Origin: an uncultured Gemmatimonadales bacterium
GTDB lineage: Bacteria; Gemmatimonadota; Gemmatimonadetes; JACCXV01; JAHWKZ01
Assembly: GCA_947259315.1 (NCBI GenBank)
Contig: CAMYLR010000009.1
Location: 5,628 to 69,627 of the forward strand
Direction: 5' to 3'
DNA: 64,000 nt
Shown here: positions 1-64,000 of the stretch, piece by piece
Layout: every line of letters starts with the position of its first letter
Numbering within the stretch: the stretch's first letter is position 1
Notes under the pieces: generated by a model
Seen by the model: only the letters and a program-made list of their open reading frames with translations
Databases searched by the model: none
What the model was told of the DNA's origin: nothing
Program-made: the position numbers and the translations under genes

Positions 1-2
1 TC

Positions 3-1325
3 AGTCGTCGAATCAACGCGTTGTCGTCGGACGTCGAACGGCTCTTTTCGACGTATCAACCGCTGTACCAGGGTGAACCGCGCTTGTTCGGCTACATGGA
101 GGAAACGCTCAAGCGCGAGCGCGATCCGGCCAAGCTCGAGGAAGCGTACGAGGCAACCAAGGCGGTGGGCCCAGCTCTCGCGTCACAGCTGCACGAGTTG
201 GTTGAGCTCCGGAACGAAGCCGCTCGCGAGTTGGGCTTTCCCGACTTCTACCACATGCGCCTAAAGCTGGAGGAGCAAGACCCCGACGACGTGGCGCGAT
301 TTCTGGAGAATGTCGAGGCGGACACGGCCCAACCGTTCGCGGACACGAAGGCCGAGGTCGACGACCGCTTGTCCAACCGTTTTCGCATCAAACCGACCGA
401 GCTCATGCCCTGGCATTACCAGGATCCGTTCTTTCAAGATCCCCCAGACGTCTTTGAAGCCGACCTCGATGAAGTCTACGAATCGGCCGATTTGATCAGC
501 GTTGCAGAGCGTTTCTTCACCGGGATCGGGTTGCCCGTCAGCCACGTCCTGGCGCGCTCGAGTCTCCACGAAGCGGTCGGGAAGGACCCACACGCGTTCG
601 CCACCGACATCGATCGCGAAGGGGACGTTCGGATTCTCTTGAACCTCCGTCCCAACGAACGGTGGATGGGGACCACCCTTCACGAATTGGGACACGCCGT
701 ATACGACGACGGTATTGCACCCGAGCTACCATGGGAGCTGCGCCAACCGGCACACACGCTCACTACCGAGGCGATCGCCATGCTGTTTGGCCGACTGTCA
801 CGCAGCACAGAGTGGCTGCAAGAGATGGCCCTGATCGATTCGGACCTGGCCGCGCGACTGGCCGGCCCCGCCGCGAAAGAACTCCGGAGCGCAATGCTCT
901 TCTCCGCCCGCTGGATTCAGGTCATGGCACACTTCGAGCGTGCTATGTACGCCCAGCCAAACCAGGATCTGAACGCGCTCTGGTGGCGGCTAGTTGAGCG
1001 GTTCCAGGGACTCACCCCACCGCCTAGACCCGCGGGTGCCGCGGATTACGGAGCCAAGATCCATGTCGTTGCGGCCCCGGTTTACTACCACAACTACCTG
1101 TACGGGGAGTGCTTCGCGTCACAGATCGACGCCCGCTTGAACACCGAAGTGCTGAGCGGTGAGGTGACGTACGTCGGCAACAAAGATGTCGGGGCGTGGC
1201 TAACCGAGCACATCTTCCGGCCCGGCGCTGGCTCTCATTACGACGAGCTCGCCCGAGCTGCCACTGGCGAGGCGGTCGGCTCGAAGGCGTTTGGGGAGCA
1301 GTTCTTGGTCGGGCGAGCGGCTTAG
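3..1325 (+). CDS. M2/M3-like zinc metallopeptidase, 5' end outside the window
   Basis: The reading frame is open to the left edge, so the start lies upstream; the TTG at 21 is only the first start-like codon inside the window. The zinc motif HELGH is encoded at 681-695, and a glutamate in TEAIAMLFG follows 29 residues after the first histidine, as expected for the third zinc ligand of gluzincin peptidases. The mostly helical surroundings fit the ACE-like M2 or oligopeptidase-like M3 families, which hydrolyse peptides. I cannot choose between them because the N-terminus and any signal peptide are missing. The gene is convergent with the next one and overlaps it by 4 bp. Confidence 0.8.
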   Translation, partial: SRRINALSSDVERLFSTYQPLYQGEPRLFGYMEETLKRERDPAKLEEAYEATKAVGPALASQLHELVELRNEAARELGFPDFYHMRLKLEEQDPDDVARFLENVEADTAQPFADTKAEVDDRLSNRFRIKPTELMPWHYQDPFFQDPPDVFEADLDEVYESADLISVAERFFTGIGLPVSHVLARSSLHEAVGKDPHAFATDIDREGDVRILLNLRPNERWMGTTLHELGHAVYDDGIAPELPWELRQPAHTLTTEAIAMLFGRLSRSTEWLQEMALIDSDLAARLAGPAAKELRSAMLFSARWIQVMAHFERAMYAQPNQDLNALWWRLVERFQGLTPPPRPAGAADYGAKIHVVAAPVYYHNYLYGECFASQIDARLNTEVLSGEVTYVGNKDVGAWLTEHIFRPGAGSHYDELARAATGEAVGSKAFGEQFLVGRAA

Positions 1326-2116
1326 TCTCCGCGCTGTAGCAGCCACACTGCGGCCGCGATCGAGGACTCCAGGACCTCGCACTCCGCCACCTGCGACTCC
1401 ACGTAACCAGCCAACCGATCCGCGTGCTCCGGAAAACGCTCCATCAAACCCTTCGCGCGCACTTGGATGCGCCGGTTGTTCTCACGGTTACACGCTTCGA
1501 CCTCGCTTTGGGGAATAAGCGTTTCTTGCAACAACTCGTCACCGTGCCGGGTCAGCAACTGGTGGGTCTCTTCCCGTGACGTGTAATGGTCGTAACCGTT
1601 TCTCTCCATCGCGTGTTCGGAGGCGAGAAACCCGTCGTCAATGACGATGTACCCGTTGGAGCGGACGATCCGCCTGAGCTGGCCGATACAACGATCGAAG
1701 CCACCTAGCGCGCCGCCGAGTGCCGCCCAGACGACGACATCGAATCGGCTGTTGGACACCAACAAGTCGCGTGCGTCCGCGACCCTAAACTCGCACCGAT
1801 CGTCGACCCCTTCTCGCCGGGCACGCTCGCGCGCCTCGCGGATAAACGGCTCGAACAAGTCCACGCCGAGCACCCCAAAGCCGAGGTCTCGCGCCAGCCG
1901 TATACCGATCGCCCCCTTGCCACACCCCAGATCCAGCACCCGAGTCGAACTCGGCAGCCCGCGGGCGCCAAGCATTTCGGCGATCACCGCGGGCCAGCTG
2001 CCCAGCTCCCAGATGTCGGCCAAGAGCTCAGAGAGAAACGGCAGCAGGTCTGGTGTAGTCTCGAGAGCCGCCGCTATCTGGCGCTCTTGTTCGTCAGTCA
2101 ACCGTGCGCAGTGCAT
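1322..2116 (-). CDS. class I SAM-dependent methyltransferase
   Basis: 264 residues. The segment VLDLGCGKGAIGIRLA is a textbook S-adenosylmethionine-binding motif I of Rossmann-fold methyltransferases. It is followed by an acidic residue at the end of strand 2 (GVDLF) and by RVADARDL, matching the adenine-binding region. About 60 helical residues precede the fold. The substrate cannot be read from sequence; UbiE/Coq5-like and small-molecule methyltransferases share this architecture. The stop codon overlaps the end of the convergent peptidase gene. No operon partner is obvious, since the downstream minus-strand neighbour is absent. Confidence 0.8.
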   Translation of the reverse strand: MHCARLTDEQERQIAAALETTPDLLPFLSELLADIWELGSWPAVIAEMLGARGLPSSTRVLDLGCGKGAIGIRLARDLGFGVLGVDLFEPFIREARERARREGVDDRCEFRVADARDLLVSNSRFDVVVWAALGGALGGFDRCIGQLRRIVRSNGYIVIDDGFLASEHAMERNGYDHYTSREETHQLLTRHGDELLQETLIPQSEVEACNRENNRRIQVRAKGLMERFPEHADRLAGYVESQVAECEVLESSIAAAVWLLQRGD

Positions 2117-2152
2117 CGCTCGTTGTGGTGCTCGTCGAGCTCGAGAAAGTCG

Positions 2153-3202
2153 CTACGGAACGATCGCCCGTGCGATCGTATTCGTGTCGGTCCCGAACCA
2201 CAGCGCACGCGTTGGCGGGTGGAACACCATGTGGCGCACGACGTGCCCTCCGCTGGGGACCTCGGCGCTGGCGATAAAGTGCTCCGCTTGGGGGTCGAAG
2301 CCGATCAATCGGTTCGGGATCGCACCCGTCTCGACGAACCACAATCGATCGCGATCGTCGGACGCCATCGCGTATGGCCGCGCGTTCCGGCCGCCGGGGA
2401 TGGGCCACTCGAGAAACGACTCGCTAGCGGGATCGAAGCGTCCCAGGAACCCTTCGGCGTAATCCACGTACCACACCGCCCGATCGGAGGTTAGCGCCAG
2501 CCGCCGCGGGCGGGCCCCAGACCGCGGCAACTCGAACTCGCGCAGTGTAAGACCCGACGGATCCACGGTCGCCAGCTTGTTGCTTCCGAACTCGGCGACC
2601 CATGGCCGACCATCGGGATCGACGACGATGCCGTACGGTCTCGCGCCTGCGGTCGGCACGCGCACGATGTCGACGTCCCCAGTCCCGATCGCCAATCGAC
2701 CGATCATGTTGCTGTGTTGGACGCTGAACCAGATGTCGCCCACCGGGTCGAAGATCAACGTGTGCGGATCGGCCGCCCCTGCGGGCATCGCGGTCTTGAC
2801 GATCTCGCCGGTCGATGGATCCAAGCGACCGATGTGAGCAGCCTTATTGCCGGCGTACCACACCGTCCCGTCTGCGGCGACGATCACGTTGTGGGGACCG
2901 GCGCCCGAGTCGAGCGGGAACCGCTGGAAAATCCCAGAGGAGGGATCCAGCGCGGCTACGTAATCACCGGTCTGGCCGACAAACCAAATCCGTCCGTCCG
3001 GACCGACAAACGGGTCGCGTGGGCGGGTGGTCTCCCACGGCACGGGCCACTCTTCGATCGCCAGTGAGTCTCCATCGGTGATCGCTGGCGCCCCAACGGA
3101 CTCATCGCTTTTCGCCGGTGCCACGTCATGCTGATCCGGCGACGCATAACCGCCACATCCCACCAGCGCGCACACAGAAGCAACACACAGAAGCCGATTC
3201 AC
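2153..3202 (-). CDS. Vgb-like (streptogramin-lyase-type) beta-propeller lipoprotein
   Basis: The GTG at 3202 is chosen as start: it overlaps the upstream stop as TAGTG and gives a lipoprotein signal ending in ALVGC. A longer frame reaches 3346 but lies inside the GMC gene. The mature part has repeated blades of the type DGTVWYAG, IGRLDPSTG and GDIWFSVQ, typical of virginiamycin B lyase-like or NHL seven-bladed propellers. The positions where I expect the catalytic histidines of true Vgb read as ARPYG or ARPRR, so antibiotic cleavage is unlikely. A periplasmic binding or scaffold role is an inference. It is probably co-transcribed with the GMC oxidoreductase. Confidence 0.75.
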   Translation of the reverse strand: MNRLLCVASVCALVGCGGYASPDQHDVAPAKSDESVGAPAITDGDSLAIEEWPVPWETTRPRDPFVGPDGRIWFVGQTGDYVAALDPSSGIFQRFPLDSGAGPHNVIVAADGTVWYAGNKAAHIGRLDPSTGEIVKTAMPAGAADPHTLIFDPVGDIWFSVQHSNMIGRLAIGTGDVDIVRVPTAGARPYGIVVDPDGRPWVAEFGSNKLATVDPSGLTLREFELPRSGARPRRLALTSDRAVWYVDYAEGFLGRFDPASESFLEWPIPGGRNARPYAMASDDRDRLWFVETGAIPNRLIGFDPQAEHFIASAEVPSGGHVVRHMVFHPPTRALWFGTDTNTIARAIVP

Positions 3203-4869
3203 TAATGCACTCTCGCTGTTTGACAGAGGTGGTCGGCTAGACGAATAGCCATCGCCACAATCGTCAACACCGGATTCGCGTGGCTGCCGGTCGGGAATAC
3301 CGATGGACTCGCGACATAAAGATTGTCTACCCCGAACACCCTGCAATTGGTATCGACGACTCCGTCTTCCCCGCGCACTGCCATCCTCGTGGTTCCGATC
3401 TGGTGTCCTCCAAAACCGATCTGCCGCTCGATATGGGCGCGGGGGTCATCTGTCGCGTACGTGAGAGTGCCGACACCCGATTCTTCAAGCCGGTCCTTGA
3501 TTATCTGATGCGCTTTCAGGATGCTCTCAACGTCAATGTCTTTGTAGCGCATTGAAACATGCAGCCGGCGCAGCCCGTGCTCATCCAACTCGTCGTTCAA
3601 GGTCACTTGGCTTTCCGGGTGCGGTGCGTGCTCCACGTGATACCAAAGAGAGAAACGGTTGTCTTTCTTCTCAAGGATAACCGACGGCAGCTTTCGCTTG
3701 CGAATCAGTCGTTTGTAGATCAGCCGTGGAGCGGACGCCACCAGTTTGGGCAGCCCGATGACGATGTTCCGCAGATGCGCTGCGTAAACGCCAGGCCCGA
3801 ACTTACCGTAAGCCAACTCGGCGCTGTACTCAGCCGGGATACGGAGCGCAACAGCTCTCAGACCCTTAGCCCAAAACAACAACGACAGCACCGGATCACG
3901 GTGCCCGGGATCATGAAGCGGAGGATCGTGCAGAAACGCTCCAAAATTGAGAATCTCGGCTTCTCTTTGAGCGTCGCCTGAGATCTGAAGTCGTCGCCTG
4001 CAGTAGATACCCTCAGCGTCCACTTCGTAGCGGTTCACGATCCTGATCTCCTTCTTGAAAGCGATCTCCGCGATCGCGCCGGATATGTGGGTCATGAAGT
4101 ATTTACCGAGCAGGCCGGATTCGTTCCCGATACCTGCAGGATGCAACTTGCTCGGTTGTAGCAGGTGCCGGGTGACCTCGAGGGCGCCCATGGCGAGAAC
4201 GTACGACCGAGCCTCACAGGTGAAGCCGGCGCCGGTCTTTGTAACACACGACACCTTCGCCACCTTTGTCGGATCCCCGGAGAACCCAATCCTCACGAGG
4301 TGTGAATGCATTATCGCTCGCAGGTTCGGCGAGTCTTTGATCTCTCGACGATATTTTTTCCCAAAGTCGGTCGGCAGGCTCCATTTCTCAACCCGATCCG
4401 TCGTGAGGACGTCGTCCTTGAAACCCTCGATCAAGTCGGGCGGCTCGTTTGGCAACACAGTCGCGACGTCGTAGGAGAAAGCCGTCCCTATGTCGAGATA
4501 ATCTTGGCTTCGGCGATAGTATTCTTCTAGGTCAGATCGTTTGAGAGGCCAGCCGCTATCGCTGACCCAGGATCGCTTCTCAAAGTCGATCGGATCAAAG
4601 GGGATGCATCGCCCACCCCAGACCGTCGTCGTACCACCGAACCTCCGCATTCGGGCCCGTTCGAGAGGGATGTTCCAATCGTCGGTGCCCTTATAGAGCC
4701 GCTGGTAGCGAGAGCTGTATCGAAAACCTCCACCAGGAATCAGCACGACATCAACTCCAGCCCGGGCCAGTTCTATGGCCACCGTGATCCCAGCCGCCCC
4801 AGCACCTAGGACACAAACCTCAGCACGCACCTCGTCTCTATCCGAGATTTTCGAGTGGTCTATGATCAC
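3202..4869 (-). CDS. GMC-family FAD-dependent oxidoreductase
   Basis: 555 residues. The N-terminus carries a dinucleotide-binding GAGAAGITVAIELARAG motif for FAD. The C-terminus has the GMC signature region with IGTTRMA and NLYVASPSVFPTGSHANP, the segment that contributes the catalytic His/Asn pair in this family. GMC enzymes oxidise alcohols, sugars or sterols; the substrate is unknown here. The start is a GTG at 4869 with no strong Shine-Dalgarno. Its stop overlaps the GTG start of the propeller lipoprotein by one base, so the two are probably translationally coupled. Confidence 0.85.
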   Translation of the reverse strand: MIIDHSKISDRDEVRAEVCVLGAGAAGITVAIELARAGVDVVLIPGGGFRYSSRYQRLYKGTDDWNIPLERARMRRFGGTTTVWGGRCIPFDPIDFEKRSWVSDSGWPLKRSDLEEYYRRSQDYLDIGTAFSYDVATVLPNEPPDLIEGFKDDVLTTDRVEKWSLPTDFGKKYRREIKDSPNLRAIMHSHLVRIGFSGDPTKVAKVSCVTKTGAGFTCEARSYVLAMGALEVTRHLLQPSKLHPAGIGNESGLLGKYFMTHISGAIAEIAFKKEIRIVNRYEVDAEGIYCRRRLQISGDAQREAEILNFGAFLHDPPLHDPGHRDPVLSLLFWAKGLRAVALRIPAEYSAELAYGKFGPGVYAAHLRNIVIGLPKLVASAPRLIYKRLIRKRKLPSVILEKKDNRFSLWYHVEHAPHPESQVTLNDELDEHGLRRLHVSMRYKDIDVESILKAHQIIKDRLEESGVGTLTYATDDPRAHIERQIGFGGHQIGTTRMAVRGEDGVVDTNCRVFGVDNLYVASPSVFPTGSHANPVLTIVAMAIRLADHLCQTARVH

Positions 4870-4896
4870 GTATCAGTTCTGGTGGGAATAGGTCGC

Positions 4897-5781
4897 CTAC
4901 TCGATCTCGCGGGCTATTTGGCTGACTCGCGCCACGAACTCTGGAGCCACATCAATTGACGTCGTATTGGCATCTACATGTTCAACTGTTCGCATTCCAA
5001 CGAGTGCCACGCTGACCTCCGGAATGTCCAGTGCAAACCGTACAAGTGCAGCCGCGACCTCGTCCGTGCCTTGTTGAGCGTCGTCGGCTTCAAGTCGCTC
5101 AGCGATTCCCGCAAGCAGCGTGCCTGATCCAAGCACTTGGCGGGCTATGACCGCTGTCCCAGTCTCCGCGGCAAGCGAGAGCGCCGGCTTCGCCCCGCTG
5201 AGCGTGCAGGGATTGAGTTCGAGTTGAACACAGTCAACCCCGCAGTCGCGTATGGCCACACGAGCATCTTCAGGTGACCGTGTAGATACGCCATAGAACC
5301 GGATCATCCCTCGATCCCGGAGCTTGGTTAGGGTCTCGATCCAGGCTTTGTCTTCGAGCACTTCGACCGGCGGGCTGTGGAGCATCATGACATCCAGATA
5401 ATCCGTGCCAAGCCGCCTGAGACTGCGCTCCACTGCTGACTCTATGTACTTCGGCGCATACCGATCAGACGCAGGCGACGCCGGGAATAGCGGCAGCCGC
5501 TTGAGCACCTTGTCTCCGAGCGTGGCCGGAAGACCGGCTTTCGTAGCGATCATGATCTCGCCGCGTCTGCGACCGACCGCCCGTCCCAACCATCGCTCAG
5601 CCCATCCGGCCCCGTAGCTGTCCGCCGTATCAAAAAAAGTGACCCCACGGTCTATGCAACGATTGATAACCCTTTCGACGGGAGCGAATGCCCTCGGCCC
5701 CGAGAGCGGGTTCAACCTGCTGGTTCCCAGACCAAGAGCTGAGACTCGAACGGCGTGTCTTCCGAACGGGCGTAGATCCAT
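4897..5781 (-). CDS. aldo/keto reductase
   Basis: The ATG at 5781 gives 294 residues starting MDLRPFGRHAVRVSALGLG, the normal beginning of this TIM-barrel family; the open frame to 6123 has an uncharacteristic Arg-rich N-terminus and overlaps tnaA. The catalytic tetrad is visible: Asp and Tyr in FFDTADSYG, Lys in IATKAG and His in MMLHSP. These enzymes reduce carbonyls with NADPH. It lies between tryptophanase and the GMC gene on the same strand, which may indicate a joint catabolic function, but no specific substrate can be assigned. Confidence 0.85.
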   Translation of the reverse strand: MDLRPFGRHAVRVSALGLGTSRLNPLSGPRAFAPVERVINRCIDRGVTFFDTADSYGAGWAERWLGRAVGRRRGEIMIATKAGLPATLGDKVLKRLPLFPASPASDRYAPKYIESAVERSLRRLGTDYLDVMMLHSPPVEVLEDKAWIETLTKLRDRGMIRFYGVSTRSPEDARVAIRDCGVDCVQLELNPCTLSGAKPALSLAAETGTAVIARQVLGSGTLLAGIAERLEADDAQQGTDEVAAALVRFALDIPEVSVALVGMRTVEHVDANTTSIDVAPEFVARVSQIAREIE

Positions 5782-5822
5782 AAAACCAAGGTTATCACTG
5801 CTGATCGCGCTGGCAAAGCCTT

Positions 5823-7214
5823 TCAGCTGGCGAGAAGTGCCCCGCCCAACGGCTTCAACTTCGCTGTGAAATGCCGTAACGTAGGTGGCGCCTCGACGAT
5901 CACGAGCCCGCGTATCCGGCTCCGCAGGTCGTTTACGTGCGCCACGACCTCGCACAGGTAGTCGACGTGGCTCTGCGTGTACACGCGACGCGGGAACGCG
6001 AGGCGAACGAGCTCCATCGGCGCCGGTTTCTCCGATCCATCCGGTTGATGTCCAAACATCACCGAGCCGATCTCGACCGATCGCACGCCGCCCTCGGCGT
6101 ACAAGACGACCGACAGCGCCCACGCCGGAAACTCGAGCGGCGGGATATGCGGGAGCATCGCCTTGGCATCGATGTAGATCGCATGCCCTCCGGGTGGCCG
6201 CACGATCGGAATCCCGGCTGCCATCAGCTTGTCACCGAAGTAGGCGACCGAACGGACCCGGTACCGTAAGTACGCCTCGTCCAGCGCCTCGAACAGACCG
6301 AGTGCGACCGCCTCCAGATCGTGTCCGGCGAGGCCGCCGTAGGTCGGGAACCCCTCGGTCAGGATCAACTGGTCACGACAGTCGTGGGCGAGGTCGTCGT
6401 CGTTGAGCGCGAGAAAACCGCCGATGTTCGTCAGGCCGTCTTTCTTGGCGCTCATCGTGCAACCATCGGCGTACGAGAACATCTCCTTCGCGATCTCGAG
6501 CGGGGTCTTGTCGCCGTATCCTTCCTCGCGTTGTTTTATGAACCAGCTGTTCTCGGCGAAACGACACGCATCGAGAAAAAGCGGGATGCCGTGATGACGG
6601 CAGAGCTCGCTCACAGCACGGATGTTCGCCATGCTCACCGGTTGACCCCCGCCCGAATTGTTGGTCACCGTGACGAACACCATCGGCACATTCCCACCTT
6701 CACTCTCCAGCGTGTCGGCTAGCGCCGCGACGTCCAGGTTCCCCTTGAACGGATGCTCGACCTCGGGATGGAGCGCCTCGGCGATCGGCAGGTCACGCGC
6801 CTCAGCGGACTGCGCTTCGATGTTGGCCCGCGTGGTATCGAAATGGGTGTTGTTTGGCACGATCTGTCCCGCGCTCACCGCCGCGCCAAAGAGGATGTGC
6901 TCGGCGGCGCGCCCCTGGTGGGTCGGGAGCACGTGCTTGAAACCGGTGATCTTACGCACCGCGTCCCGGAACCGATAAAATGACCGCGCACCGGCGTACG
7001 ACTCGTCGGCCCGCATGACCCCCGCCCACTGTTCGGATGACATCGCGCCGGTGCCCGAATCGGTCAGCAAGTCGATCAGTATGTCCTCCGCCTTGACCCG
7101 GAAGAGGTTGTAGTGGGCGTTCCGAAGCGCCTCGATGCGCTCCTCACGGTTGAGCTGGCGAATCGGCTCGACGGTCTTGATTCGAAACGGCTCGATGATC
7201 GTTTGAAACTCCAT
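5823..7214 (-). CDS. tnaA: tryptophanase (L-tryptophan indole-lyase)
   Basis: 463 residues from the ATG at 7214, close to the 471 of the E. coli enzyme. It is a PLP-dependent beta-eliminating lyase; the PLP lysine is K258 in MSAKKD. The sister family, tyrosine phenol-lyase, differs at two substrate-side positions. Tyrosine phenol-lyase has FTTTR and an Arg in ERG, while tryptophanase has FDTT and VEIG. This protein has HFDTTR (D126) and SVEIGS, so tryptophan to indole, pyruvate and ammonia is the better call. No TnaC-like leader peptide is seen, and the preceding gene ends only 13 bp upstream. The identification rests on recalled family alignments. Confidence 0.85.
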   Translation of the reverse strand: MEFQTIIEPFRIKTVEPIRQLNREERIEALRNAHYNLFRVKAEDILIDLLTDSGTGAMSSEQWAGVMRADESYAGARSFYRFRDAVRKITGFKHVLPTHQGRAAEHILFGAAVSAGQIVPNNTHFDTTRANIEAQSAEARDLPIAEALHPEVEHPFKGNLDVAALADTLESEGGNVPMVFVTVTNNSGGGQPVSMANIRAVSELCRHHGIPLFLDACRFAENSWFIKQREEGYGDKTPLEIAKEMFSYADGCTMSAKKDGLTNIGGFLALNDDDLAHDCRDQLILTEGFPTYGGLAGHDLEAVALGLFEALDEAYLRYRVRSVAYFGDKLMAAGIPIVRPPGGHAIYIDAKAMLPHIPPLEFPAWALSVVLYAEGGVRSVEIGSVMFGHQPDGSEKPAPMELVRLAFPRRVYTQSHVDYLCEVVAHVNDLRSRIRGLVIVEAPPTLRHFTAKLKPLGGALLAS

Positions 7215-7227
7215 CACACAGCCTTCG

Positions 7228-7818
7228 TTAATCGCTGGAAGAGACCGGCTCGAGAGCGGCGAGCTGCTCGAACTCACGGACGAGATCGCCGCGACCGGCG
7301 CGCTCCAGCGCCGGAAACAAGATCTGGATCGGGAGCGCGACGCGACGCGCGTTACCGCCCGGCGGTTCCGGGTTGAACAGCACCAGGCCTATGACGAGCT
7401 CGTCTCCGTCGTCTGGACTCGACGTCAGAGCTTCGCGTAGATCGGCCGTCGAGACGGCGGGCACGACGCGCGCGTCAACACCGGTGAGATTCGAGACGCC
7501 AGCGCCATCCATCGTCAAACCGCGATCCCGCGGGACCACTGCTTCGAGCGCCTCGTCTACGGCTTTCTTAAAAGGATCCGCCAGCCGATCGTCGGCGATG
7601 ACGCTGTTCCGAGCGGGACGATACCACTGATCGCCGGGTACGCGGTCGACCGGCTCGCCGGTCAGCACGCGCACCGCTTCGCGGCGGTTGGCGTCGTACT
7701 CCCGATTGGCGCTGAACGTAGGTCCCTCGCCCTTACGCAGCAGGACGAGGACCGTCACCATTCCGGCCAGGAAGAGAACCGATATGACCAGCACGGCGAC
7801 GCCAAGTAGCGGGCCCAT
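7228..7818 (-). CDS. membrane-anchored protein of unknown function
   Basis: 196 residues. A single hydrophobic helix at about residues 4-27 is followed by a hydrophilic domain with no family I recognise. The domain contains the stretch ELVIGLVLFNPEPPGG and an Asp/Glu-rich C-terminus. The gene sits immediately upstream of tnaA (13 bp gap) on the same strand, suggesting a shared transcript. No catalytic motif is visible. Coding support comes from length, codon use like the neighbours and the lack of a competing frame. Confidence 0.6.
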   Translation of the reverse strand: MGPLLGVAVLVISVLFLAGMVTVLVLLRKGEGPTFSANREYDANRREAVRVLTGEPVDRVPGDQWYRPARNSVIADDRLADPFKKAVDEALEAVVPRDRGLTMDGAGVSNLTGVDARVVPAVSTADLREALTSSPDDGDELVIGLVLFNPEPPGGNARRVALPIQILFPALERAGRGDLVREFEQLAALEPVSSSD

Positions 7819-7881
7819 CGATGAGCGCTAAACCGTTGCGATCGGCTTGCCAACCCGCCGGTCCGGCATTACCGTCGCGCG

Positions 7882-8082
7882 ATGGTCAAAGACACGATCC
7901 AAAAGGTGCTGGCCAAGTTCATCCCGTGGCGCCCCTGGTTGGCGCTAGCGCTGCTGCTGATCGGTATAGCGATCACGATCCCGGCCTTCAAGAACCATAG
8001 TCTCTGGATGGCTCTCGCGGGTGCGCCGTTCCTCGGCGGGGCGCTCGGCGTGTTGCTGATTCCACTCCCGTACCCGCGGTAG
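7882..8082 (+). CDS. small two-helix membrane protein, unknown function
   Basis: 66 residues with two clear hydrophobic segments, at about residues 19-35 and 42-61, and basic residues before the first. It has no recognised family. No good Shine-Dalgarno precedes the ATG. It is convergent with the selenoprotein candidate, its stop lying 8 bp before the end of that gene. It could be a real microprotein or a chance frame; the hydrophobic pattern favours the former. Confidence 0.45.
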   Translation: MVKDTIQKVLAKFIPWRPWLALALLLIGIAITIPAFKNHSLWMALAGAPFLGGALGVLLIPLPYPR

Positions 8083-8089
8083 GAAACTC

Positions 8090-8572
8090 CTAAGACGTTC
8101 CGTCGTGTTCGTGTCCCGGTGGTTCGGGTGTAGGCGTGCCCGGCAGCCCCTGGCTGTACTTCGCCTCGACCAATGCTCGAATCTCCGGTAACGGCATCCC
8201 CGCCGCGTGTTGTACCTTCGCCTCCCGGGCGACATCGAGACAGATCGTTCAGCCAAACCCCATCAAGTCGATGTCGACCCGCGGCACGGGCCCGCTTCGA
8301 TCGATCGCGTCGACGAAGCAATCGTAGGCGGAGATGTGAGGCGGGGATTCATCCTCACAGCCGCAGTAGCACGGGATGTACTCGAGCACCTCCGGATGCT
8401 TGGCAGCGAAAACGTAGATCTCGACGATGTCCTCCGGCACTTGATCCATGATCACCGGGAACTCGACCCCGTCGATCAGAACCCAATCGGCGGAAGTAGA
8501 CACTCGATCGCCGCCGGCTTCGCCACAACCCGCCGCGATACAGATCAAGAGGCCAAGGACAGACATTCGCAT
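8090..8572 (-). CDS. PCYCGC-motif lipoprotein, probable selenoprotein (TGA at 8249-8251 read as Sec)
   Basis: From the ATG at 8572 the protein has a lipoprotein signal (lipobox ending C16), then PCYCGC at residues 67-72 and a conserved-looking C85. The frame then meets TGA (8251-8249) at codon 108. Translation continued in the same frame gives U-T-I-C, the segment LPEIRALVEAKY and a Pro/His-rich tail, stopping at a TAG at 8090. From memory, PCYCGC proteins (PF13798) continue with a CxxC followed by just this kind of GxxxxEIRxxIDxxY helix. The TGA thus replaces the first Cys of a CxxC. Predicted length with Sec is 160 residues. An envelope thiol/selenol redox or metal-binding role is inferred. 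Alternatives are a recent nonsense mutation or a sequencing error. Confidence 0.75.
8218..8232 (-). promoter_or_regulatory. SECIS-like hairpin downstream of the in-frame TGA
   Basis: On the minus strand a perfect 5-bp stem (TCGCC pairing with GGCGA) closes a five-base loop CGGGA. It begins 16 nt after the TGA, and the loop begins 21 nt after it. Bacterial SECIS elements usually place a short apical stem-loop about 16-37 nt behind the UGA, with a G among the first two loop bases; the second loop base here is G. The lower stem is not extended, so folding and SelB binding remain to be shown. Confidence 0.5.
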
Positions 8573-8817
8573 AGGGCGACTAATATATCTGTTCGCGACC
8601 ACACGCGTCGACTGCAGCGTCCATACGCCCTCTGCCGTCCAAGGAGGGGACTTTCCCCTCAAAAAAAAGGGTTTCTACTACAGCACTGGTTCCAAATTTC
8701 CGACTCCAGGTTGAAGAGGCTCCTGACCGACAAATCCCCTCACAAACCATAGGATCAAACGAAACGCCAGCGAGCAAGGGTGACAGAACCGAAAGCAGGC
8801 AAACTGTGAGGAGGACA

Positions 8818-9657
8818 ATGAGAACTCCGGGGCTATTTGTTGTGGGTCTTTTCCTGTCGGGCTGCGCTAGTCAAGACAACCCAACCGCGCTCGCCGACCT
8901 CAATCCGGTAGCGGAGTTCGAGGTCGAGCTTGCAGAGGTGGAGACGATGCAAGCAGTTGAGGTGCTCGTCAGCGTGCGCGAGGGTGGTAGCCCGATGCGG
9001 CTGAGGAACGCGCGGCTCGAGGTTCAGTCCCCCTCGGGGCCCACGCAGCTGATCCCGCTCGAGTCCGACCCCCACGGATACGGCGCGCATGTGCGCTTCT
9101 ACGAGCCGGGTGAGCACCATCTCCACCTCCACGGGCAACCCGAGAAGAACCACCTGTCACGAGAGATGGGTGAGCACGACCTCCACGTCGAGCGTCAGCA
9201 CCTCGAGGTCAGCGACCACCGGTTCGAGATCGCGGTGAGTCCGGCCCCGATCATCGTCGGCGCACCCGGCCGCGTGATCCTGTACGCGTGGGAGCTCGAG
9301 CACGATGGTGGCATCGGGCACGAGGCCGAGGGCGTCGAGTTACACGCCACGCTGCACATGCCGAATGACGCCGAAGTACGACTCGAGTTTGCAGAGGTCG
9401 AGCACGGGCAGTACGAGGCTGCCGCCGTCTTCCCGGTCGCCGGATCGTATGGCCTCCAAGTCGAAGTCGAGGCCGACGATCACGGGGACGAAGATGACGG
9501 ACACGATGACGAGGGCGATGACCACGGTGACGAGGGCGACGATGATCACGCCGACGGTGAGGACGACGACCACGGCGCGGAGTTCGAGATTCACGTGCCA
9601 TCCTTGACCGGCGAGATCGTAGACGACGGAGGGGACGATGACGGCCATGGGCATTAA
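8818..9657 (+). CDS. lipoprotein with FixH/YtkA-like beta domains and a His/Asp-rich metal-binding tail
   Basis: The ATG at 8818 is chosen over the GTG at 8806 because GAGGAGG (8809-8815) lies just upstream. The signal ends FLSGC, a lipobox. Two beta-sandwich-like segments follow (GAHVRFYEPGEHHLHLHG, then HGQYEAAAVFPVAGSYGLQVEV), resembling FixH/YtkA-type domains. After them comes a tail of about 50 residues made almost only of Asp, His, Gly and Glu. Such tails bind Cu, Zn or Ni in known metallochaperones; that is an inference here. It opens the plus-strand cluster running to about 13.8 kb and overlaps the porin gene by 20 bp. Confidence 0.7.
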   Translation: MRTPGLFVVGLFLSGCASQDNPTALADLNPVAEFEVELAEVETMQAVEVLVSVREGGSPMRLRNARLEVQSPSGPTQLIPLESDPHGYGAHVRFYEPGEHHLHLHGQPEKNHLSREMGEHDLHVERQHLEVSDHRFEIAVSPAPIIVGAPGRVILYAWELEHDGGIGHEAEGVELHATLHMPNDAEVRLEFAEVEHGQYEAAAVFPVAGSYGLQVEVEADDHGDEDDGHDDEGDDHGDEGDDDHADGEDDDHGAEFEIHVPSLTGEIVDDGGDDDGHGH

Positions 9658-10786
9658 GCAGTCGGCGCGCTGGTGGTCCGGCATATTCTGTCTGGCACTC
9701 GCGCTTGCGCCCACAGATCTACTGGCTCAGGAAACCGAAGCGGTCGAGGAAGAACCGGTCGGTGAGCGCGTCGTGCCCACCAACGCGTTTCTGGTTTCGG
9801 GCTACGGCACCGTTGGGTATGTAGCGCGGCTGGAAGGCGAAGACGAGAATGCGTTTACAGCCAGTTTCAGCCCGATCCTGTTATTCCAGTTCCAGGATCG
9901 GATTCTCTTCGAAGCCGAGTTCGAATTCGAGTTGACGGAGGGTGTAACGGAGACCGGACTCGAGTACGCACAACTCGACTACGTCGCGACAGACAACCTG
10001 ACCGTTACAGCCGGCAAGTTCTTGGTTCCGTTCGGAGTTTTTGGAGAGCGACTACACCCGACCTGGATCAACAAGTTCCCTAGCTCCCCACCGATCTACG
10101 GCCACCACGTAGCCGAGTTCGGTGTCGAGCCCCTGTTTCCGATTCTCTCCGACGTCGGAATCATGGGACGCGTGACCATAGCTCCGGAACCGTGGCAGAT
10201 CAGTCTTAACGGTTACGTGACTCAGGGCCCCGCGCTCGAGGGTGAATTCGATCTCGAGGACGAGGAGGAGTTTCACGCACCGGAGTTCGAGTTCCCCGCC
10301 TCCTCCGCAGACAACAACACGGGCAAGATGCCAGGTGCCCGCATCGACGTTGCTCTCCCGCCTTGGTTCGAGGTGAACGGATCGTTCCTGAACGGGGACT
10401 ACGACGACGAAGGGGTGTTGGACCTAACCGGGTGGAACATCGCGGCCGAATTCCGCCACTCCAATTTCGAGGCGCGCGGAGAGTATTTGCAGGTGCGCCA
10501 GGAGCTAGAGACGGAGGAAGGTTTTCCAACCCTCAGGCGACACGGGTTTTACGCCCAGGCTGCCTACCGGTTCGGACCGTGGGAACCGGTCTTCCGCTGG
10601 ACGAAGATTTTCGACGACAAGCTGGAAGACGATAAGGTCGCCGAGGGCGCCCGACAGATCGGCATCGGGATCGACTACTGGTTCAGCCCTTCAGTTGCCG
10701 TGATGGCGGGTTTCGAGCTGAATGACGAGTCAGGTGTAGAGCTGGACAACGATCGATTCGTGATCCATGTGGGCTTCGGCTATTAG
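9638..10786 (+). CDS. outer-membrane beta-barrel (porin-like) protein
   Basis: 382 residues with a signal peptide ending near DLLAQ, then alternating aromatic/polar strands and a terminal aromatic residue (VIHVGFGY), the usual C-terminal signature of outer-membrane barrels. It resembles phosphate-selective porin O/P or putative carbohydrate porins, including the phrase AGKFLVPFGVFGERLHPTW. The ATG at 9638 has GGAGGGG directly upstream, inside the end of the preceding lipoprotein gene, implying coupling. An acidic loop (EFDLEDEEEFHAPEFEFP) could attract cations. The substrate is unknown. Confidence 0.75.
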   Translation: MTAMGIKQSARWWSGIFCLALALAPTDLLAQETEAVEEEPVGERVVPTNAFLVSGYGTVGYVARLEGEDENAFTASFSPILLFQFQDRILFEAEFEFELTEGVTETGLEYAQLDYVATDNLTVTAGKFLVPFGVFGERLHPTWINKFPSSPPIYGHHVAEFGVEPLFPILSDVGIMGRVTIAPEPWQISLNGYVTQGPALEGEFDLEDEEEFHAPEFEFPASSADNNTGKMPGARIDVALPPWFEVNGSFLNGDYDDEGVLDLTGWNIAAEFRHSNFEARGEYLQVRQELETEEGFPTLRRHGFYAQAAYRFGPWEPVFRWTKIFDDKLEDDKVAEGARQIGIGIDYWFSPSVAVMAGFELNDESGVELDNDRFVIHVGFGY

Positions 10787-10798
10787 GAGAGTGGGATA

Positions 10799-11440
10799 AT
10801 GAAGGCTATTAACAGAGTTCGAGCCTCACGCTCGCTAGGGTGCTTTCTGGCCGGGGTTTCGCTCCTCCTACCGACCTCGGCCGGTGCACAAGACTCGAAT
10901 GAAGCTGAGCTAATCATGAGCGGCGCTGCGGTATATGGGAAGATGTGCGGGCGTTGCCACAACCCGAGGTCCCCGATCGAGCGAAGCGACCGGGAGTGGG
11001 TCACGATCATCGCGCATATGCGGGTTCGCGGCAATCTCACCGGTGGCCAGGTTCGCCAGATTCTCGCTTTCCTACAGGCGACAAACACCGACCCCGGCCA
11101 GCCAACGCCTATCGCGTCGAGTGCCGACGTAGTGGAGGGCGCTGGCACACCGGGAGCCGTTAATGGCGAACTGGAGGCTCCGATCCGGCTAGATCTGGCA
11201 GAACGAGGTGGCCAAGTGCTCCGCGAGAAGGCTTGCCTCGGGTGTCACGTGCTCGGTGGCGAGGGTGGGAACGTCGGACCAAAATTAGACGGCGTGATCG
11301 ATCGTCGAGATCTCGGGTACCTCCGGCGCAAGCTACGAGATCCGACGTTTGACAACTCGACCTCGATGATGCCAAACCTTGCGCTCTCGCAAGAAGAGGT
11401 CGAAGCGATCCTCGCGCACCTTGCCAAAAAGCGAGAATAG
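10799..11440 (+). CDS. secreted dihaem cytochrome c
   Basis: 213 residues with a signal peptide cleaved near TSAGAQ. Two haem-binding motifs are present: CGRCH at residues 50-54 and CLGCH at 146-150. Each is followed by a possible axial Met (AHMRVRG and SMMPNLALS). The second half has the normal cytochrome c layout (GPKLDGVIDRRDLGYL). It probably carries electrons in the periplasm, and its position between the porin and a second cytochrome c, upstream of cytochrome b, suggests one redox system. Confidence 0.85.
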   Translation: MKAINRVRASRSLGCFLAGVSLLLPTSAGAQDSNEAELIMSGAAVYGKMCGRCHNPRSPIERSDREWVTIIAHMRVRGNLTGGQVRQILAFLQATNTDPGQPTPIASSADVVEGAGTPGAVNGELEAPIRLDLAERGGQVLREKACLGCHVLGGEGGNVGPKLDGVIDRRDLGYLRRKLRDPTFDNSTSMMPNLALSQEEVEAILAHLAKKRE

Positions 11441-11448
11441 ACACCGGG

Positions 11449-11468
11449 ACACGGCTCTGCAGCCGTGT
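11449..11468 (+). other. perfect intergenic hairpin between the two cytochrome c genes
   Basis: An 8-bp perfect stem (ACACGGCT with AGCCGTGT) closes a CTGC loop 9 bp after the first cytochrome stop codon. There is no T-run, so it is not a classical terminator. It may protect an mRNA 3' end or tune expression between the two genes. Confidence 0.4.
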
Positions 11469-11493
11469 ATGTAACCTTGAAGAGAGGTGGATT

Positions 11494-12129
11494 GTGGTTC
11501 GCATCTTGATGGGTATCGTCGTGGTCGTCCTTGTTAGTAGCGGGATTAGTGGATGCGAAACAAGGGATGAACAAACGCCCAGCGTCGCCAGCGAGTCAAT
11601 GGAAGGTCCGATGACGGAAGAGGACCGTGCCCCGGGCCCTGCCGAGCAACCACAACCAGAGGAACCATCCCCCTCGAAGGTTGATCAGGAGCCGACGACA
11701 GAGGAAGTCGCAGACGTGACCCGGCAGCCGCGGCCCGAGAACACGGACCGCGCCGATGGTGGTGACGATACCGCTGGTGAGCGCGAGCCCGCCTCTGAGG
11801 ACGAGGCGATGGCCCCAGCTCCTACCGAACCAGCCGGCGATTGTGCAGCGATCTCCCAGGCGTTAGTCGACCAGGGGCGAGAGCTTTTCGCTGGCAAGGG
11901 GAACTGCGCCGCATGTCATGGAGCCGGTGGCGAGGGCGGACCTGTCGGGCCTGACTTGACGGATGAGCAATGGATCAACGCGGACGGGACTCTCGGTTCT
12001 ATCGCGGATGTCGTGCGCTCCGGCGTGACGGAGCCTAAAGAGTTCCCCGCCCCGATGCCCCCCCTGGGGGGCGCTGCTCTGAGCCCGGAAGAGGTGTGCG
12101 CCGTCGCTGCGTATGTGCACTCACTCTAG
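11494..12129 (+). CDS. lipoprotein cytochrome c with a long acidic linker
   Basis: 211 residues from a GTG at 11494 preceded by AGAGAGGTGG. The signal peptide ends in a lipobox with C21. Residues 25-115 form a Pro/Glu/Asp-rich, probably disordered linker. The C-terminal domain holds one haem motif, CAACH (138-142), and a candidate axial Met in APMPPLGG. The design fits a membrane-tethered electron shuttle whose haem domain swings on a flexible arm. It is directly followed by cytochrome b. Confidence 0.85.
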   Translation: MVRILMGIVVVVLVSSGISGCETRDEQTPSVASESMEGPMTEEDRAPGPAEQPQPEEPSPSKVDQEPTTEEVADVTRQPRPENTDRADGGDDTAGEREPASEDEAMAPAPTEPAGDCAAISQALVDQGRELFAGKGNCAACHGAGGEGGPVGPDLTDEQWINADGTLGSIADVVRSGVTEPKEFPAPMPPLGGAALSPEEVCAVAAYVHSL

Positions 12130-12194
12130 CCCGCGGTGTTTGACATCCCTGCATTGACTGCAAAGCCACAATATCCCAACTAACGCGTTGACTG

Positions 12195-13229
12195 ATGCAG
12201 ATTGAGGACCAAGCAATCGGTCGCAAGACGACTCGGCTGACGGATCGGCTGGCCCTACACGGCCTCGACTACGCCATCCCGACCGTGGCGACACGGCTAC
12301 CGTACTTCCTGGGCGCGATGACACTAACCGCTATTGTCATCCTGGCCGCTACGGGTGCATACCTGGCCCAGTTCTACCAGCCGTCCCCCTTCGGGGCGCA
12401 TGCTAGTGTCGTATACATCATCGAAGTCGCCCCGTTTGGCGACCTCGCCCGCAACCTCCATTGGTGGGCCGCCAACGCTGTAGTAGCGTCCATTCTCCTC
12501 CACCTTACGTGGGTATTCTATCGCGGCTCGTACCGCGTACCTCGTGAGTTGACGTGGTGGGTTGGGGTGGGAATGCTGGGGTGCCTGTTCCTGCTCTTTT
12601 TTACTGGCACCACCTTGCCAAACGACCAAGAGGGATTCGAGGCTCTGGCCCATAACCTCGCGGCTGCCGAGTGGATGGGGCCGCTCGGGGTGGTCCTGAC
12701 GCACGCGTTCACGCGCAGCACCCCGCTACTGGCACGACTCTATGCCCTTCATATCTCGGTCCTCCCGCTGGCGCTCTTCGCGCTACTAGGAGTCCATCTG
12801 TACCTCATCCGGTACCTGGGCATCCACACGCACCCTGGTGAAGAGCGCCACGGGGCGACATTCCGCAAGCATTTGCAGCGAATGACTGCCTATGGCCTCT
12901 GGCTTGTGGCAGGCCTGATTGTGGTGAGTCTCGTCTGGCCACGCGAGCTGGGGTATCCGGCGGTGGCGGGAGCAGAGGTGACCAAGCCGCCACTGCCGTT
13001 TCTGTGGCTGGTGGCACTCGAGAACCAGTGGGGCATCACAGCCCTGGCGCTCAGTATGCCGGTGATCTTTCTGATGTTGGCTGCTCTACCACTAGTGGAC
13101 AGGCGGGCTGTCGACTCGCGGCGTGGTATGCGCTGGCGGGCAGGTGGGGCACTGCTCGCCTGGACCGTGTTGATCGCACTCACGCTGATCGCCGCGCTCG
13201 TGCCGCAGCAGCAACACCTCGGGATGTAG
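12195..13229 (+). CDS. cytochrome b/b6-family subunit
   Basis: 344 residues with about eight hydrophobic helices. The haem-b ligand pairs are visible: H89 and H103, then H186 and H201. The 15-residue spacing of the second pair resembles cytochrome b6. The loop TKPPLPFLWLVALENQWG near residues 263-280 is in the place of the Qo-site region of subunit IV, though no canonical PEWY is seen. It should oxidise a quinol and pass electrons to the cytochromes c encoded upstream. No Rieske gene lies in this cluster; one is found at 42633. Confidence 0.8.
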   Translation: MQIEDQAIGRKTTRLTDRLALHGLDYAIPTVATRLPYFLGAMTLTAIVILAATGAYLAQFYQPSPFGAHASVVYIIEVAPFGDLARNLHWWAANAVVASILLHLTWVFYRGSYRVPRELTWWVGVGMLGCLFLLFFTGTTLPNDQEGFEALAHNLAAAEWMGPLGVVLTHAFTRSTPLLARLYALHISVLPLALFALLGVHLYLIRYLGIHTHPGEERHGATFRKHLQRMTAYGLWLVAGLIVVSLVWPRELGYPAVAGAEVTKPPLPFLWLVALENQWGITALALSMPVIFLMLAALPLVDRRAVDSRRGMRWRAGGALLAWTVLIALTLIAALVPQQQHLGM

Positions 13230-13237
13230 AAAGTGAG

Positions 13238-13759
13238 ATGATGCGAAAACGTAGTGGTGTGCTAGTGGTCATCGTGACGATGGCGTTCCTAGTGGTCGGG
13301 CAGTCATCCGCCAGTGGCCACGGGGCTGCGATCAGGCTCGCAGCAACGGTCGTCACGGCCGGGGACTCGTTAGCGCTCACCGGCGAAGGACTAGGTGAAA
13401 GCGCCGATATCACGTTGGTGCTCGAAAGCGCCTCGTTTGAGACCGTCCTGGCGGCCGTTCGAGGTGACGACCACGGCCGCTTCGCGACCGTCGTCCGGAT
13501 ACCCCCGGAGGCACCGCCCGGCGCGTATCGCGTGGTGGCCACCGCCGGCGACGACACCGCGACCGCCGACCTCGTGGTGACTCGCGCAACAGCCGATGAG
13601 AAGGAACTTTCGGATCCCGGGCAGCAAACGTTGGATGGGGCGAGAGCGGACGCGCTCGAGCTCGACCGCCGACGCCTGCCTGGCGAAGCAGGCTTGGCCT
13701 GGGGAGTGGCTCTGTTGCTGGTGGTGCTGGGCCTCTGGCTGAGCCGGAAAAGAGAATAG
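13238..13759 (+). CDS. secreted beta-sandwich protein with a C-terminal membrane anchor
   Basis: 173 residues from ATG 13238 (a second ATG follows at 13241); longer frames upstream overlap cytochrome b. A signal peptide (to about SSASGHG) precedes an Ig-like or CopC-like domain with segments such as VTAGDSLALTGEGL and PPGAYRVVATAGDD. A linker and one C-terminal helix (GVALLLVVLGLWLSRK) follow, giving a periplasmic domain anchored at its C-terminus. The function is unknown; the position next to cytochrome b suggests an accessory of that complex. Confidence 0.65.
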   Translation: MMRKRSGVLVVIVTMAFLVVGQSSASGHGAAIRLAATVVTAGDSLALTGEGLGESADITLVLESASFETVLAAVRGDDHGRFATVVRIPPEAPPGAYRVVATAGDDTATADLVVTRATADEKELSDPGQQTLDGARADALELDRRRLPGEAGLAWGVALLLVVLGLWLSRKRE

Positions 13760-13787
13760 AACCCCACGGGCACTCAGGAATAAGAGG

Positions 13788-14051
13788 ATGACCGGATTCC
13801 ATGGATCACACAGCGCGGTATCGCACACCCGCGCCCTAGCGATCACGGGGTGGCTCACGGGCATCTACTTCGTCGTCGAGCTCGGGATCGGGGTCTGGAC
13901 AGGTTCCGTTGCCGTGATTTCCGACGCCTTTCACACGTTCTCTGCCGTTGGCGGTGTGCTCATCGCGCTGGTGGCAGGCCGGATCGCCGCACGTCCGGCA
14001 AGCACGACGCAGGATCGCGGCCTGAGCACGGGCGGGTGCCCGAGTGCCTGA
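13788..14051 (+). pseudogene. N-terminal fragment of a cation diffusion facilitator (CDF) transporter
   Basis: 87 codons. Residues 15-69 match the first helices of CzcD/ZitB-type metal/H+ antiporters, including the metal-site-like phrase GSVAVISDAFHTFSAVGG and the ending RIAARPAS. After that the frame becomes unrelated and stops. Family members are about 300 residues with six helices, so over two thirds is missing. The next gene begins on the opposite strand 2 bp later, suggesting a deletion or rearrangement joint near 14020-14050. A functional two-helix peptide is unlikely. Confidence 0.7.
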
Positions 14052-14053
14052 CC

Positions 14054-15355
14054 TCAAAAACTGTACTTCAACCGAACGTGCAGTCGGCTGTTGTCGTCGA
14101 AGTCTCCAAAGAATGTGTCTTGTCGCCCACCGAGCAGGTCCAGGTCTATCAAGAGCTCGGCGCCGTCTGCGAACGACCACCTACCACCCGGTTGTACGTA
14201 CCAATTCCGGGTCCCGACGTTGTACACGCCTTCGACTTTCACCAAGCTGAAAGGACCCAGCTCGAGATCTACCTTCCCGAGCAACGATCTGCGAAAGACG
14301 TGGTTCAAGTCGGTGTCACGGAGCGTCGAGTGCCGGTCCGGAACCTGCACTTCGTGACTCCACTCCAACAGAACGAACAGATCGCGGTCCCCGACCAAGT
14401 CGTTGAGGGTATAATCGCCTCCGACTACATAGTGTAGGTACGGATCATCGATCGCCGGGTCGGTCCCACTCCAGTCCGATGTCAGGTAGTAGGCCCCCTC
14501 GCCATGCACGCCTACTGAACCCAACGTCGTGGCGAAATCCGCCCCAATCGCGCGACGGCGGTGATACCGCGGCTCAACCAGGATCCGGGCCGCGGAAAGG
14601 GTCGAGTCAACGGAAGTCTCGGTGTGCAGGGCCGGCAGATCGTCGAGTCCGTCGAACCAACTCAGCGAAACGTCCCAGCTGCCGAGAATTCCAGTGACCC
14701 GTAGCGCGTATTGAAATCGGTCGAAGCCCTGGTCGGGCAATACGTCGTCCGCAAACTCGTAAGAGGCTCTGACAAAGGGCGGACCTAATGCGGGAAAGGA
14801 GGGGTTCGGCACCGTCGCCGGCAGATCAGGCCACCACCTTGATTCGGAGTCCGGCAGGACGCTGGCCCGGAAAGAAGGCGCCAACACCGCCTCGACAGAC
14901 CAGTCGCCCGAGTAGTACGTCACCAACCCCGAGAGGAGACCGAGCTGTTCGTCGTCGGTATCCAGGATATCCGAGAAATCCCAAGCCGTCAGGTTGTCGG
15001 TTGGGTTTACCGCGTCCGCACGTCCCCACGCGAAGATCTGACGACCGAGCCGCAGATCGACAGGGCCTAAATAGAGATCGACGTACGCTTCGTCCAAGGA
15101 CCAACGGTTTCGCGACCAGTCAGCCTGATCCAAGCGGAACTCCACGGCCGAAAAAAAGTGGGCCGCCTCCCCTGCGTCATGGCTTGCCTCGGCCTGCAGG
15201 ATAAGCTGATTTCGCCCGTTGATCCGCGCACCATCCGTTCCCTCGAAGTAAGTCAGGTTGTCGTACTCGACGAACCCTCCCAAGCGCGTCTGCGCCGACA
15301 CCCACGAAGGGGTCCCCGCAAAAAAGACAAGCGCGCCAAACAACAGCGACCGCAT
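14054..15355 (-). CDS. outer-membrane beta-barrel protein of the DUF1302/alginate-export type
   Basis: 433 residues with a signal peptide ending WVSAQ and a long run of alternating strands ending in LHVRLKYSF. Phrases such as VDLRLGRQIFAWGRADAVNPTDN are typical of DUF1302-like proteins. In many bacteria these accompany an RND/MMPL exporter and a LolA-like protein, exactly the two genes upstream here (gap 3 bp to the first). It is likely the outer-membrane channel or acceptor for a lipid-like substrate. Confidence 0.75.
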   Translation of the reverse strand: MRSLLFGALVFFAGTPSWVSAQTRLGGFVEYDNLTYFEGTDGARINGRNQLILQAEASHDAGEAAHFFSAVEFRLDQADWSRNRWSLDEAYVDLYLGPVDLRLGRQIFAWGRADAVNPTDNLTAWDFSDILDTDDEQLGLLSGLVTYYSGDWSVEAVLAPSFRASVLPDSESRWWPDLPATVPNPSFPALGPPFVRASYEFADDVLPDQGFDRFQYALRVTGILGSWDVSLSWFDGLDDLPALHTETSVDSTLSAARILVEPRYHRRRAIGADFATTLGSVGVHGEGAYYLTSDWSGTDPAIDDPYLHYVVGGDYTLNDLVGDRDLFVLLEWSHEVQVPDRHSTLRDTDLNHVFRRSLLGKVDLELGPFSLVKVEGVYNVGTRNWYVQPGGRWSFADGAELLIDLDLLGGRQDTFFGDFDDNSRLHVRLKYSF

Positions 15356-15358
15356 GCG

Positions 15359-16150
15359 TCACCTGCGCCTCAGGTATCGCTGAGTGAAATACTCCTCGGG
15401 CACGCCTTCGTCGATATGGTAGCTGGAGATCTCGAGCACCGTACGGCTGCCCCCGAGTATGTCCTCCATCGTCAAGCGGTAGGCGCGCCATTTGTCCGTC
15501 CCTGGGACCGGACGCACATCTTCTGCGTTGAGCCGCTTCAAGAACGTGCCATCGCGCCCGTAGAACTCGGATCTGCGCATCACACCGTTCTTCTTGTCGA
15601 TCCAGAGCTGCCGGCCGCCGTAAGCGGTCTCTTCGATCTTCTTAGGATCCGTCGGAGTCGCCTCTACCACCCAGGTCTCCGACTTTTCCACAATCTCCGA
15701 TCCGGCCAACCGGTACTCGTAGGAATCCAGCCTCTCCGGCTCCAGGTCCTCGAATGAGAAGTCAGTGCCGACGAAGCTGTCCCGCTTGTCAGCGCCGGCG
15801 ATGCGCCGTGTCTTTCTGAGGGCTGGCAGATAGAGCCAGTTGTCGTCTTCGCGACCCAGATTCTCGATCGAGAGAAAACCGGTGCCCTCCACGTCGGCCG
15901 GCGATTGGAAACGTATGAGTTGCATCTGCGTGTCATCGCTGCGCGTCTTTGTCCACATGACGATGTCGCGCTCCCGAGTCCCGCCGCGGGCGCTGATGAT
16001 CGTCATCCGGATCTCCGCCTCGGTGTCCTGGGTGCGATCCTGCATCTTATGAGTTTCCATCACTTCCCTGCCAGTCGGCGGGACCTGGGCGATCGCCGGG
16101 GCGGCCAGCAGCGGAACTGCGAGACCAAAAAGAGCGAGTTGCTTCTTCAT
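15359..16150 (-). CDS. LolA-like outer-membrane lipoprotein-sorting protein
   Basis: The ATG at 16150 (signal MKKQLALFGLAVPLLAAPA) is preceded by an excellent GGAGGTGAT and overlaps the RND stop by 4 bp. The 263-residue protein contains the PF17131-type sequence FLSIENLGREDDNWLYLPAL and RRSEFYGRDGTFLKRL. These periplasmic half-barrels carry lipidic cargo between an inner-membrane RND pump and the outer membrane. It belongs to a four-gene operon with the M50 protease, the RND pump and the barrel protein. Confidence 0.85.
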   Translation of the reverse strand: MKKQLALFGLAVPLLAAPAIAQVPPTGREVMETHKMQDRTQDTEAEIRMTIISARGGTRERDIVMWTKTRSDDTQMQLIRFQSPADVEGTGFLSIENLGREDDNWLYLPALRKTRRIAGADKRDSFVGTDFSFEDLEPERLDSYEYRLAGSEIVEKSETWVVEATPTDPKKIEETAYGGRQLWIDKKNGVMRRSEFYGRDGTFLKRLNAEDVRPVPGTDKWRAYRLTMEDILGGSRTVLEISSYHIDEGVPEEYFTQRYLRRR

Positions 16151-18753
16151 ATCACCTCCCCTTGCCCGTTTGGCGCTTTGCGGGTCTCGATCCCGAGCAA
16201 AGCAGGCAGCAACACCAGAGCCAGGGCGGCCGCGATCAGCATGCTTCCGGCCACCATCCAACCGATGTGAATCACGGGCCAGAAACTGGAGACGAGCAAC
16301 ACGAGAAAACCTGTTGCCACGGCAAGCGAGTTGAACACAATGGCCCGCCCCGACGTAACTATGGTCTCCCGAACCGCCGCGTCTACGGATCCGCCCTTCG
16401 CATGCGCCGTCTCGTACCGCCACAGGAAATGCACGCTGTAGTCGATACCAATACCCAGAACGATACTGGCGATGAGTGCCGTGACGGCGTCGAGGAAAAT
16501 CCCGAAGGCAGCCAACAGGGCAAAGACCATGAGAATCGTTACCACGAGCGGGAGCAAACCGAACAGCCCCCGCCGCACAGAGCCGAAAATCAAGACCAAC
16601 AAAATGGCGATGACGACCAAAGCCAGACCCAAACTCTTGAGCTGGCTCGGGATGATCAGGTCGTCGGCCACGATGCACAGATTGGAGCACCCGGCGAAGG
16701 AGACATCAGCGTCGGGAGCGAACTCCCGCTGGGCAAAATCGATCGCGGTCTGCCGTACTTCCCTGAGATGCGGGGTGTGGTCGGTTCGGATCTGGGCGAC
16801 AACGTTGGCCTTGCTGTAGTCGAAGTTGGCCAACTTGAGGATATCGTCGCCACCAGCGTTCTCGTACAGCAACAAGTACTGGGCAATCAGATCACGCCCG
16901 TTGACGTTAACCTCGCGTTCGATCTCAATCTCCATGCCGTCGACCTCTTGCCAGTCCGTCTCGAGCACCTGCTCTCGTTCGAACGGGATCCGGTTGAATG
17001 CGGGATCAGCGTTGTTCATCACGTAGTGGATCCGTCGGACGTAGTCTGCGAGCGAGGTCGTGTAGCCGACCAGAACCCGCGCCTCGAGCGAGTCCTGGAG
17101 CGCTGCCATCTTGCTCAGGACCTCGGGCTCCTTGAGGCCGTCCGGCCTTCCCGTGTCGATCACGACGTTAAGGACCTCGGTCCCGCCGAACCTCTCGTTG
17201 ATCAACTCGCTGGCTTGGACGATTTTGCTCCGCGTCTTGAAGTATCCGACCATCCTGCTCCCGACTTGGATGCGCGGGAGCATCAGGGCCGCAACCGCAG
17301 ACGCCGCCACCGTGGCGATCACTACCCAGCGCCGGTGCTGAATCGCGATTTGGCCGATACGCTCGAGGAACTGAGTAACTCGACCGCCGGCCGTCACGAG
17401 GGAACGACCGTGGGGTGGTTCCATCAGTTTCAGCATGGCCGGGATAAAGGTCAGCGAGAAGATCAACGCCGCGAGTACGCCGACCGAGGTAAAAATTCCG
17501 AAGTCGCGGATCGACGCCACACTGGAGATGGCTAACGACCCAAAACCCGCCATGTCGGTCAACGAGGTGAAGATCACCGGAGCGCCCATCGCCCTCATCG
17601 TCGCAACGATCGCCTGATCACGATCCCGATGCCGAGCCCACTTGAGCTGATACTCAGTAATCACGTGAATGCCATCGGCGATCCCAATGGCAACGAGGAT
17701 GATCGGCATGACCGAGGTCATTAGCGTCAGCGGCCGCCCGACCATCGCCATAACGCCCAGGGTCCACACAATCGAGACCAGCACCACTGCGAGGGGGATC
17801 AGCGCGCCCTTGATCGTCCGAAACGCAAACCACATCACAACGATCACCAGCACGATCACAAGCGGCATAAGGCGCGCCAGGTCGCCGCCCATGTACTTGG
17901 TGGTGTAAACGTTTACCATCGGTACGCCCGCCAGGTGGACCTCCTCCGGTCCCTCGTACGGCGACGCGAGTGCCTCGAGTTCCCGGAAGAGAGCGTGTGC
18001 GAGGTCGATGTGGTCGTCGTAATAGAAGGACAGCTCGACGAGGATCACGGTGCCTGTGCTGTCTTCCGACACGAGACCGTTCACGAACATCTCGTTCTCG
18101 AATACGGTAGCCGTCAGCGCAGCCAGCTCGTCACCAGACTCGGGAACAGAGCTCATGGGCGGGTGAACATCGAGCCCGGATTCAGTCGCGGTGATATTGT
18201 CCACCTGCGCCAGGCTGATCACGTCGCTCACGGGCGAGAGTTTCAATCGGAGCTCGTCGACAAAGGTCCGAAAACCCGCGTTCACGGAATCGATATCCGC
18301 TTCCTCGATAGCGATCCACAGGTTGTTCACGGGACCGCGGTCCGACGCGCCGAGGCCATCTTCGAGGATGCCCTGGATTGGTCTTTGGTACGGTGGTCCC
18401 AACCGATCCGCCCAAGCCTCGAGGCGCTGGGCGTCACGATCGGTCGCAACGGCTAGACCCCAGATCTCTTGGGTGAGGTCGCGGACTTTCGTTAGGGTAC
18501 GCGGGTTGAAAACACCGTCTTCGTTCAACAGCGCGACCAGAATCAGCTCGCGGCTGTCGAACACCTGCTTTATCTCGTGGTCTTGCGTGACCGCCGGATG
18601 ACCCTCGGGGAAGAACGCCTCGATCGAGCTGTTCAGCTCGACGCGCCTTGCTTGCCAGCCGAGGAAGACTGTAAGCGTTGCGATGGCGGCGATGACCCAC
18701 AGAGGGTGGGCGAGGATCAGACGGTAGAAGCGCTCGCTCACCACTCCGGCCAT
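16147..18753 (-). CDS. RND/MMPL-type exporter
   Basis: 868 residues with two repeats of one helix, a large periplasmic domain and five helices. The first starts RLILAHPLWVIAAIATLTVF, the second HRRWVVIATVAASAV. Conserved helix-4 phrases are present in both halves (ILVAIGIADGIHVITEY and IVLGIGIDYSVHFLWRYE), each with the Asp expected for proton relay. The family exports hydrophobic molecules such as hopanoids or lipids. It overlaps the M50 gene by 16 bp and the LolA-like gene by 4 bp, so this is a tight operon. Confidence 0.85.
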   Translation of the reverse strand: MAGVVSERFYRLILAHPLWVIAAIATLTVFLGWQARRVELNSSIEAFFPEGHPAVTQDHEIKQVFDSRELILVALLNEDGVFNPRTLTKVRDLTQEIWGLAVATDRDAQRLEAWADRLGPPYQRPIQGILEDGLGASDRGPVNNLWIAIEEADIDSVNAGFRTFVDELRLKLSPVSDVISLAQVDNITATESGLDVHPPMSSVPESGDELAALTATVFENEMFVNGLVSEDSTGTVILVELSFYYDDHIDLAHALFRELEALASPYEGPEEVHLAGVPMVNVYTTKYMGGDLARLMPLVIVLVIVVMWFAFRTIKGALIPLAVVLVSIVWTLGVMAMVGRPLTLMTSVMPIILVAIGIADGIHVITEYQLKWARHRDRDQAIVATMRAMGAPVIFTSLTDMAGFGSLAISSVASIRDFGIFTSVGVLAALIFSLTFIPAMLKLMEPPHGRSLVTAGGRVTQFLERIGQIAIQHRRWVVIATVAASAVAALMLPRIQVGSRMVGYFKTRSKIVQASELINERFGGTEVLNVVIDTGRPDGLKEPEVLSKMAALQDSLEARVLVGYTTSLADYVRRIHYVMNNADPAFNRIPFEREQVLETDWQEVDGMEIEIEREVNVNGRDLIAQYLLLYENAGGDDILKLANFDYSKANVVAQIRTDHTPHLREVRQTAIDFAQREFAPDADVSFAGCSNLCIVADDLIIPSQLKSLGLALVVIAILLVLIFGSVRRGLFGLLPLVVTILMVFALLAAFGIFLDAVTALIASIVLGIGIDYSVHFLWRYETAHAKGGSVDAAVRETIVTSGRAIVFNSLAVATGFLVLLVSSFWPVIHIGWMVAGSMLIAAALALVLLPALLGIETRKAPNGQGEVI

Positions 18754-19889
18754 GGCAGGACGATGCTGACAAAGAGCACGAGGGCGACCCAGGCAAGCAC
18801 ATGGCGGCTCCCATCAACGGTAAGGAGCTCGTTTCGCGCTGGCGGATGGTCTAAACCGACAACCGCCCACGCGATCAGACCCCAGACGAGCCAGTGGTGG
18901 GAGTAGAGAAAACCCGTCACAAACATGAGGGTGAGAAAAGAAACCCCGAGCATGCGGGCGCGACGGCGGCCAAGAAGACTATAGGCGATATGCCCTCCGT
19001 CCAATTGGCCGATGGGTACCAAGTTCAGCGCTGTGACCAAGAGCCCCAGCCAACCGGCAAAAGCGATCGGGCCGAGTCGGACAGGTTCGAGGATGGATTC
19101 GCCACCGGCGAGCTGAAAGAGAACCGCGAAAAGAAAAGAAGAGGCGGGGACCATTCCATGCGCGGCGCCACGGGCCTCCGTGGCCGCCCCGAACAAGACT
19201 GCGACGACGGCGACAATGAAGCCAGCTAGAGGCCCGGCGATCGCAATGTCGAGGTACTGGCGGCGATCCTCAACCGGTCCCTCCATTCGTATCAAGGCGC
19301 CGAATGTCCCAAGAAAAAACGGAGCAGGGATGAAGTACGGCAGGGTTACCGGGACACCACGACGCCTTGCCACGAGGAGGTGCCCTAGCTCATGGATGCC
19401 CAGAATCGATAGTAGAGCGAGGGCGTAGGGTAGGCCCACAGCCCATCGACTCGGGGAGGCCAAAAGGTCGACTCCTTGATGAAGAGCGCCAGCCCATGTG
19501 GTCGTGACAAGCGTTCCAACGACCAGCAGGACGTTCAACATTTTGTTCTGGCGAAGCTGAGGTTGCCTCTTTGGAACTTGTCTCGCTACGACAACGACGT
19601 GGCCATCGCGCGCGTCTGTGAGCCACAGGTCGTAGCCGCGCTCGCGGCATTGCCGAGCGATGCCACGAAACTCTTCGGCGGTGTTGGGCATCGGTGTACC
19701 GTAGAAAAGAACCGCGGAGTCCCGGCCTTCCATGCCAGTTATGCGAATCAGTTTTCCAACGCAATCCTCGACCTGTTCAGCGACCCAGTATGCATCTCCA
19801 GCTCGTCGCTCCGTTGAACCGCAGCCGCTTCGACCAGTCACCGTACGGTGAACATCTGCTGGCAGGCCTGTTGTCAGCTTCTCCGACAT
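18738..19889 (-). CDS. site-2-protease family (M50) membrane metalloprotease
   Basis: 383 residues. The zinc motif HELGH is at residues 166-170 and the second conserved segment NLVPIGQLDGGH provides the third ligand. A soluble N-terminal domain of about 115 residues precedes the membrane part, as in EGY-like site-2 proteases. It could cleave membrane-bound regulators or process a partner of the RND exporter encoded next. Promoter module 1 ends only about 8 bp before this ATG, so the message would be nearly leaderless or the true start lies further in. Confidence 0.8.
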   Translation of the reverse strand: MSEKLTTGLPADVHRTVTGRSGCGSTERRAGDAYWVAEQVEDCVGKLIRITGMEGRDSAVLFYGTPMPNTAEEFRGIARQCRERGYDLWLTDARDGHVVVVARQVPKRQPQLRQNKMLNVLLVVGTLVTTTWAGALHQGVDLLASPSRWAVGLPYALALLSILGIHELGHLLVARRRGVPVTLPYFIPAPFFLGTFGALIRMEGPVEDRRQYLDIAIAGPLAGFIVAVVAVLFGAATEARGAAHGMVPASSFLFAVLFQLAGGESILEPVRLGPIAFAGWLGLLVTALNLVPIGQLDGGHIAYSLLGRRRARMLGVSFLTLMFVTGFLYSHHWLVWGLIAWAVVGLDHPPARNELLTVDGSRHVLAWVALVLFVSIVLPWPEW

Positions 19890-19896
19890 ACCTCTA

Positions 19897-19940
19897 ATTT
19901 TGCGTTACGATGGATGAAGGCGCGGTGAGGGGATCATGAA
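19897..19940 (-). promoter_or_regulatory. TTCA-repeat promoter module 1 (M50/RND operon)
   Basis: On the minus strand TTCA starts at 19940, CTCA at 19929 and TTCA at 19918, each 11 bp apart; a weak -10-like GCAAAAT follows at 19903-19897, 15 bp after the start of the last half-site. This is the poorest -10 of the eight modules. It lies between the protease gene and the divergent two-component system, so it could also serve autoregulation. Confidence 0.55.
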
Positions 19941-19993
19941 AGGGGCTTCATGAAAGACCCGATCAGGATGTCAGCTATAGTTGGAGGGTCTGG

Positions 19994-20674
19994 ATGCGAA
20001 TTTTAGTAATCGAGGATGATAGAAAAGTCGCGGGGTTTCTCGAGAAAGGACTTAGAGAAGAAGGATACTCAGTAGATGTCGCCTTCGACGGGGACGAGGG
20101 AGAGACCAATGCTTACGTCTACGACTACGATGCGCTGGTCGTTGACGTCATGCTGCCTGGGAAGAACGGGTACGAGATTGTGCGCGGGCTACGAAAGGAA
20201 GGGAGATCAGTCCCGATACTCCTACTCACCGCCAGAGATTCGACTGAGGACGTTGTCCGCGGGTTGGATGCAGGGGCGGACGATTACTTGACCAAGCCGT
20301 TCAGCCTCGACGAGCTGTTAGCCCGAGTCCGAGCACTCGCGCGTCGAGGAGGGTCCGGCCGCCTGGACCGCCTCATATACAACGACTTGGAGTTGGACAG
20401 GATTCAGCACTTAGTCCGCCATCGCGGGGAGCTGCTGGATTTAACACCAAAAGAGTTCCAGCTACTCGAGCACTTTATGCTCCACCCGGAGGAGATCGTA
20501 CGTCGCACGGAGCTTCTTGAGAAAGTGTGGGATCTGCAGTTCGACCCAGGGTCGAACGTGGTCGACGTTCACGTCGGCAATCTGAGGCGCAAGCTTCGCG
20601 CAAAAGGAGCCGGCGGGCTCATCACAACGGTCCGCGGCGTCGGCTTTATGCTGCACGAGGGTGAGTCGGGGTGA
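19994..20674 (+). CDS. OmpR/PhoB-family response regulator (CusR-like)
   Basis: 226 residues. The receiver domain has acidic residues D8/D9, the phosphorylation site D51 in VVDVMLPGKNG and the TKPFS lysine motif. The C-terminal winged helix contains LTPKEFQLLEHFMLHP and DVHVGNLRRKL, the DNA-recognition part of this family. The histidine kinase gene overlaps it by 4 bp. Neighbouring copper genes and the 11-bp direct repeats in front of them, the spacing bound by OmpR-type dimers, make it the best candidate to read the TTCA-repeat promoters. Confidence 0.9.
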   Translation: MRILVIEDDRKVAGFLEKGLREEGYSVDVAFDGDEGETNAYVYDYDALVVDVMLPGKNGYEIVRGLRKEGRSVPILLLTARDSTEDVVRGLDAGADDYLTKPFSLDELLARVRALARRGGSGRLDRLIYNDLELDRIQHLVRHRGELLDLTPKEFQLLEHFMLHPEEIVRRTELLEKVWDLQFDPGSNVVDVHVGNLRRKLRAKGAGGLITTVRGVGFMLHEGESG

Positions 20675-22137
20675 AACGATCTTTCCGATTCCAGCTGGCG
20701 GCCCGGTTTACGGGCATGATGACAGCCGTGCTCGTCAGCGTCGCACTACTCAGCTACCTCTCCATACGTGAAACCCTAGACCGACAAATCAACGCGACAT
20801 TAGTCAACGTCGCTTCCATCCAGGCGGCATCTGTTACCGAAGCGCCAAGCGGCGAGATGAAGATCCGGGAGTGGGAAGTGACTCCATCGGAGGCAGCCTC
20901 GATCCGGGATCTCAGTCGATATACGCAGGTTTGGTCGGCCGAAGGGAGTAGCCTGTTGCGTACGCGGTACTTGACTGAGGACCTCCCGCTGGACACGACG
21001 GCGCTTCTGGCAGCTAACGGAGGAGAAACGGTGAGGGTTGGGCAGGAGTTCCAAGGAGGCCCGATCCGATCGCTCTACTACCCGCTGGGTCGCTTCGGGT
21101 CGCCTCACGAACCTCACGTTTTGCAGGTAGCCGCTCCACTGGACGCGAGGGACCGAACCCTCCGCCGTCTTGCCCTGCTGCTGTCCGTCATTACTCTGGT
21201 CACCGCGGCGGGCGCGTTCGCGGGCAGTTGGTGGCTGGCTGCAACAGCGGTTCGTCCTGTCAAGGAGATCATCGGGCAGGCAGAGGAGATAAGAGCTGGA
21301 ACGCTTGAGCGCCGTCTGACAGCCACAACCGACACCCTCGAGGCAGATCGGCTAATTCAGGTCCTGAACACGATGCTGGAGAGGCTCGACGCCGCGTTCG
21401 AGGCACAACGTCGGTTTATAGCCGATGCCAGCCACGAACTCCGGTCTCCGCTGACGGCGATGCGCGGTGAACTCGAGTTGGCCCGCCGACGCGAGCGCAA
21501 CCCCGAGGAATACCGTGACGTCATCGACAGCGCGTTGGAGGAAGTCGACCGATTATCAAGAACGACAGGAGATCTGCTCACACTCGCTCGCTCGGACGCC
21601 GGTGTCATGCAACTCCGGATCAAGCACGTGAATGTTGATCAGTGTGCGGCGCGGGTCGTGGATCGGATGCGCACTTTGGCAAATTCTCTGGGGGTAGTCA
21701 TCGCGCTGGATGCACAGGGGGGGGCACCTGTTTATGCCGACCCGGATCTGATCGAACGGCTCATCCAGAACCTTATAGAAAACGCAATCAAGTTCACACC
21801 GAAGGGTGGCTCGGTAACGGTACACGTCGATAGAAGGAACGATGACGTCGAGATCGATGTGTTGGATAGCGGGCCGGGTCTCCCATCAACCGATCTCGAG
21901 CGCATTTTTGAGCGTTTTCACCGCGTTGACGAGTCTCGAACGCGGGCCCATGACGGTTCCGGGAGTGGTCTTGGCCTCACGATCGTGCGCACGATCGCGC
22001 ATCTCCACCACGGGGATGTGAGTGCCGCAAACCGCCCGGAAGGCGGCGCACTGTTCCGTGTTCGCCTTCCAGTCACACCAGAGGCGAACCTCACTTCCCG
22101 CGGTCAAGACGAGGGCCACTCTCAGTCCACCAAATAG
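20671..22137 (+). CDS. sensor histidine kinase (CusS-like)
   Basis: 488 residues. Helix 1 (about 15-32) and helix 2 (about 166-190) flank a periplasmic sensor of about 130 residues. A HAMP region precedes the HisKA box ADASHELRSP with phospho-acceptor H255. The ATP-binding domain shows the N box LIENAIKFTPKGG and the G boxes DSGPGL and GSGLGLTIV. The GTG start overlaps the regulator stop. The gene is convergent with copA. Metal sensing is inferred from neighbours; I see no clear metal ligand cluster in the sensor domain. Confidence 0.9.
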   Translation: MKRSFRFQLAARFTGMMTAVLVSVALLSYLSIRETLDRQINATLVNVASIQAASVTEAPSGEMKIREWEVTPSEAASIRDLSRYTQVWSAEGSSLLRTRYLTEDLPLDTTALLAANGGETVRVGQEFQGGPIRSLYYPLGRFGSPHEPHVLQVAAPLDARDRTLRRLALLLSVITLVTAAGAFAGSWWLAATAVRPVKEIIGQAEEIRAGTLERRLTATTDTLEADRLIQVLNTMLERLDAAFEAQRRFIADASHELRSPLTAMRGELELARRRERNPEEYRDVIDSALEEVDRLSRTTGDLLTLARSDAGVMQLRIKHVNVDQCAARVVDRMRTLANSLGVVIALDAQGGAPVYADPDLIERLIQNLIENAIKFTPKGGSVTVHVDRRNDDVEIDVLDSGPGLPSTDLERIFERFHRVDESRTRAHDGSGSGLGLTIVRTIAHLHHGDVSAANRPEGGALFRVRLPVTPEANLTSRGQDEGHSQSTK

Positions 22138-22141
22138 CGTC

Positions 22142-22178
22142 GGGGTTCGCTTCTCTTCAAGCGCTACACTCGAACCCC
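22142..22178. terminator. hairpin between the convergent kinase and copA genes
   Basis: GGGGTTCG (22142-22149) pairs perfectly with CGAACCCC (22171-22178). The loop contains a further small stem. It sits between two convergent stop codons and overlaps the end of copA. No T-run follows on either strand, so it may act as a barrier to transcription or to 3' exonucleases rather than an intrinsic terminator. Confidence 0.4.
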
Positions 22179-24623
22179 ACGTAACCGAAGAGAATTCCCG
22201 ACCACTGAAACGGAACTGAAGCTCATCGCCGCCGCTGCGATGATCGGGCTCAGGAGGATCCCAAAGAACGGATACAAAAGTCCCGCCGCCACCGGAACCC
22301 CCAAGCTGTTGTAAACAAAGGCGAAGAACAGGTTCTGCCGGATGTTGCGCATGGTCACCCGGCTCAGGCGCGTCGCTCTGACGATGCCGCGGAGGTCACC
22401 CTTGACCAGCGTCACCCCGGAACTCTCCATCGCGACGTCGGTTCCTGTTCCCATTGCGACACCGACCTGGGCCTGCGCGAGAGCTGGGGCATCGTTGATC
22501 CCGTCGCCGGCCATGGCCACCACTCGTCCTTCGGCCTGAAGGCGCTTAACGACGTCAGCCTTTTGATCGGGAAGCACTTCGGCAACGACCTCGTCAATTC
22601 CCAGCCCTTTAGCCACCGCTTCCGCAGTTGTCCGGCTGTCGCCGGTCAGCATGGTGATTTTGACTCCTTCCCCGTGGAGGCGGCGGATCGCCTGCGGTGT
22701 CGTGTCCTTGATCGGATCGGCGACACCAACAAGCCCGGCAACGATTCCATCGGCGGAGACGTACATCACGGTCTGACCTTCGGCGCGCATCGACTCTGCT
22801 CGCTCGGCCAGAGCACCGGGGTCGATTCCGAGTTCGTCCATCAGTTTGAGGTTACCGAGAGCCACGACGCGATCTTCGATCGCTCCCTTTACTCCTTTTC
22901 CCGTTACCGACTCGAAAGACGCGGCTTCGACGAGGGACATCCCTCGGTTCGCCGCGCCTTCAACGATGGCCGCGGCCAGGGGATGCTCGCTACCTCGCTC
23001 AAGGCTCGCTGCCAAACGCAACAACTCCTGCTCGTCGAATTGCTCGGCGGGCACCACACTCATCAACTTGGGCTTGCCGAGCGTAAGGGTTCCCGTCTTA
23101 TCCACAACGAGGGTGTCCACCTTCCTTAGCACTTCGATAGCCTCGGCGTTCTTGAATAGAACCCCGAGCGTCGCACCTTTGCCGGTAGCGACCATGATTG
23201 ACATCGGCGTCGCGAGACCTAATGCGCACGGACAAGCGATGATCAAAACCGCGACGGCGTTGATTAGGCCGTACGCCAAGCGCGGCTCGGGCCCCACGAG
23301 CCCCCAGACGATGAACGTGAGCGCCGCGACCAGAACGACCACGGGAACGAAGTAGCCCGCTACGACGTCAGCGAGTTTCTGAATCGGTGCGCGGCTCCGC
23401 TGAGCCTCGGCGACCATGCGGACGATCTGCGCAAGCAGTGTGTCCGCACCGACGCGATCTGCCCGCATGGTGAGCGACCCCGTACCGTTTACCGTCGCGC
23501 CGATCAAAGCGTCGCCGGGACCTTTCTCGACTGGAATCGGCTCGCCCGAGATCATCGACTCGTCGAGCGCGCTGGTCCCTTCGAGCACCTCTCCGTCGAC
23601 GGGCACCTTCTCGCCCGGGCGGATGCGCAACCGATCACCAGGCTGCACCTGGTCGAGCGGCACGTCTTCTTCGGAGCCATCGTCTCGAAACCGGCGAGCC
23701 GTCTTCGGAGCGAGACCCAGCAGGGCCCTGATCGCGGCACCGGTCTGGCTTCGCGCTTTGAGTTCGAGAACCTGGCCGAGGAGAACGAGGGTCACGATGA
23801 CGGCCGCGGCCTCGAAGTAGACAGCCACGTCACCCTCCGGTCCCCGGAATGAGCGCGGAAAAATGTCGGGCAGAAGGGTGGCTATCACGCTGTACAGGTA
23901 GGCCACACCGACCCCGAGACCGATGAGCGTAAACATGTTCAGGTTACGAGTGACAACGGATCGCCAGCCGCGTTCGAAGAACGGCCACCCGCCCCACAAG
24001 ACGACCGGCGTCGCCAACAGGAGCTCGATCCAGGTCAGCGCTCGCGGTGAAGCCACCCGATCCAGGAAACTGACCGGTAAGAAATCGGCCATTGCGATGA
24101 CGACCAGGGGGACCGTGAGGATTGCGCTTACCCAGAAACGCCGTCTCATGTCCGCCAGCTCGGGATTCTCTTCGTCCTCCGTTACCGTCCGTGGCTCGAG
24201 GGCCATGCCGCAGATCGGGCACGAGCCTGGTTCGTCGCGGATGATCTCGGGATGCATGGGACAGGTCCACTCTGTGCGCGTCGGAGGAACCGCCGTCACT
24301 TCGGCCTCAAGAGCCATGCCACACTTGGGGCACGGGCCGGGGCCCTCTTGACGAACATCGGGGTCCATCGGGCAACTGTACGTGACGTCGGTGGAGGCGC
24401 TCGTCTCCTCGCAATGCGTTGAAGTTGCTTGCTTCGTGGTTTCTCCTCCGACAAAACCCTGTGGAGACTGACGAAACTTGGACTGGCAATGAGAGCTGCA
24501 GAATGTATAAACCGCACCATCGTGAGTTTCTTGAAGCTCCCCGTCCGGATCCACGGTCATCCCGCAGACGGGATCAATAACCCTCGTACCGACTTCTGGC
24601 TTCCCGGATGTCCTACTCACCAT
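22164..24623 (-). CDS. copA: copper-transporting P1B-type ATPase with YHS and HMBD metal domains
   Basis: About 819 residues. Three start codons are in tandem (ATG 24626, ATG 24623, GTG 24620) behind AGGAGG at 24627-24632; spacing favours the latter two. The order is a YHS domain (DPVCGM), two heavy-metal-binding modules (YSCPMDPDV with CPKCGMAL, and CPMHPEI with CPICGMAL), eight membrane helices with the metal-site motif CPC in [11 protein letters not shown], phosphorylation motif DKTGTLT, HPLA in the nucleotide domain and [10 protein letters not shown]. It exports Cu(I) or Ag(I) from the cytoplasm. It is last in the Spy-YHS-YHS-patatin operon. Confidence 0.92.
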
Positions 24624-24634
24624 CATCCTCCTGT

Positions 24635-25621
24635 TTATGTCTCGTGCCGACGCCCCTTCGCTGACCCGTTTCCAGTCGGACTGTATGTCTCTTCTCGTCG
24701 TTGATATCGAGCGCGTCCGGATGGCAAACACTGGCGAGCTACCTGGTTGCGCCTGAGCACCTGCGTGATCCGTCCGCGGTTGGCCCGAACCACGCGCACA
24801 CCAGCCGCGACGCACTCCCGTCGAGCGTCGAGATCGAAAGTGTCGATGATTCGACCGAACTCCGGTCTGAGCACGAGGTCGGCTTCCTCAAAGCGCAGCT
24901 TCGCATGGTGCCGATAACATATCTCCGTTGCACGCACCAGAGCCCGCCACCCATTCGTGATGTCGCGCGCAGTCCCGAACTGACTCGGATCTACAACAAC
25001 CACGGGACATCCAAAGCCTCGCGCCACGTCGATCGGGGCGACATCCACGTACGCGCCGTCCGCGAGAAGAGCACTTCCCCTCTCCAGCGGAGCCGCCACG
25101 CCGGCGAGAGCGGAGCTGGCATAAACTGCCCTAGCCGCGTTACCCGACCGCAAAATGACGCGCTCCCCGGTGAAGAGGTCCGTTGTGCCGATGGCGATCT
25201 GGACCCGGCCATCTTCCAGATTCTTGCCCGCCGTGAGCACTTCGAGAAGATCCAAGGCTCTCTCAGACGCCGTGGCTCCACGTCCCCACTCGAGAATCAG
25301 ATCGTGCACCGCCCGCAGATGACCCCAAAGGACCCGCACCTTCTGAACCGGGCTCGCTGTGGCGTCGAGTCGAGAGAGGGGGCCCGGAAACTTGCTCGTG
25401 TCCATGTCCAGGAGGGTGTCGTACCAGTTCTCGCGAAGCGCATACGTTGCTGCGACGACAGCCCCCATTGACACGCCCACCACGGCGCTGGGGCTAGATC
25501 CCTGCGTTTCCAGCGCGCGCAGCACTCCGACATGCGCGAAGCCGCGGGCCCCACCACCTGCGAGCACCAGTGTGAAAGATTCACGGCCGGGTCGGGCGAA
25601 ACGCGCTTGGTGATCGATCAC
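24635..25621 (-). CDS. patatin-like phospholipase/esterase (RssA type)
   Basis: 328 residues. The oxyanion-hole motif [16 protein letters not shown], the nucleophile elbow GVSMG and the second catalytic motif ADGAYVD form the Ser-Asp dyad of bacterial patatin-like hydrolases. The last 35 residues are basic and variable. It lies between a YHS gene (4-bp overlap) and copA, an unusual place for a lipid hydrolase. A role in membrane-lipid turnover under metal stress is speculative. Confidence 0.85.
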
Positions 25622-25809
25622 CTTCGGGACCCCCTACGCTTGCGGTGCCGCTTCTTGCTCTCCACCCGTACGTACTCGTCAGGGTCATCTTCGAACATCG
25701 ATTGACATTGTGGGCAACAGAGGTAGAAAAGCTTCCCGTCCTGTTCAACCGTGGCATACGCTTTGTTGGGGTTCATCCTCTTACCACACACAGGATCGTA
25801 CTTAAACAT
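25618..25809 (-). CDS. YHS-domain metal-binding protein, copy 1
   Basis: 63 residues, nearly all one YHS domain: DPVCGKRMNP, then FYLCCPQCQSMFEDDPDEYV, and a very basic tail ([12 protein letters not shown]). YHS modules bind copper or other soft metals through the paired cysteines and often serve copper ATPases; copA in this operon carries its own. It overlaps the patatin gene by 4 bp and the second YHS gene by 8 bp. It arose with the next gene by a 241-bp tandem duplication. Confidence 0.85.
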   Translation of the reverse strand: MFKYDPVCGKRMNPNKAYATVEQDGKLFYLCCPQCQSMFEDDPDEYVRVESKKRHRKRRGSRR

Positions 25810-26153
25810 GGTGTCTTCCCTCCTCCTTCAGCGTGGTTGTGCGGCGTGCCGGCGGTCTCCTCGCCCTGGGAACGACCGCCGGCACTTCACAATCCCACTC
25901 GGTTGACCGCAAGTACTCGTCAGGGTCACTTTCAAACATCAACTGACATAGTCGGGAACAGAGGTAGAAAAGCTCCCCGTGCTCCTCAACCGTGGCATAC
26001 GCCTTGGTGGGGTTCATCCTCTTACCACACACAGGATCGTACTCGAACATGATCCTTTCCTCCTTCTGGCGTGGTCGTTGCGCGGGGTGCCGGCGGTCGC
26101 TTGGCGCTTGGAACGACCACCGGCTTTTCACCATTTCACTCGGTTGACCAACG
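25672..26153. repeat. tandem duplication, two units of 241 bp
   Basis: Matching landmarks are offset by exactly 241 bp: GTACTCGTC at 25672 and 25913, TGCCGGCGGTC at 25847 and 26088, and the two YHS start regions. Each unit holds a YHS domain plus an inverted repeat (TGCCGGCGGTC with GACCGCCGGCA, 25847-25884; the other copy has diverged by a base or more). The copies differ at many third positions, so the duplication is not very recent. Confidence 0.8.
25802..26050 (-). CDS. YHS-domain metal-binding protein, copy 2
   Basis: 82 residues from the ATG at 26050, which has AAGGAGGAAAGG upstream. The first 48 residues are a YHS domain almost identical to copy 1 (DPVCGKRMNP, FYLCSRLCQLMFESDPDEYL). 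The second CxxC-like pair reads CSRLC, not CCPQC, so one cysteine is lost. The C-terminal 33 residues translate what is non-coding spacer in the other repeat unit, so this tail is probably an accident of the duplication. Confidence 0.8.
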   Translation of the reverse strand: MFEYDPVCGKRMNPTKAYATVEEHGELFYLCSRLCQLMFESDPDEYLRSTEWDCEVPAVVPRARRPPARRTTTLKEEGRHHV

Positions 26154-26156
26154 GCC

Positions 26157-26783
26157 TCAGTGCTCGTGCTGTTCACCTTGCAGAGCCGAATCGCCTGGCG
26201 TACTCATGCCATCCGGCGTCATCATCCGACACCCTTCGCCGGCCCTCATCATCATGCGTTGCCGGGTGACGCGCATTCCATAGTGAAGGTTCGAGCGCTG
26301 CTCGGCGTTCAGGACCTCTAAGGCCTGTTGGCCTGCCCGGGCCATCGAGACCTGCATCTGGACATGGCGGTTGGCTGCCGCGTTCAGAGCGGACTCGTAG
26401 CTGGAGAAATCTGGCTGCTCTCCCTCGAGCGCTTCTTTCGCCCGTTCGTGCAGGGAACGCATTTCGCTCATGATCGACTCGTGGGTCGCAGTCGTTTCCT
26501 TCTTGATGGCCTCGATCTGTTCCATTTGGTCGTCGGTGAGTCTCAACGCATCCCTCTGGTGAAGGATCATGGACGGATTCGGTCCAACCATCATCATCCC
26601 CATCATTCCACCGCCGGACTTCATCATCTCCTCCATCATTCTGCTGCCCGGAGCCATACCAGGCATTTCCACCGGTGGCTGGGCGGGTTCTCCGTCGGGG
26701 TGATGTTCCTGCCCCCAAACGAGCGGGGGGCCGACGAGAAGGGCCGCCAGCAGCAAGGAGCACAGGATCGTATCGCGTTTCAT
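26157..26783 (-). CDS. Met/His-rich Spy/CpxP-like periplasmic protein
   Basis: 208 residues with a signal peptide (to about VWGQE). A Met-rich segment at about 43-66 contains MMEEMMKSGGGMMGMMM, a pattern known from copper/silver-binding proteins. The middle has the Spy-like DALRLTDDQMEQIEAIKK helix, and the C-terminus is again Met/His-rich. It likely binds Cu(I)/Ag(I) or acts as a periplasmic chaperone/sensor. It is the first gene of the operon towards copA, under promoter module 2. Confidence 0.8.
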   Translation of the reverse strand: MKRDTILCSLLLAALLVGPPLVWGQEHHPDGEPAQPPVEMPGMAPGSRMMEEMMKSGGGMMGMMMVGPNPSMILHQRDALRLTDDQMEQIEAIKKETTATHESIMSEMRSLHERAKEALEGEQPDFSSYESALNAAANRHVQMQVSMARAGQQALEVLNAEQRSNLHYGMRVTRQRMMMRAGEGCRMMTPDGMSTPGDSALQGEQHEH

Positions 26784-26857
26784 GGGATCCTCCTGAGATC
26801 TTGTTTAGTCCAGAGGCGGGCTTCAAACCGGCCTCATGAGAAGCCTCTATATTGGCG

Positions 26858-26901
26858 AGAATATCCGCGGCCGCATGAAGCGGGTCTGAGATCGGCATGA
26901 A
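26858..26901 (-). promoter_or_regulatory. TTCA-repeat promoter module 2 (Spy-YHS-patatin-CopA operon)
   Basis: On the minus strand TTCA starts at 26901, CTCA at 26890 and TTCA at 26879, with ATATTCT at 26864-26858. The 11-bp periods and the 15-bp distance to the -10 are exact. Transcription would start near 26850 and run into the Spy-like gene at 26783. Confidence 0.7.
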
Positions 26902-26951
26902 GAAACGTTAGCTAAAGGATCCAAGCCAGCCGTCCTAGGCCGGTCAAGCGC

Positions 26952-27006
26952 TTGAAGGCGTCTTCATGCACATCTCACTTTCCCTTCAGAGGTTCCGGAC
27001 TACCCT
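26952..27006 (+). promoter_or_regulatory. TTCA-repeat promoter module 3 (TolC-CusBA operon)
   Basis: TTGA (26952), TTCA (26963), CTCA (26974) and TTCA (26985) are spaced by 11 bp, followed by CTACCCT at 27000-27006. It lies back to back with module 2 in the same intergenic region, so both copper operons would respond together. No -35 hexamer is recognisable, as expected for an activator-dependent promoter. Confidence 0.75.
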
Positions 27007-27073
27007 CTGATCAACTTTCAAAAGAGAGGACTCTCGTTTAATGAACATCCTTGCCAACATTGGGTCTTAGGGT

Positions 27074-28393
27074 ATGAGCTCAGCACTCGGTGGCGCGGTC
27101 CATCCCGCCTTTGTTCTACTCTGCTGCACGATTCTCCTCCCCATAGGCTCCCAACCGGTGCGGGCACAATCGGACGGGTTGACGCTGGCGGAAGTATACG
27201 AGCTTGCCCGCGAACAAAATCCGCTTATCGCGGCCGCCAGCGCCCTCGCCGACGCCTCGGAAACGATGGAGCGATCGGCAGGATTGCCACCCGACCCCGT
27301 CTTCCAGATCGGAGCCACCAACCTCCGCTTGCCTGAGTTCTCGGCGGATATGCCTAACTCGATGGCGCCAGCGATGATGCTTATGCAGACGGTTCCGTTC
27401 CCGGGCAAGCTGTCCCTGGGTCGCCGGATCGCCGGCCAGTCGACCGCCATTGCCGAAGCGGATGCTATGGAAACCTGGTGGGAGGTGCGGGCTGCAGTGG
27501 CAAAGTCGTTCTACGATGTCTACGCGGCGGATCGCCAGCTCGAGGTAATGCGGAATACGCTGAGGCTCCTCGAGGACTTCGAACGCGTCGCCCGGGCGAT
27601 GTACGACGCTGGTTCAGGTCGTCAGAGCGACGTGCTGCGAGCCAACGTCGAGGTGGCCCGGATGGATTCCGAGATCGCCCGCATGGTGGCGATGCGAGAG
27701 GTCGGGGCGTCACGACTCAATGCGCTGTTGAATAGACCGGCGGACACGCCCGTTCCCTCTCCCGTCCTGCCGGAGCTGCCGCGCGACACACCCGATGCAC
27801 TCACCCTCAGGGCATGGGCGGAGGATACGCGGCCGATGCTCGAGGCGGGGCGGACGGGGGTGGATCGAGCCGAGACGCGACGAAACCTAGCGGGGAAAGA
27901 GATCTGGCCAGACTTCGCGATCGGCCTTCAGTACGGCCAGCGCGAGAGGGATACGGGAGGAACCGCGCGGATGGGGGGCGTCTTGGTTGGGATCAACGTG
28001 CCGATTTTCGCCAGCGCTAGGCAACTTCGATTGCGCGATGAGGCGGCCGCGATGCAGAACATGGCCGAAGCCCAGTTGACAGACATGCGCGCTCAGGTGG
28101 ACGCGATGATCGGAGTGCTATTGGCCGACCTAGCACGAGCCCGGACACTCATCTCGCTTTACCGACAAGAGATTCTTCCACAGGCCAAAGCCAACGTCGA
28201 GTCCTCGTTCTCGTCCTATCGGGTCGGCAGCGTGGACTTTCTGACGCTGGTCGATGCGCAGCTGATCTTGGACCGCTACGAAGAGGAATACTACGAACTG
28301 CTTGCGGAGTACGGCTCTGACATCTCCGAGCTGGAGATGACGATCGGCCGCGAGCTGCCCATGACCCGAGAGCTACTCGCGGAGGTTCAATGA
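27074..28393 (+). CDS. TolC-family outer-membrane efflux channel (CusC-like)
   Basis: 439 residues with a signal peptide ending PVRAQ. Two repeats of long helices and short strands are seen, starting LTLAEVYELAREQNPLI and ending with YRVGSVDFLTLVDAQL, the classic C-terminal repeat of outer-membrane efflux proteins. A Met-rich stretch (MAPAMMLMQTVPFPG) would suit Cu/Ag. It overlaps the adaptor gene by 4 bp and should form the outer tunnel of the CusCBA pump. Confidence 0.88.
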   Translation: MSSALGGAVHPAFVLLCCTILLPIGSQPVRAQSDGLTLAEVYELAREQNPLIAAASALADASETMERSAGLPPDPVFQIGATNLRLPEFSADMPNSMAPAMMLMQTVPFPGKLSLGRRIAGQSTAIAEADAMETWWEVRAAVAKSFYDVYAADRQLEVMRNTLRLLEDFERVARAMYDAGSGRQSDVLRANVEVARMDSEIARMVAMREVGASRLNALLNRPADTPVPSPVLPELPRDTPDALTLRAWAEDTRPMLEAGRTGVDRAETRRNLAGKEIWPDFAIGLQYGQRERDTGGTARMGGVLVGINVPIFASARQLRLRDEAAAMQNMAEAQLTDMRAQVDAMIGVLLADLARARTLISLYRQEILPQAKANVESSFSSYRVGSVDFLTLVDAQLILDRYEEEYYELLAEYGSDISELEMTIGRELPMTRELLAEVQ

Positions 28394-29628
28394 GTTCGAA
28401 GAAACAGCTGATCTTGTCGTTTTCCCTTGTCGCCATCGCCGGCGTCGTCGTGCTTGTCTACGTGATCAGCGGGGGAGCCGAAGACGCCGGTAGCTCAACT
28501 GGGGGACACGACCACGCCGCCATGGCGGCTACCGACGACGAAGGACAGCCGGTCCACCTGGACGACGAAGGCGCCGGCCGAATCGGCGTTACCTACACGA
28601 CCGTACAACGAAAGATACTGGATCGCACCGTCCGAACCGTAGCAACAGTTACTTACGACGAAACACGGCTCACCAACGTAAACCCCAAGATCGAAGGCTG
28701 GGTCGAGAGACTATACGTCGATTTCACTGGTGCCCCCGTTCGCCGGGGGCAGCCGCTTCTCGACATTTACAGTCCGATGCTGGTCTCGGCTCAGGAAGAA
28801 CTCATTCTTGCGCGTCGACTCATGGATGAATCTGCCCGCGAGCCCGGGACCCGGGCAACACAAAAGGCTAAAGAACTCCTCGATTCGACACGACGACGGC
28901 TCGCGTACTGGGATATCCCCACGGACGAGATCGCCAGAATCGAGGGGAGTCGAACCCCGCAGAAGACCCTCACCTTGCGTGCGCCAGCGAGCGGGATCGT
29001 CATCGAAAAGGATGTCCTCGAGGGTACGCGTGTCATGCCAGGAATGGACCTCTATACCATCGCTGACTTGTCAACCGTGTGGGTCGAAGGAGAGGTGTTC
29101 GAGAAAGATCTATCGCTGGTCTCCGAGGGGCAGCCCACTTCGGTGACTTTGGAGGCCTATCCCGGGGAGACGTTCTCTGGCGAGGTAACCTATGTCTACC
29201 CCACCGTTTCCCTCGAGGCGCGGACGGGACGTATCCGAGTCGAACTGTCAAACCCCGACCTTAGGGTCAAGCCGGGGATGTATGCCACCGTCGAACTCGA
29301 GGCCCCTACGACCCAAAGTGTGTTAGTCGTCCCGCGGGCGGCCGTCCACGCTACCGGAGAGAGATCGTTTGTTTTCGTTCGTAGAGAGGACGGGATGTTG
29401 GTCTCGCGAGAAGTCACGACGGGTCTTGTGTCAGACCCCGAGATCGAGATCCTTGAGGGCCTCGATGAAGGAGAGCAGATCGTATCGGCGGCGAACTTCC
29501 TGATCGACGCCGAGTCAAGCATGGGCTCTGCGATCGGCGCGATGCCTGGCATGGAGATGGAGACGCCCGAGCCGCCAACCGAAGAGACGGCGCCTGACCA
29601 CCAGTCGCACACCGCCAAAGGAAAGTAA
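28390..29628 (+). CDS. cusB: CusB-like periplasmic adaptor (membrane fusion protein)
   Basis: 412 residues. One N-terminal membrane anchor is followed by a His-containing patch (GGHDHAAMAA) and the CusB family start HLDDEGAGRIGVTY. The lipoyl and hairpin segments are visible (GWVERLYVDFTGAPVRRGQPL, in part, and SPMLVSAQEELILARR). The C-terminal tail has M/H-rich GAMPGMEMETPEPP. CusB binds Cu(I)/Ag(I) through Met residues and links pump and channel. It is followed by cusA after 3 bp. Confidence 0.9.
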   Translation: MSSKKQLILSFSLVAIAGVVVLVYVISGGAEDAGSSTGGHDHAAMAATDDEGQPVHLDDEGAGRIGVTYTTVQRKILDRTVRTVATVTYDETRLTNVNPKIEGWVERLYVDFTGAPVRRGQPLLDIYSPMLVSAQEELILARRLMDESAREPGTRATQKAKELLDSTRRRLAYWDIPTDEIARIEGSRTPQKTLTLRAPASGIVIEKDVLEGTRVMPGMDLYTIADLSTVWVEGEVFEKDLSLVSEGQPTSVTLEAYPGETFSGEVTYVYPTVSLEARTGRIRVELSNPDLRVKPGMYATVELEAPTTQSVLVVPRAAVHATGERSFVFVRREDGMLVSREVTTGLVSDPEIEILEGLDEGEQIVSAANFLIDAESSMGSAIGAMPGMEMETPEPPTEETAPDHQSHTAKGK

Positions 29629-29631
29629 CCG

Positions 29632-32600
29632 ATGCTTCCTCGAGTCATCGAGTGGTCCGTCGCAAACAAGCTCATCATTCTCGTGCTGGCGACGTTCGTC
29701 GTCGCGGCCGGGATCGTGGCTATGCAGCGAACCCCGCTCGAGGCTTTGCCGGACCTGTCCGACGTCCAGGTAATCGTCCAAACGGATTACCCCGGTCAAG
29801 CCCCACAGATCGTCGAAGACCAGGTCACGTACCCCGTTGCCACCGAGATGCTGAAAGTCCCCGGAGCCCAGACAGTGCGCGGATATTCGTTCTTCGGCGT
29901 GTCTTTTGTTTACATCATCTTCGACGATGGTGTCGACCTTTACTGGGCACGTAGTCGCGTTCTCGAGTACCTGTCGGCTATCCGCGGCAAGTTACCCACC
30001 GATGCCGAACTCTCACTCGGACCGGACGCCACCGGCCTCGGATGGGTTTACCAGTACGTGGTGGAAGACACCAGTGGGACGCGTTCGCTCGCGGATTTGC
30101 GCACGCTACAAGACTGGTATCTGCGATATCAACTCACCGCCGTTCCGGGTGTCAGCGAGGTAGCCTCCGTAGGCGGCTTCGAAAAGATGTACGAGGTCAC
30201 TCTCGACCCGGTGAAGCTGCGCGGGTTCGGGATCTCTGTCACACGGGTCATGCAGGCGATTCGGAGGTCAAACGAAGACGTCGGGGCCATGATGGTCGAG
30301 CTTACCGAGCGCGAGTTCATGGTCCGCAGTCTCGGCTATCTGCAGGAAGTAAAGGATATCGAGAACGTTGTCGTTGGCTCGACAGTGAACGGCACGCCGG
30401 TCCGGGTAGCCGATATCGCCAGTGTGCAGTTAGCACCCAACGTCCGCCGTGGTATCGCAGATTACAATGGGCGAGGTGATGTCGTCGGCGGGATCGTGAT
30501 CATGCGATTCGGAGAGAACGCCCTGACCACGATCGAACGGGTGAAGAACAAGATCGAGGAGATCAAAACCGGCCTCCCTGCTGGAGTCGTCATTCATCCG
30601 GTCTATGATCGTTCGGACTTGATCCACGATGCGATCGCAACACTCAAGGAAAAACTGCTCGAGGAGACGATCGTCGTGGCGCTCGTCTGCCTGGTCTTTC
30701 TGGCCCACGCACGGAGCGCCCTGGTGGCGATCCTGACGCTGCCGCTGGGCATCCTGATGGCCTTTATCGCGATGCGGGTGTTGGGTTTGGGGGCCGACAT
30801 CATGAGCCTGGGAGGGATCGCGATCGCGATCGGGGCGATGATCGACGCTGCCATCGTCATGATTGAGAACATGCACAAGCACCTCGAGCGGGCGGTAACC
30901 GAGAAGCGCGAGCTGGCTCGGGCCGAAGGACTCTCATTCAGTGATGACGGTCGGCTAGGCACGTCCATACTTACGCCTACCGAGCGGTGGGGCATCGTGG
31001 TTCGCTCCTCCAAGGAAGTCGGACCAGCGCTGTTCTTCTCCCTCCTCATCATCACCGTGTCATTCTTGCCTGTGTTCACCCTCCAGGCGCAGGAAGGCAG
31101 GCTTTTCAAGCCGCTCGCCTGGACCAAGACGCTTGCCATGGCCGCCGCCAGCTTGTTGTCAATCACAATTGTCCCTGTTGCCATGGGGCTATTCGTGCGG
31201 GGGCGGATCCGTGCGGAGGAAAGAAACCCCATCTCGCGGATGCTGGTACGGATCTACCGACCAGCGCTCGACTTCGTCCTTCGATATCGCTTGCCCGTCG
31301 TAGCGGGCGCGATCGCATTGTTGATCCTCAGCTGGATCCCGTTCAAAACAATCGGGTCGGAGTTCATGCCACCGCTGAACGAGGGGTCTGTTCTCTATAT
31401 GCCGACGACCCTCCCGGGGATCAGCATAGCCCGAGCGGGCGCCGCGCTCCAGCGCCAGGACAGCATCCTCGTCGCCATGCCAGAAGTCGAGAGTGTTTTC
31501 GGCAAGGCCGGGAGAGCAACCACGGCCACGGACCCGGCGGGGCTCGAAATGTTCGAGACCACGATCACACTCAAGCCCGAGAAGGAATGGCGTGAGGGCA
31601 TGACGATGGAAAAGCTGATCGAGGAGATGGATCAAGCGATCCGCTTCCCCGGCATCACAAACTCCTGGACCATGCCGATCAAAGGCCGAATCGACATGCT
31701 GGCGACCGGAATCCGTACTCCCGTGGGGATAAAGATCTTTGGATCCGACCTTGCCGAGCTCGAGCGCATCGGGAAAGAGATCGAGCAGGCGATACCGATG
31801 GTGCCGGGCACGCGTTCCGTGTTCGCGGAGCGAGCCGTTTCAGGTTACTACCTCGATATCGATATCGATCGGGTGGCAGCCGCGCGTTACGGCCTCAACG
31901 TCGAGGACATCCAGGCCGTAGTCAGCTCGGCAATCGGTGGTATGACGATCACACAGACGGTCGAGGGCAGGGAACGCTACGGTGTGCGACTCCGCTATCC
32001 GCATGAACTGCGGGATCAACCGGAGAAGCTCGCCGAGATCCTCATCCCGGTCTCGTCGCGAAGGGGCAATCAGTCCCGTATGACACAGATGGCGGCGATG
32101 GGCGCTGCGACGCCCCGCAGCACAGCAGGCGGTCAGGATGCCCCAGCCCCCGGGCCGGCTCAGATCCCGCTCGGCCAGGTGGCCACCATACGTCAGGTAA
32201 GCGGGCCGATGGCGATCAAGACGGAAGGTGCATTCCCGACGGCTTGGGTGTTCATCGACGTAACCGGTCGCGACATCGGCTCCTATGTGTCGGATGCCAA
32301 GAAGATGGTGGCGGAGATGGTGGAGCTGCCCCCGGGCTACACCCTCCAGTGGTCGGGCCAGTTCGAGTACATGCAGCGCGCCAAGGAAAAGCTCCGTTTG
32401 GTCGTTCCGGCGACATTGCTGATCATCATGCTCCTGCTTTACTTCAATTTCAAGAACGTCAGCGAGACGCTGATCGTTATGCTCTCGCTTCCCTTCGCGT
32501 TAATCGGTGGCGTCGTGTTCATGGCGGTCCTGGGATACAATTGGTCCGTGGCCACTGCTATTGGCTTCATCGCCTTGGCGGGGGTGGCCGCCGAAATCGG

Positions 32601-32997
32601 CGTCGTGATGCTGGTGTATCTGGATCAGGCGTACGAGAAACGCCGTCGGACAGGTGGCCTGCGTGACCACCAGGATCTTCTTGCCGCAATCCGCGAGGGG
32701 GCGGGACAACGCTTACGGCCGGTGATCATGACCGCCACAGCTGTGATCGGCGGTCTCCTCCCCATTCTGTGGGGGCAGGGCACCGGTGCCAGCGTGATGA
32801 AGCGGATCGCCGCCCCGATGGTGGGCGGCATGGTATCAGCCACGCTTCTGATCCTACTCGTAGTTCCGGTCATCTACTCGTTCTGGAGGGGGCGGTCGTT
32901 GGCCGCTGAAACCGGCGAGTCGGACGCGGACGAGAGATCGTCGATGCGAGAGCCCGAGCCCGTTTTGGTCGGTTCCGGTGCAAGGAGATCGCCATGA
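29632..32997 (+). CDS. cusA: CusA-type heavy-metal RND efflux pump
   Basis: 1121 residues, the full RND length with two six-helix halves. Family phrases include LPDLSDVQVIVQTDYPGQ, the helix-4 segment GGIAIAIGAMIDAAIVMIEN with its Asp, and LRPVIMTATAVIGGLLPILW. Met positions in LEMFETTI and GRIDMLATGI recall the Cu/Ag-type pump, not the Co/Zn/Cd-type CzcA; this rests on recall of E. coli CusA. A Ser/Gln/Ala-rich insert of about 35 residues lies near residue 820. It exports periplasmic or cytoplasmic Cu(I)/Ag(I). The PII-like gene overlaps its end by 4 bp. Confidence 0.92.
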   Translation: MLPRVIEWSVANKLIILVLATFVVAAGIVAMQRTPLEALPDLSDVQVIVQTDYPGQAPQIVEDQVTYPVATEMLKVPGAQTVRGYSFFGVSFVYIIFDDGVDLYWARSRVLEYLSAIRGKLPTDAELSLGPDATGLGWVYQYVVEDTSGTRSLADLRTLQDWYLRYQLTAVPGVSEVASVGGFEKMYEVTLDPVKLRGFGISVTRVMQAIRRSNEDVGAMMVELTEREFMVRSLGYLQEVKDIENVVVGSTVNGTPVRVADIASVQLAPNVRRGIADYNGRGDVVGGIVIMRFGENALTTIERVKNKIEEIKTGLPAGVVIHPVYDRSDLIHDAIATLKEKLLEETIVVALVCLVFLAHARSALVAILTLPLGILMAFIAMRVLGLGADIMSLGGIAIAIGAMIDAAIVMIENMHKHLERAVTEKRELARAEGLSFSDDGRLGTSILTPTERWGIVVRSSKEVGPALFFSLLIITVSFLPVFTLQAQEGRLFKPLAWTKTLAMAAASLLSITIVPVAMGLFVRGRIRAEERNPISRMLVRIYRPALDFVLRYRLPVVAGAIALLILSWIPFKTIGSEFMPPLNEGSVLYMPTTLPGISIARAGAALQRQDSILVAMPEVESVFGKAGRATTATDPAGLEMFETTITLKPEKEWREGMTMEKLIEEMDQAIRFPGITNSWTMPIKGRIDMLATGIRTPVGIKIFGSDLAELERIGKEIEQAIPMVPGTRSVFAERAVSGYYLDIDIDRVAAARYGLNVEDIQAVVSSAIGGMTITQTVEGRERYGVRLRYPHELRDQPEKLAEILIPVSSRRGNQSRMTQMAAMGAATPRSTAGGQDAPAPGPAQIPLGQVATIRQVSGPMAIKTEGAFPTAWVFIDVTGRDIGSYVSDAKKMVAEMVELPPGYTLQWSGQFEYMQRAKEKLRLVVPATLLIIMLLLYFNFKNVSETLIVMLSLPFALIGGVVFMAVLGYNWSVATAIGFIALAGVAAEIGVVMLVYLDQAYEKRRRTGGLRDHQDLLAAIREGAGQRLRPVIMTATAVIGGLLPILWGQGTGASVMKRIAAPMVGGMVSATLLILLVVPVIYSFWRGRSLAAETGESDADERSSMREPEPVLVGSGARRSP

Positions 32998-33335
32998 AGA
33001 GAATCGAGATCATTCTCCGTACAGAATGCGTCGAGCGAGTCGTCAGGGGTCTGCGCGAAAACGGGGTGCCACGACTCACGATCACGCACGTTCATTCTTT
33101 AGGCTCGGGAGTCGATCCGGAGCACTATCGTCTTTCTTTCGAAGAAGGCGCGGCGTACACGGAGAACGCGAAAATCACGCTGGTGGTGAAGGCAGAAATG
33201 GCACCCTCGCTAATCGAACTCGTCCGAACGCGTGCTTGCACAGGTCACCAAGGGGACGGCGTGATCTTCGTCTGCGACGTAGAGCGTGTGGTCAAAATCC
33301 GCACCGGAGAAGAGAATGCTTTGGCTCTACTGTAG
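32994..33335 (+). CDS. PII-like signalling protein of the metal-efflux (PII-NG-like) group
   Basis: 113 residues with the PII ferredoxin-like fold: MKRIEIILRTECVERVVRGL at the start and a C-terminal strand (DGVIFVCDVERVVKIRTGE) carrying the usual basic residues. The T-loop lacks the canonical uridylylated Tyr context, so it is not GlnB/GlnK of nitrogen control. PII-like proteins in CusA/CzcA operons have been described as a separate group that may sense metal or nucleotide. The overlap with cusA supports a role in regulating the pump. Confidence 0.75.
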   Translation: MKRIEIILRTECVERVVRGLRENGVPRLTITHVHSLGSGVDPEHYRLSFEEGAAYTENAKITLVVKAEMAPSLIELVRTRACTGHQGDGVIFVCDVERVVKIRTGEENALALL

Positions 33336-33347
33336 GAGGCACATAAG

Positions 33348-33626
33348 ATGATCGCCATACAAGATGCGGGTAGCTGGCACCACGAGGGGCTCTACATGGG
33401 TGTCCACTGGTTATGGTGGCTCCTTTGGATCGCCCTCGTGGTGGTCCTAGGGTGGGCCTTCGGGCGTCTCTTCGCCGATCGCAGAGGGGCCAGAAGGGAA
33501 GCGGAAAGGACGTTGCAGGCCGAATCGATGCTACGCGAACGGCTCGCGCGTGGGGAGATCGACGAAGAGGAGTTCGCGCGGAAGATAACCGCGCTGCAGA
33601 CATCACGCGGAGACCGAGACGCGTGA
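33348..33626 (+). CDS. SHOCT-domain small membrane protein
   Basis: 92 residues. A Trp-rich membrane helix (VHWLWWLLWIALVVVLGWAFG) is cited only in part here; it spans about residues 19-40. It is followed by a short coiled segment and the SHOCT motif ending LARGEIDEEEFARKITAL. SHOCT proteins are often the last gene of metal-efflux or stress operons and are thought to promote oligomerisation. It closes the TolC-CusBA-PII operon; the histidine promoter begins 37 bp downstream. Confidence 0.8.
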   Translation: MIAIQDAGSWHHEGLYMGVHWLWWLLWIALVVVLGWAFGRLFADRRGARREAERTLQAESMLRERLARGEIDEEEFARKITALQTSRGDRDA

Positions 33627-33662
33627 TTTCGGATCAGATAAGCCCCATGGTTCGAGAGGCGG

Positions 33663-33691
33663 TTGACGTCTCTGCGGCCGGCAGGTAGAAT
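33663..33691 (+). promoter_or_regulatory. sigma-70-type promoter of the histidine operon
   Basis: TTGACG (33663-33668) and TAGAAT (33686-33691) are separated by exactly 17 bp. The predicted transcription start, 6-8 bp after the -10, falls at 33697-33699, right on the ATG of the leader peptide. The leader peptide would therefore be translated from a leaderless RNA. Confidence 0.7.
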
Positions 33692-33698
33692 CGACCCA

Positions 33699-33773
33699 AT
33701 GATCGTTTGCCTCGCTCACGCTCACCATTACCACATCCCCGGCCATCTGCCGGAATCGGAGGCGAGCGGCTAG
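33699..33773 (+). CDS. hisL: histidine-operon leader peptide
   Basis: A 24-codon frame from ATG 33699 to TAG 33773 contains five His codons, at positions 7, 9, 10, 12 and 16, four of them in six codons (HAHHYH). This is the standard sensor of His-tRNA charging in transcription attenuation. The frame ends 27 bp before the antiterminator/terminator pair, so a ribosome stalled on the His codons would leave the first CGGAGGCG repeat free to pair with the terminator arm. Too short for routine gene finders. Confidence 0.85.
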   Translation: MIVCLAHAHHYHIPGHLPESEASG

Positions 33774-33800
33774 ACTCACGACTTGGAATCATTGGAGAAA

Positions 33801-33835
33801 CCGCCCGCTTCCGGAATCGGAGGCGGGCTTTTTTT
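33801..33835 (+). terminator. histidine attenuator terminator with competing antiterminator
   Basis: GCCCGCTTCC (33803-33812) pairs with GGAGGCGGGC (33819-33828), a 10-bp stem with one G-T pair, followed by seven T (33829-33835). The same upstream arm, taken as 33801-33813, can pair instead with 33757-33769 over 13 positions with one wobble and one mismatch. A 15-base direct repeat (33750-33764 and 33811-33825) makes the two structures mutually exclusive. GCCTC at 33709 can pair with GAGGC at 33759 as the 1:2 hairpin. Confidence 0.88.
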
Positions 33836-33872
33836 GTTGCTGGTTCCGGACGCGGCTAATCAAAGGAATTCA

Positions 33873-34748
33873 ATGGAAAGATTGAACAGTGATAACCTAC
33901 GGATCGCGGTGCAGAGCTCTGGACGGCTGGCCGACGATTCGGTTGCGCTGCTCCAGGGTGCGGGGATCGATTTTGACGCCTACAGCCGGAAGTTGTTCGC
34001 GTCAGCTCGCAACTTTCCGATCGAGATTCTATTTGTGCGCGACGACAACATCCCAGAATACGTCCAGGATGGGGTCGCCGATCTAGGAATCGTGGGCCGC
34101 AACCTAGTTGTCGAACGCCAAGTAGAAGTCGACGAGGTCCTGTCGCTTGGGTTCGGCCACTGTGTACTTGTCATCGCTGCTCCGCGTGGCGGCCCGATCG
34201 CCACCGTAGACGACATCACGGAGCGGCGGATCGCAACCGCCTATCCTGCTACACTCGCGCGGTATCTAAATGAGCGCGGTATTTGCGCATCGATTGTCGA
34301 GACCGCCGGTGCGACCGAGCTGACGCCGGCGCTCGACGTTGCCGACGCGATCTGCGATCTGGTATCCACAGGAACGACGCTGCGGGTGAACGACCTCGCG
34401 CCAATCGACACGGTGCTCGCGTCTGAGGCGGTCCTGATCGCCCACCGTGGGTCCCGCGTCGACGCCCACGAGCGTGATATCAACCGGCTCTTGCTACGCC
34501 TCCGAAGCCTACTCGCCGCCCGCCAGACGAAATACATAATGGCGAACGCTCCGGTCGATGCTCTCCCCCGTATCCGCAGTGTCTTGCCTGGTCTTCGCAG
34601 CCCAACGGTGATGCCGCTCGATGATGAGGGCTGGGTCGCGGTCCACGCTGCGATCCCCGAGGAAACGTTCTGGGATTCGATCGAGGCGCTGCGCGAGTCG
34701 GGCGCGAGCGAAATCCTCGTCACCGAAGTCGAGAAGTTGATCCAATGA
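33873..34748 (+). CDS. hisG: ATP phosphoribosyltransferase, long form
   Basis: 291 residues from ATG 33873, which has AAAGGAA upstream; the open frame starts earlier (33783) but crosses the terminator. HisG joins ATP and PRPP, the first committed step. The motif DLVSTGTTLRVNDL is the PRPP-binding signature. The C-terminal part, from about residue 215, is the extra regulatory domain (PVDALPRIRSVLPGLRSPTV) that makes the long form sensitive to histidine, so no HisZ is needed. hisD overlaps by 4 bp. Confidence 0.95.
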   Translation: MERLNSDNLRIAVQSSGRLADDSVALLQGAGIDFDAYSRKLFASARNFPIEILFVRDDNIPEYVQDGVADLGIVGRNLVVERQVEVDEVLSLGFGHCVLVIAAPRGGPIATVDDITERRIATAYPATLARYLNERGICASIVETAGATELTPALDVADAICDLVSTGTTLRVNDLAPIDTVLASEAVLIAHRGSRVDAHERDINRLLLRLRSLLAARQTKYIMANAPVDALPRIRSVLPGLRSPTVMPLDDEGWVAVHAAIPEETFWDSIEALRESGASEILVTEVEKLIQ

Positions 34749-36052
34749 ACGCCGCAATCCTCACGCTCACGCTGCCCAGGTACACGGCCCGCACGGTAGC
34801 TGACGCACGCGAGCTCCCGCCGTTCGTCCGAAGGTCGGCAGTGATCGAAGACGCACGGGTTGAGATCAGTCCGATCGTTGCGGATGTCGCGGAGAGGGGC
34901 GACGCCGCGGTCCGGTTTTGGTCACGGAAGCTCGACGGCACCGCTCCCGATCCGCTCGCCATCCCGCTCGACGGTGCTGGCGCCACCGTCGCGCCCGTCG
35001 CTCGCGAAGCGCTCGCGCTTGCCGCCGAGCGTATTAGCCGGTTTCATCGTGCGACCGCCCCGGCACCGGTCGTCGACGCGGCCGACGGGCTACGACTGTC
35101 TCGGCGGTTTGAGCCCTACCGGCAGGTGGGCGTATACGTGCCGGGTGGGCGAGCCATCTACCCGTCGAGCGTCCTCATGCTCGCGATCCCGGCTCGCGAG
35201 GCGGGCGTCAAGCGAGTCGTGTTAACAACGCCACCCGGGCCCGGTGGCACCATTCCGGACTCGATCCTCTACGCCGCCGCGCTCGCCGGTGTGGATCAGG
35301 TGTTCGCGATCGGCGGCGCACAGGCGATCGCGGCACTCGCCTACGGCACCGAGACCGTCCCGGCCGTCGACTGCATCGTCGGTCCGGGAAACCGATACGT
35401 CACCGCCGCCAAGACATTGGTCACCGACCGGGTCGCGATCGACGCTCCGGCGGGTCCGAGTGAGATCGCGCTTCTCGCCGATAACACCGCAACGCCGGCG
35501 ATCGCGGCGGCCGACATTGTAGCCCAACTGGAGCACGACACCGACGCGCGAGCCCTGGTGGTTACGCCCAACGCCGCTTGGCTCGACGCGGTCGACCTCG
35601 CCCTGGCAAAGTGCCTCGATGGCCTCGATACGGCGGCCACCGTGCGTGCAGCGCTGGCAGCGAGTGCCGCGATCACGGTACCCGACCTCGCGGTCGGCGC
35701 CGACATCGTGTCTGCCTGGTCACCTGAGCACTTGGTGGTGTGGGTTGAGGAGCCCGAGTCGATCGTCGCGCGAACGCGCCACGCGGGGGCGGTATTCGTC
35801 GGCGGAGGTGCACCGGTAGCGCTCGGCGACTACGTCGCTGGGCCCAGCCACACCTTGCCGACAGGAGGTGCGGCTCGCTGCTGGGCGGGGGTCGGCACCG
35901 ACACGTTTGGACGCTGGGTTAGCGTGATCGAGGAGGGATCCGCAGCAGTAACCGCCGACCTCGCTCGCGCGGCTGCAGTCCTTGCCGATCTCGAGGGACT
36001 ACCGGCTCACGCCGCATCGCTTCGGCTTCGATGCAAGAAGGACGACGAGTGA
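34745..36052 (+). CDS. hisD: histidinol dehydrogenase
   Basis: 435 residues. It catalyses the last two steps, histidinol to histidine, with NAD and zinc. Signatures include QVGVYVPGGRAIYPSSVLM, GGAQAIAALAYGTETVPAVD (seen in part), VGPGNRYVTAAK and the zinc/catalytic region PSHTLPTGGAARCWAG. The length fits the family. The start ATG overlaps the hisG stop as ATGA, and the end overlaps hisC-hisB by GTGA. Confidence 0.96.
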   Translation: MNAAILTLTLPRYTARTVADARELPPFVRRSAVIEDARVEISPIVADVAERGDAAVRFWSRKLDGTAPDPLAIPLDGAGATVAPVAREALALAAERISRFHRATAPAPVVDAADGLRLSRRFEPYRQVGVYVPGGRAIYPSSVLMLAIPAREAGVKRVVLTTPPGPGGTIPDSILYAAALAGVDQVFAIGGAQAIAALAYGTETVPAVDCIVGPGNRYVTAAKTLVTDRVAIDAPAGPSEIALLADNTATPAIAAADIVAQLEHDTDARALVVTPNAAWLDAVDLALAKCLDGLDTAATVRAALAASAAITVPDLAVGADIVSAWSPEHLVVWVEEPESIVARTRHAGAVFVGGGAPVALGDYVAGPSHTLPTGGAARCWAGVGTDTFGRWVSVIEEGSAAVTADLARAAAVLADLEGLPAHAASLRLRCKKDDE

Positions 36053-37701
36053 GCGTGCCGCGCCCCAGCCGCCGACTGGCCGCGTTCACACCATACGAGG
36101 CCGCCGGAAGCACTCAGCGGAAGGGGATCCTCCTCGACGCAAACGAGAATGCCTGGGGACCGGCGATGCCCGACCCCACCGTGTCCGACCTACACCGCTA
36201 CCCCGAAGCCACGCATGGGGAGTTGTGCCAGGCGCTGGCGCGGTTCGCCGGGGTCGCCGTTGACCGCGTCGCCGCCGGCAATGGGTCCGACGAGGTGTTG
36301 GATTTGATCCTGAGGGGGTTCGCTGACCCTGGTGACGCGGTCGCGCTCGTCGAGCCGACCTACGGCATGTACCGTACGGCGGCGACCCTGAATGACCTCG
36401 TCGTCCGCTCAACAACGCTTCTCGCTGACACGGCACCACCGTTCACGCTCGATTCCAACCGGTTCCTCGAGACCGCGGCCGGTTGTCGGATTGCGATTCT
36501 TTGCTCGCCCAACAACCCAACCGGCAACCGGTTTGACGACGACGACGTTCGTTACGTGATTGAGGGATTCGATGGGTTGGTGATAGTAGACGAGGCGTAT
36601 GTCGAGTTCGGTGACCGCCCCAGCCTCGCCGTCTGGACCGAGGAGTACCCGAACCTGTGCGTGCTACGAACTCTCTCGAAGGCTTGGGGGCTGGCAGGCA
36701 TCCGGATCGGCTACGCTGTGGCCTCCTCTCAGGTCGTCGAAGTGATCAACCGGATTCGTCCGCCCTACAACGTGAGCCGCACATCGACCGCGATCGCGGT
36801 CCGTGCGTTGGCCGAGCCGGAACGGCTGCGCCAATGTGTCGGCGCTGTCGTCACCGAGCGTGGACGCCTGGCGCGCAACCTTCGCGCGCTCGGGTTCGAG
36901 CCTTATCCCTCCGACGCCAACTTCCTTCTCGTTCCCTACCCGCAAGCGACGGAGCTGGTGGAGCGAATCGCCAACGACTGGGACGTACGGATTCGCGACC
37001 GATCGGGTCTTCCCGAGTTGGAAGGTGCGTTCCGGGTTACCGTCGGGCGCTCGACTGAGAACGACCTTCTGGTAGCCGCCCTGAGTGGCAGTGCTCCAAG
37101 CACGGATGTGGCAACGATCGGGCGGCGAGCGACAATTCGACGCACCACGTCCGAGACTCGGATCTCTGTGGCGGTCGAACTCGACGGGGACGGGGAAACA
37201 GCGGTAGCGACCGGAGTCGGCTTCTTCGACCATATGTTGACGTCACTACTCCGACACGCGGGCTTCGACTGCACGATCGCAGCTACCGGCGACCTCCACG
37301 TTGATCCCCACCACACGGTCGAGGACGTCGGAATCGCACTTGGACAGGCGCTTGACTCCGCGCTTGGCGACCGTCGCGGGATCGGGCGCTACGGTTTCCT
37401 GCTGCCGATGGACGAGTCCGTGGCAGAGGTAGCCCTCGACTTGTCGGGTCGTCCCCTGTTTGAGTTCAACGGCGTGTTCTCGAGTAATCACGTCGGCGAG
37501 CTGCCGACGAACCTCGTCCCAGAGTTCTTTCGTGCACTTGCCGTCAACCTCCGCGCGACCCTGCACGTTACGCTGCGCCGCGGTGGCGACCCGCACCATG
37601 AGGTTGAGGCTTGTTTCAAAGCCGTCGGTCGCGCGCTCGGTGATGCAATCAAGCGGGACAAGTCGAGTGAAAACGTACCGTCCACAAAGGGGGCCCTATG
37701 A
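36049..37701 (+). CDS. hisCB: fused histidinol-phosphate aminotransferase / imidazoleglycerol-phosphate dehydratase
   Basis: 550 residues from GTG 36049 (GTGA overlap with hisD). Residues 1-345 are HisC: LLDANENAWGP, SPNNPTGN and the PLP-lysine region LRTLSKAWGLAGIRIG. Residues from about 355 are the dehydratase HisB: ATGVGFFDHMLTSLLRH, VDPHHTVEDVGIALG and HHEVEACFKAVGRAL, with all metal-binding His/Glu present. No HAD phosphatase domain is fused, so histidinol-phosphate phosphatase must be encoded elsewhere. The enterobacterial HisB fusion is phosphatase-dehydratase; this aminotransferase-dehydratase order is different. No internal start or stop separates the halves. Confidence 0.93.
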   Translation: MSVPRPSRRLAAFTPYEAAGSTQRKGILLDANENAWGPAMPDPTVSDLHRYPEATHGELCQALARFAGVAVDRVAAGNGSDEVLDLILRGFADPGDAVALVEPTYGMYRTAATLNDLVVRSTTLLADTAPPFTLDSNRFLETAAGCRIAILCSPNNPTGNRFDDDDVRYVIEGFDGLVIVDEAYVEFGDRPSLAVWTEEYPNLCVLRTLSKAWGLAGIRIGYAVASSQVVEVINRIRPPYNVSRTSTAIAVRALAEPERLRQCVGAVVTERGRLARNLRALGFEPYPSDANFLLVPYPQATELVERIANDWDVRIRDRSGLPELEGAFRVTVGRSTENDLLVAALSGSAPSTDVATIGRRATIRRTTSETRISVAVELDGDGETAVATGVGFFDHMLTSLLRHAGFDCTIAATGDLHVDPHHTVEDVGIALGQALDSALGDRRGIGRYGFLLPMDESVAEVALDLSGRPLFEFNGVFSSNHVGELPTNLVPEFFRALAVNLRATLHVTLRRGGDPHHEVEACFKAVGRALGDAIKRDKSSENVPSTKGAL

Positions 37702-38327
37702 CGGGCGCACCGCGCCTCGTCGTCGTCGACTATGGCGCGGGAAACCTCCGCAGTCTCGGTGGCGCGCTCGACCGAATCGACGCCAACTGGCGGTTCGCGA
37801 GGGAGCCGTCTGATCTCGACGCGGCCGACGGGATCGTATTGCCGGGAGTAGGCTCGGCTGCACCCGCCATGCGCGTACTGCGATCGCGTGGTCTTGATCG
37901 CGCGATCGTCGGGAGCCATGCTCCCCTACTCGGGATCTGCCTCGGCATGCAGATCCTTTGCGAGCGATTGACAGAGGACGAGCCCGTCACCGGACTGGGC
38001 ATCGTTCCAGGCTCGGTCGAGTCACTCCCCGACACTGTCAAGCGGCCACATATGGGCTGGAACCGAGTGATACTCACTGCACCTGTCCGGACCGAGGCAA
38101 GGGGCATCGAGCGAGCGCTCGAAGATTGGTTCTACTTCGCCCACTCGTATGCCGTCCGTTGTTCGTCTCGCCACGTGGTCGCGACCACATCGTACGGTGG
38201 CATGGTCCCCGCCACCATCACGACCGGCCGCGCTTGGGGCGTCCAGTTCCATCCCGAAAAGTCGGACCGTGCCGGCCTCGCGCTGCTGGCCGCATTCCGA
38301 GACTTCTGCCGAGGAGCGAAAGCATGA
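37698..38327 (+). CDS. hisH: imidazole glycerol phosphate synthase, glutaminase subunit
   Basis: 209 residues. A class-I glutamine amidotransferase with the oxyanion strand PGVGS, nucleophile Cys in GICLGMQ, and His-x-Glu in VQFHPEKSD. It supplies ammonia to HisF. Start and stop overlap hisCB and hisA by 4 bp each. Confidence 0.95.
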   Translation: MTGAPRLVVVDYGAGNLRSLGGALDRIDANWRFAREPSDLDAADGIVLPGVGSAAPAMRVLRSRGLDRAIVGSHAPLLGICLGMQILCERLTEDEPVTGLGIVPGSVESLPDTVKRPHMGWNRVILTAPVRTEARGIERALEDWFYFAHSYAVRCSSRHVVATTSYGGMVPATITTGRAWGVQFHPEKSDRAGLALLAAFRDFCRGAKA

Positions 38328-39070
38328 AAGTCACGCCAGCGATTGACATACTTGGCGGGAGGTGCGTTCGACTGTTCCGTGGCCGTTATGATCAGGCCAC
38401 TGTATATGACGATAACCCACTGGCAGTCGCGCAGAGGTTCGTGGCTGCCGGGGCACCTGCCCTTCATATCGTTGATCTAGACGGCGCACACGCCGGCAAG
38501 CCATGCGTACTCGATGTAGTCCGCCGAATCGCGGCCGTTGGCGTGCCGGTTACCCTTGGCGGCGGGATTCGAACCCGCGCGGACGCTCAAGCGGCATTGG
38601 CGCACGGAGCAGCCAGAGTGATCGTCGGAAGCCGTGCAGTAGCGGAACCGGCGTGGCTAGCACGTCTACTAAACAAGCTTGGACCGGCCGTCTTGGTCGG
38701 CGCGCTCGACCTCGACAACGACGCGATCCGCATCAATGGCTGGACTCGCGTTGCCCCGGGGGTGTCAGGCAGCACCGTGTGGGACGCATGGGTGGCAGCC
38801 GGACTGAGCCACGCGATCGTCACGGATACCCTACGCGACGGCACGCTCGGCGGCATCAACAGCGCGACCTACCACTCTTTCGCTGACGGCCCGATCGCGG
38901 TCACCGCAGCGGGCGGCGTTGGGTGCTCGAGCGATCTCGACGATCTCGCTGTGACCGGCGTCGCTGGCGCCGTCGTCGGGCGCGCTATCTACGACGGTCA
39001 CATCCCGCTCACCGAACTTGAGCAACGACGGTGGGTGTGGTCACCGCGCAACCGGAGAGAACGCGCCTAG
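38324..39070 (+). CDS. hisA: ProFAR isomerase (HisA)
   Basis: 248 residues from ATG 38324. A TIM barrel with the catalytic Asp of TPAIDILGGRCVRLFRG, the phosphate motif LGGGIRTRADA and a second catalytic Asp in IVTDTLRDGTLGG. It performs the Amadori rearrangement that makes PRFAR for HisF. An open frame starting at 37958 is only the antecedent of this gene inside hisH. Confidence 0.94.
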   Translation: MKVTPAIDILGGRCVRLFRGRYDQATVYDDNPLAVAQRFVAAGAPALHIVDLDGAHAGKPCVLDVVRRIAAVGVPVTLGGGIRTRADAQAALAHGAARVIVGSRAVAEPAWLARLLNKLGPAVLVGALDLDNDAIRINGWTRVAPGVSGSTVWDAWVAAGLSHAIVTDTLRDGTLGGINSATYHSFADGPIAVTAAGGVGCSSDLDDLAVTGVAGAVVGRAIYDGHIPLTELEQRRWVWSPRNRRERA

Positions 39071-39840
39071 TGCTCGCCCGGCGCATCGTTCCGTGCCTCG
39101 ACGTCGCCCATGGCCGAGTGGTGAAGGGGATCCGTTTCGTTCAGTTACGCGATGCCGGCGATCCCGCCGAGCAGGCCGCGCGCTACGCTGCCGATGGCGC
39201 CGACGAGATCGTCGTCCTCGACATCGCGGCGACGCCAGACGATCGGAGCACATCACTGGCCACAATCGGGGAAATCGCCGAACGAGTGTTCGTGCCGCTC
39301 ACGGTCGGCGGTGGCGTGCGCGCCGTCGACGACGTCATTGCGCTGTTGCGCGCTGGCGCTGACAAAGTGTCGATCAACACGGCCGCCGTGCGACGTCCTG
39401 CACTCCTCGCTGAAGCAAGTCGAGTGGTCGGATGCCAGGCCGTCGTAGCCGCCATCGATGCGGTACGAACTCCGACAGGGCAACGAGTGGTAGTCGACGG
39501 TGGACGTACGATGACCGAGCGGTCTGTCGTCGAATGGGCAGTCGAAGCGGTCGAGCATGGGGCGGGAGAGATACTGCTGACCGCACTCGATGCCGACGGG
39601 ACGCGTGACGGGTACGACATCGAGTTGACTCGGGCGATCGTAGACACGGTGCCTGTACCCGTCATTGCATCGGGCGGCGCCGGCGGGCCAGCGGATTTTC
39701 TCGCGGCATTCCTCGATGGTGGTGCAGACGCAGCGCTTGCCGCCTCAATCTTCCACTTCGGTCATTGCTCAATCCCCGAGCTCAAGACATACCTGGTAGC
39801 CAACGGGGTGCCGATACGCCCAAGCGAGGGAAGGCAATGA
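39070..39840 (+). CDS. hisF: imidazole glycerol phosphate synthase, cyclase subunit
   Basis: GTG 39070 gives 256 residues beginning VLARRIVPCLDVAHGRVVKG, the normal HisF start (catalytic Asp in CLDV), and overlaps the hisA stop as TAGTG. A GTG at 39031 would add 13 non-conserved residues. Other signatures are LTVGGGVRAVDD, DKVSINTAA and the second catalytic Asp in LTALDADGT. It makes IGP and AICAR, with ammonia from HisH. Confidence 0.95.
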   Translation: MLARRIVPCLDVAHGRVVKGIRFVQLRDAGDPAEQAARYAADGADEIVVLDIAATPDDRSTSLATIGEIAERVFVPLTVGGGVRAVDDVIALLRAGADKVSINTAAVRRPALLAEASRVVGCQAVVAAIDAVRTPTGQRVVVDGGRTMTERSVVEWAVEAVEHGAGEILLTALDADGTRDGYDIELTRAIVDTVPVPVIASGGAGGPADFLAAFLDGGADAALAASIFHFGHCSIPELKTYLVANGVPIRPSEGRQ

Positions 39841-40487
39841 CACGCCTCGAGGCTCCTGGCTGGCCGTCGACAGCGGATCCCTCTGCACTCCTCCCGGCGA
39901 TCGTCCAGGACGCCGACACTGGCGCCGTTCGAATGCTGGCGTGGGTCAACGCCGATGCCTACCGTCGGATGGTGATGACCGGCCGCGCGACGTTCTTTAG
40001 TCGCTCGCGCTATCTAGTGTGGGAGAAGGGCGAGACAAGCGGGAACACGTTGCTGGTCACCTCCCTCGCGTGGGATTGCGACCGGGACGCACTCCTGGTA
40101 AAGGCGCGAGCGGTTGGGCCGACATGTCACACAGGAGACGAGACGTGCTGGGGAAGCCTCTACGATCCGACCTGGATCGGCACTCTCGCCAGGCTGACAG
40201 CAACGATCGAGGCTCGTGATCGCGAGCGACCAGAGGGGTCGTACACCGCCCGACTGCTCAGCGACGGCGTATCGCAGTGTGCTGCCAAGGTCGTCGAGGA
40301 GGCAGGCGAGGCGGCGGTCGCCGCCCTCACAGAGGGTGCCGACCGATTCGCCGAAGAGGCCGCCGATCTTTGGTACCATCTCCTAGTGCTCGCGCGCGCT
40401 GTCGGCGTCGAGCCAACGGAGATCGCCCACCGGCTCGCCGTCCGCGGTAACCCTCAAGACTGGCGGCTTGATGGCGATCGATCGTGA
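39837..40487 (+). CDS. hisI: bifunctional phosphoribosyl-AMP cyclohydrolase / phosphoribosyl-ATP pyrophosphatase
   Basis: 216 residues from ATG 39837 (ATGA overlap with hisF). The HisI part has MLAWVNADAY, VWEKGETSGN and the zinc region DCDRDALLVKARAVGPTCHTG (in part). The HisE part, from about residue 120, carries KVVEEAGEAAVAAL with the catalytic acidic residues. It does steps two and three of histidine synthesis. It is the last gene of the operon; a separate promoter module starts 54 bp downstream. Confidence 0.95.
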   Translation: MTRLEAPGWPSTADPSALLPAIVQDADTGAVRMLAWVNADAYRRMVMTGRATFFSRSRYLVWEKGETSGNTLLVTSLAWDCDRDALLVKARAVGPTCHTGDETCWGSLYDPTWIGTLARLTATIEARDRERPEGSYTARLLSDGVSQCAAKVVEEAGEAAVAALTEGADRFAEEAADLWYHLLVLARAVGVEPTEIAHRLAVRGNPQDWRLDGDRS

Positions 40488-40540
40488 CGAGCTGCTCCTG
40501 GTACCCGACGACCCATAGCCGCCCTAACTGTCAACATTTC

Positions 40541-40584
40541 TTCATTCTGGCTTCAGCCCCCTTTCACAGGGCGCCACTTACGCT
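40541..40584 (+). promoter_or_regulatory. TTCA-repeat promoter module 4 (flavoprotein remnant / HMA / methyltransferase)
   Basis: TTCA starts at 40541, 40552 and 40563, all perfect and 11 bp apart, followed by TTACGCT at 40578-40584. The predicted transcript starts near 40591 and reaches the ATG at 40601, which is why that start is preferred over the GTG at 40484 that overlaps hisI. Confidence 0.72.
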
Positions 40585-40600
40585 TGGCGCTGAGACGATC

Positions 40601-41068
40601 ATGGAATCACGCGATAACGGCTCGCGTCCCAGGGGCCAGCGTTCCGCAGCGACTCCCCCCATGAGTCGCAGCTGGGACTTCATCGTAGGAGGCGCCGGGC
40701 CGGCCGGGAGCCGAGCGGCCGAGCTGCTGGCTCGGCGAGGCATCTCGGTGCTGCTGCTCGATCCCAAGGCTCCCTGGGAGAAGCCCTGCGGGGGAGGCCT
40801 GACTGCCGCTGCCCTGCGAAACACGCCGGTGCTCCGGGAGTTGCAAGCAGAGACGGAGACAATCTCGGAAGTCTTGGTGGTCGCCATCCGTGCCGGCCGC
40901 GTTCTACGCGTCTCGCTCCCGCCTGTAGGAAGCGCGCCCCGGCCGCCTGGGCTCGCTCGAGGCCCCAGCGGGACAGCCTCAGACGGCTCAGCGTCTCGAA
41001 CGGGTTACGGAGCGGGATTACCACACTCACCCCGCCCAGGGGCGCGGTTCTCCTGGGGTCACTGCTAG
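40601..41068 (+). pseudogene. N-terminal remnant of a geranylgeranyl-reductase-family flavoprotein
   Basis: From ATG 40601 the first 110 codons encode an FAD-binding fold: DFIVGGAGPAGSRAAELLARRG, cited in part, then LLLDPKAPWEKPCGGGLTAAAL, the family's Cys-Gly-Gly signature. After RVLRVSLPP (about 40925) the frame turns into Arg/Pro/Ser-rich nonsense and stops at 41068. No continuation is found in the other plus frames up to 41205. Family members are 380-420 residues. The intact promoter upstream suggests the inactivation is recent or the transcript is kept for the genes downstream. Confidence 0.7.
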
Positions 41069-41205
41069 ACGCGGCGAACGAGCACCGGTCACTGGGCGGT
41101 GCCGTGATACGCGGTCTGATCTCGCGGGCTCCGGCGAGACTTCCCTCACACCCTGATTGTGACTGCCCGTCGGATGTCGTAGCCGCGAGCCGCTAAGAGG
41201 AAACG

Positions 41206-41748
41206 ATGCCCAAGTCAACGAATCTCTCAGCCGCGCCAGCAACATCGATGAACGGTGTCGCAGGGTCCTGCTGTGAGAGCGACCGAGTGGTGGCATGGGG
41301 CGAGCCACAGGTCGTCGAACTCTCTCTTGCAGGAGCGTCGGGCTCCAAGGAGTCACCGCGGCTGGCCGAGAGAATCGAGCACCTTCCCGGCGTGCTCCGG
41401 GCCTTGGCAAACCCGATCACTGAGCACGCTGTGATTGAGTTCGATCCGCGAGTTACGCGATTGGATGCCATCGTCCATACCTTGGAGTCCTCGGGTTTGA
41501 AGTTGGACCACACCGTTTTCCGCTGGTACCTCCGTATGCCGGGAGTCGCGTGCGCCGCATGCGTCCATCGGATCGAGGAGGCGATCGACCGTGTGCCCGG
41601 CGTCTTGGGCACGACCGCAAACCCCAAGCTGCAGAGGATCGTGGTGGAGTATGCGCCCAGGCACATCGACTTTGGCGGGTTGCGCCGGGTACTGGAGAGC
41701 CTCGATACCCACTCAGGCGGTTGTTGCAAGCGCGCCAAGGAGCGTTAG
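41206..41748 (+). CDS. tandem heavy-metal-associated (HMA) domain protein
   Basis: 180 residues. The second half is an HMA domain with the metal motif ACAACVHRIEEAIDRVPGV. The first half (about 32-98) has the same fold outline (EHLPGVLRALANPITEHAVIEF is the clearest stretch, quoted in part) but no CxxC. A Cys pair near the N-terminus (SCCES) and one at the C-terminus (GGCCKR) could also bind metal. It is probably a cytoplasmic Cu(I) chaperone or regulator. It lies in the transcript of promoter module 4. Confidence 0.75.
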   Translation: MPKSTNLSAAPATSMNGVAGSCCESDRVVAWGEPQVVELSLAGASGSKESPRLAERIEHLPGVLRALANPITEHAVIEFDPRVTRLDAIVHTLESSGLKLDHTVFRWYLRMPGVACAACVHRIEEAIDRVPGVLGTTANPKLQRIVVEYAPRHIDFGGLRRVLESLDTHSGGCCKRAKER

Positions 41749-41838
41749 CGACTGCCACGCACCTTTGTGTGCATCAACCGGGGCGCGGAGCACAAGCGGT
41801 TGGACCAGCGTGACGAGCGGCTGAGGGAGGAGCACCCA

Positions 41839-42528
41839 ATGAATCCTGCAACGACAACCGGCTTTTGGCAGCTCACGGTCATCATGGTGGTGATCGCCTC
41901 GTGGCTTCTCTATCGCTACGTGGCGCCCAGCGGGTGGAGGGAGTGGAGCCGGGCAGGGCTCGTCCAGGCGTTCATAATCGCTCTCTACGCCGAGATGTAT
42001 GGCTTCCCGCTCACCATCTATCTCTTGAGTGGATTCCTGGGTTTTGACATCCCCTGGCTTCACCAAAGCGGTCATCTCTGGGCGACTCTTCTGGGATGGG
42101 GCGCTCTTGGCGCGATGATTGAGATGGTCGTCGGCTATGCCTTTGTCTTCTTCGGTATCTCGGTGTTGATCGAGGGGTGGCGCGAGGTCTACCAAGCGAG
42201 TCGTGAGGGACGCATGGCCAGCGAGCGCCTCTACGGGGTGGTTCGGCACCCGCAGTACACGGGGATTTTCCTGGCGATCTTCGGGCAGCTCATCCACTGG
42301 CCGACGATCCCTACACTGGTCTTGTTCCCAGCGATTATCTGGGCGTACCACCGTCTAGCGAAGCGCGAAGAGGCTCAGATGGTCAACCGATTTGGAGAGG
42401 TATACCTCGATTACCGTCGCCACGTCCCCATGTTCTTTCCACGTCGCGGAGAGTGGCGGCGGCTGCTCGACGCGACACGTCCGCAGACAGTTGGGGACGA
42501 AACGATACTGTCCAAGAACTCTGGGTGA
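41839..42528 (+). CDS. isoprenylcysteine-methyltransferase-like integral membrane protein
   Basis: 229 residues from ATG 41839 with GGGAGGAG upstream. Several hydrophobic helices are followed by the ICMT/PEMT signature GVVRHPQYTGIFLAIFG and a conserved tail with REEAQMVNRFGEVYLDYRRHVP. Bacterial members are SAM-dependent methyltransferases of mostly unknown substrates (lipids, thiols). Many sit in metal-resistance loci, as here beside the HMA protein. Confidence 0.8.
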   Translation: MNPATTTGFWQLTVIMVVIASWLLYRYVAPSGWREWSRAGLVQAFIIALYAEMYGFPLTIYLLSGFLGFDIPWLHQSGHLWATLLGWGALGAMIEMVVGYAFVFFGISVLIEGWREVYQASREGRMASERLYGVVRHPQYTGIFLAIFGQLIHWPTIPTLVLFPAIIWAYHRLAKREEAQMVNRFGEVYLDYRRHVPMFFPRRGEWRRLLDATRPQTVGDETILSKNSG

Positions 42529-42553
42529 TCACCTGAGCGGCTCTAAAGAAACC

Positions 42554-42597
42554 TTCAGTTGTATCTCACCCTCGGTTAAGGAGCCTTGGGCTACCGT
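42554..42597 (+). promoter_or_regulatory. TTCA-repeat promoter module 5 (Rieske gene)
   Basis: TTCA (42554), CTCA (42565) and TTAA (42576) are spaced by 11 bp, followed by CTACCGT at 42591-42597. The sequence from 42547 to 42580 closely resembles module 8. Predicted start is near 42604 and the Rieske ATG is at 42633. Confidence 0.72.
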
Positions 42598-42632
42598 GGT
42601 CTCAAGACCGAGGACGACGAAAGAGAACTCGC

Positions 42633-43094
42633 ATGATCGCGGCGAAAACCGAAAAGAGTGGAGCATCCACTCGCAGAAGGTTTATCAGCTGGTTGCTCGG
42701 CACCAGCTTGAGCGCGCTCGTGCTGGCGGTGTTCTACCCCGTCGCGCGTTATATCACTCCGCCAGCGACGGCCGAGCCGGCAACGGCTACCGTCACGCCT
42801 CCGCTCAGACCGGACGAGTTACTGCCGAACTCGGGCCAGATCTTCAAGTTCGGAAGCCAGCCCGGGATCCTGATCCGAACCCCGGCTGGCGAGCTCCGAG
42901 CGTTCACCGCGATCTGTACACACCTTGGTTGCACCGTACAATATCGGCCGGATCTCGGTCATATCTGGTGCGCATGTCACAACGGTCACTTCGACTTAAA
43001 CGGCATCAACATTGCGGGTCCGCCCCCCCGCCCCTTGGAGCCGTACGTCGTCAATGTCCGAGGCGACCAGATCGTGGTTAGTAAGGAGGCGTGA
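42633..43094 (+). CDS. Tat-exported, membrane-anchored Rieske [2Fe-2S] protein
   Basis: 153 residues. A twin-arginine-like signal (TRRRFISWLLG) and one helix precede the Rieske domain. Box 1 is CTHLGC (C95, H97, C100) and box 2 CACHNGHF (C113, C115, H116). C95/H97/C113/H116 bind the cluster, and C100-C115 can form the disulphide typical of the high-potential bc1/b6f type. No cytochrome b is adjacent; the one at 12195 could be its partner. It is expressed from its own promoter module. Confidence 0.9.
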   Translation: MIAAKTEKSGASTRRRFISWLLGTSLSALVLAVFYPVARYITPPATAEPATATVTPPLRPDELLPNSGQIFKFGSQPGILIRTPAGELRAFTAICTHLGCTVQYRPDLGHIWCACHNGHFDLNGINIAGPPPRPLEPYVVNVRGDQIVVSKEA

Positions 43095-43174
43095 AGATGA
43101 GGCGATGCGGAAACGCGGCCTCTAGTTAACCGAGAGCGCCGTCGACTGATCGCTTAAGAGTCTGACGCTCAGCT

Positions 43175-43867
43175 CTAGACCGGCCGTCTCCAAGTAAAGT
43201 GGTCGTAGACGCCAGACCAGTACATGCCAAAGGCGACCGCGAAGGCTAACTCCTCGATCGGGATCGGGCCGATCAGCACTCCCGAGAGCGCGCCCAGGTT
43301 CCAGACGCGCTCCACGTAACCCGGCGAGAGCCACTCGAGGCCGATCACGAAGGCAGCGTAGTAAGCCAAGAATAGAGCACCTCCTACCCACGTCTTCGTC
43401 TTAAGGTCAGGTCGGCAGAGCACAGTGGCGACGGCGCCGACTATCATGGCGGTAATACCCGGATAGATGGGATTGACCGGTAGAAAGAAGAGAACGGGGA
43501 AGACGACAAATGGGGCCACGAGGGCCTTATGGTGATGCCGATGCAGAGGTAGGGCACGCTCCCCATCGGGAAGTGGCATAAGCCTCGCGCCTGTCAGCAC
43601 GTTATAAAGCACGGCACCCACGCCACCAATACCAAAGCAGAACACAAGACTCTCGAGGTCGAAGCCGGTCGTGCGTGCCAGATTGAACAAGCTTGGCGGA
43701 TTCCAGTACTCCGGAACGAACAGCGGTTCGGTGAGACCAAAGGGCGTCGTGAAGACGCTCGCCCACACCATCACGCGGCGGTGCGCCGGAAACCCGACCC
43801 ACAGCACAACCCAAGGGATCAGGAACGCCGCCGCCCACGCAAACCAAACATACTGCTCGTCGATCAT
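43175..43867 (-). CDS. lycopene-cyclase-domain (CrtYcd/CarR-like) membrane protein
   Basis: 230 residues with six or seven helices. Two copies of the short lycopene-cyclase domain are seen, with conserved phrases FVPEYWNPPSLF and IGPIPIEELAFAVAFGMYWSG. The PEYW and PxEE motifs are those of heterodimeric-type cyclases. No phytoene synthase or desaturase gene is in the window, so it may cyclise a carotenoid made elsewhere or be a diverged relative. It is last in the minus-strand group led by the His-rich microprotein. Confidence 0.75.
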   Translation of the reverse strand: MIDEQYVWFAWAAAFLIPWVVLWVGFPAHRRVMVWASVFTTPFGLTEPLFVPEYWNPPSLFNLARTTGFDLESLVFCFGIGGVGAVLYNVLTGARLMPLPDGERALPLHRHHHKALVAPFVVFPVLFFLPVNPIYPGITAMIVGAVATVLCRPDLKTKTWVGGALFLAYYAAFVIGLEWLSPGYVERVWNLGALSGVLIGPIPIEELAFAVAFGMYWSGVYDHFTWRRPV

Positions 43868-44037
43868 CGCCCCCCGCCTGATCGTATCGCCTTAATCACT
43901 GGGTACTCTGTGATTGTGAAGTACCCATTCACATGGAGATACGCACGGACGAGCGCGACTGCGTTATCCATCGCACCACTGCACAGAGGCCCTCCTACTC
44001 AATCATTCCCGGACCCAGAGCCACTGACATGAAGGCG

Positions 44038-44616
44038 TCATATCTGGCTCAAGAGCCCGCCGAAGCCCATAAAGGCTAAAGAGAGAATCCCAGCGATGAT
44101 GAACACGAGGGCGGCTCCCTTTGCAATCTCCGGGACTGAGGAGAACTCGATCTGCTCCCGGAGTGCCGCCATGAGGACCAGCGTCAGGGTGAGTCCTGCT
44201 CCGGCACCCAGAGCGAAAGAGAGGCCCTCGAGAAAGTTGTAGCCGCGATTGGTCTGGAATATTGCAAGGTACAGGATCGCGCAGTTCGTGGTAATCAGCG
44301 GCAGGAACATGCCGAATTCGCGGAAGAGCTTTGGGCTCAGCTTCCTAATCGCCATCTCGACGACCTGTACCACCGAGGCGATCACAACGATGAAAGAAAT
44401 GAGCCGCAGGTGTGGGGCAAAGCCCAGGATGAACGTGTTCAGAATCCAGGTGAAGACGGCTGTTACGACCAGCACAAATATGTCTGCTGCTCCCATACGC
44501 AGCGCCGTCGAAACACGCGCCGAGACACCCATGAATGGGCAGAGGCCTAGAAAGTAGAACAGCGTGAAATTGTTCACGACCATTGCGGAGATGAAAATCC
44601 AGACGAGGGTGTCCAT
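44038..44616 (-). CDS. rnfA: RnfA-like membrane subunit (Rnf/Nqr family)
   Basis: 192 residues from ATG 44616 (a GTG lies one codon earlier). Six helices; the family cysteines are C26 in LGLCPFMG and C112 in TTNCAILY. In Rnf/Nqr complexes RnfA and RnfE form a pseudo-symmetric pair holding one [2Fe-2S] cluster in the membrane between these cysteines. The start overlaps the rnfE stop by one base (TGATG). RnfB, C, D and G are absent from the window. Confidence 0.88.
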   Translation of the reverse strand: MDTLVWIFISAMVVNNFTLFYFLGLCPFMGVSARVSTALRMGAADIFVLVVTAVFTWILNTFILGFAPHLRLISFIVVIASVVQVVEMAIRKLSPKLFREFGMFLPLITTNCAILYLAIFQTNRGYNFLEGLSFALGAGAGLTLTLVLMAALREQIEFSSVPEIAKGAALVFIIAGILSLAFMGFGGLLSQI

Positions 44617-45236
44617 CACGTCACCTTCTGAGGGTCGAGCGCCAGAGACCGCTTCATCACTCTGCTCGAACGGTGATGGCGATAGGAAGCGAAACCGAGA
44701 AGGATGAACCCGATCGTGAAGAATCCCCCCGGGGGTAGCGACATGATCACCCAGGGCTCAAAAGAAGGGCCGAACACGTTTACTCCCAGGAGGGCGCCAC
44801 TTCCTAACAATTCCCGGATTCCCCCCATCATCAGAAGCGCTATGACGAAGCCGAAGCCCGTTCCTGCCGCATCAACAACAGCCCGACCAACCGGTTGTCT
44901 GGATGCGAAGGCCTCCTGCCGACTGAGAATCATGCAGTTAACGACGATTAGATAGATGTAGGCCCCCAGCGCCTTGTGGATATCGGGGACGACCGCCGCC
45001 ATCACCATCTCGACGATGGTCACGAATGTGGCGATGATTAAGACGTAGCTCGCGATTCTCACCTCGTGTGGAATGATGCGTTTGAATACCGATACGAGAA
45101 GGCTCGAGCTGATAAGCACGAAGAAGGTGGCGATGCCCATCGCCAGGCTGTTGGCGACCGTGCTGGTCACAGCCAGGGCGGGGCATAGACCTAATGCCTG
45201 ACGAAAGACGGGATTCTCCCGCCAAACTCCCCGCAT
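44616..45236 (-). CDS. rnfE: RnfE-like membrane subunit (Rnf/Nqr family)
   Basis: From ATG 45236 the protein is 206 residues and begins MRGVWRENPVFRQALGLCP, the usual RnfE start; an upstream ATG at 45341 would add 35 unconserved residues. The cluster cysteines are C18 in GLCPALAV and C101 in VVNCMILSR. The last 40 residues include GGFFTIGFILLGFASY. Together with RnfA it would form the intramembrane iron-sulphur pair without the other Rnf subunits. Confidence 0.88.
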   Translation of the reverse strand: MRGVWRENPVFRQALGLCPALAVTSTVANSLAMGIATFFVLISSSLLVSVFKRIIPHEVRIASYVLIIATFVTIVEMVMAAVVPDIHKALGAYIYLIVVNCMILSRQEAFASRQPVGRAVVDAAGTGFGFVIALLMMGGIRELLGSGALLGVNVFGPSFEPWVIMSLPPGGFFTIGFILLGFASYRHHRSSRVMKRSLALDPQKVT

Positions 45237-45442
45237 GAGGTCGTCCTGAAGGGAACTACTTGCACTCCCAATCGAAGCGGCCCCTGCGTGACCGCAGTGA
45301 GACCCTCTGATTATATCTTCGGAGGTCGCTCGCCTTCTCATGACAGACCCACCCTCTCACGCTTCTTGCCTTTGCGTGTGCGTGGAGAACGTCACAACCG
45401 GATTCGGGCACGCGTGAGCTGGGACGTGGCGGGACCCTCCTG

Positions 45443-45706
45443 CTAGGCGGACGAGACCCATCGCTTCGCGAGCTGGTTGTGGATCGGCACGAAAACGAGG
45501 CCGGCGTACGCTCCGTAGAGAAACGACTCCACCAGCCCGATCAGAAAGCCCAACGGCGTGAGCCACTCGAAGCCTGGAAGGACAGCCTCCAGAAACCCCG
45601 TCATGTGGAGCCCCTCCGGGACGACGAGACCGTATAACACGCACACCAGAAACGTGACCGCGCCAAAGAGCGCTAGCGACCACGTAACGACTTTAACGCT
45701 CAACAC
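45443..45706 (-). CDS. DUF5676-like small membrane protein
   Basis: 87 residues from GTG 45706, chosen because AGGAGG (45712-45717) lies 5 bp upstream; a TTG at 45703 is also possible. The longer open frame to 45781 overlaps the His-rich gene in another frame. Two helices flank an amphipathic loop: SLALFGAVTFLVCVLYGLVV and FLIGLVESFLYGAYAGLVF. The pattern resembles DUF5676, a family often linked with copper/CopZ loci. It overlaps the His-rich gene by 14 bp. Confidence 0.7.
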   Translation of the reverse strand: MLSVKVVTWSLALFGAVTFLVCVLYGLVVPEGLHMTGFLEAVLPGFEWLTPLGFLIGLVESFLYGAYAGLVFVPIHNQLAKRWVSSA

Positions 45707-45866
45707 CTTTTCCTCCTCCCTCGCCCGTCGGGGAGTCGTCGTGCCCGTGACCCGGTCCGCCGTGTCCGTGTCCGCAACCACCGTGACCGCCGTGCATTCT
45801 TGTGTGCATCAACAAGAACACCACCGCGATCACGATCCAGAACCAATTCTCGAGCAACCAGTCCAC
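45693..45866 (-). CDS. 57-residue membrane microprotein with a His/Gly-rich tail
   Basis: From GTG 45866, with GGGAGC upstream, the frame encodes one Trp-rich helix (WLLENWFWIVIAVVFLLMH) and then a tail with eight His in 22 residues (MHGGHGGCGHGHGGPGHGHD), ending at TAA 45693. It is the first gene behind promoter module 6 (predicted transcript start near 45907) and overlaps the DUF5676 gene. The helix-plus-His layout is that of small metal-binding proteins in copper islands. It is too short for standard ORF lists. Confidence 0.7.
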   Translation of the reverse strand: MDWLLENWFWIVIAVVFLLMHTRMHGGHGGCGHGHGGPGHGHDDSPTGEGGGKGVER

Positions 45867-45913
45867 TCTCAGCTCCCTTCGTGCTTACGCGCGGATTCGG
45901 TCGACCATAGAAC

Positions 45914-45957
45914 AGGGTAGAACGGGGCTTGTGAACCGGGTGTGAAGGCGCGATGAA
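45914..45957 (-). promoter_or_regulatory. TTCA-repeat promoter module 6 (His-rich/DUF5676/RnfEA/lycopene-cyclase group)
   Basis: On the minus strand TTCA starts at 45957, 45946 and 45935 and CTACCCT occupies 45920-45914: three perfect half-sites, 11-bp periods and the 15-bp step to the -10. It is the cleanest copy. All five genes down to 43175 lie on the same strand without another clear promoter, so one transcript is plausible. Confidence 0.78.
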
Positions 45958-46032
45958 GGATTCTTAACCGGCTGCTGCTGCGCGACACGAGCGACATCCT
46001 CTCTCGCTCCCTAGAGCGACATAAAAGACATC

Positions 46033-46076
46033 TTCATTCAAGGTTCACGCCGCCTTCAGAAACTCGCGCTTACACT
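46033..46076 (+). promoter_or_regulatory. TTCA-repeat promoter module 7 (DUF1573/CcdA-like genes)
   Basis: TTCA starts at 46033, 46044 and 46055, with TTACACT at 46070-46076. It stands back to back with module 6, the two being 75 bp apart. The rest of the gap 45867-46244 holds a short out-of-frame ATG reading frame (46097-46195) with a good GGGAGG, and no other gene. Confidence 0.75.
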
Positions 46077-46244
46077 CGGTCGTCAGCGGGAGGTACATGA
46101 GAATGGGAGGCACATCAATCTGTTCGCAATTACGGAGGATCTCTCCAGGAACCGCACACCCCAGATGGCGGCTGCGAAACACTGCTGAAACGTAATAGCC
46201 CTGTAACCGGTTTTCGGAATTGGACTCTCGGTGGTCTCGCAGGC

Positions 46245-46610
46245 TTGATCCTGGCGGTTGCCTGCAGCCCAGCGACTCCTGTGATCGACATAGAGACTAC
46301 CGCGATTGAACTTGGCGAGATCGACCCGCAACCCGTTGAGACAACGGTCGGTGTATCCAACGTCGGTCGTGGTACGCTCCACATCCTCGCCACTCCCACG
46401 TCCTGTGGTTGCACCCGTGCGTGGGTTGCGGACTCGGTGCTGGCGCCGGGAGCCAGCACCATCCTGACTATCCGCTACGACCCGACAACGATGAGCCCTC
46501 CAGATACAGGACCGATACACCGAGGCGTTTACGTCCGAAGCGACGATCCTGAGCGTCTCGAGGTCGAGATCCATTTGCAAGCCGTCGTTTTGCCCTCCGG
46601 TAGACTATGA
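46245..46610 (+). CDS. DUF1573 lipoprotein, start uncertain
   Basis: 121 codons from TTG 46245. The domain contains the DUF1573 hallmark TSCGCTRAWV after IELGEIDPQPVETTVGVSN. The signal LIGL-type sequence with lipobox LAVAC begins before the TTG: the upstream in-frame codons (FRNWTLGGLAG) complete a good signal peptide, yet no ATG, GTG or TTG precedes them. A strong RBS and ATG exist at 46097 in another frame. A frameshift, a rare start codon or a sequencing error is possible. DUF1573 proteins are periplasmic beta-sandwiches of unknown role, often near cytochrome c maturation genes. Confidence 0.7.
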   Translation: MILAVACSPATPVIDIETTAIELGEIDPQPVETTVGVSNVGRGTLHILATPTSCGCTRAWVADSVLAPGASTILTIRYDPTTMSPPDTGPIHRGVYVRSDDPERLEVEIHLQAVVLPSGRL

Positions 46611-47809
46611 TCGCCACTTTAGTGCTTTCGGCGGTCCTCGCGTCAAGTACGCAAGCGGCGCAAGACTCGGCGCTTGTCTACTACAACGAGGCCTGTCGAG
46701 ACTGTGTGCAATACGTTCAGAGCCAACTTCGCCCCCTGCTCGCCGAGTTGGGTGTCGAGCCGGTTCGTGTACGAGATTATCTCAACGAACCTGGTGCTCG
46801 CCGCGAACTCTTCCAACGCAGTCGCGAAGAGGGTGTTCCGCTCTCGGTTCAAGGGCACCTCACCGTCTTCATCTCCAAGGATGTGATCCTTGAGGGTCAC
46901 GTCCCCGCCGCTCTCATCCGGGAGGTGTTGAACCCCGCGCTCAGATCGCGCTACGAGAAGATCGCCGTCCACCAAGACGCAATGCCGGAGATGGGACAAC
47001 CGGTCACGCATTACAAGGTGTGGTCGCCGGGTCGGCCCGTGGTGACGTATGAGATAGGTGCTCCAGTCGTCCGCTACCTGGAAGAACACGCGCCTGCTAC
47101 CGGTTGGGAGACTGAGATCTCGTCTGGTACCGATTTTCGCGCTCTTCTTCCCACCGTATTGGCCACAGGGTTGGCCGATGGCCTGAACCCCTGCGCATTT
47201 GCGGTACTGATTCTGTTCCTCGGGGTCATGTTCACCTTGCGCCGCACGCGCGCATCGATCCTGGCGGTGGGCGGGATCTTCATCGGCATGGTCTACGTTG
47301 CTTATTTGGGAATCGGGCTGGGCCTGCTCCGTGCGTTGACCTTATTCGAGAGTCCGCATTTTCTGGCCCAGGCGGGAGCATGGCTGGCGATCGCGTTGGG
47401 GCTGATCAACATCAAGGATGCCTTCCGGCCAGGTTGGGGTTTCTCGCTTCGGATCCCCGCGGCGGGACACCGTGCCATTAGGCGGTGGCTGGAGAAAGGA
47501 ACGCTCACGGCTACAGCAGTTGGGGGTTTCCTTGTCGGCCTTTGCACCTTCCCATGCTCGGGCGGGATCTATGTAGCAATCCTCGGGCTACTCGCGGTCG
47601 AGACGACCTACGCCCAGGGACTCGGCTATCTGCTGGCGTACAACGTTGCTTTCGTTGTTCCGCTGCTCGTCATACTCGGCTTTGTATCGGATCGGCGTAC
47701 AATGGGCGCGCTGGGTCGCTGGGAGGCACGCAACCTCAGGGCGTTCAAGGGACTGACCGGACTCGTCATCGTCGCACTAGGCGTGGGAATTCTGCTTTGG
47801 CTGGGCTGA
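46607..47809 (+). CDS. CcdA/DsbD-type thiol-disulphide membrane protein with N-terminal thioredoxin-like domain
   Basis: 400 residues. After a signal peptide, a domain of about 160 residues starts ALVYYNEACRDCVQYV, a thioredoxin-like CxxC. The membrane domain, from about 175, has GLADGLNPCAFAVLILFL and FLVGLCTFPCSGG, the paired Cys helices of CcdA/DsbD. It should pass reducing equivalents from cytoplasmic thioredoxin to periplasmic targets. It overlaps the DUF1573 gene by 4 bp; the DUF1573 protein with its conserved cysteines is a possible partner. Confidence 0.85.
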   Translation: MIATLVLSAVLASSTQAAQDSALVYYNEACRDCVQYVQSQLRPLLAELGVEPVRVRDYLNEPGARRELFQRSREEGVPLSVQGHLTVFISKDVILEGHVPAALIREVLNPALRSRYEKIAVHQDAMPEMGQPVTHYKVWSPGRPVVTYEIGAPVVRYLEEHAPATGWETEISSGTDFRALLPTVLATGLADGLNPCAFAVLILFLGVMFTLRRTRASILAVGGIFIGMVYVAYLGIGLGLLRALTLFESPHFLAQAGAWLAIALGLINIKDAFRPGWGFSLRIPAAGHRAIRRWLEKGTLTATAVGGFLVGLCTFPCSGGIYVAILGLLAVETTYAQGLGYLLAYNVAFVVPLLVILGFVSDRRTMGALGRWEARNLRAFKGLTGLVIVALGVGILLWLG

Positions 47810-47860
47810 GAGGGCCTCGCCAAGCCGTGTCCCTACGTTGCAGGCCGGATGTGAGGGATG

Positions 47861-47915
47861 TTGAAGAAACCTTCAGTTGTGCTTCACGCTCGGTTAACGG
47901 GCGTGCGCGCATCCT
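47861..47915 (+). promoter_or_regulatory. TTCA-repeat promoter module 8 (second DUF1573 gene)
   Basis: TTGA (47861), TTCA (47872), TTCA (47883) and TTAA (47894) run at 11-bp steps; the -10-like GCATCCT is at 47909-47915. It is near identical to module 5 over the central 28 bp. Transcription would start near 47922, ahead of the ATG at 47989. Confidence 0.7.
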
Positions 47916-47988
47916 AGTTCAAAGCCGATAGCGCCGTGTGTCATTGTCACACGGATTTGTCAGGACGATTTCTACCTTGGAGGGTGAT

Positions 47989-48528
47989 ATGTGGAAGGGA
48001 ACAACGGCGGCACTCTTGGCCGCGATAGTGATAATCGCGGCGGGTTGTTCGGATCGTTCCGGGTCGGATTCCAAGTCAGCCACCGAGTCCCCGCGGCCGT
48101 ACTCAGAGCTAGCGGGGGCCGGAGATGTGTCTACTGGCAGCACCGCCCTCCATGCAGACCGCACGCGCTATGATTTCGGTCGTATTCGTGTTCTTGGTGG
48201 CGATGTGGAGACGGTCTTTCAAGTCTCCAACGGTTCTCCGAATCCTGTCAATCTGGTTTCGGTGTACACGTCCTGTGGCTGCACAACAGCAGTGCTTGAG
48301 TTTGAGGATGGCTCTCAACAAGGCCCGTTCGGCATGCCGGGCCATCAGCTGCCAACGCACTTGAAGCGATCTCTGCGACCCGGAGAGAGTGTTCTAATCC
48401 GGGTCGTCTTCGACCCGGCAGCTCACGGACTTGAAGCACTGGGGCCGGTAGTACGGGCAATCACTTTACAAACTCAGAACGGTGGTGAGCTGCAGCTCGC
48501 AATCGCTGCGCAGGTTGTTCGGGCGTAA
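47989..48528 (+). CDS. DUF1573 lipoprotein, second copy
   Basis: 179 residues from ATG 47989, which has GGAGGGTGAT upstream. Signal with lipobox AAGC, a Ser-rich linker, then the DUF1573 domain: RYDFGRIRVLGGDVETVF, YTSCGCTTAVLEF. An insert with GMPGHQLPTHLK follows the CGC motif and could carry metal or haem ligands. It is paralogous to the gene at 46245 and has its own promoter module. Confidence 0.85.
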   Translation: MWKGTTAALLAAIVIIAAGCSDRSGSDSKSATESPRPYSELAGAGDVSTGSTALHADRTRYDFGRIRVLGGDVETVFQVSNGSPNPVNLVSVYTSCGCTTAVLEFEDGSQQGPFGMPGHQLPTHLKRSLRPGESVLIRVVFDPAAHGLEALGPVVRAITLQTQNGGELQLAIAAQVVRA

Positions 48529-48682
48529 AGAAGGCGGGGAATCTTGGTGGTCCCCGTGACTACCAACTTCGTTCACAAGACATCATCACAGCGTATCATA
48601 TCTCCGACAGAAAGGCAGAACGGTTGACGATCACCCGCCTCACGGTGCATTGTGAAAAGGAGTCCACATAAGTCTGAAGCTC

Positions 48683-49042
48683 ATGTTGGCTGAATATATT
48701 CCGGTCGTTTTCCTCCTCTTTCTCGGGATTGCCGTCGGCGCGGGAATGATCGCGATGTCCCACTGGATGGGCCCCAAGACGTCGCGCGACCCGGTCCACG
48801 ATTCGCCGTACGAGTCTGGTATAGTACCGACCGGTGACGCCCGCCGCCGGTTCAACGTGAAATTCTACATCGTGGCGATGCTGTTCATCCTCTTCGACGT
48901 GGAAATCGTCTTCATTTTCCCGTGGGCGGTTCAGTTTCAACGGTTGGGCGGGTTTGGGCTCTTCGCGATGCTGTTGTTTCTCTTGATTCTGACGATTGGA
49001 CTCGTGTACGAGTGGAGGAAGGGGGCTTTGGAGTGGGAATGA
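48683..49042 (+). CDS. nuoA: NADH-quinone oxidoreductase subunit A, orphan
   Basis: 119 residues with three helices and the conserved family block PYESGIVPTGDARRRFNVKFY and FILFDVEIVFIFPWA, quoted separately. NuoA needs its partners NuoH/J/K/N; none is here. Downstream (49038-49119) only a 26-codon frame starting MSLEPTDQGF remains before it stops, which might be a decayed start of nuoB. So this looks like a cut-off nuo operon or a relocated single subunit. Confidence 0.85.
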   Translation: MLAEYIPVVFLLFLGIAVGAGMIAMSHWMGPKTSRDPVHDSPYESGIVPTGDARRRFNVKFYIVAMLFILFDVEIVFIFPWAVQFQRLGGFGLFAMLLFLLILTIGLVYEWRKGALEWE

Positions 49043-49443
49043 GCTTGGAGCCGACCGATCAGGGTTTTTGCACGTTCTCAACCTACTCGCGTGAGCGGAG
49101 CCGGAGCCTGTCCCAGTAGGGCGTGGAAACCTGAGTTCGTAGGGCTTTACACCACAAGCAGGAACTAACTTCCACCGCGTGATGGGACCGTGCCCTGCGA
49201 CCCCGCGTCGCATGTACACGGCCTTCACATTTTCATTCGAATACGGAATCGAGAATGGTTTCGCATACTCGTTATTGCTTTGGCAGCCTCGGGAGTGATG
49301 CTCCAACCGGGGGCTCTTCGTGCCCAAGATCACGACCATGGCAACGACCGGCACTTGGCCCGCGACGGGCACCACGGCGGCTTCCGACACAAACGCGAGC
49401 CGCGCGGATTAACTTTACTGTAATGATGGTCGGTCCAAACGAC
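49043..49443. other. 400-bp region with no firm gene
   Basis: Between nuoA and the next lipoprotein. It contains a weak plus-strand frame, 49190-49423 (77 codons), with a hydrophobic stretch (ILVIALAASGVML) and a His-rich tail (DHDHGNDRH), which may be a decayed periplasmic metal-binding protein. There is no Shine-Dalgarno and no promoter module. I see nothing else in it. Confidence 0.4.
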
Positions 49444-49857
49444 ATGCGACGCATCCCCATAGTCGCCAGCCTCATGCTGGTTCTAGCGACCGGTTGTGCG
49501 ATCTCAGACGACGACGTCACCGGGCCGGTGGCGTCGGGCGACTGGGGCGGGGTCGGGATCTCGATGGTCGCCACCGAGCAGGGAGCTCAACTCGAGTTCG
49601 ATTGCGCTTTGGGGGAGACCTCGGAGCCGTTGGTGCTCGACCCCGATGGCGGCTTCACGCTGGACGGAACGTTTACACCCGAGCACGGCGGGCCGGTGCG
49701 CGAAGACGAAGTTCTGGAGAGCGAGCCCGCCAGCTACGCGGGCGTTGTCGACGGCGACCGAATGACGCTCACGATCCACCTGCTGGAACGCGGCACGATC
49801 AGTGGCCCCTTCGCGCTCGAGCGCGACGGAACGGCGATCCTGCGAAAGTGTCTGTAG
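49444..49857 (+). CDS. small lipoprotein of unknown function
   Basis: 137 residues from ATG 49444 (two in-frame ATGs lie at 49423 and 49426). The signal ends LVLATGC, a lipobox. The mature part is a beta-rich domain with FTLDGTFTPEHGGPV and a terminal RDGTAILRKCL, suggesting a disulphide between the two remaining cysteines (FDCALG and KCL). No family is recognised. It is convergent with the GWxTD gene, 4 bp apart. Confidence 0.65.
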   Translation: MRRIPIVASLMLVLATGCAISDDDVTGPVASGDWGGVGISMVATEQGAQLEFDCALGETSEPLVLDPDGGFTLDGTFTPEHGGPVREDEVLESEPASYAGVVDGDRMTLTIHLLERGTISGPFALERDGTAILRKCL

Positions 49858-49861
49858 CGCT

Positions 49862-51613
49862 CTAGCGGCGCGCCAAGTCGCGCCCTTCGACGATAATGGC
49901 TCGATTCGCGACGACGCGCGACGAGTCGGCGAACCTCACCGTCAACTCCAGCGTGTACTCGCCGGCGGAAAGCTCGGGCAGCGACACCTCGAGCGACCGC
50001 GGGTAGACGAACGTCCCCACCGGGATCGACTCGTTCCACTCCAGCGCGACCGAGTCGGTATGATCCGCGGCCAGGTTCAGCGTCGATCCGAGTTTGCGCC
50101 AAAAGCCCCGCCGCTCGTCCTTCAGCGCGACCGCGATCGCTACCTCGTGTGGGCGGCCGGTACCCGGGTAGAGCTCCCAGTAGACGCCTAGACGCTCCCC
50201 CGACCGGACGTGCGTCGAACCCCGTGCGCGGGGAACCGCCTCCTCGAGCGAAGCCGGCAGCTCGCCTGGAGATTCGAGCAGCAGCAAGTCGCTGACGACC
50301 GGCCGTCGGGTCGGGGCGCCGCTGATCGGCAGCCCGTAACGGGCGCGAGCCGCGCGGGCGGCCTCCGGTGCCAGCGCCTCGACGCTGACGATCGACGGTG
50401 CCCACGGAACCTGGAGCTCGAGCACGCCGCGCGGCTCGGTCGTCTGGTATTGGGTGGCGTGAGGAAGTTCCGTTGGCTCAGACGTGACCACCAACGACGC
50501 TTCGACCGGGTCCCCTGCGCGGATCGAATCCGACACCTCCCAGCCGGCCACCACGACCGCTTCGCCACCGCGCCGGAAAACAGCCAGCTGGTGGTCGAGC
50601 TCGAAGACGTTCCCGGCATAGCCCGGCGCGTACGATGTGCGGGCACCCTCGTCGTCGAGCGACCACTCGCCGGGCGCCACACGGGTGGGAGCTTCGAGCA
50701 CCCAAGCCGCGGGTGTGAAACACCGCTCACCCGGCGGGTCGTGCCCAATGATGCCGGGCCTGGTGATCGACCCCAAGCCACCGCTGCGACGCCGGATCCG
50801 CTCCCAACCGACCGGCCAGCCGTACCGCACGAGCACTTCTCGCATGTCTTTCCCCCACCGCATCTCGAACGGCGAACGAGCGTTCTCGAAGATCCGGTCC
50901 TGCACGTGACGGGCGAAGTGCTCAGTCAGCCGGTCGTTGCCGGGTACGGCGTAAAAAGGGTCCGCCAGCCACCAGAGGCGGCGCACGAAGGCTTCGCGCT
51001 CCGTGGGGTCCAGGCGCCGATAGGTGCGCCGAGCATCGCGGTCGAGCAGATCGCTCGGGTCGAGCCATCGCTCCCGACGAGCGCTCGGCATCATCGCCAA
51101 CGCCGTATCAAACGTCTTTTCGGCAGCTATGAAGTCGTCGGCTGCGTGGAGCGCGAGCCCCCGTAGCGCGTGACACCACCATGGCTCCGCCCGGCAATCA
51201 GCCAGCCGATCCACTGCGCCGTCGGGGTCCCCGGCCTCGATCGCGTACCACACCCGCTGACCGGCGATCCACGAGTCACCGGGTAACCGTTCTGCGGCCC
51301 GGTCGAGCGCTGCGAGCAGCCGCTCGCGCGCCTGACCGATCGCCTCGGGCTCGGGCGGGGGGACCCACGTCTCATCGCCGTCGTCGATCAGGAGCAGCCG
51401 CCCCACGACCTCGTCTTTTGGCGAGCGTGCGCGTTCCCACCCCCACGGCAGTCCGGCCACGCGGAACTTCTCGAATCGGTACTGGGCCTGACGCGCATTC
51501 TCGTGCACGGCCGCAGAATCGACCGCGCTGCTTGCGGCCTGCGCGTGCGCCTCCCCGATGCCCCAGTGAAGCCACGTGAGCACCATGAACACGAGGCCAG
51601 GGTACCGTCTCAT
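49862..51613 (-). CDS. GWxTD-type secreted protein with TPR-like repeats
   Basis: 583 residues with a signal peptide (to EAHAQ). The N-terminal half (about 85-190) is helical and TPR-like. Residues 210-270 resemble a GWxTD domain: RLWWLADPFYAVPGNDRLTEHFARH and VLVRYGWPVGWER, with WGKDMREVL (each phrase partial). The C-terminal half is beta-rich. GWxTD proteins are common in Gemmatimonadota and relatives; their function is unknown. It is divergent from the TPP riboswitch and thiC. Confidence 0.7.
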   Translation of the reverse strand: MRRYPGLVFMVLTWLHWGIGEAHAQAASSAVDSAAVHENARQAQYRFEKFRVAGLPWGWERARSPKDEVVGRLLLIDDGDETWVPPPEPEAIGQARERLLAALDRAAERLPGDSWIAGQRVWYAIEAGDPDGAVDRLADCRAEPWWCHALRGLALHAADDFIAAEKTFDTALAMMPSARRERWLDPSDLLDRDARRTYRRLDPTEREAFVRRLWWLADPFYAVPGNDRLTEHFARHVQDRIFENARSPFEMRWGKDMREVLVRYGWPVGWERIRRRSGGLGSITRPGIIGHDPPGERCFTPAAWVLEAPTRVAPGEWSLDDEGARTSYAPGYAGNVFELDHQLAVFRRGGEAVVVAGWEVSDSIRAGDPVEASLVVTSEPTELPHATQYQTTEPRGVLELQVPWAPSIVSVEALAPEAARAARARYGLPISGAPTRRPVVSDLLLLESPGELPASLEEAVPRARGSTHVRSGERLGVYWELYPGTGRPHEVAIAVALKDERRGFWRKLGSTLNLAADHTDSVALEWNESIPVGTFVYPRSLEVSLPELSAGEYTLELTVRFADSSRVVANRAIIVEGRDLARR

Positions 51614-51683
51614 GACGTGAACGATACTGTTCGATGGTCAGAATCGCCCGCGAACGGTAGGTTTCCCATTGCTCGTCCATACA

Positions 51684-53643
<1,960 letters not shown>

Positions 53644-53700
53644 CCGGGCGACCGGTCATATAACGCACGTTCGGGCCACACTCACCTACAGGAACGCCGG

Positions 53701-54222
53701 ATGGAACGCGTCGAACTCGAAACCGAGCTCGAGCGGCATCACGCCGACGCCTTTGGCTGGGCGCTCCGGTGTTGCCACGGCAGCCGAATGGCGGCCGAGG
53801 ATGCACTCCAGGCGAGCTACCTGAAGGTGCTCGACGGGAGGGCCCGATTCGAAGGCCGATCGAGCTTTCGAACCTGGCTCTTTGGCGTCATCCGGCGGAC
53901 CGCGGCCGAGCAGCACCGATCGTCCAGGGTCAGTCGCCTGCTGCCGCTCCACTTGTTGGACGGCCGCTCGGAGAGCGCCGACTCAAGGATCGACCCGGCG
54001 ACCGCGATCGTGCGCTCGGAGTCGACACGCCGACTGGTCGCAGCGCTCGACCGGTTGCCTCCACGGCAGCGCGATCTGTTGCACCTGGTGTTCTACCAGG
54101 AGCTGACGATTCGTGAAGCGGCCGAAGTGTTGGGCGTCTCGATCGGCACCGCGCGAACGCACTACGACCGCGGAAAGAAAGGCGTCAGAAAGTTACTGGA
54201 GGAAGAGGAGCAAGATGTCTGA
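53701..54222 (+). CDS. ECF-type RNA polymerase sigma factor, module A
   Basis: 173 residues with sigma region 2 (AAEDALQASYLKVLDG and SFRTWLFGVIRRTAAEQHR) and region 4 (LPPRQRDLLHLVFYQELTIREAAEVLGVSIGTARTHYDRGKK, quoted for its helix-turn-helix, first half only being diagnostic). An anti-sigma-like gene overlaps by 8 bp and a Spy-like sensor gene follows. This resembles CnrYXH-type periplasmic metal/envelope stress circuits. Confidence 0.88.
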   Translation: MERVELETELERHHADAFGWALRCCHGSRMAAEDALQASYLKVLDGRARFEGRSSFRTWLFGVIRRTAAEQHRSSRVSRLLPLHLLDGRSESADSRIDPATAIVRSESTRRLVAALDRLPPRQRDLLHLVFYQELTIREAAEVLGVSIGTARTHYDRGKKGVRKLLEEEEQDV

Positions 54223-54649
54223 GAACAGCCCCCGGAACGACGACTCGGAGCGCGATCTGCGCGATGAGTTCGCTCGGCTGAGAGACGAAGAGCGCCGTCA
54301 GGCGACGCCCTTCCACGACGTCCTTTCGAAGCCGATCGAGCCTCCGCGACCGGCCCGCGCTTCGTGGGTCCGGATCACGGCCGCGGCGGCGGTGCTAGCG
54401 CTGATCGTCGGGTTGACGATCTCGCGGGCGCGTTGGACCACCCCACAGGGTCCCGTCGCGGGCACCGATCAAGCCATGGAGATCGTTGACCTCGGAGCGA
54501 CGTCGTGGACTTCACCGACCGATTTCTTGCTCGAGCTCCCGAGCCAAGCGCTGCTCGAGGAAGTCCCCGAGCTTGGTCGGACCGGCGGGGTGATAGGGGG
54601 CAGAGAACATCCAGATCACGACCCGATCGAACGGAGGAGTCGAACATGA
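54215..54649 (+). CDS. anti-sigma-factor-like membrane protein, module A
   Basis: 144 residues. The N-terminal half (about 1-50) is charged and cytoplasmic, with an amphipathic helix FARLRDEERRQATPFHDVL that could bind the sigma factor. One helix (ITAAAAVLALIVGLTI) crosses the membrane, and about 75 residues are periplasmic. The ATG lies inside the end of the sigma gene and the stop overlaps the next ATG. No zinc ZAS motif (HxxxCxxC) is present. Confidence 0.7.
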   Translation: MSENSPRNDDSERDLRDEFARLRDEERRQATPFHDVLSKPIEPPRPARASWVRITAAAAVLALIVGLTISRARWTTPQGPVAGTDQAMEIVDLGATSWTSPTDFLLELPSQALLEEVPELGRTGGVIGGREHPDHDPIERRSRT

Positions 54650-55074
54650 GTTGGATTCGCGCTATCACGATCGGCGCCCTCGGGTTGGCCACGCTCGTCG
54701 GCCCGGTCACCGCTCAGGAAGCAGACAGCGGTTTCGAAAGTCATCTGTTTCCGCCGGATCTCGTCATGCGACACCAGCAGGCGGTCGCCTTGACGGCTGC
54801 GCAAAGAGATCAGGTGTCACAAGCGATCCAGGAGCTGCAGGCCGACGTTCAACAGCTCCAGTGGGACATGTCGGCGGCCGCTGAGGAGCTCACCGCTTTG
54901 GTCAGCGAGACGGAGGTCGACAGGTCAGCCGTCTTGTCGCAGGTTGATCGCGTTCTCGACATTGAGCGCCAAATCAAGCGCGCTCACATCGCGATGCTGG
55001 TAGAGGTCAAGAACACGCTGACGCCTGAGCAGCAGGGGTTGCTGCAGGAATTGCGATCCGGGCCAGCGGAGTAG
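54646..55074 (+). CDS. Spy/LTXXQ-like periplasmic sensor or chaperone, module A
   Basis: 142 residues from ATG 54646 (ATGA overlap; GGAGG at 54633). A signal peptide (to VTAQ) is followed by a four-helix Spy-like protein: VALTAAQRDQVSQAIQEL and the repeat LTPEQQGLLQEL. In Cnr systems the CnrX homologue of this fold senses Ni/Co or envelope state and releases the sigma factor from the anti-sigma; that role fits the gene order here. Confidence 0.8.
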   Translation: MSWIRAITIGALGLATLVGPVTAQEADSGFESHLFPPDLVMRHQQAVALTAAQRDQVSQAIQELQADVQQLQWDMSAAAEELTALVSETEVDRSAVLSQVDRVLDIERQIKRAHIAMLVEVKNTLTPEQQGLLQELRSGPAE

Positions 55075-55078
55075 AACC

Positions 55079-55525
55079 TCAGCCTAGCTCTTGGAACGTC
55101 GCCCTGGAGAACGTGAAGAACTGCGAGCGGCGGTTCTCCCACCGGCGGTGCTCTTCCAACAAGAAGCTTCGTTCGAGGCTTAGAGCGATCGCCGGCTCGA
55201 CAGTCGTCGTGCCCCCCTGTCGCCGATTGACCGCGTTGGCGTAGAGACCGATGACCGTGTTGCCAACGTAACCCTCGTTAAGATCACAGAAGATGTCCTG
55301 AACGTCGCGGAACACCGCGCGCACGATCTGATCGTGGGGCGGTCGATCATCGAACCGGTAGTTGTAATGAGCGAAGTCGATCTCGACATCGAAACGCCCA
55401 GTGCACCCCTGCGCGTACTCCTCGTCGATGTCGTCCTGCGAGACGATCGTGATCCGCTTCATAAAACCGTCATGAAAGCCGTTGAAGTAGTCGAGTACCT
55501 CCCGTGCCTCATCAACACTCGACAC
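55079..55525 (-). CDS. conserved hypothetical protein
   Basis: About 148 residues if it starts at GTG 55525; the open frame reaches 55651 but then overlaps the upstream gene with uncharacteristic sequence. Features are LDYFNGFHDGFMKRITIVSQ, VEIDFAHYNYRF and IFCDLNEGYVGN: aromatic-rich, soluble, no signal peptide and no family I can name. It is the last gene of the minus-strand module B and only 4 bp from the convergent Spy-like gene. Confidence 0.6.
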   Translation of the reverse strand: MSSVDEAREVLDYFNGFHDGFMKRITIVSQDDIDEEYAQGCTGRFDVEIDFAHYNYRFDDRPPHDQIVRAVFRDVQDIFCDLNEGYVGNTVIGLYANAVNRRQGGTTTVEPAIALSLERSFLLEEHRRWENRRSQFFTFSRATFQELG

Positions 55526-55553
55526 TTCGAAGGTCTTAGCGGCGGCTGTCAGG

Positions 55554-56030
55554 CTACTCCTGGGGTGGTCCGTCGATGGTGTCGGGCACGCTCTTGCGGA
55601 ACCGTCGACCGCGCGGCTCGCCGTCCCGATCACGCGGTGGTCGGGGACCACGAAGACCCGGCGGCCGCATGAAACCCGGCCGCATCCGCGTGCGCGCCTC
55701 GAGTCGCTCTTTCTGCTCTTCGGTCAATATCGGATCCAGCTCGGCGCGAACGGAATCGCGGAGCGCCTCCATCTCGCTGTGCGACCGCTCCAGTATCTCG
55801 TGAAATCTGGGGCCCATCCGCTCGATCACATCGTGGATCGCCTCCGCCTGCTCCTCGTCCTCGGGCCGGATCGCGTGCTCGAGAAAGAACTCGAACCCGC
55901 CCGGGCGCCGGAGCTCGGTCAACTGTTGCAACCGCCGGTTGACGATCGCGCCGGAGATGACCCCGCCCAGCACGATCCCGATCAGCAAGGTGGCACTCAG
56001 GATGAGGACCGATTTCGTGCGCGCTCGCAT
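55554..56030 (-). CDS. membrane-anchored Spy-like protein, module B
   Basis: 158 residues. One N-terminal helix (LILSATLLIGIVLGGVISGAIV, part) is uncleaved. The periplasmic part has FFLEHAIRPEDEEQAEAIHDVI and ELDPILTEEQKERLEARTR, the LTEEQ repeat of Spy/CnrX proteins. The C-terminus is Pro/Arg-rich. It starts 1 bp after the anti-sigma-like gene ends, mirroring module A. Confidence 0.75.
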   Translation of the reverse strand: MRARTKSVLILSATLLIGIVLGGVISGAIVNRRLQQLTELRRPGGFEFFLEHAIRPEDEEQAEAIHDVIERMGPRFHEILERSHSEMEALRDSVRAELDPILTEEQKERLEARTRMRPGFMRPPGLRGPRPPRDRDGEPRGRRFRKSVPDTIDGPPQE

Positions 56031-56360
56031 TTACGCCCCCGAGAGCAGGAACAAGGTTTCAAGCGATTGCGAAGGGATTCCGAGCACGGACTCCAGGGTC
56101 GACGTGTAAAGGCCCAGGTCGCCCGGCTCCATCACGTTGTACGCGCTGACCGCGATCGCCAACACGACCGCGGCGGCCGCAACGCGCATAAACCCCCAAC
56201 GCAGGGCGGCGTCGATCGACTCGAGGCCGTTACTGGTTTCCTCCCTCTCGATCCGCCGCATCACACGCGACGCGAAGAAGGGTCCGAACCGGCTCGGCTC
56301 GCCACCATCCAACCACTCGCGAAATGTATTCAGACGATCGTCGTTCATCTGACTGTTCAT
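56031..56360 (-). CDS. anti-sigma-factor-like membrane protein, module B
   Basis: 109 residues from ATG 56360, just after AGGAG; ATG 56348 is an alternative. A cytoplasmic helix region (LNTFREWLDGGEPSRFGPFFASRV) precedes one membrane helix (MRVAAAAVVLAIAVSAY) and a short periplasmic tail. The arrangement sigma, single-helix protein, Spy-like protein argues for an anti-sigma role, but no diagnostic zinc motif is seen. Confidence 0.65.
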   Translation of the reverse strand: MNSQMNDDRLNTFREWLDGGEPSRFGPFFASRVMRRIEREETSNGLESIDAALRWGFMRVAAAAVVLAIAVSAYNVMEPGDLGLYTSTLESVLGIPSQSLETLFLLSGA

Positions 56361-56364
56361 TCTC

Positions 56365-56961
56365 CTAAGCCTCACCTACAAGCGGATCAAGCACCGCTTC
56401 GAGCTTGTCTAGCGCGCGCGACAGACGCGACGTGACGGTACCCACCGGCAGTCCCAATATCTCCGCCGTCTCCCGCGTCGAGTACCCCTCGATCATACGC
56501 AACACGACAACCGATCTATGATCGGCCTTGAGCGTTTGGATCGCGGTCCGCACGAGTTCGGCGCGTTCTCGCGCGTCGATCTCTTCGCCAGCGTCGTGCA
56601 CGGGTTGGGTCAACATCACTTCTTCCTCGTCACGGCTCACAAAGCGTTTCGTCCACCGCTGCCGTCGTTTGATCGCGTCGAGTGACTGGTTGATCGCGAT
56701 CCGCGTCAGATAGGTGGCGATCGACGACTCTCCACGGAATCTGTCCAACGAGCGATAGAACCGGATGAACGTTTCCTGGCCGGCATCCTCCGCCTCTTCC
56801 GTGTTGCCGAGCATTCCGATCACCGTCGCCGCCACCCGCCCCTCGTAGCGCTCGACCAACTGCCGAAACGCGGAATCGTCTCCGCGCCGAGCACCATCGA
56901 GGAGCTCCTCGTCAGTTGGTTGAACTTCAGCTCGTTTGCGTTCGCTCGTCGGTCCCTGCAT
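56365..56961 (-). CDS. ECF-type RNA polymerase sigma factor (RpoE-like), module B
   Basis: 198 residues. Region 2 includes EEAEDAGQETFIRFYRSLDRF and SIATYLTRIAINQSLDAIKRR (diagnostic parts), region 4 VVVLRMIEGYSTRETAEILG with GTVTSRLSRA. It belongs to the RpoE/SigW-like ECF class and differs from the module A factor. It lies between the long Spy-like gene (89 bp upstream) and the anti-sigma-like gene (5-bp gap). Confidence 0.9.
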   Translation of the reverse strand: MQGPTSERKRAEVQPTDEELLDGARRGDDSAFRQLVERYEGRVAATVIGMLGNTEEAEDAGQETFIRFYRSLDRFRGESSIATYLTRIAINQSLDAIKRRQRWTKRFVSRDEEEVMLTQPVHDAGEEIDARERAELVRTAIQTLKADHRSVVVLRMIEGYSTRETAEILGLPVGTVTSRLSRALDKLEAVLDPLVGEA

Positions 56962-57049
56962 GCAGATGTCGGGTCGCGGCCCGCGACCAAGTCCTTGGCG
57001 TCGATTCTAGGTCGCGCGAGCGATGTCGCAAAACCGTTTCTCGGCACCA

Positions 57050-57979
57050 TCAGACGCCACGGAAGCCACCGAACGGGCCTCGGGGACCGCGCCCATCTCT
57101 TTGAAACGCACCCGCGCGCAACGCGTGGTAGAGGCTTCCGATCTCCATCTGCGTGTCGGACAGGATCGCTCCAACGGCTTCGCGATGCGCTGCGATCCGC
57201 TCGGCGATCGAAGCATCGCCGAGGGGCGCGCTCATCCGTTGTTCTTTGAGTGTTTCGAGCTCGGCGATCTGTGCGTCGGTCAGCCCCAGCACCTCGATCC
57301 GCACCGCCTTCGCTTCCTCCATGAACGTCTCCCGCTGGGCGCGATGTTCGTCGAGCGCCGCGCGCTGCTCATCGGTCAGCAGAGGATCGATCTCCGCATG
57401 CACGGCCTCACGGAGCTCCTGTGCCTGGGCGCGAAACTCCTGTGGTGTGATCTCGCCGCTGCGCAGCTGCGCGTGCAAACCCTCGAACTGGGACCGGAAC
57501 GATTCCAGCACTTCGCGTATCGCCTGCCGCTGCTCATCGGTCGCGTCCGGCAGGAGGCGCCCCGGCCCGCCTCGCGGACCATGGCCAAACCGGCCTCGGC
57601 CGTGGCCAAACGCGGGCCGATCTCCACCCCTGGCGGCGATCTGCTCGAGCCGTTCCGTCTGCCGATCGACGATCTGTTCGATCTGCTCGGCGGTCAACGT
57701 GGCGTGGAGCTCGCCCGCCAGGCGCCAGAGCGCACCGGGCTCACCCATCCGTTCGCCAAAGCTGGCCGCCAGCTCATTGACGGCGGCGGTCTGACCCGAG
57801 GTCAGCGACAGACCCTCGGTGACGCCCGCCAGGAGCCCGTCGACGTCGCCGGCGGCGATTTCCTGCCCACCCGTGTCGTCGGCCAGATCGGTGACCGCCT
57901 CGTCGCACGCCGACAGGCCAAATACCAACACCACGAGCGTCGCGATCTTCCCATGGCGGCCTCTCTTCCAAAACCTCAT
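57050..57979 (-). CDS. long Spy-like lipoprotein with several LTXXQ repeats, module B
   Basis: 309 residues from ATG 57979, with GGGAGGG upstream. The lipobox is VFGLSAC. Four Spy/LTXXQ-type repeats are recognisable: LSLTSGQTAAVNEL, LTAEQIEQIVDR, DPLLTDEQRAALDEH and LGLTDAQIAELETL, with a Gly/His/Arg-rich linker (FGHGRGRFGHGPRGG) in the middle. It could sense envelope damage or metals for the ECF factor encoded next, or act as a holdase. Confidence 0.75.
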   Translation of the reverse strand: MRFWKRGRHGKIATLVVLVFGLSACDEAVTDLADDTGGQEIAAGDVDGLLAGVTEGLSLTSGQTAAVNELAASFGERMGEPGALWRLAGELHATLTAEQIEQIVDRQTERLEQIAARGGDRPAFGHGRGRFGHGPRGGPGRLLPDATDEQRQAIREVLESFRSQFEGLHAQLRSGEITPQEFRAQAQELREAVHAEIDPLLTDEQRAALDEHRAQRETFMEEAKAVRIEVLGLTDAQIAELETLKEQRMSAPLGDASIAERIAAHREAVGAILSDTQMEIGSLYHALRAGAFQRDGRGPRGPFGGFRGV

Positions 57980-58043
57980 AACGCCCTCCCTATATCTAAG
58001 CATTCATGTTCACGCCTTCCAAAACTCTAGCTTCATCTGTCCC

Positions 58044-58073
58044 TTAGACCCCGGATCGGGTGACTCCATTCCC
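58044..58073 (-). promoter_or_regulatory. candidate ECF-sigma promoter upstream of module B
   Basis: On the minus strand GGGAAT (58073-58068) and GTCTAA (58049-58044) form a GGAA...GTC pair with about 16-18 bp between boxes depending on the chosen edges, the general form of ECF promoters. It lies 65 bp before the start of the long Spy-like gene. Autoregulation by the module B sigma factor is a guess. Confidence 0.35.
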
Positions 58074-58192
58074 ACCCCGACTCGAGCCGATCGGGATTGG
58101 ACGCTTGGGAGTGGATCGCCTCTTCGGGGCTTCTAATGGAATGACTGAACGACGATACGGAATCGATGACATCTAGAAAGGAGAGTCCAACG

Positions 58193-58618
58193 ATGTTCAA
58201 TCTCAGGACCCTGCTTCTCGTGGCGGTGATGCTCGGTGTAGCGATACCGGCTGCGGCGCAGGAGCGAGGAAAGAGGGGCGGCCCGCCCGGGGATCCCACC
58301 GCCCACATCGACCAGCTAATCGACGAGCTCGATCTCTCCGCCGATCAAGCGTCCCAGGTGCGTCCGATCCTCGAAGAGAGCATGAACCAGCGCCGCGCCC
58401 TGTTCGAAGGCGCCCGGACTGGTGAGGGCCGCCCCGATCGTTCGCAGATGCAGGCTTTGCGACCCGAAATGGAGGCGATCAGGGAACAGACCGACGCGCG
58501 ACTGGCAGAGGTCCTGACCGCCGATCAGATGACTCAGTTGCGCGAGATCAGGGCCTCACGGCAGGCAAAGCATCGAGCCCACCGCAAGTCGCACAGGGGT
58601 GGCCGCACCGACACGTAG
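58193..58618 (+). CDS. Spy/CpxP-like periplasmic protein
   Basis: 141 residues from ATG 58193 with AAAGGAGAG upstream. Signal peptide to IPAAAQ, then a Gly/Arg-rich link and helices IDELDLSADQASQVRPILEE and EVLTADQMTQLREIRASRQ, both with the LTADQ-type repeat. The C-terminus is His/Arg-rich (HRAHRKSHRGGR). It is divergent from module B, shares its 213-bp control region and ends before a strong terminator. Confidence 0.8.
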   Translation: MFNLRTLLLVAVMLGVAIPAAAQERGKRGGPPGDPTAHIDQLIDELDLSADQASQVRPILEESMNQRRALFEGARTGEGRPDRSQMQALRPEMEAIREQTDARLAEVLTADQMTQLREIRASRQAKHRAHRKSHRGGRTDT

Positions 58619-58642
58619 ACGGCCCGCGAGCGGTGGGTATAC

Positions 58643-58668
58643 GGCCGGGCGCCGATCGGCGCCCGGCC
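58643..58668. terminator. strong hairpin between convergent genes
   Basis: A perfect 11-bp stem (GGCCGGGCGCC with its complement) closes a GATC loop, between the Spy-like gene and the M16 gene ends. There is no long T-run, only TATTG on the plus strand, so it may be Rho-assisted or act as an mRNA-end stabiliser for both sides. Confidence 0.6.
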
Positions 58669-58693
58669 TATTGCGTGGCCCAAAGAACTCCCG

Positions 58694-59995
58694 TCACAAC
58701 GAGGTAAAGAGCTCCTCGTCGATCTTCGCCGGATCACCCAGAACAGCGAAGTGGAGGTCTTTCAGGTACTCGGCCGCGACCCGTTGGATGTCGGCCGGCG
58801 TGACGTCGTGGACGCGATCGATGAACTCGAGCGCCTGTTCCCAGCCGCCGCCAGCCAACTCGAACGTGCCCAGCGCGGTGGCCAAACCCATGTTCGTCTC
58901 CTGACCCATCCAGTAACGGGTCACAAACACGTTGACGCTCTCCTGGAGCCGCTCCTCTGTGATCGGCTCGGTCTTGAGTCGCTCGACTTCGTGGTACATG
59001 ACCTTGAGCGTGGTGTCCGGCTCGACCGCCGTCACGTACAGCAGTCCGTAGTTGGCGCGCCGCTGCGACAGTCCCGAAAAGACCGCGTACGTCAGGTTGC
59101 GCTTGGTGCGAACCTCCTCGAACAACCGATTTGACAAAATGTTGAGCCCGACCCTCAGCGGCGCGTAGTCCGGATCACCGGGCGGCGGTGTCACGAACTG
59201 GCCGCGGATGTAGTTGGTCGGCAGCTCACGCTCGACGACGTTGACGTCCGGCCCACCCGGCTGCGCATCGATCGTCTCGGCTGCCATCCCGCCGGTCGTC
59301 ACCAAAGCATCAAACTCGGTCGTGATTTTGGCTTCCAAATCGGTTCGATCGACGTTGCCGACGACGACGAACAACAGGTTCTCCTTGGTCAACCGGCGCG
59401 CATGCCAAGCGGATAGGTCTTCGGCGGTCAACGACTCGATCGCTTCGACCGTCCCGTTGGGATCGACGGCGTATGGGTGGCCGGCGTACAGCAGGTCGTT
59501 GGCCAGCAGCGCCAGGTGCTGATCAGGGTTGTCCTCGCGACCCTTGAGCGCATTGATAATCTGCTCGCGCACCAACTCGACTTCGCTCTCCGGAAACGTC
59601 GGATGGACAACCGCTTGCGAGAAAAGATCCCACGACTCATCCCAGTAGTCGGTCACCGCCTGGAGCGTCATGACCGAGTAGTCGTGGAACGCCTGGCCTC
59701 CAATCGCCGCACCGGTGGCCGCGGTGCGAGAGGCGAACGCGTCTTTGTCGTACTTCTCGGTGCCGCGCGTGGCGACAGCGCCGATAAAGCGCTCCACCCC
59801 GGCGGTCTCAGGCGTCAGCGCGGCGCTGCCTCCCTTTACGTACAGCTGCACGGCGATCACGTCGTTGGCTTCGATCGAGCGGTGCACGACGTCGATGCCA
59901 GCCACGGTGAACTCTTCCACATCCTGGGCGTGCAAGCCGGGGGGCAGCGACGACGCCAACAGGAGCGCGGCGAAAAGCGTGGAGATCCGGTTCAC
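58694..59995 (-). CDS. M16-family protein lacking the zinc motif (non-catalytic partner)
   Basis: 433 residues from GTG 59995 (GTGA overlap with the upstream M16 gene). Signal peptide to GLHAQ. It has the M16 fold with R/Y-loop features (RLFEEVRTKRNLTYAVFSGL). At the place of HXXEH the sequence reads GVERFIGAVATRGT, so zinc is not bound. Such proteins pair with an active M16 subunit, like the two-chain bacterial insulinase-type peptidases. The pair is probably periplasmic. Confidence 0.85.
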   Translation of the reverse strand: MNRISTLFAALLLASSLPPGLHAQDVEEFTVAGIDVVHRSIEANDVIAVQLYVKGGSAALTPETAGVERFIGAVATRGTEKYDKDAFASRTAATGAAIGGQAFHDYSVMTLQAVTDYWDESWDLFSQAVVHPTFPESEVELVREQIINALKGREDNPDQHLALLANDLLYAGHPYAVDPNGTVEAIESLTAEDLSAWHARRLTKENLLFVVVGNVDRTDLEAKITTEFDALVTTGGMAAETIDAQPGGPDVNVVERELPTNYIRGQFVTPPPGDPDYAPLRVGLNILSNRLFEEVRTKRNLTYAVFSGLSQRRANYGLLYVTAVEPDTTLKVMYHEVERLKTEPITEERLQESVNVFVTRYWMGQETNMGLATALGTFELAGGGWEQALEFIDRVHDVTPADIQRVAAEYLKDLHFAVLGDPAKIDEELFTSL

Positions 59996-61356
59996 AGCGT
60001 CACCTCCTGAGCCAACAGGTCCTCGGCATCGAGATCCACCGATGCCCGCGCTTCGGGACTGATCAGCGCGCCCGACACATGCGGCTTGCCGAGCATGTAG
60101 CGCTGCGTGAAGGCGGCGATGTCGTCGAGTGTCACGGCCTGCATGTTGGGCACGTACCCGAGGTAGTAATCGAGATCGGCGACGGCCCACCAGTAGCCGA
60201 CCGTGTGGGCCAGCGACGACGCGCGCTCGCGAGCGTAGGTCTGGTTGACCGCGACCTGGTTGCGAGCCGCAGCGAGCTCCTCTTCGGTGATGTAGCCGGG
60301 CTCAGCCATCCTCCCGACCTCGGCCAGAATCGCCCGATGCAGCTCGAGCGCCTTTTCGGGCGTGGTTTGGGCGGTAATCGATATCGGGCCCACGTGCGCC
60401 ATGGTCGAGTACGCGAACCCTGCGTTAAACGCCAACCCGGTATCAACCAGCGCCTTCTGAAACCGGCTGGCCGGGTTTGAGAGGATCGGGATCAGCACGT
60501 CCGCCACGTACGTCGAACCGGGGTCACCGGTAACACTCGGCCCCTGCCAGTCGATCTGGACAGTGACGGTGTTGACGGGTTGTTCGACGACGATAGCTCG
60601 GGTCGCGGCCAGCGGTGGCGGATCCGGGACCGGCGCGGCGAACGGGTCGCCGCCGGCGGGCCAGTCGCCAAACACCTCCTCGCCGAGCGCAAAGCCTTCC
60701 TCGGGGCTGATCGCGCCGGAGAGGATCAACGCCGTGTTGTTCGGAACGTAGAACCGCTCCTGGATCGTTCGCATCTTCTCTGGCGGCGTCGTACTGAGAA
60801 CCTCACGATCCCCGATCACGTTTTTGCGCGACCAATACTCCGGCGACCATAGCAGCGTGTCGATGGCGCGGCCGAAATGGAAGAACGGATTCGACTCGGC
60901 GCGATCGTACTCGCCGAGCACAACCGGGCGCTCGCGCACCAGCTCTTCCTCGAGGAATAGTGGATACCGGATGGCGTCCTCCATGAACTGCAGCGCGGGT
61001 CGGAGGCTGTCGACGCCAACCGTGATGAAGTAGTTGACCCGCTCGCCCGAGGTAGTGCCGTTCCAGGCCGCGCCGAGCTCGTTCAGCCGCTCCAGGTACG
61101 CTTCCTGGTTGGGTATCGTGCGATTGGCCTTGAAGAACATGTGTTCGTAGAGGTGAGACAAACCGTCGTACTCCGGCGTCTCGGTGTAGGCGCCGTTCTT
61201 GACATCCAGCTCAATCGTCACCAACGGCACCGAGCGGTTCTCGATGACGATCACTTCTAGACCGTTGTCGAGTGTCTTGCTGTCGATCGGCAGCGCGGTC
61301 TGGCCGAACAGCGGCGCGGTCCAGACGATCGCTGCGACCGCGAGTAACGTTCGCAT
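59992..61356 (-). CDS. M16-family zinc peptidase, catalytic subunit
   Basis: 454 residues from ATG 61356, with GGGAGG upstream. Signal peptide to LFGQ. The inverted zinc motif is HLYEH (H68, E71, H72), and the distal Glu lies in VVLGEYDRAESNP. It would degrade or process periplasmic peptides in a clam-shell with the next gene product. The two genes overlap by 4 bp. Confidence 0.9.
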   Translation of the reverse strand: MRTLLAVAAIVWTAPLFGQTALPIDSKTLDNGLEVIVIENRSVPLVTIELDVKNGAYTETPEYDGLSHLYEHMFFKANRTIPNQEAYLERLNELGAAWNGTTSGERVNYFITVGVDSLRPALQFMEDAIRYPLFLEEELVRERPVVLGEYDRAESNPFFHFGRAIDTLLWSPEYWSRKNVIGDREVLSTTPPEKMRTIQERFYVPNNTALILSGAISPEEGFALGEEVFGDWPAGGDPFAAPVPDPPPLAATRAIVVEQPVNTVTVQIDWQGPSVTGDPGSTYVADVLIPILSNPASRFQKALVDTGLAFNAGFAYSTMAHVGPISITAQTTPEKALELHRAILAEVGRMAEPGYITEEELAAARNQVAVNQTYARERASSLAHTVGYWWAVADLDYYLGYVPNMQAVTLDDIAAFTQRYMLGKPHVSGALISPEARASVDLDAEDLLAQEVTL

Positions 61357-61440
61357 CGGACCTCCCTTATGTGATGGCTGCACCAGTATCTGGAAAAACG
61401 AGGCTTGCGCGCCGGTTGTTCAAGTTACCGGCAACAAAAC

Positions 61441-61468
61441 GGGGCCGCCCGACTCGTCGGGCAGCCCC
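61441..61468 (-). terminator. intrinsic-type terminator after the glycine-zipper gene
   Basis: GGGGC-GCCCGA pairs with TCGGGC-GCCCC (11 pairs with one internal C/A mismatch) around a CTCG loop. Read on the minus strand it is followed by GTTTTGTT. It lies 25 bp after the stop of the gene at 61493 and before the M16 promoter region, so it isolates the two transcripts. Confidence 0.65.
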
Positions 61469-61492
61469 TTCAAAAACGAGTTCCGATGACCC

Positions 61493-62302
61493 CTACAAGC
61501 CGACCGGGCTGTTTGTGACCCAAACCAAGCCGGTGCCCGATTCGACCGCTACCTCATAGTCCCCACGTGCCTGTCCGACCCCGGCACCGCCGGCGCCACC
61601 GATGACACCGCCAATGACCGCGCCCTTCTTGCCGCCGATGATCCCGCCGATCACGGCGCCGCTACCCGCCCCGATCGCTGTTTCCTTGGTCGGAAAACCG
61701 CTGTCTCGATAGCTCTCCCCAGCGGCGACCGGGTCGGCTGCGATGGCCCGCGAGCCGGAGCTCGTCTCGACCGTGCGCGCCTCCAGTGTCATCGAACCGT
61801 ACCCGTCGTTGCGGTCGCCTTCGTCGATCGCGGCGATTACACCTCTCACTGTGGCCCCGCTCGGGATGACGACATACCCATTGATGAGAACGTCCTCATT
61901 GACCCGTGCGGTCCACTCCTGACCAACTTCATTGTTCTCGGAATCGATTCGTGACAGCAGAGTCGTCGGAATCCGCGTGCCCGCTGGAATCGCGGTCGGC
62001 GCCGCTGGCCGCACCTCCGCAGGCGGGGCCTCCGGCTCCGCTGCCGGGGGTGGTGGGGGCGGGGGCGTCTCGCGGACGATGACGGTGCGCGTGATGACCT
62101 GAGGCTCGGGCTCGGGCTCCTCGACGAAGTCGACCTCTTCCTCGGTCGGCTCGGCGTCGCCAAGCGCGATCGGGCCCTGCGCCTCGACGACGATCGGTAG
62201 ATCCGGGTCCACTTGCTCGCCCTCTCGGTTGCACCCCAGCGCGACCAGCCCGGCGAGCGCCACGAGCACCATTGGATATGATCGGTAGACGCTAGAGCGC
62301 AT
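61493..62302 (-). CDS. glycine-zipper lipoprotein with a Pro-rich linker
   Basis: 269 residues with a strong GAGGAGG before the ATG. The lipobox is LVALGC. An acidic and then Pro-rich linker (about 45-100, with PPPPPPP) leads to a beta domain (SRIDSENNEVGQEWTARV, VVIPSGATVRGVIAAID). The final part is a Gly-zipper, IGAGSGAVIGGIIGGKKGA with VIGGVIGGAGGAG, which inserts in the outer membrane in related proteins. It resembles SlyB/Pcp-like envelope-integrity lipoproteins. Confidence 0.75.
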   Translation of the reverse strand: MRSSVYRSYPMVLVALAGLVALGCNREGEQVDPDLPIVVEAQGPIALGDAEPTEEEVDFVEEPEPEPQVITRTVIVRETPPPPPPPAAEPEAPPAEVRPAAPTAIPAGTRIPTTLLSRIDSENNEVGQEWTARVNEDVLINGYVVIPSGATVRGVIAAIDEGDRNDGYGSMTLEARTVETSSGSRAIAADPVAAGESYRDSGFPTKETAIGAGSGAVIGGIIGGKKGAVIGGVIGGAGGAGVGQARGDYEVAVESGTGLVWVTNSPVGL

Positions 62303-62471
62303 GATATCCTCCTCTTAGAATCCGCCTCATTTAAGACCGCTACCGATGTAATAGCAGCCCGACTTCTGTTTTGTTCCGCCCCACTTGAAAGGCTCAAACG
62401 TCCTCCCGATTGGACACCACCGAGGACGCTGGGATTCCCACTCCCGCGGGGCTGCGATATAGGTTGTCGAC

Positions 62472-63470
62472 GTGCCGACTGTGCAGCGACTCGCGGTGCT
62501 CACCAGTGGTGGAGATGCTCCCGGCATGAACGCCGCCATTCGAGCGGTCGTCCGGGCCGGGACCCGGGCCGGGTGGGACGTGATTGGCTTTCGCCGCGGT
62601 TACTCCGGGCTCATCGACGACGTCGCGATCGATCTCGATGCGCGCGCGGTAGCCAACATCCTGCAACGCGGCGGATCGATCCTCGACACCGCCCGAGAAG
62701 ATCGGTTCCACGACCCCGCAGCGCGGGAGCGGGCGCGCAGTGTACTCACCAATCGCGGGTGCATGGCGCTGATCACGATCGGAGGCAACGGAACGCAAAC
62801 CGGTGCTTCCAAGCTGCAATCGGTATGGAACGGCGCTGTTATCGGAATCCCCTCCACGATCGACAACGACCTCGGCGGCACCGACCGGTCGATTGGGTTC
62901 GACACCGCATGCAACACCGCGCTCGAAGCGATCGACCGCATTCGCGATTCCGCCAACACTCTGGACCGCCTCTTCCTCGTCGAGGTCATGGGGCGTCACT
63001 GCGGCTTCATCGCGCTCGACGTAGCGATAGGCGGAGGTGCGGAGGCGGTGCTCCTCCCAGAAGTTCCTTTCGACTGTGACGCGCTGGCCCAGATCGTCCA
63101 GGGCAACTACGAGCGGGGCAAGCTGTCGTGCATCATCGTGGTCGCCGAAGGCGCCTTCCCCGGTGGAGCGAGGGGTGTACTGGACGAGATGGATGCGAGA
63201 GGAGTTTCGCTCGAAGCCGCACAGGGTGCCGGGGCGCGGGTCACGATCCTGGGCCACATTCAGCGGGGTGGCAACCCTACCGTTCGCGACCGCGTGCTGG
63301 CGAGCAGACTCAGCGTGGCGGCCGTTGATGCTGCAGCGTGTGGTCGAAGAAACCTGCTCGTCGGTGTGAGCTCACGATCGATCTGTGAAACAGGATTTGC
63401 AGAAGCGCTAATGGAAAAACGTGAAATCGACCCGACACAACTTGCGCTCGTCAATACACTGGCCGGATAA
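62472..63470 (+). CDS. pfkA: 6-phosphofructokinase
   Basis: 332 residues from GTG 62472. Conserved blocks are LTSGGDAPGMNAAIRAVV, IPSTIDNDLGGTD with the catalytic Asp, VMGRHCGFIAL and GHIQRGGNPTVRDRVLAS. The nucleotide/Mg position normally GGDGS (ATP type) or GGDDT (PPi type) reads IGGNGTQTG, with Asn for the Mg-binding Asp. The Gly at the next position is the ATP-type residue. Activity and phosphoryl donor should be tested. It is divergent from the lipoprotein gene. Confidence 0.92.
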   Translation: MPTVQRLAVLTSGGDAPGMNAAIRAVVRAGTRAGWDVIGFRRGYSGLIDDVAIDLDARAVANILQRGGSILDTAREDRFHDPAARERARSVLTNRGCMALITIGGNGTQTGASKLQSVWNGAVIGIPSTIDNDLGGTDRSIGFDTACNTALEAIDRIRDSANTLDRLFLVEVMGRHCGFIALDVAIGGGAEAVLLPEVPFDCDALAQIVQGNYERGKLSCIIVVAEGAFPGGARGVLDEMDARGVSLEAAQGAGARVTILGHIQRGGNPTVRDRVLASRLSVAAVDAAACGRRNLLVGVSSRSICETGFAEALMEKREIDPTQLALVNTLAG

Positions 63471-63626
63471 AAAGAAGTTTTCGCGAACAACAGATCGAAA
63501 AACAACCAGAAAACTCGTCCAAAAAAACTTTCGACAAGTATTGCGAAAAAACAGTGCGTTGTGATAGACTTTTTTTGTCGCGCGGTCTTAACGATCGCAG
63601 TGGACTGAGCTCAGGAGGAAAAACGT

Positions 63627-64000
63627 ATGGCTGCTGCAGCCAGAAAAAGAAAGTCGACCAGAAAAAGAAAGAAGGCTACGCGAAAGCGCAAGGCCCCTAG
63701 AAAGAGAAAGAAGAAGGCCACGCGCAAGCGCAAGGCTACGAGAAAGAGAAAGGTAACGAGGAAGAAGAAGGCCACTCGGAAGAGAAAGAAGAAGGCCACT
63801 CGGAAGAGGAAGAAGAAGGCCACTCGGAAGAGAAAGAAGAAGGCCACTCGGAAGAGAAAGAGAAAGGCTCCTCGGAAGAGGAAGAAGAAGGCCACTCGGA
63901 AGAGAAAGAAGAAGGCCACTCGGAAGAGAAAGAAGAAGGCCACTCGGAAGAGGAAGAAGAAGGCCACTCGGAAGAGGAAGAAGAAGGCCACTCGGAAGAG
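63627..64000 (+). CDS. Lys/Arg-rich histone H1-like protein, 3' end outside the window
   Basis: From ATG 63627, with AGGAGG at 63613-63618, the frame encodes MAAAARKRKSTRKRKK and then an almost pure Lys/Arg/Ala/Thr chain, running off the window. The repeat unit is KKKATRKR. It should bind DNA or RNA like bacterial histone H1-type (HctB/AlgP-like) proteins and compact the nucleoid. The 156-bp upstream region is strikingly AT-rich compared with the rest. The opposite-strand Phe-rich frame here is a shadow. Confidence 0.8.
   Translation, partial: MAAAARKRKSTRKRKKATRKRKAPRKRKKKATRKRKATRKRKVTRKKKATRKRKKKATRKRKKKATRKRKKKATRKRKRKAPRKRKKKATRKRKKKATRKRKKKATRKRKKKATRKRKKKATRK
63765..64000 (+). repeat. 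24-bp coding tandem repeat, ten copies to the window edge
   Basis: The landmark GCCACT recurs exactly every 24 bp at 63771, 63795, 63819, 63843, (63867 as GCTCCT), 63891, 63915, 63939, 63963 and 63987. Copies differ only by A/G at silent positions of Arg/Lys codons, so repeat-number change by slippage is likely. The repeat continues beyond the window. Confidence 0.9.

Follow-up and report, generated by a model that had tools for sequence, protein, structure and literature searches.

Our analysis reveals a real and sharply defined copper regulon, in which a known promoter layout is combined with a new half-site. Eight similar promoters are found in a 28-kb copper-resistance island of the window, i.e., the whole 64,000-nucleotide stretch of DNA analysed here, and the sequence indicates that all of them probably respond to the two-component regulator encoded in the island itself. 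Two features are new: the half-site base, T or G, covaries with Asn/His or Arg at one residue of the regulator's recognition helix, and the regulon includes a spare RnfE–RnfA pair. This residue–letter covariation and the Fe–S cargo are the main interest of the system, which extends the CusR/LciR-type copper promoter to a class far from Proteobacteria (16S approximately 80–84% identical to named records).

Results

Promoter sites of the island

The eight predicted sites are all present at their positions and on their strands, with the half-sites TTCA, CTCA or TTCA, and TTCA or TTAA following each other at steps of exactly 11 bp. The boxes with their −10 elements on the minus strand are 19940(−) (19897–19950; TGAAG TTTCA CCTCA CTTCA, CAAAAT), 26901(−) (26858–26911; CTAAC CTTCA TCTCA CTTCA, TATTCT) and 45957(−) (45914–45967; TACCCT). 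Those on the plus strand are 26963(+) (26953–27006; TGAAG CTTCA TCTCA CTTCA, TACCCT), 40541(+) (40531–40584; TACGCT), 42554(+) (42544–42597; TACCGT), 46033(+) (46023–46076; TACACT) and 47872(+) (47862–47915; CATCCT). The fixed distance claimed between the last half-site and the −10 element was confirmed: each of the eight window sites has A at +39 and T at +43. The same letters occur in approximately 95% of 73 boxes of relatives, and the last half-site begins 16 bp ahead of TAnnnT. No −35 consensus was seen between the two elements. The predicted activator site thus lies over the −35 region, beside a mostly good −10 element, as in a class II promoter. The weakest promoter is 19940(−), which has the −10 sequence CAAAAT, scores 1.3 bits in the leave-one-out comparison and has its predicted start on the annotated ATG.

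The triple pattern matched exactly these eight places in a scan of the whole genome (2,400,729 bases in 33 contigs), which is not a random density, while the reversed control pattern gave no match in the same 2.4 Mb. In the window, period 11 gave eight matches and each other period from 6 to 23 gave none. The model built from the eight sites and run on sequence alone recovered the same eight, with E-values from 1e-5 to 3e-9; the next-best match had E=0.04. Because an iteratively trained matrix is trained on its own matches, it was left out of the significance estimates. The exclusivity of the eight promoters to one island makes them a clean test bed.

An extra element, TnAAG/C, which had been missed previously, lies immediately upstream of the first TTCA. 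In the alignment of the eight window sites, AA is invariant at positions −8 and −7 (8/8) and T is mostly found at position −10. The relatives' 73 boxes have TGAAG at this place (T 95%, G 73%, A 100%, A 97%, G 75%), which is the reverse complement of the adjoining CTTCA; three of the eight window sites keep TGAAG, and the other five are degenerate. In four relatives, one palindrome is common to two divergent promoters, and the direct repeats extend outward on both sides. Since TGAAG is inverted in the relatives and the palindrome is common to divergent promoters, the unit comprises one inverted and three direct half-sites. The description as a triple repeat was therefore correct for the three direct half-sites but incomplete, as it left out the inverted one. 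We also considered the upstream element as a fourth direct half-site and dropped this candidate, because in the relatives it is the reverse complement of CTTCA. The full box reads TGAAG-N4-CTTCA-N6-TTCA-N7-TTCA-N12-TAnnnT, its upstream part being degenerate in the window and clear in the relatives.

Comparison with known copper and silver promoters

The E. coli cusC promoter has no mismatch in 15 positions to the layout TGA-N8-TCA-N8-TCA-N8-TCA-N12-TAnnnT, and no other match with up to three mismatches was found in the 8-kb E. coli cusC region. This promoter reads TGACA-N4-TGTCA-N6-TGTCA-N6-aaTCA, with TAAAGT at the equivalent place. One mismatch each was counted for silC, silE and Moraxella, and 1 and 2 for promoters of the P. 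fluorescens copR region; the window box at 26953–27006 (+) has none. The inverted pair of the CusR/CopR/LciR type (a TGA-N8-TCA skeleton) is found in the 73 boxes of the class, with TGAAG kept in three of the eight window sites, and the two extra direct half-sites at 11-bp steps and the fixed −10 element are present as well. In contrast, the letters of that type, TGTCA or TGTAA, are replaced by CTTCA in the window and in the class. The site had been said to differ from the palindromic CusR box; this contrast fails for the layout, because cusC fits the same four-part arrangement, and holds for the half-site letters only (CTTCA versus TGTCA).

The TGA/TCA layout was also scanned against 80 loci of named regulators from other clades, giving four matches versus 0–2 in shuffled sequences, of which only those of Sphingomonas (one mismatch) and Limnobacter look plausible. 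A letter-agnostic scan of the 80 loci together with CusR-type loci gave six matches versus a shuffled mean of approximately 1, and four of the six are at CusR-clade promoters.

The response regulator

The presumed reader of the boxes is encoded at 19994–20674 (+), and a CusS-like sensor histidine kinase follows at 20671–22137 (+). The regulator belongs to the OmpR/PhoB family, with a receiver domain (PF00072) and a winged-helix Trans_reg_C domain (PF00486), and contains Asp51 and Asn196. Its best subfamily is TIGR01387, with a score below the curated cut-off (219.6 versus the 279.2 bits needed), and against the CusR equivalog it scores 199.9 bits versus a cut-off of 420. In the tree, the CusR/CopR/SilR/HprR clade (100/99) does not include the regulator, which belongs to a separate, class-specific clade (100/98). 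Homologs are at most 51% identical in the scanned contigs of named genomes and less than 53% on plasmids, and the same genome encodes at least 11 other OmpR-family homologs, each at most 41% identical to it. The regulator appears to work like CusR, yet it is not classed as CusR.

Among 295 genomes of the same class, the ortholog (E≤1e-70) was found in 73 and a box (E≤0.02) in 49, and 43 of the 49 box genomes hold the ortholog (Fisher p=1.7e-25); this p-value overstates independence because the genomes are related, though several families are represented. The box genomes without the ortholog number six, versus 5.9 expected by chance over the 295 genomes. No box passed the strict filters (E≤0.02) in 30 of the 73 ortholog genomes. 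A box lies immediately 5′ of the regulator gene in G049, G020, G035, G226, G172, G182, G218, G191 and others, and no box was found ahead of the window's own regulator gene. The exclusivity, the co-occurrence and the conserved spacing to the −10 element all agree with the prediction that the regulon shares one box, to which an OmpR-family activator would bind in a class II position; this activator is most likely the one encoded at 19994–20674.

Regulators of the class mostly have the recognition helix [ST]NVVDVHx[GAS][NH]LR, whereas CusR, SilR and CopR have VAx[KR]RLR. The last differing residue is Asn196 of the window regulator, which aligns with PmrA Asn196 and PhoB Arg201, and PhoB Arg201 touches a guanine (PMC3973317). 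Arg occupies this position in the same-class genomes G059, G171, G177, G156 and G178, and near these regulators the second half-site has G in six of six boxes (at most one mismatch). Among the 58 boxes of the Asn/His group, 52 have T and one has G at this base (p=9e-8 versus the Arg group; the Arg sample is five genomes, three from one genus, in which other residues also differ). The scan pattern left the scored base free. CusR-type boxes outside the class have G in 6/6, and TGTCA or CGTCA half-sites occur only with Arg-type regulators. The replacement of the Arg of CusR and PhoB by Asn196 would explain T for G in the half-site.

Regulon content

The gene list of the original prediction holds in the main. 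The box at 26963(+) precedes the Cu/Ag RND efflux genes cusC-cusB-cusA (27074–32997, +), and 26901(−) precedes a Spy-like LTXXQ metal-binding protein (26157–26783, −), a patatin-like protein and the YHS-CopA Cu(I) P-type ATPase (22164–24815, −), the true start of which is probably downstream of the listed GTG. An M50 peptidase and an HAE3-type MMPL transporter (16147–19889, −) lie behind 19940(−), and a Rieske [2Fe-2S] protein (42633–43094, +) behind 42554(+). The first gene behind 40541(+) was found to be a truncated FAD-oxidoreductase remnant, followed by an HMA protein and an ICMT-like methyltransferase (40601–42528, +). RnfE and RnfA are indeed located behind 45957(−), but this unit (44038–45866, −) opens with a small His-rich DUF2933-like gene (45693–45866), followed by a DUF5676-like gene (45443–45706), RnfE (44616–45341) and RnfA (44038–44619). 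Two DUF1573 units (46245–48528, +) complete the cargo: 46033(+) precedes DUF1573 and CcdA/DsbD-like proteins, and 47872(+) precedes the second DUF1573 protein (ATG 47989).

CopA contains the motifs CPC and MSFSS, and CusA the motif GAMIDAAIVMIEN, which are established marks of Cu(I)/Ag(I) transport. Among the genes that follow boxes in relatives are those for multicopper oxidases (in the four genomes tested) and for CopC, CusC, CopA, LTXXQ (Spy-like) and DUF5676 proteins. A syntenic island in the genome G027, which belongs to another family, also carries eight boxes; the genes behind them include Rieske, ICMT, lycopene cyclase, Spy-CopA-RnfE-RnfA and those of the FAD-oxidoreductase region. The label of a metal/redox regulon thus stands as to the regulon and narrows as to the signal, which, judged from the gene content in the window and in relatives, is likely copper (or silver).

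Discussion

The eight boxes with their −10 elements are very probably promoters activated by the regulator at 19994–20674, which the CusS-like kinase would switch on at high copper or silver, presumably by phosphorylation. One regulator dimer would most likely occupy the inverted pair at the upstream end, and another the two direct half-sites further downstream, where it may cover the −35 region and touch RNA polymerase, as in class II activation. The output would be copper efflux through CusCBA and CopA together with envelope metal-binding and redox proteins, and Asn196, in place of the Arg of CusR and PhoB, would select T rather than G in the half-site. We counted against this explanation the degenerate upstream half-site (5/8) and the ortholog genomes without a box (30/73), as well as the missing box at the regulator's own gene and the poor −10 element of 19940(−).

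A different OmpR-family regulator of the genome might read the boxes, the adjacent one being merely co-resident in the island. The at least 11 further homologs and the absence of a box ahead of the regulator's own gene would suit this explanation; however, those homologs are at most 41% identical to the regulator, yet box presence tracks its ortholog over 295 genomes, boxes often lie directly ahead of the ortholog gene, and the half-site letter follows the helix residue of the orthologs, which makes it improbable. Somewhat less improbable, though still unlikely, is an operator of three direct half-sites alone, of the PmrA/QseB type, with the upstream TnAAG as an A-rich stretch or degenerate remnant. 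The PmrA box is CTTAAG-N5-nTTAAT (PMC3973317), so that TTAAG resembles its half-site; PmrA-like His and Asn are present in the recognition helix, and five of the eight window sites lack TGAAG. In contrast, TGAAG recurs in the relatives' 73 boxes (73–100% per letter), a palindrome is common to divergent promoters, an inverted element occupies the equivalent place in the boxes of CusR, AgrR and LciR, and AA is invariant in the window (8/8). That the repeats arose by chance, or as a repeat family spread through duplication rather than as promoter elements, has a negligible probability and is refuted by the genome scan (no match elsewhere in 2.4 Mb and none in controls), the single period and the conservation of the boxes across families; moreover, the spacer letters differ from site to site, and nothing was found in favour of this origin.

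Activation by the island's own regulator fits the known relatives of this promoter, whose layout is already established by the fits of cusC, silC and silE and by the papers on LciR and AgrR. The four-part layout and the TAnnnT position are common to the window and to promoters of E. coli CusR and plasmid SilR, and CusR, which is 45% identical to the window regulator, likewise controls CusCBA. The differences are the half-site (CTTCA versus TGTCA), the helix residues (HVGN versus AVKR), the position of the regulator outside the CusR/CopR/SilR/HprR clade and far more targets in one island. For induction by copper, LciR of Legionella requires an inverted repeat and, between this and the −10, two short elements, which give activation its direction (PMC6989116). 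Its box is likewise exclusive to its own island, but has the letters ATTACAA/TTGTAAT and a single target (PMC6989116). AgrR of Cupriavidus metallidurans, seemingly a type II activator, binds an inverted repeat of the 6-4-6 type, to which direct repeats are added in phase (PMC7380067); the half-site is ATTACA, and the direct repeat is present only at some AgrR operators (PMC7380067). For both regulators, mutation showed that inverted and direct elements alike are needed (PMC6989116, PMC7380067).

The PmrA box has a CTTnA half-site and the 11-bp period, and PmrA has Asn at the PhoB-Arg201 position; however, it has two direct half-sites without an inverted element, and PmrA belongs to another clade. 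The CreB cre-tag, TTCAC-N6-TTCAC, likewise consists of TTCA units repeated directly every 11 bp and served as a lead only, CreB being 35% identical to the window regulator and distant in the tree. Filing the box as CreB- or PmrA-type was ruled out by the inverted element and the tree.

Within one class, a change of the helix residue goes with a change of the DNA letter, so that this specificity determinant can be tested by a single substitution. We tentatively propose, with somewhat less than even confidence in the whole, that the Asn196/PhoB-Arg201 position acts in nature as a switch of specificity among metal-responsive regulators, with Arg giving GTCA and Asn/His giving TTCA in a fixed layout, and that the copper regulon supplies replacements for the copper-sensitive [2Fe-2S] membrane subunits RnfE–RnfA and Rieske. 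The likely copper control of a Rieske protein and a duplicated Rnf pair points to such replacement of Fe–S membrane parts in copper stress, for which the island pair would serve.

A complete rnf operon is located elsewhere in the same genome, and the island RnfE and RnfA are approximately 70–73% identical to its pair, with the four cysteines kept (GLCP, NC). The rnf-operon pairs of three genomes group together and the island pairs fall outside that group, suggesting that the island pair is a recurrent spare set. G063 has a single RnfE–RnfA pair; the duplicated pair is also found in G027 and G234, and in G234 a box lies directly before rnfE.

Additional genes of the copper island and boxes in related genomes

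The copper island contains a second copy of the RnfE-RnfA pair (44038-45341, minus strand), while a full rnf operon is located elsewhere in the same genome (G000:C31, about 37-41 kb; L229). The same duplication was also found in G027, a genome of another family with a matching eight-box island, and in the relative G234. The island proteins retain all four of the cysteines that would bind the [2Fe-2S] cluster shared by the two subunits.

The lycopene-cyclase-like gene within the island (43175-43867, minus strand) has a homolog in G027 with a box immediately upstream. A P-II-like signalling protein is encoded directly 3′ of cusA (32994-33335, plus strand), and its homologs are present in the box regions of three relatives. 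The complete-looking histidine biosynthesis operon (33783-40487, plus strand) is also located inside the island and has no box of its own; in this operon, aminotransferase and IGPD are fused, as are PRA-CH and PRA-PH. The FAD-dependent, geranylgeranyl-reductase-like oxidoreductase (40601-41068, plus strand) appears to be truncated: the distance to the next gene is ~780 bp less than in the G027 island.

In the relative G020, a strong box (43 bits) lies upstream of a type II secretion ATPase-like gene (L176:8758-10588), a gene that would not be expected in a copper regulon. A regulator encoded by G032 (L050), a genome of the same class, was placed in the true CusR clade of the tree, indicating that both regulator lineages are present in the class.
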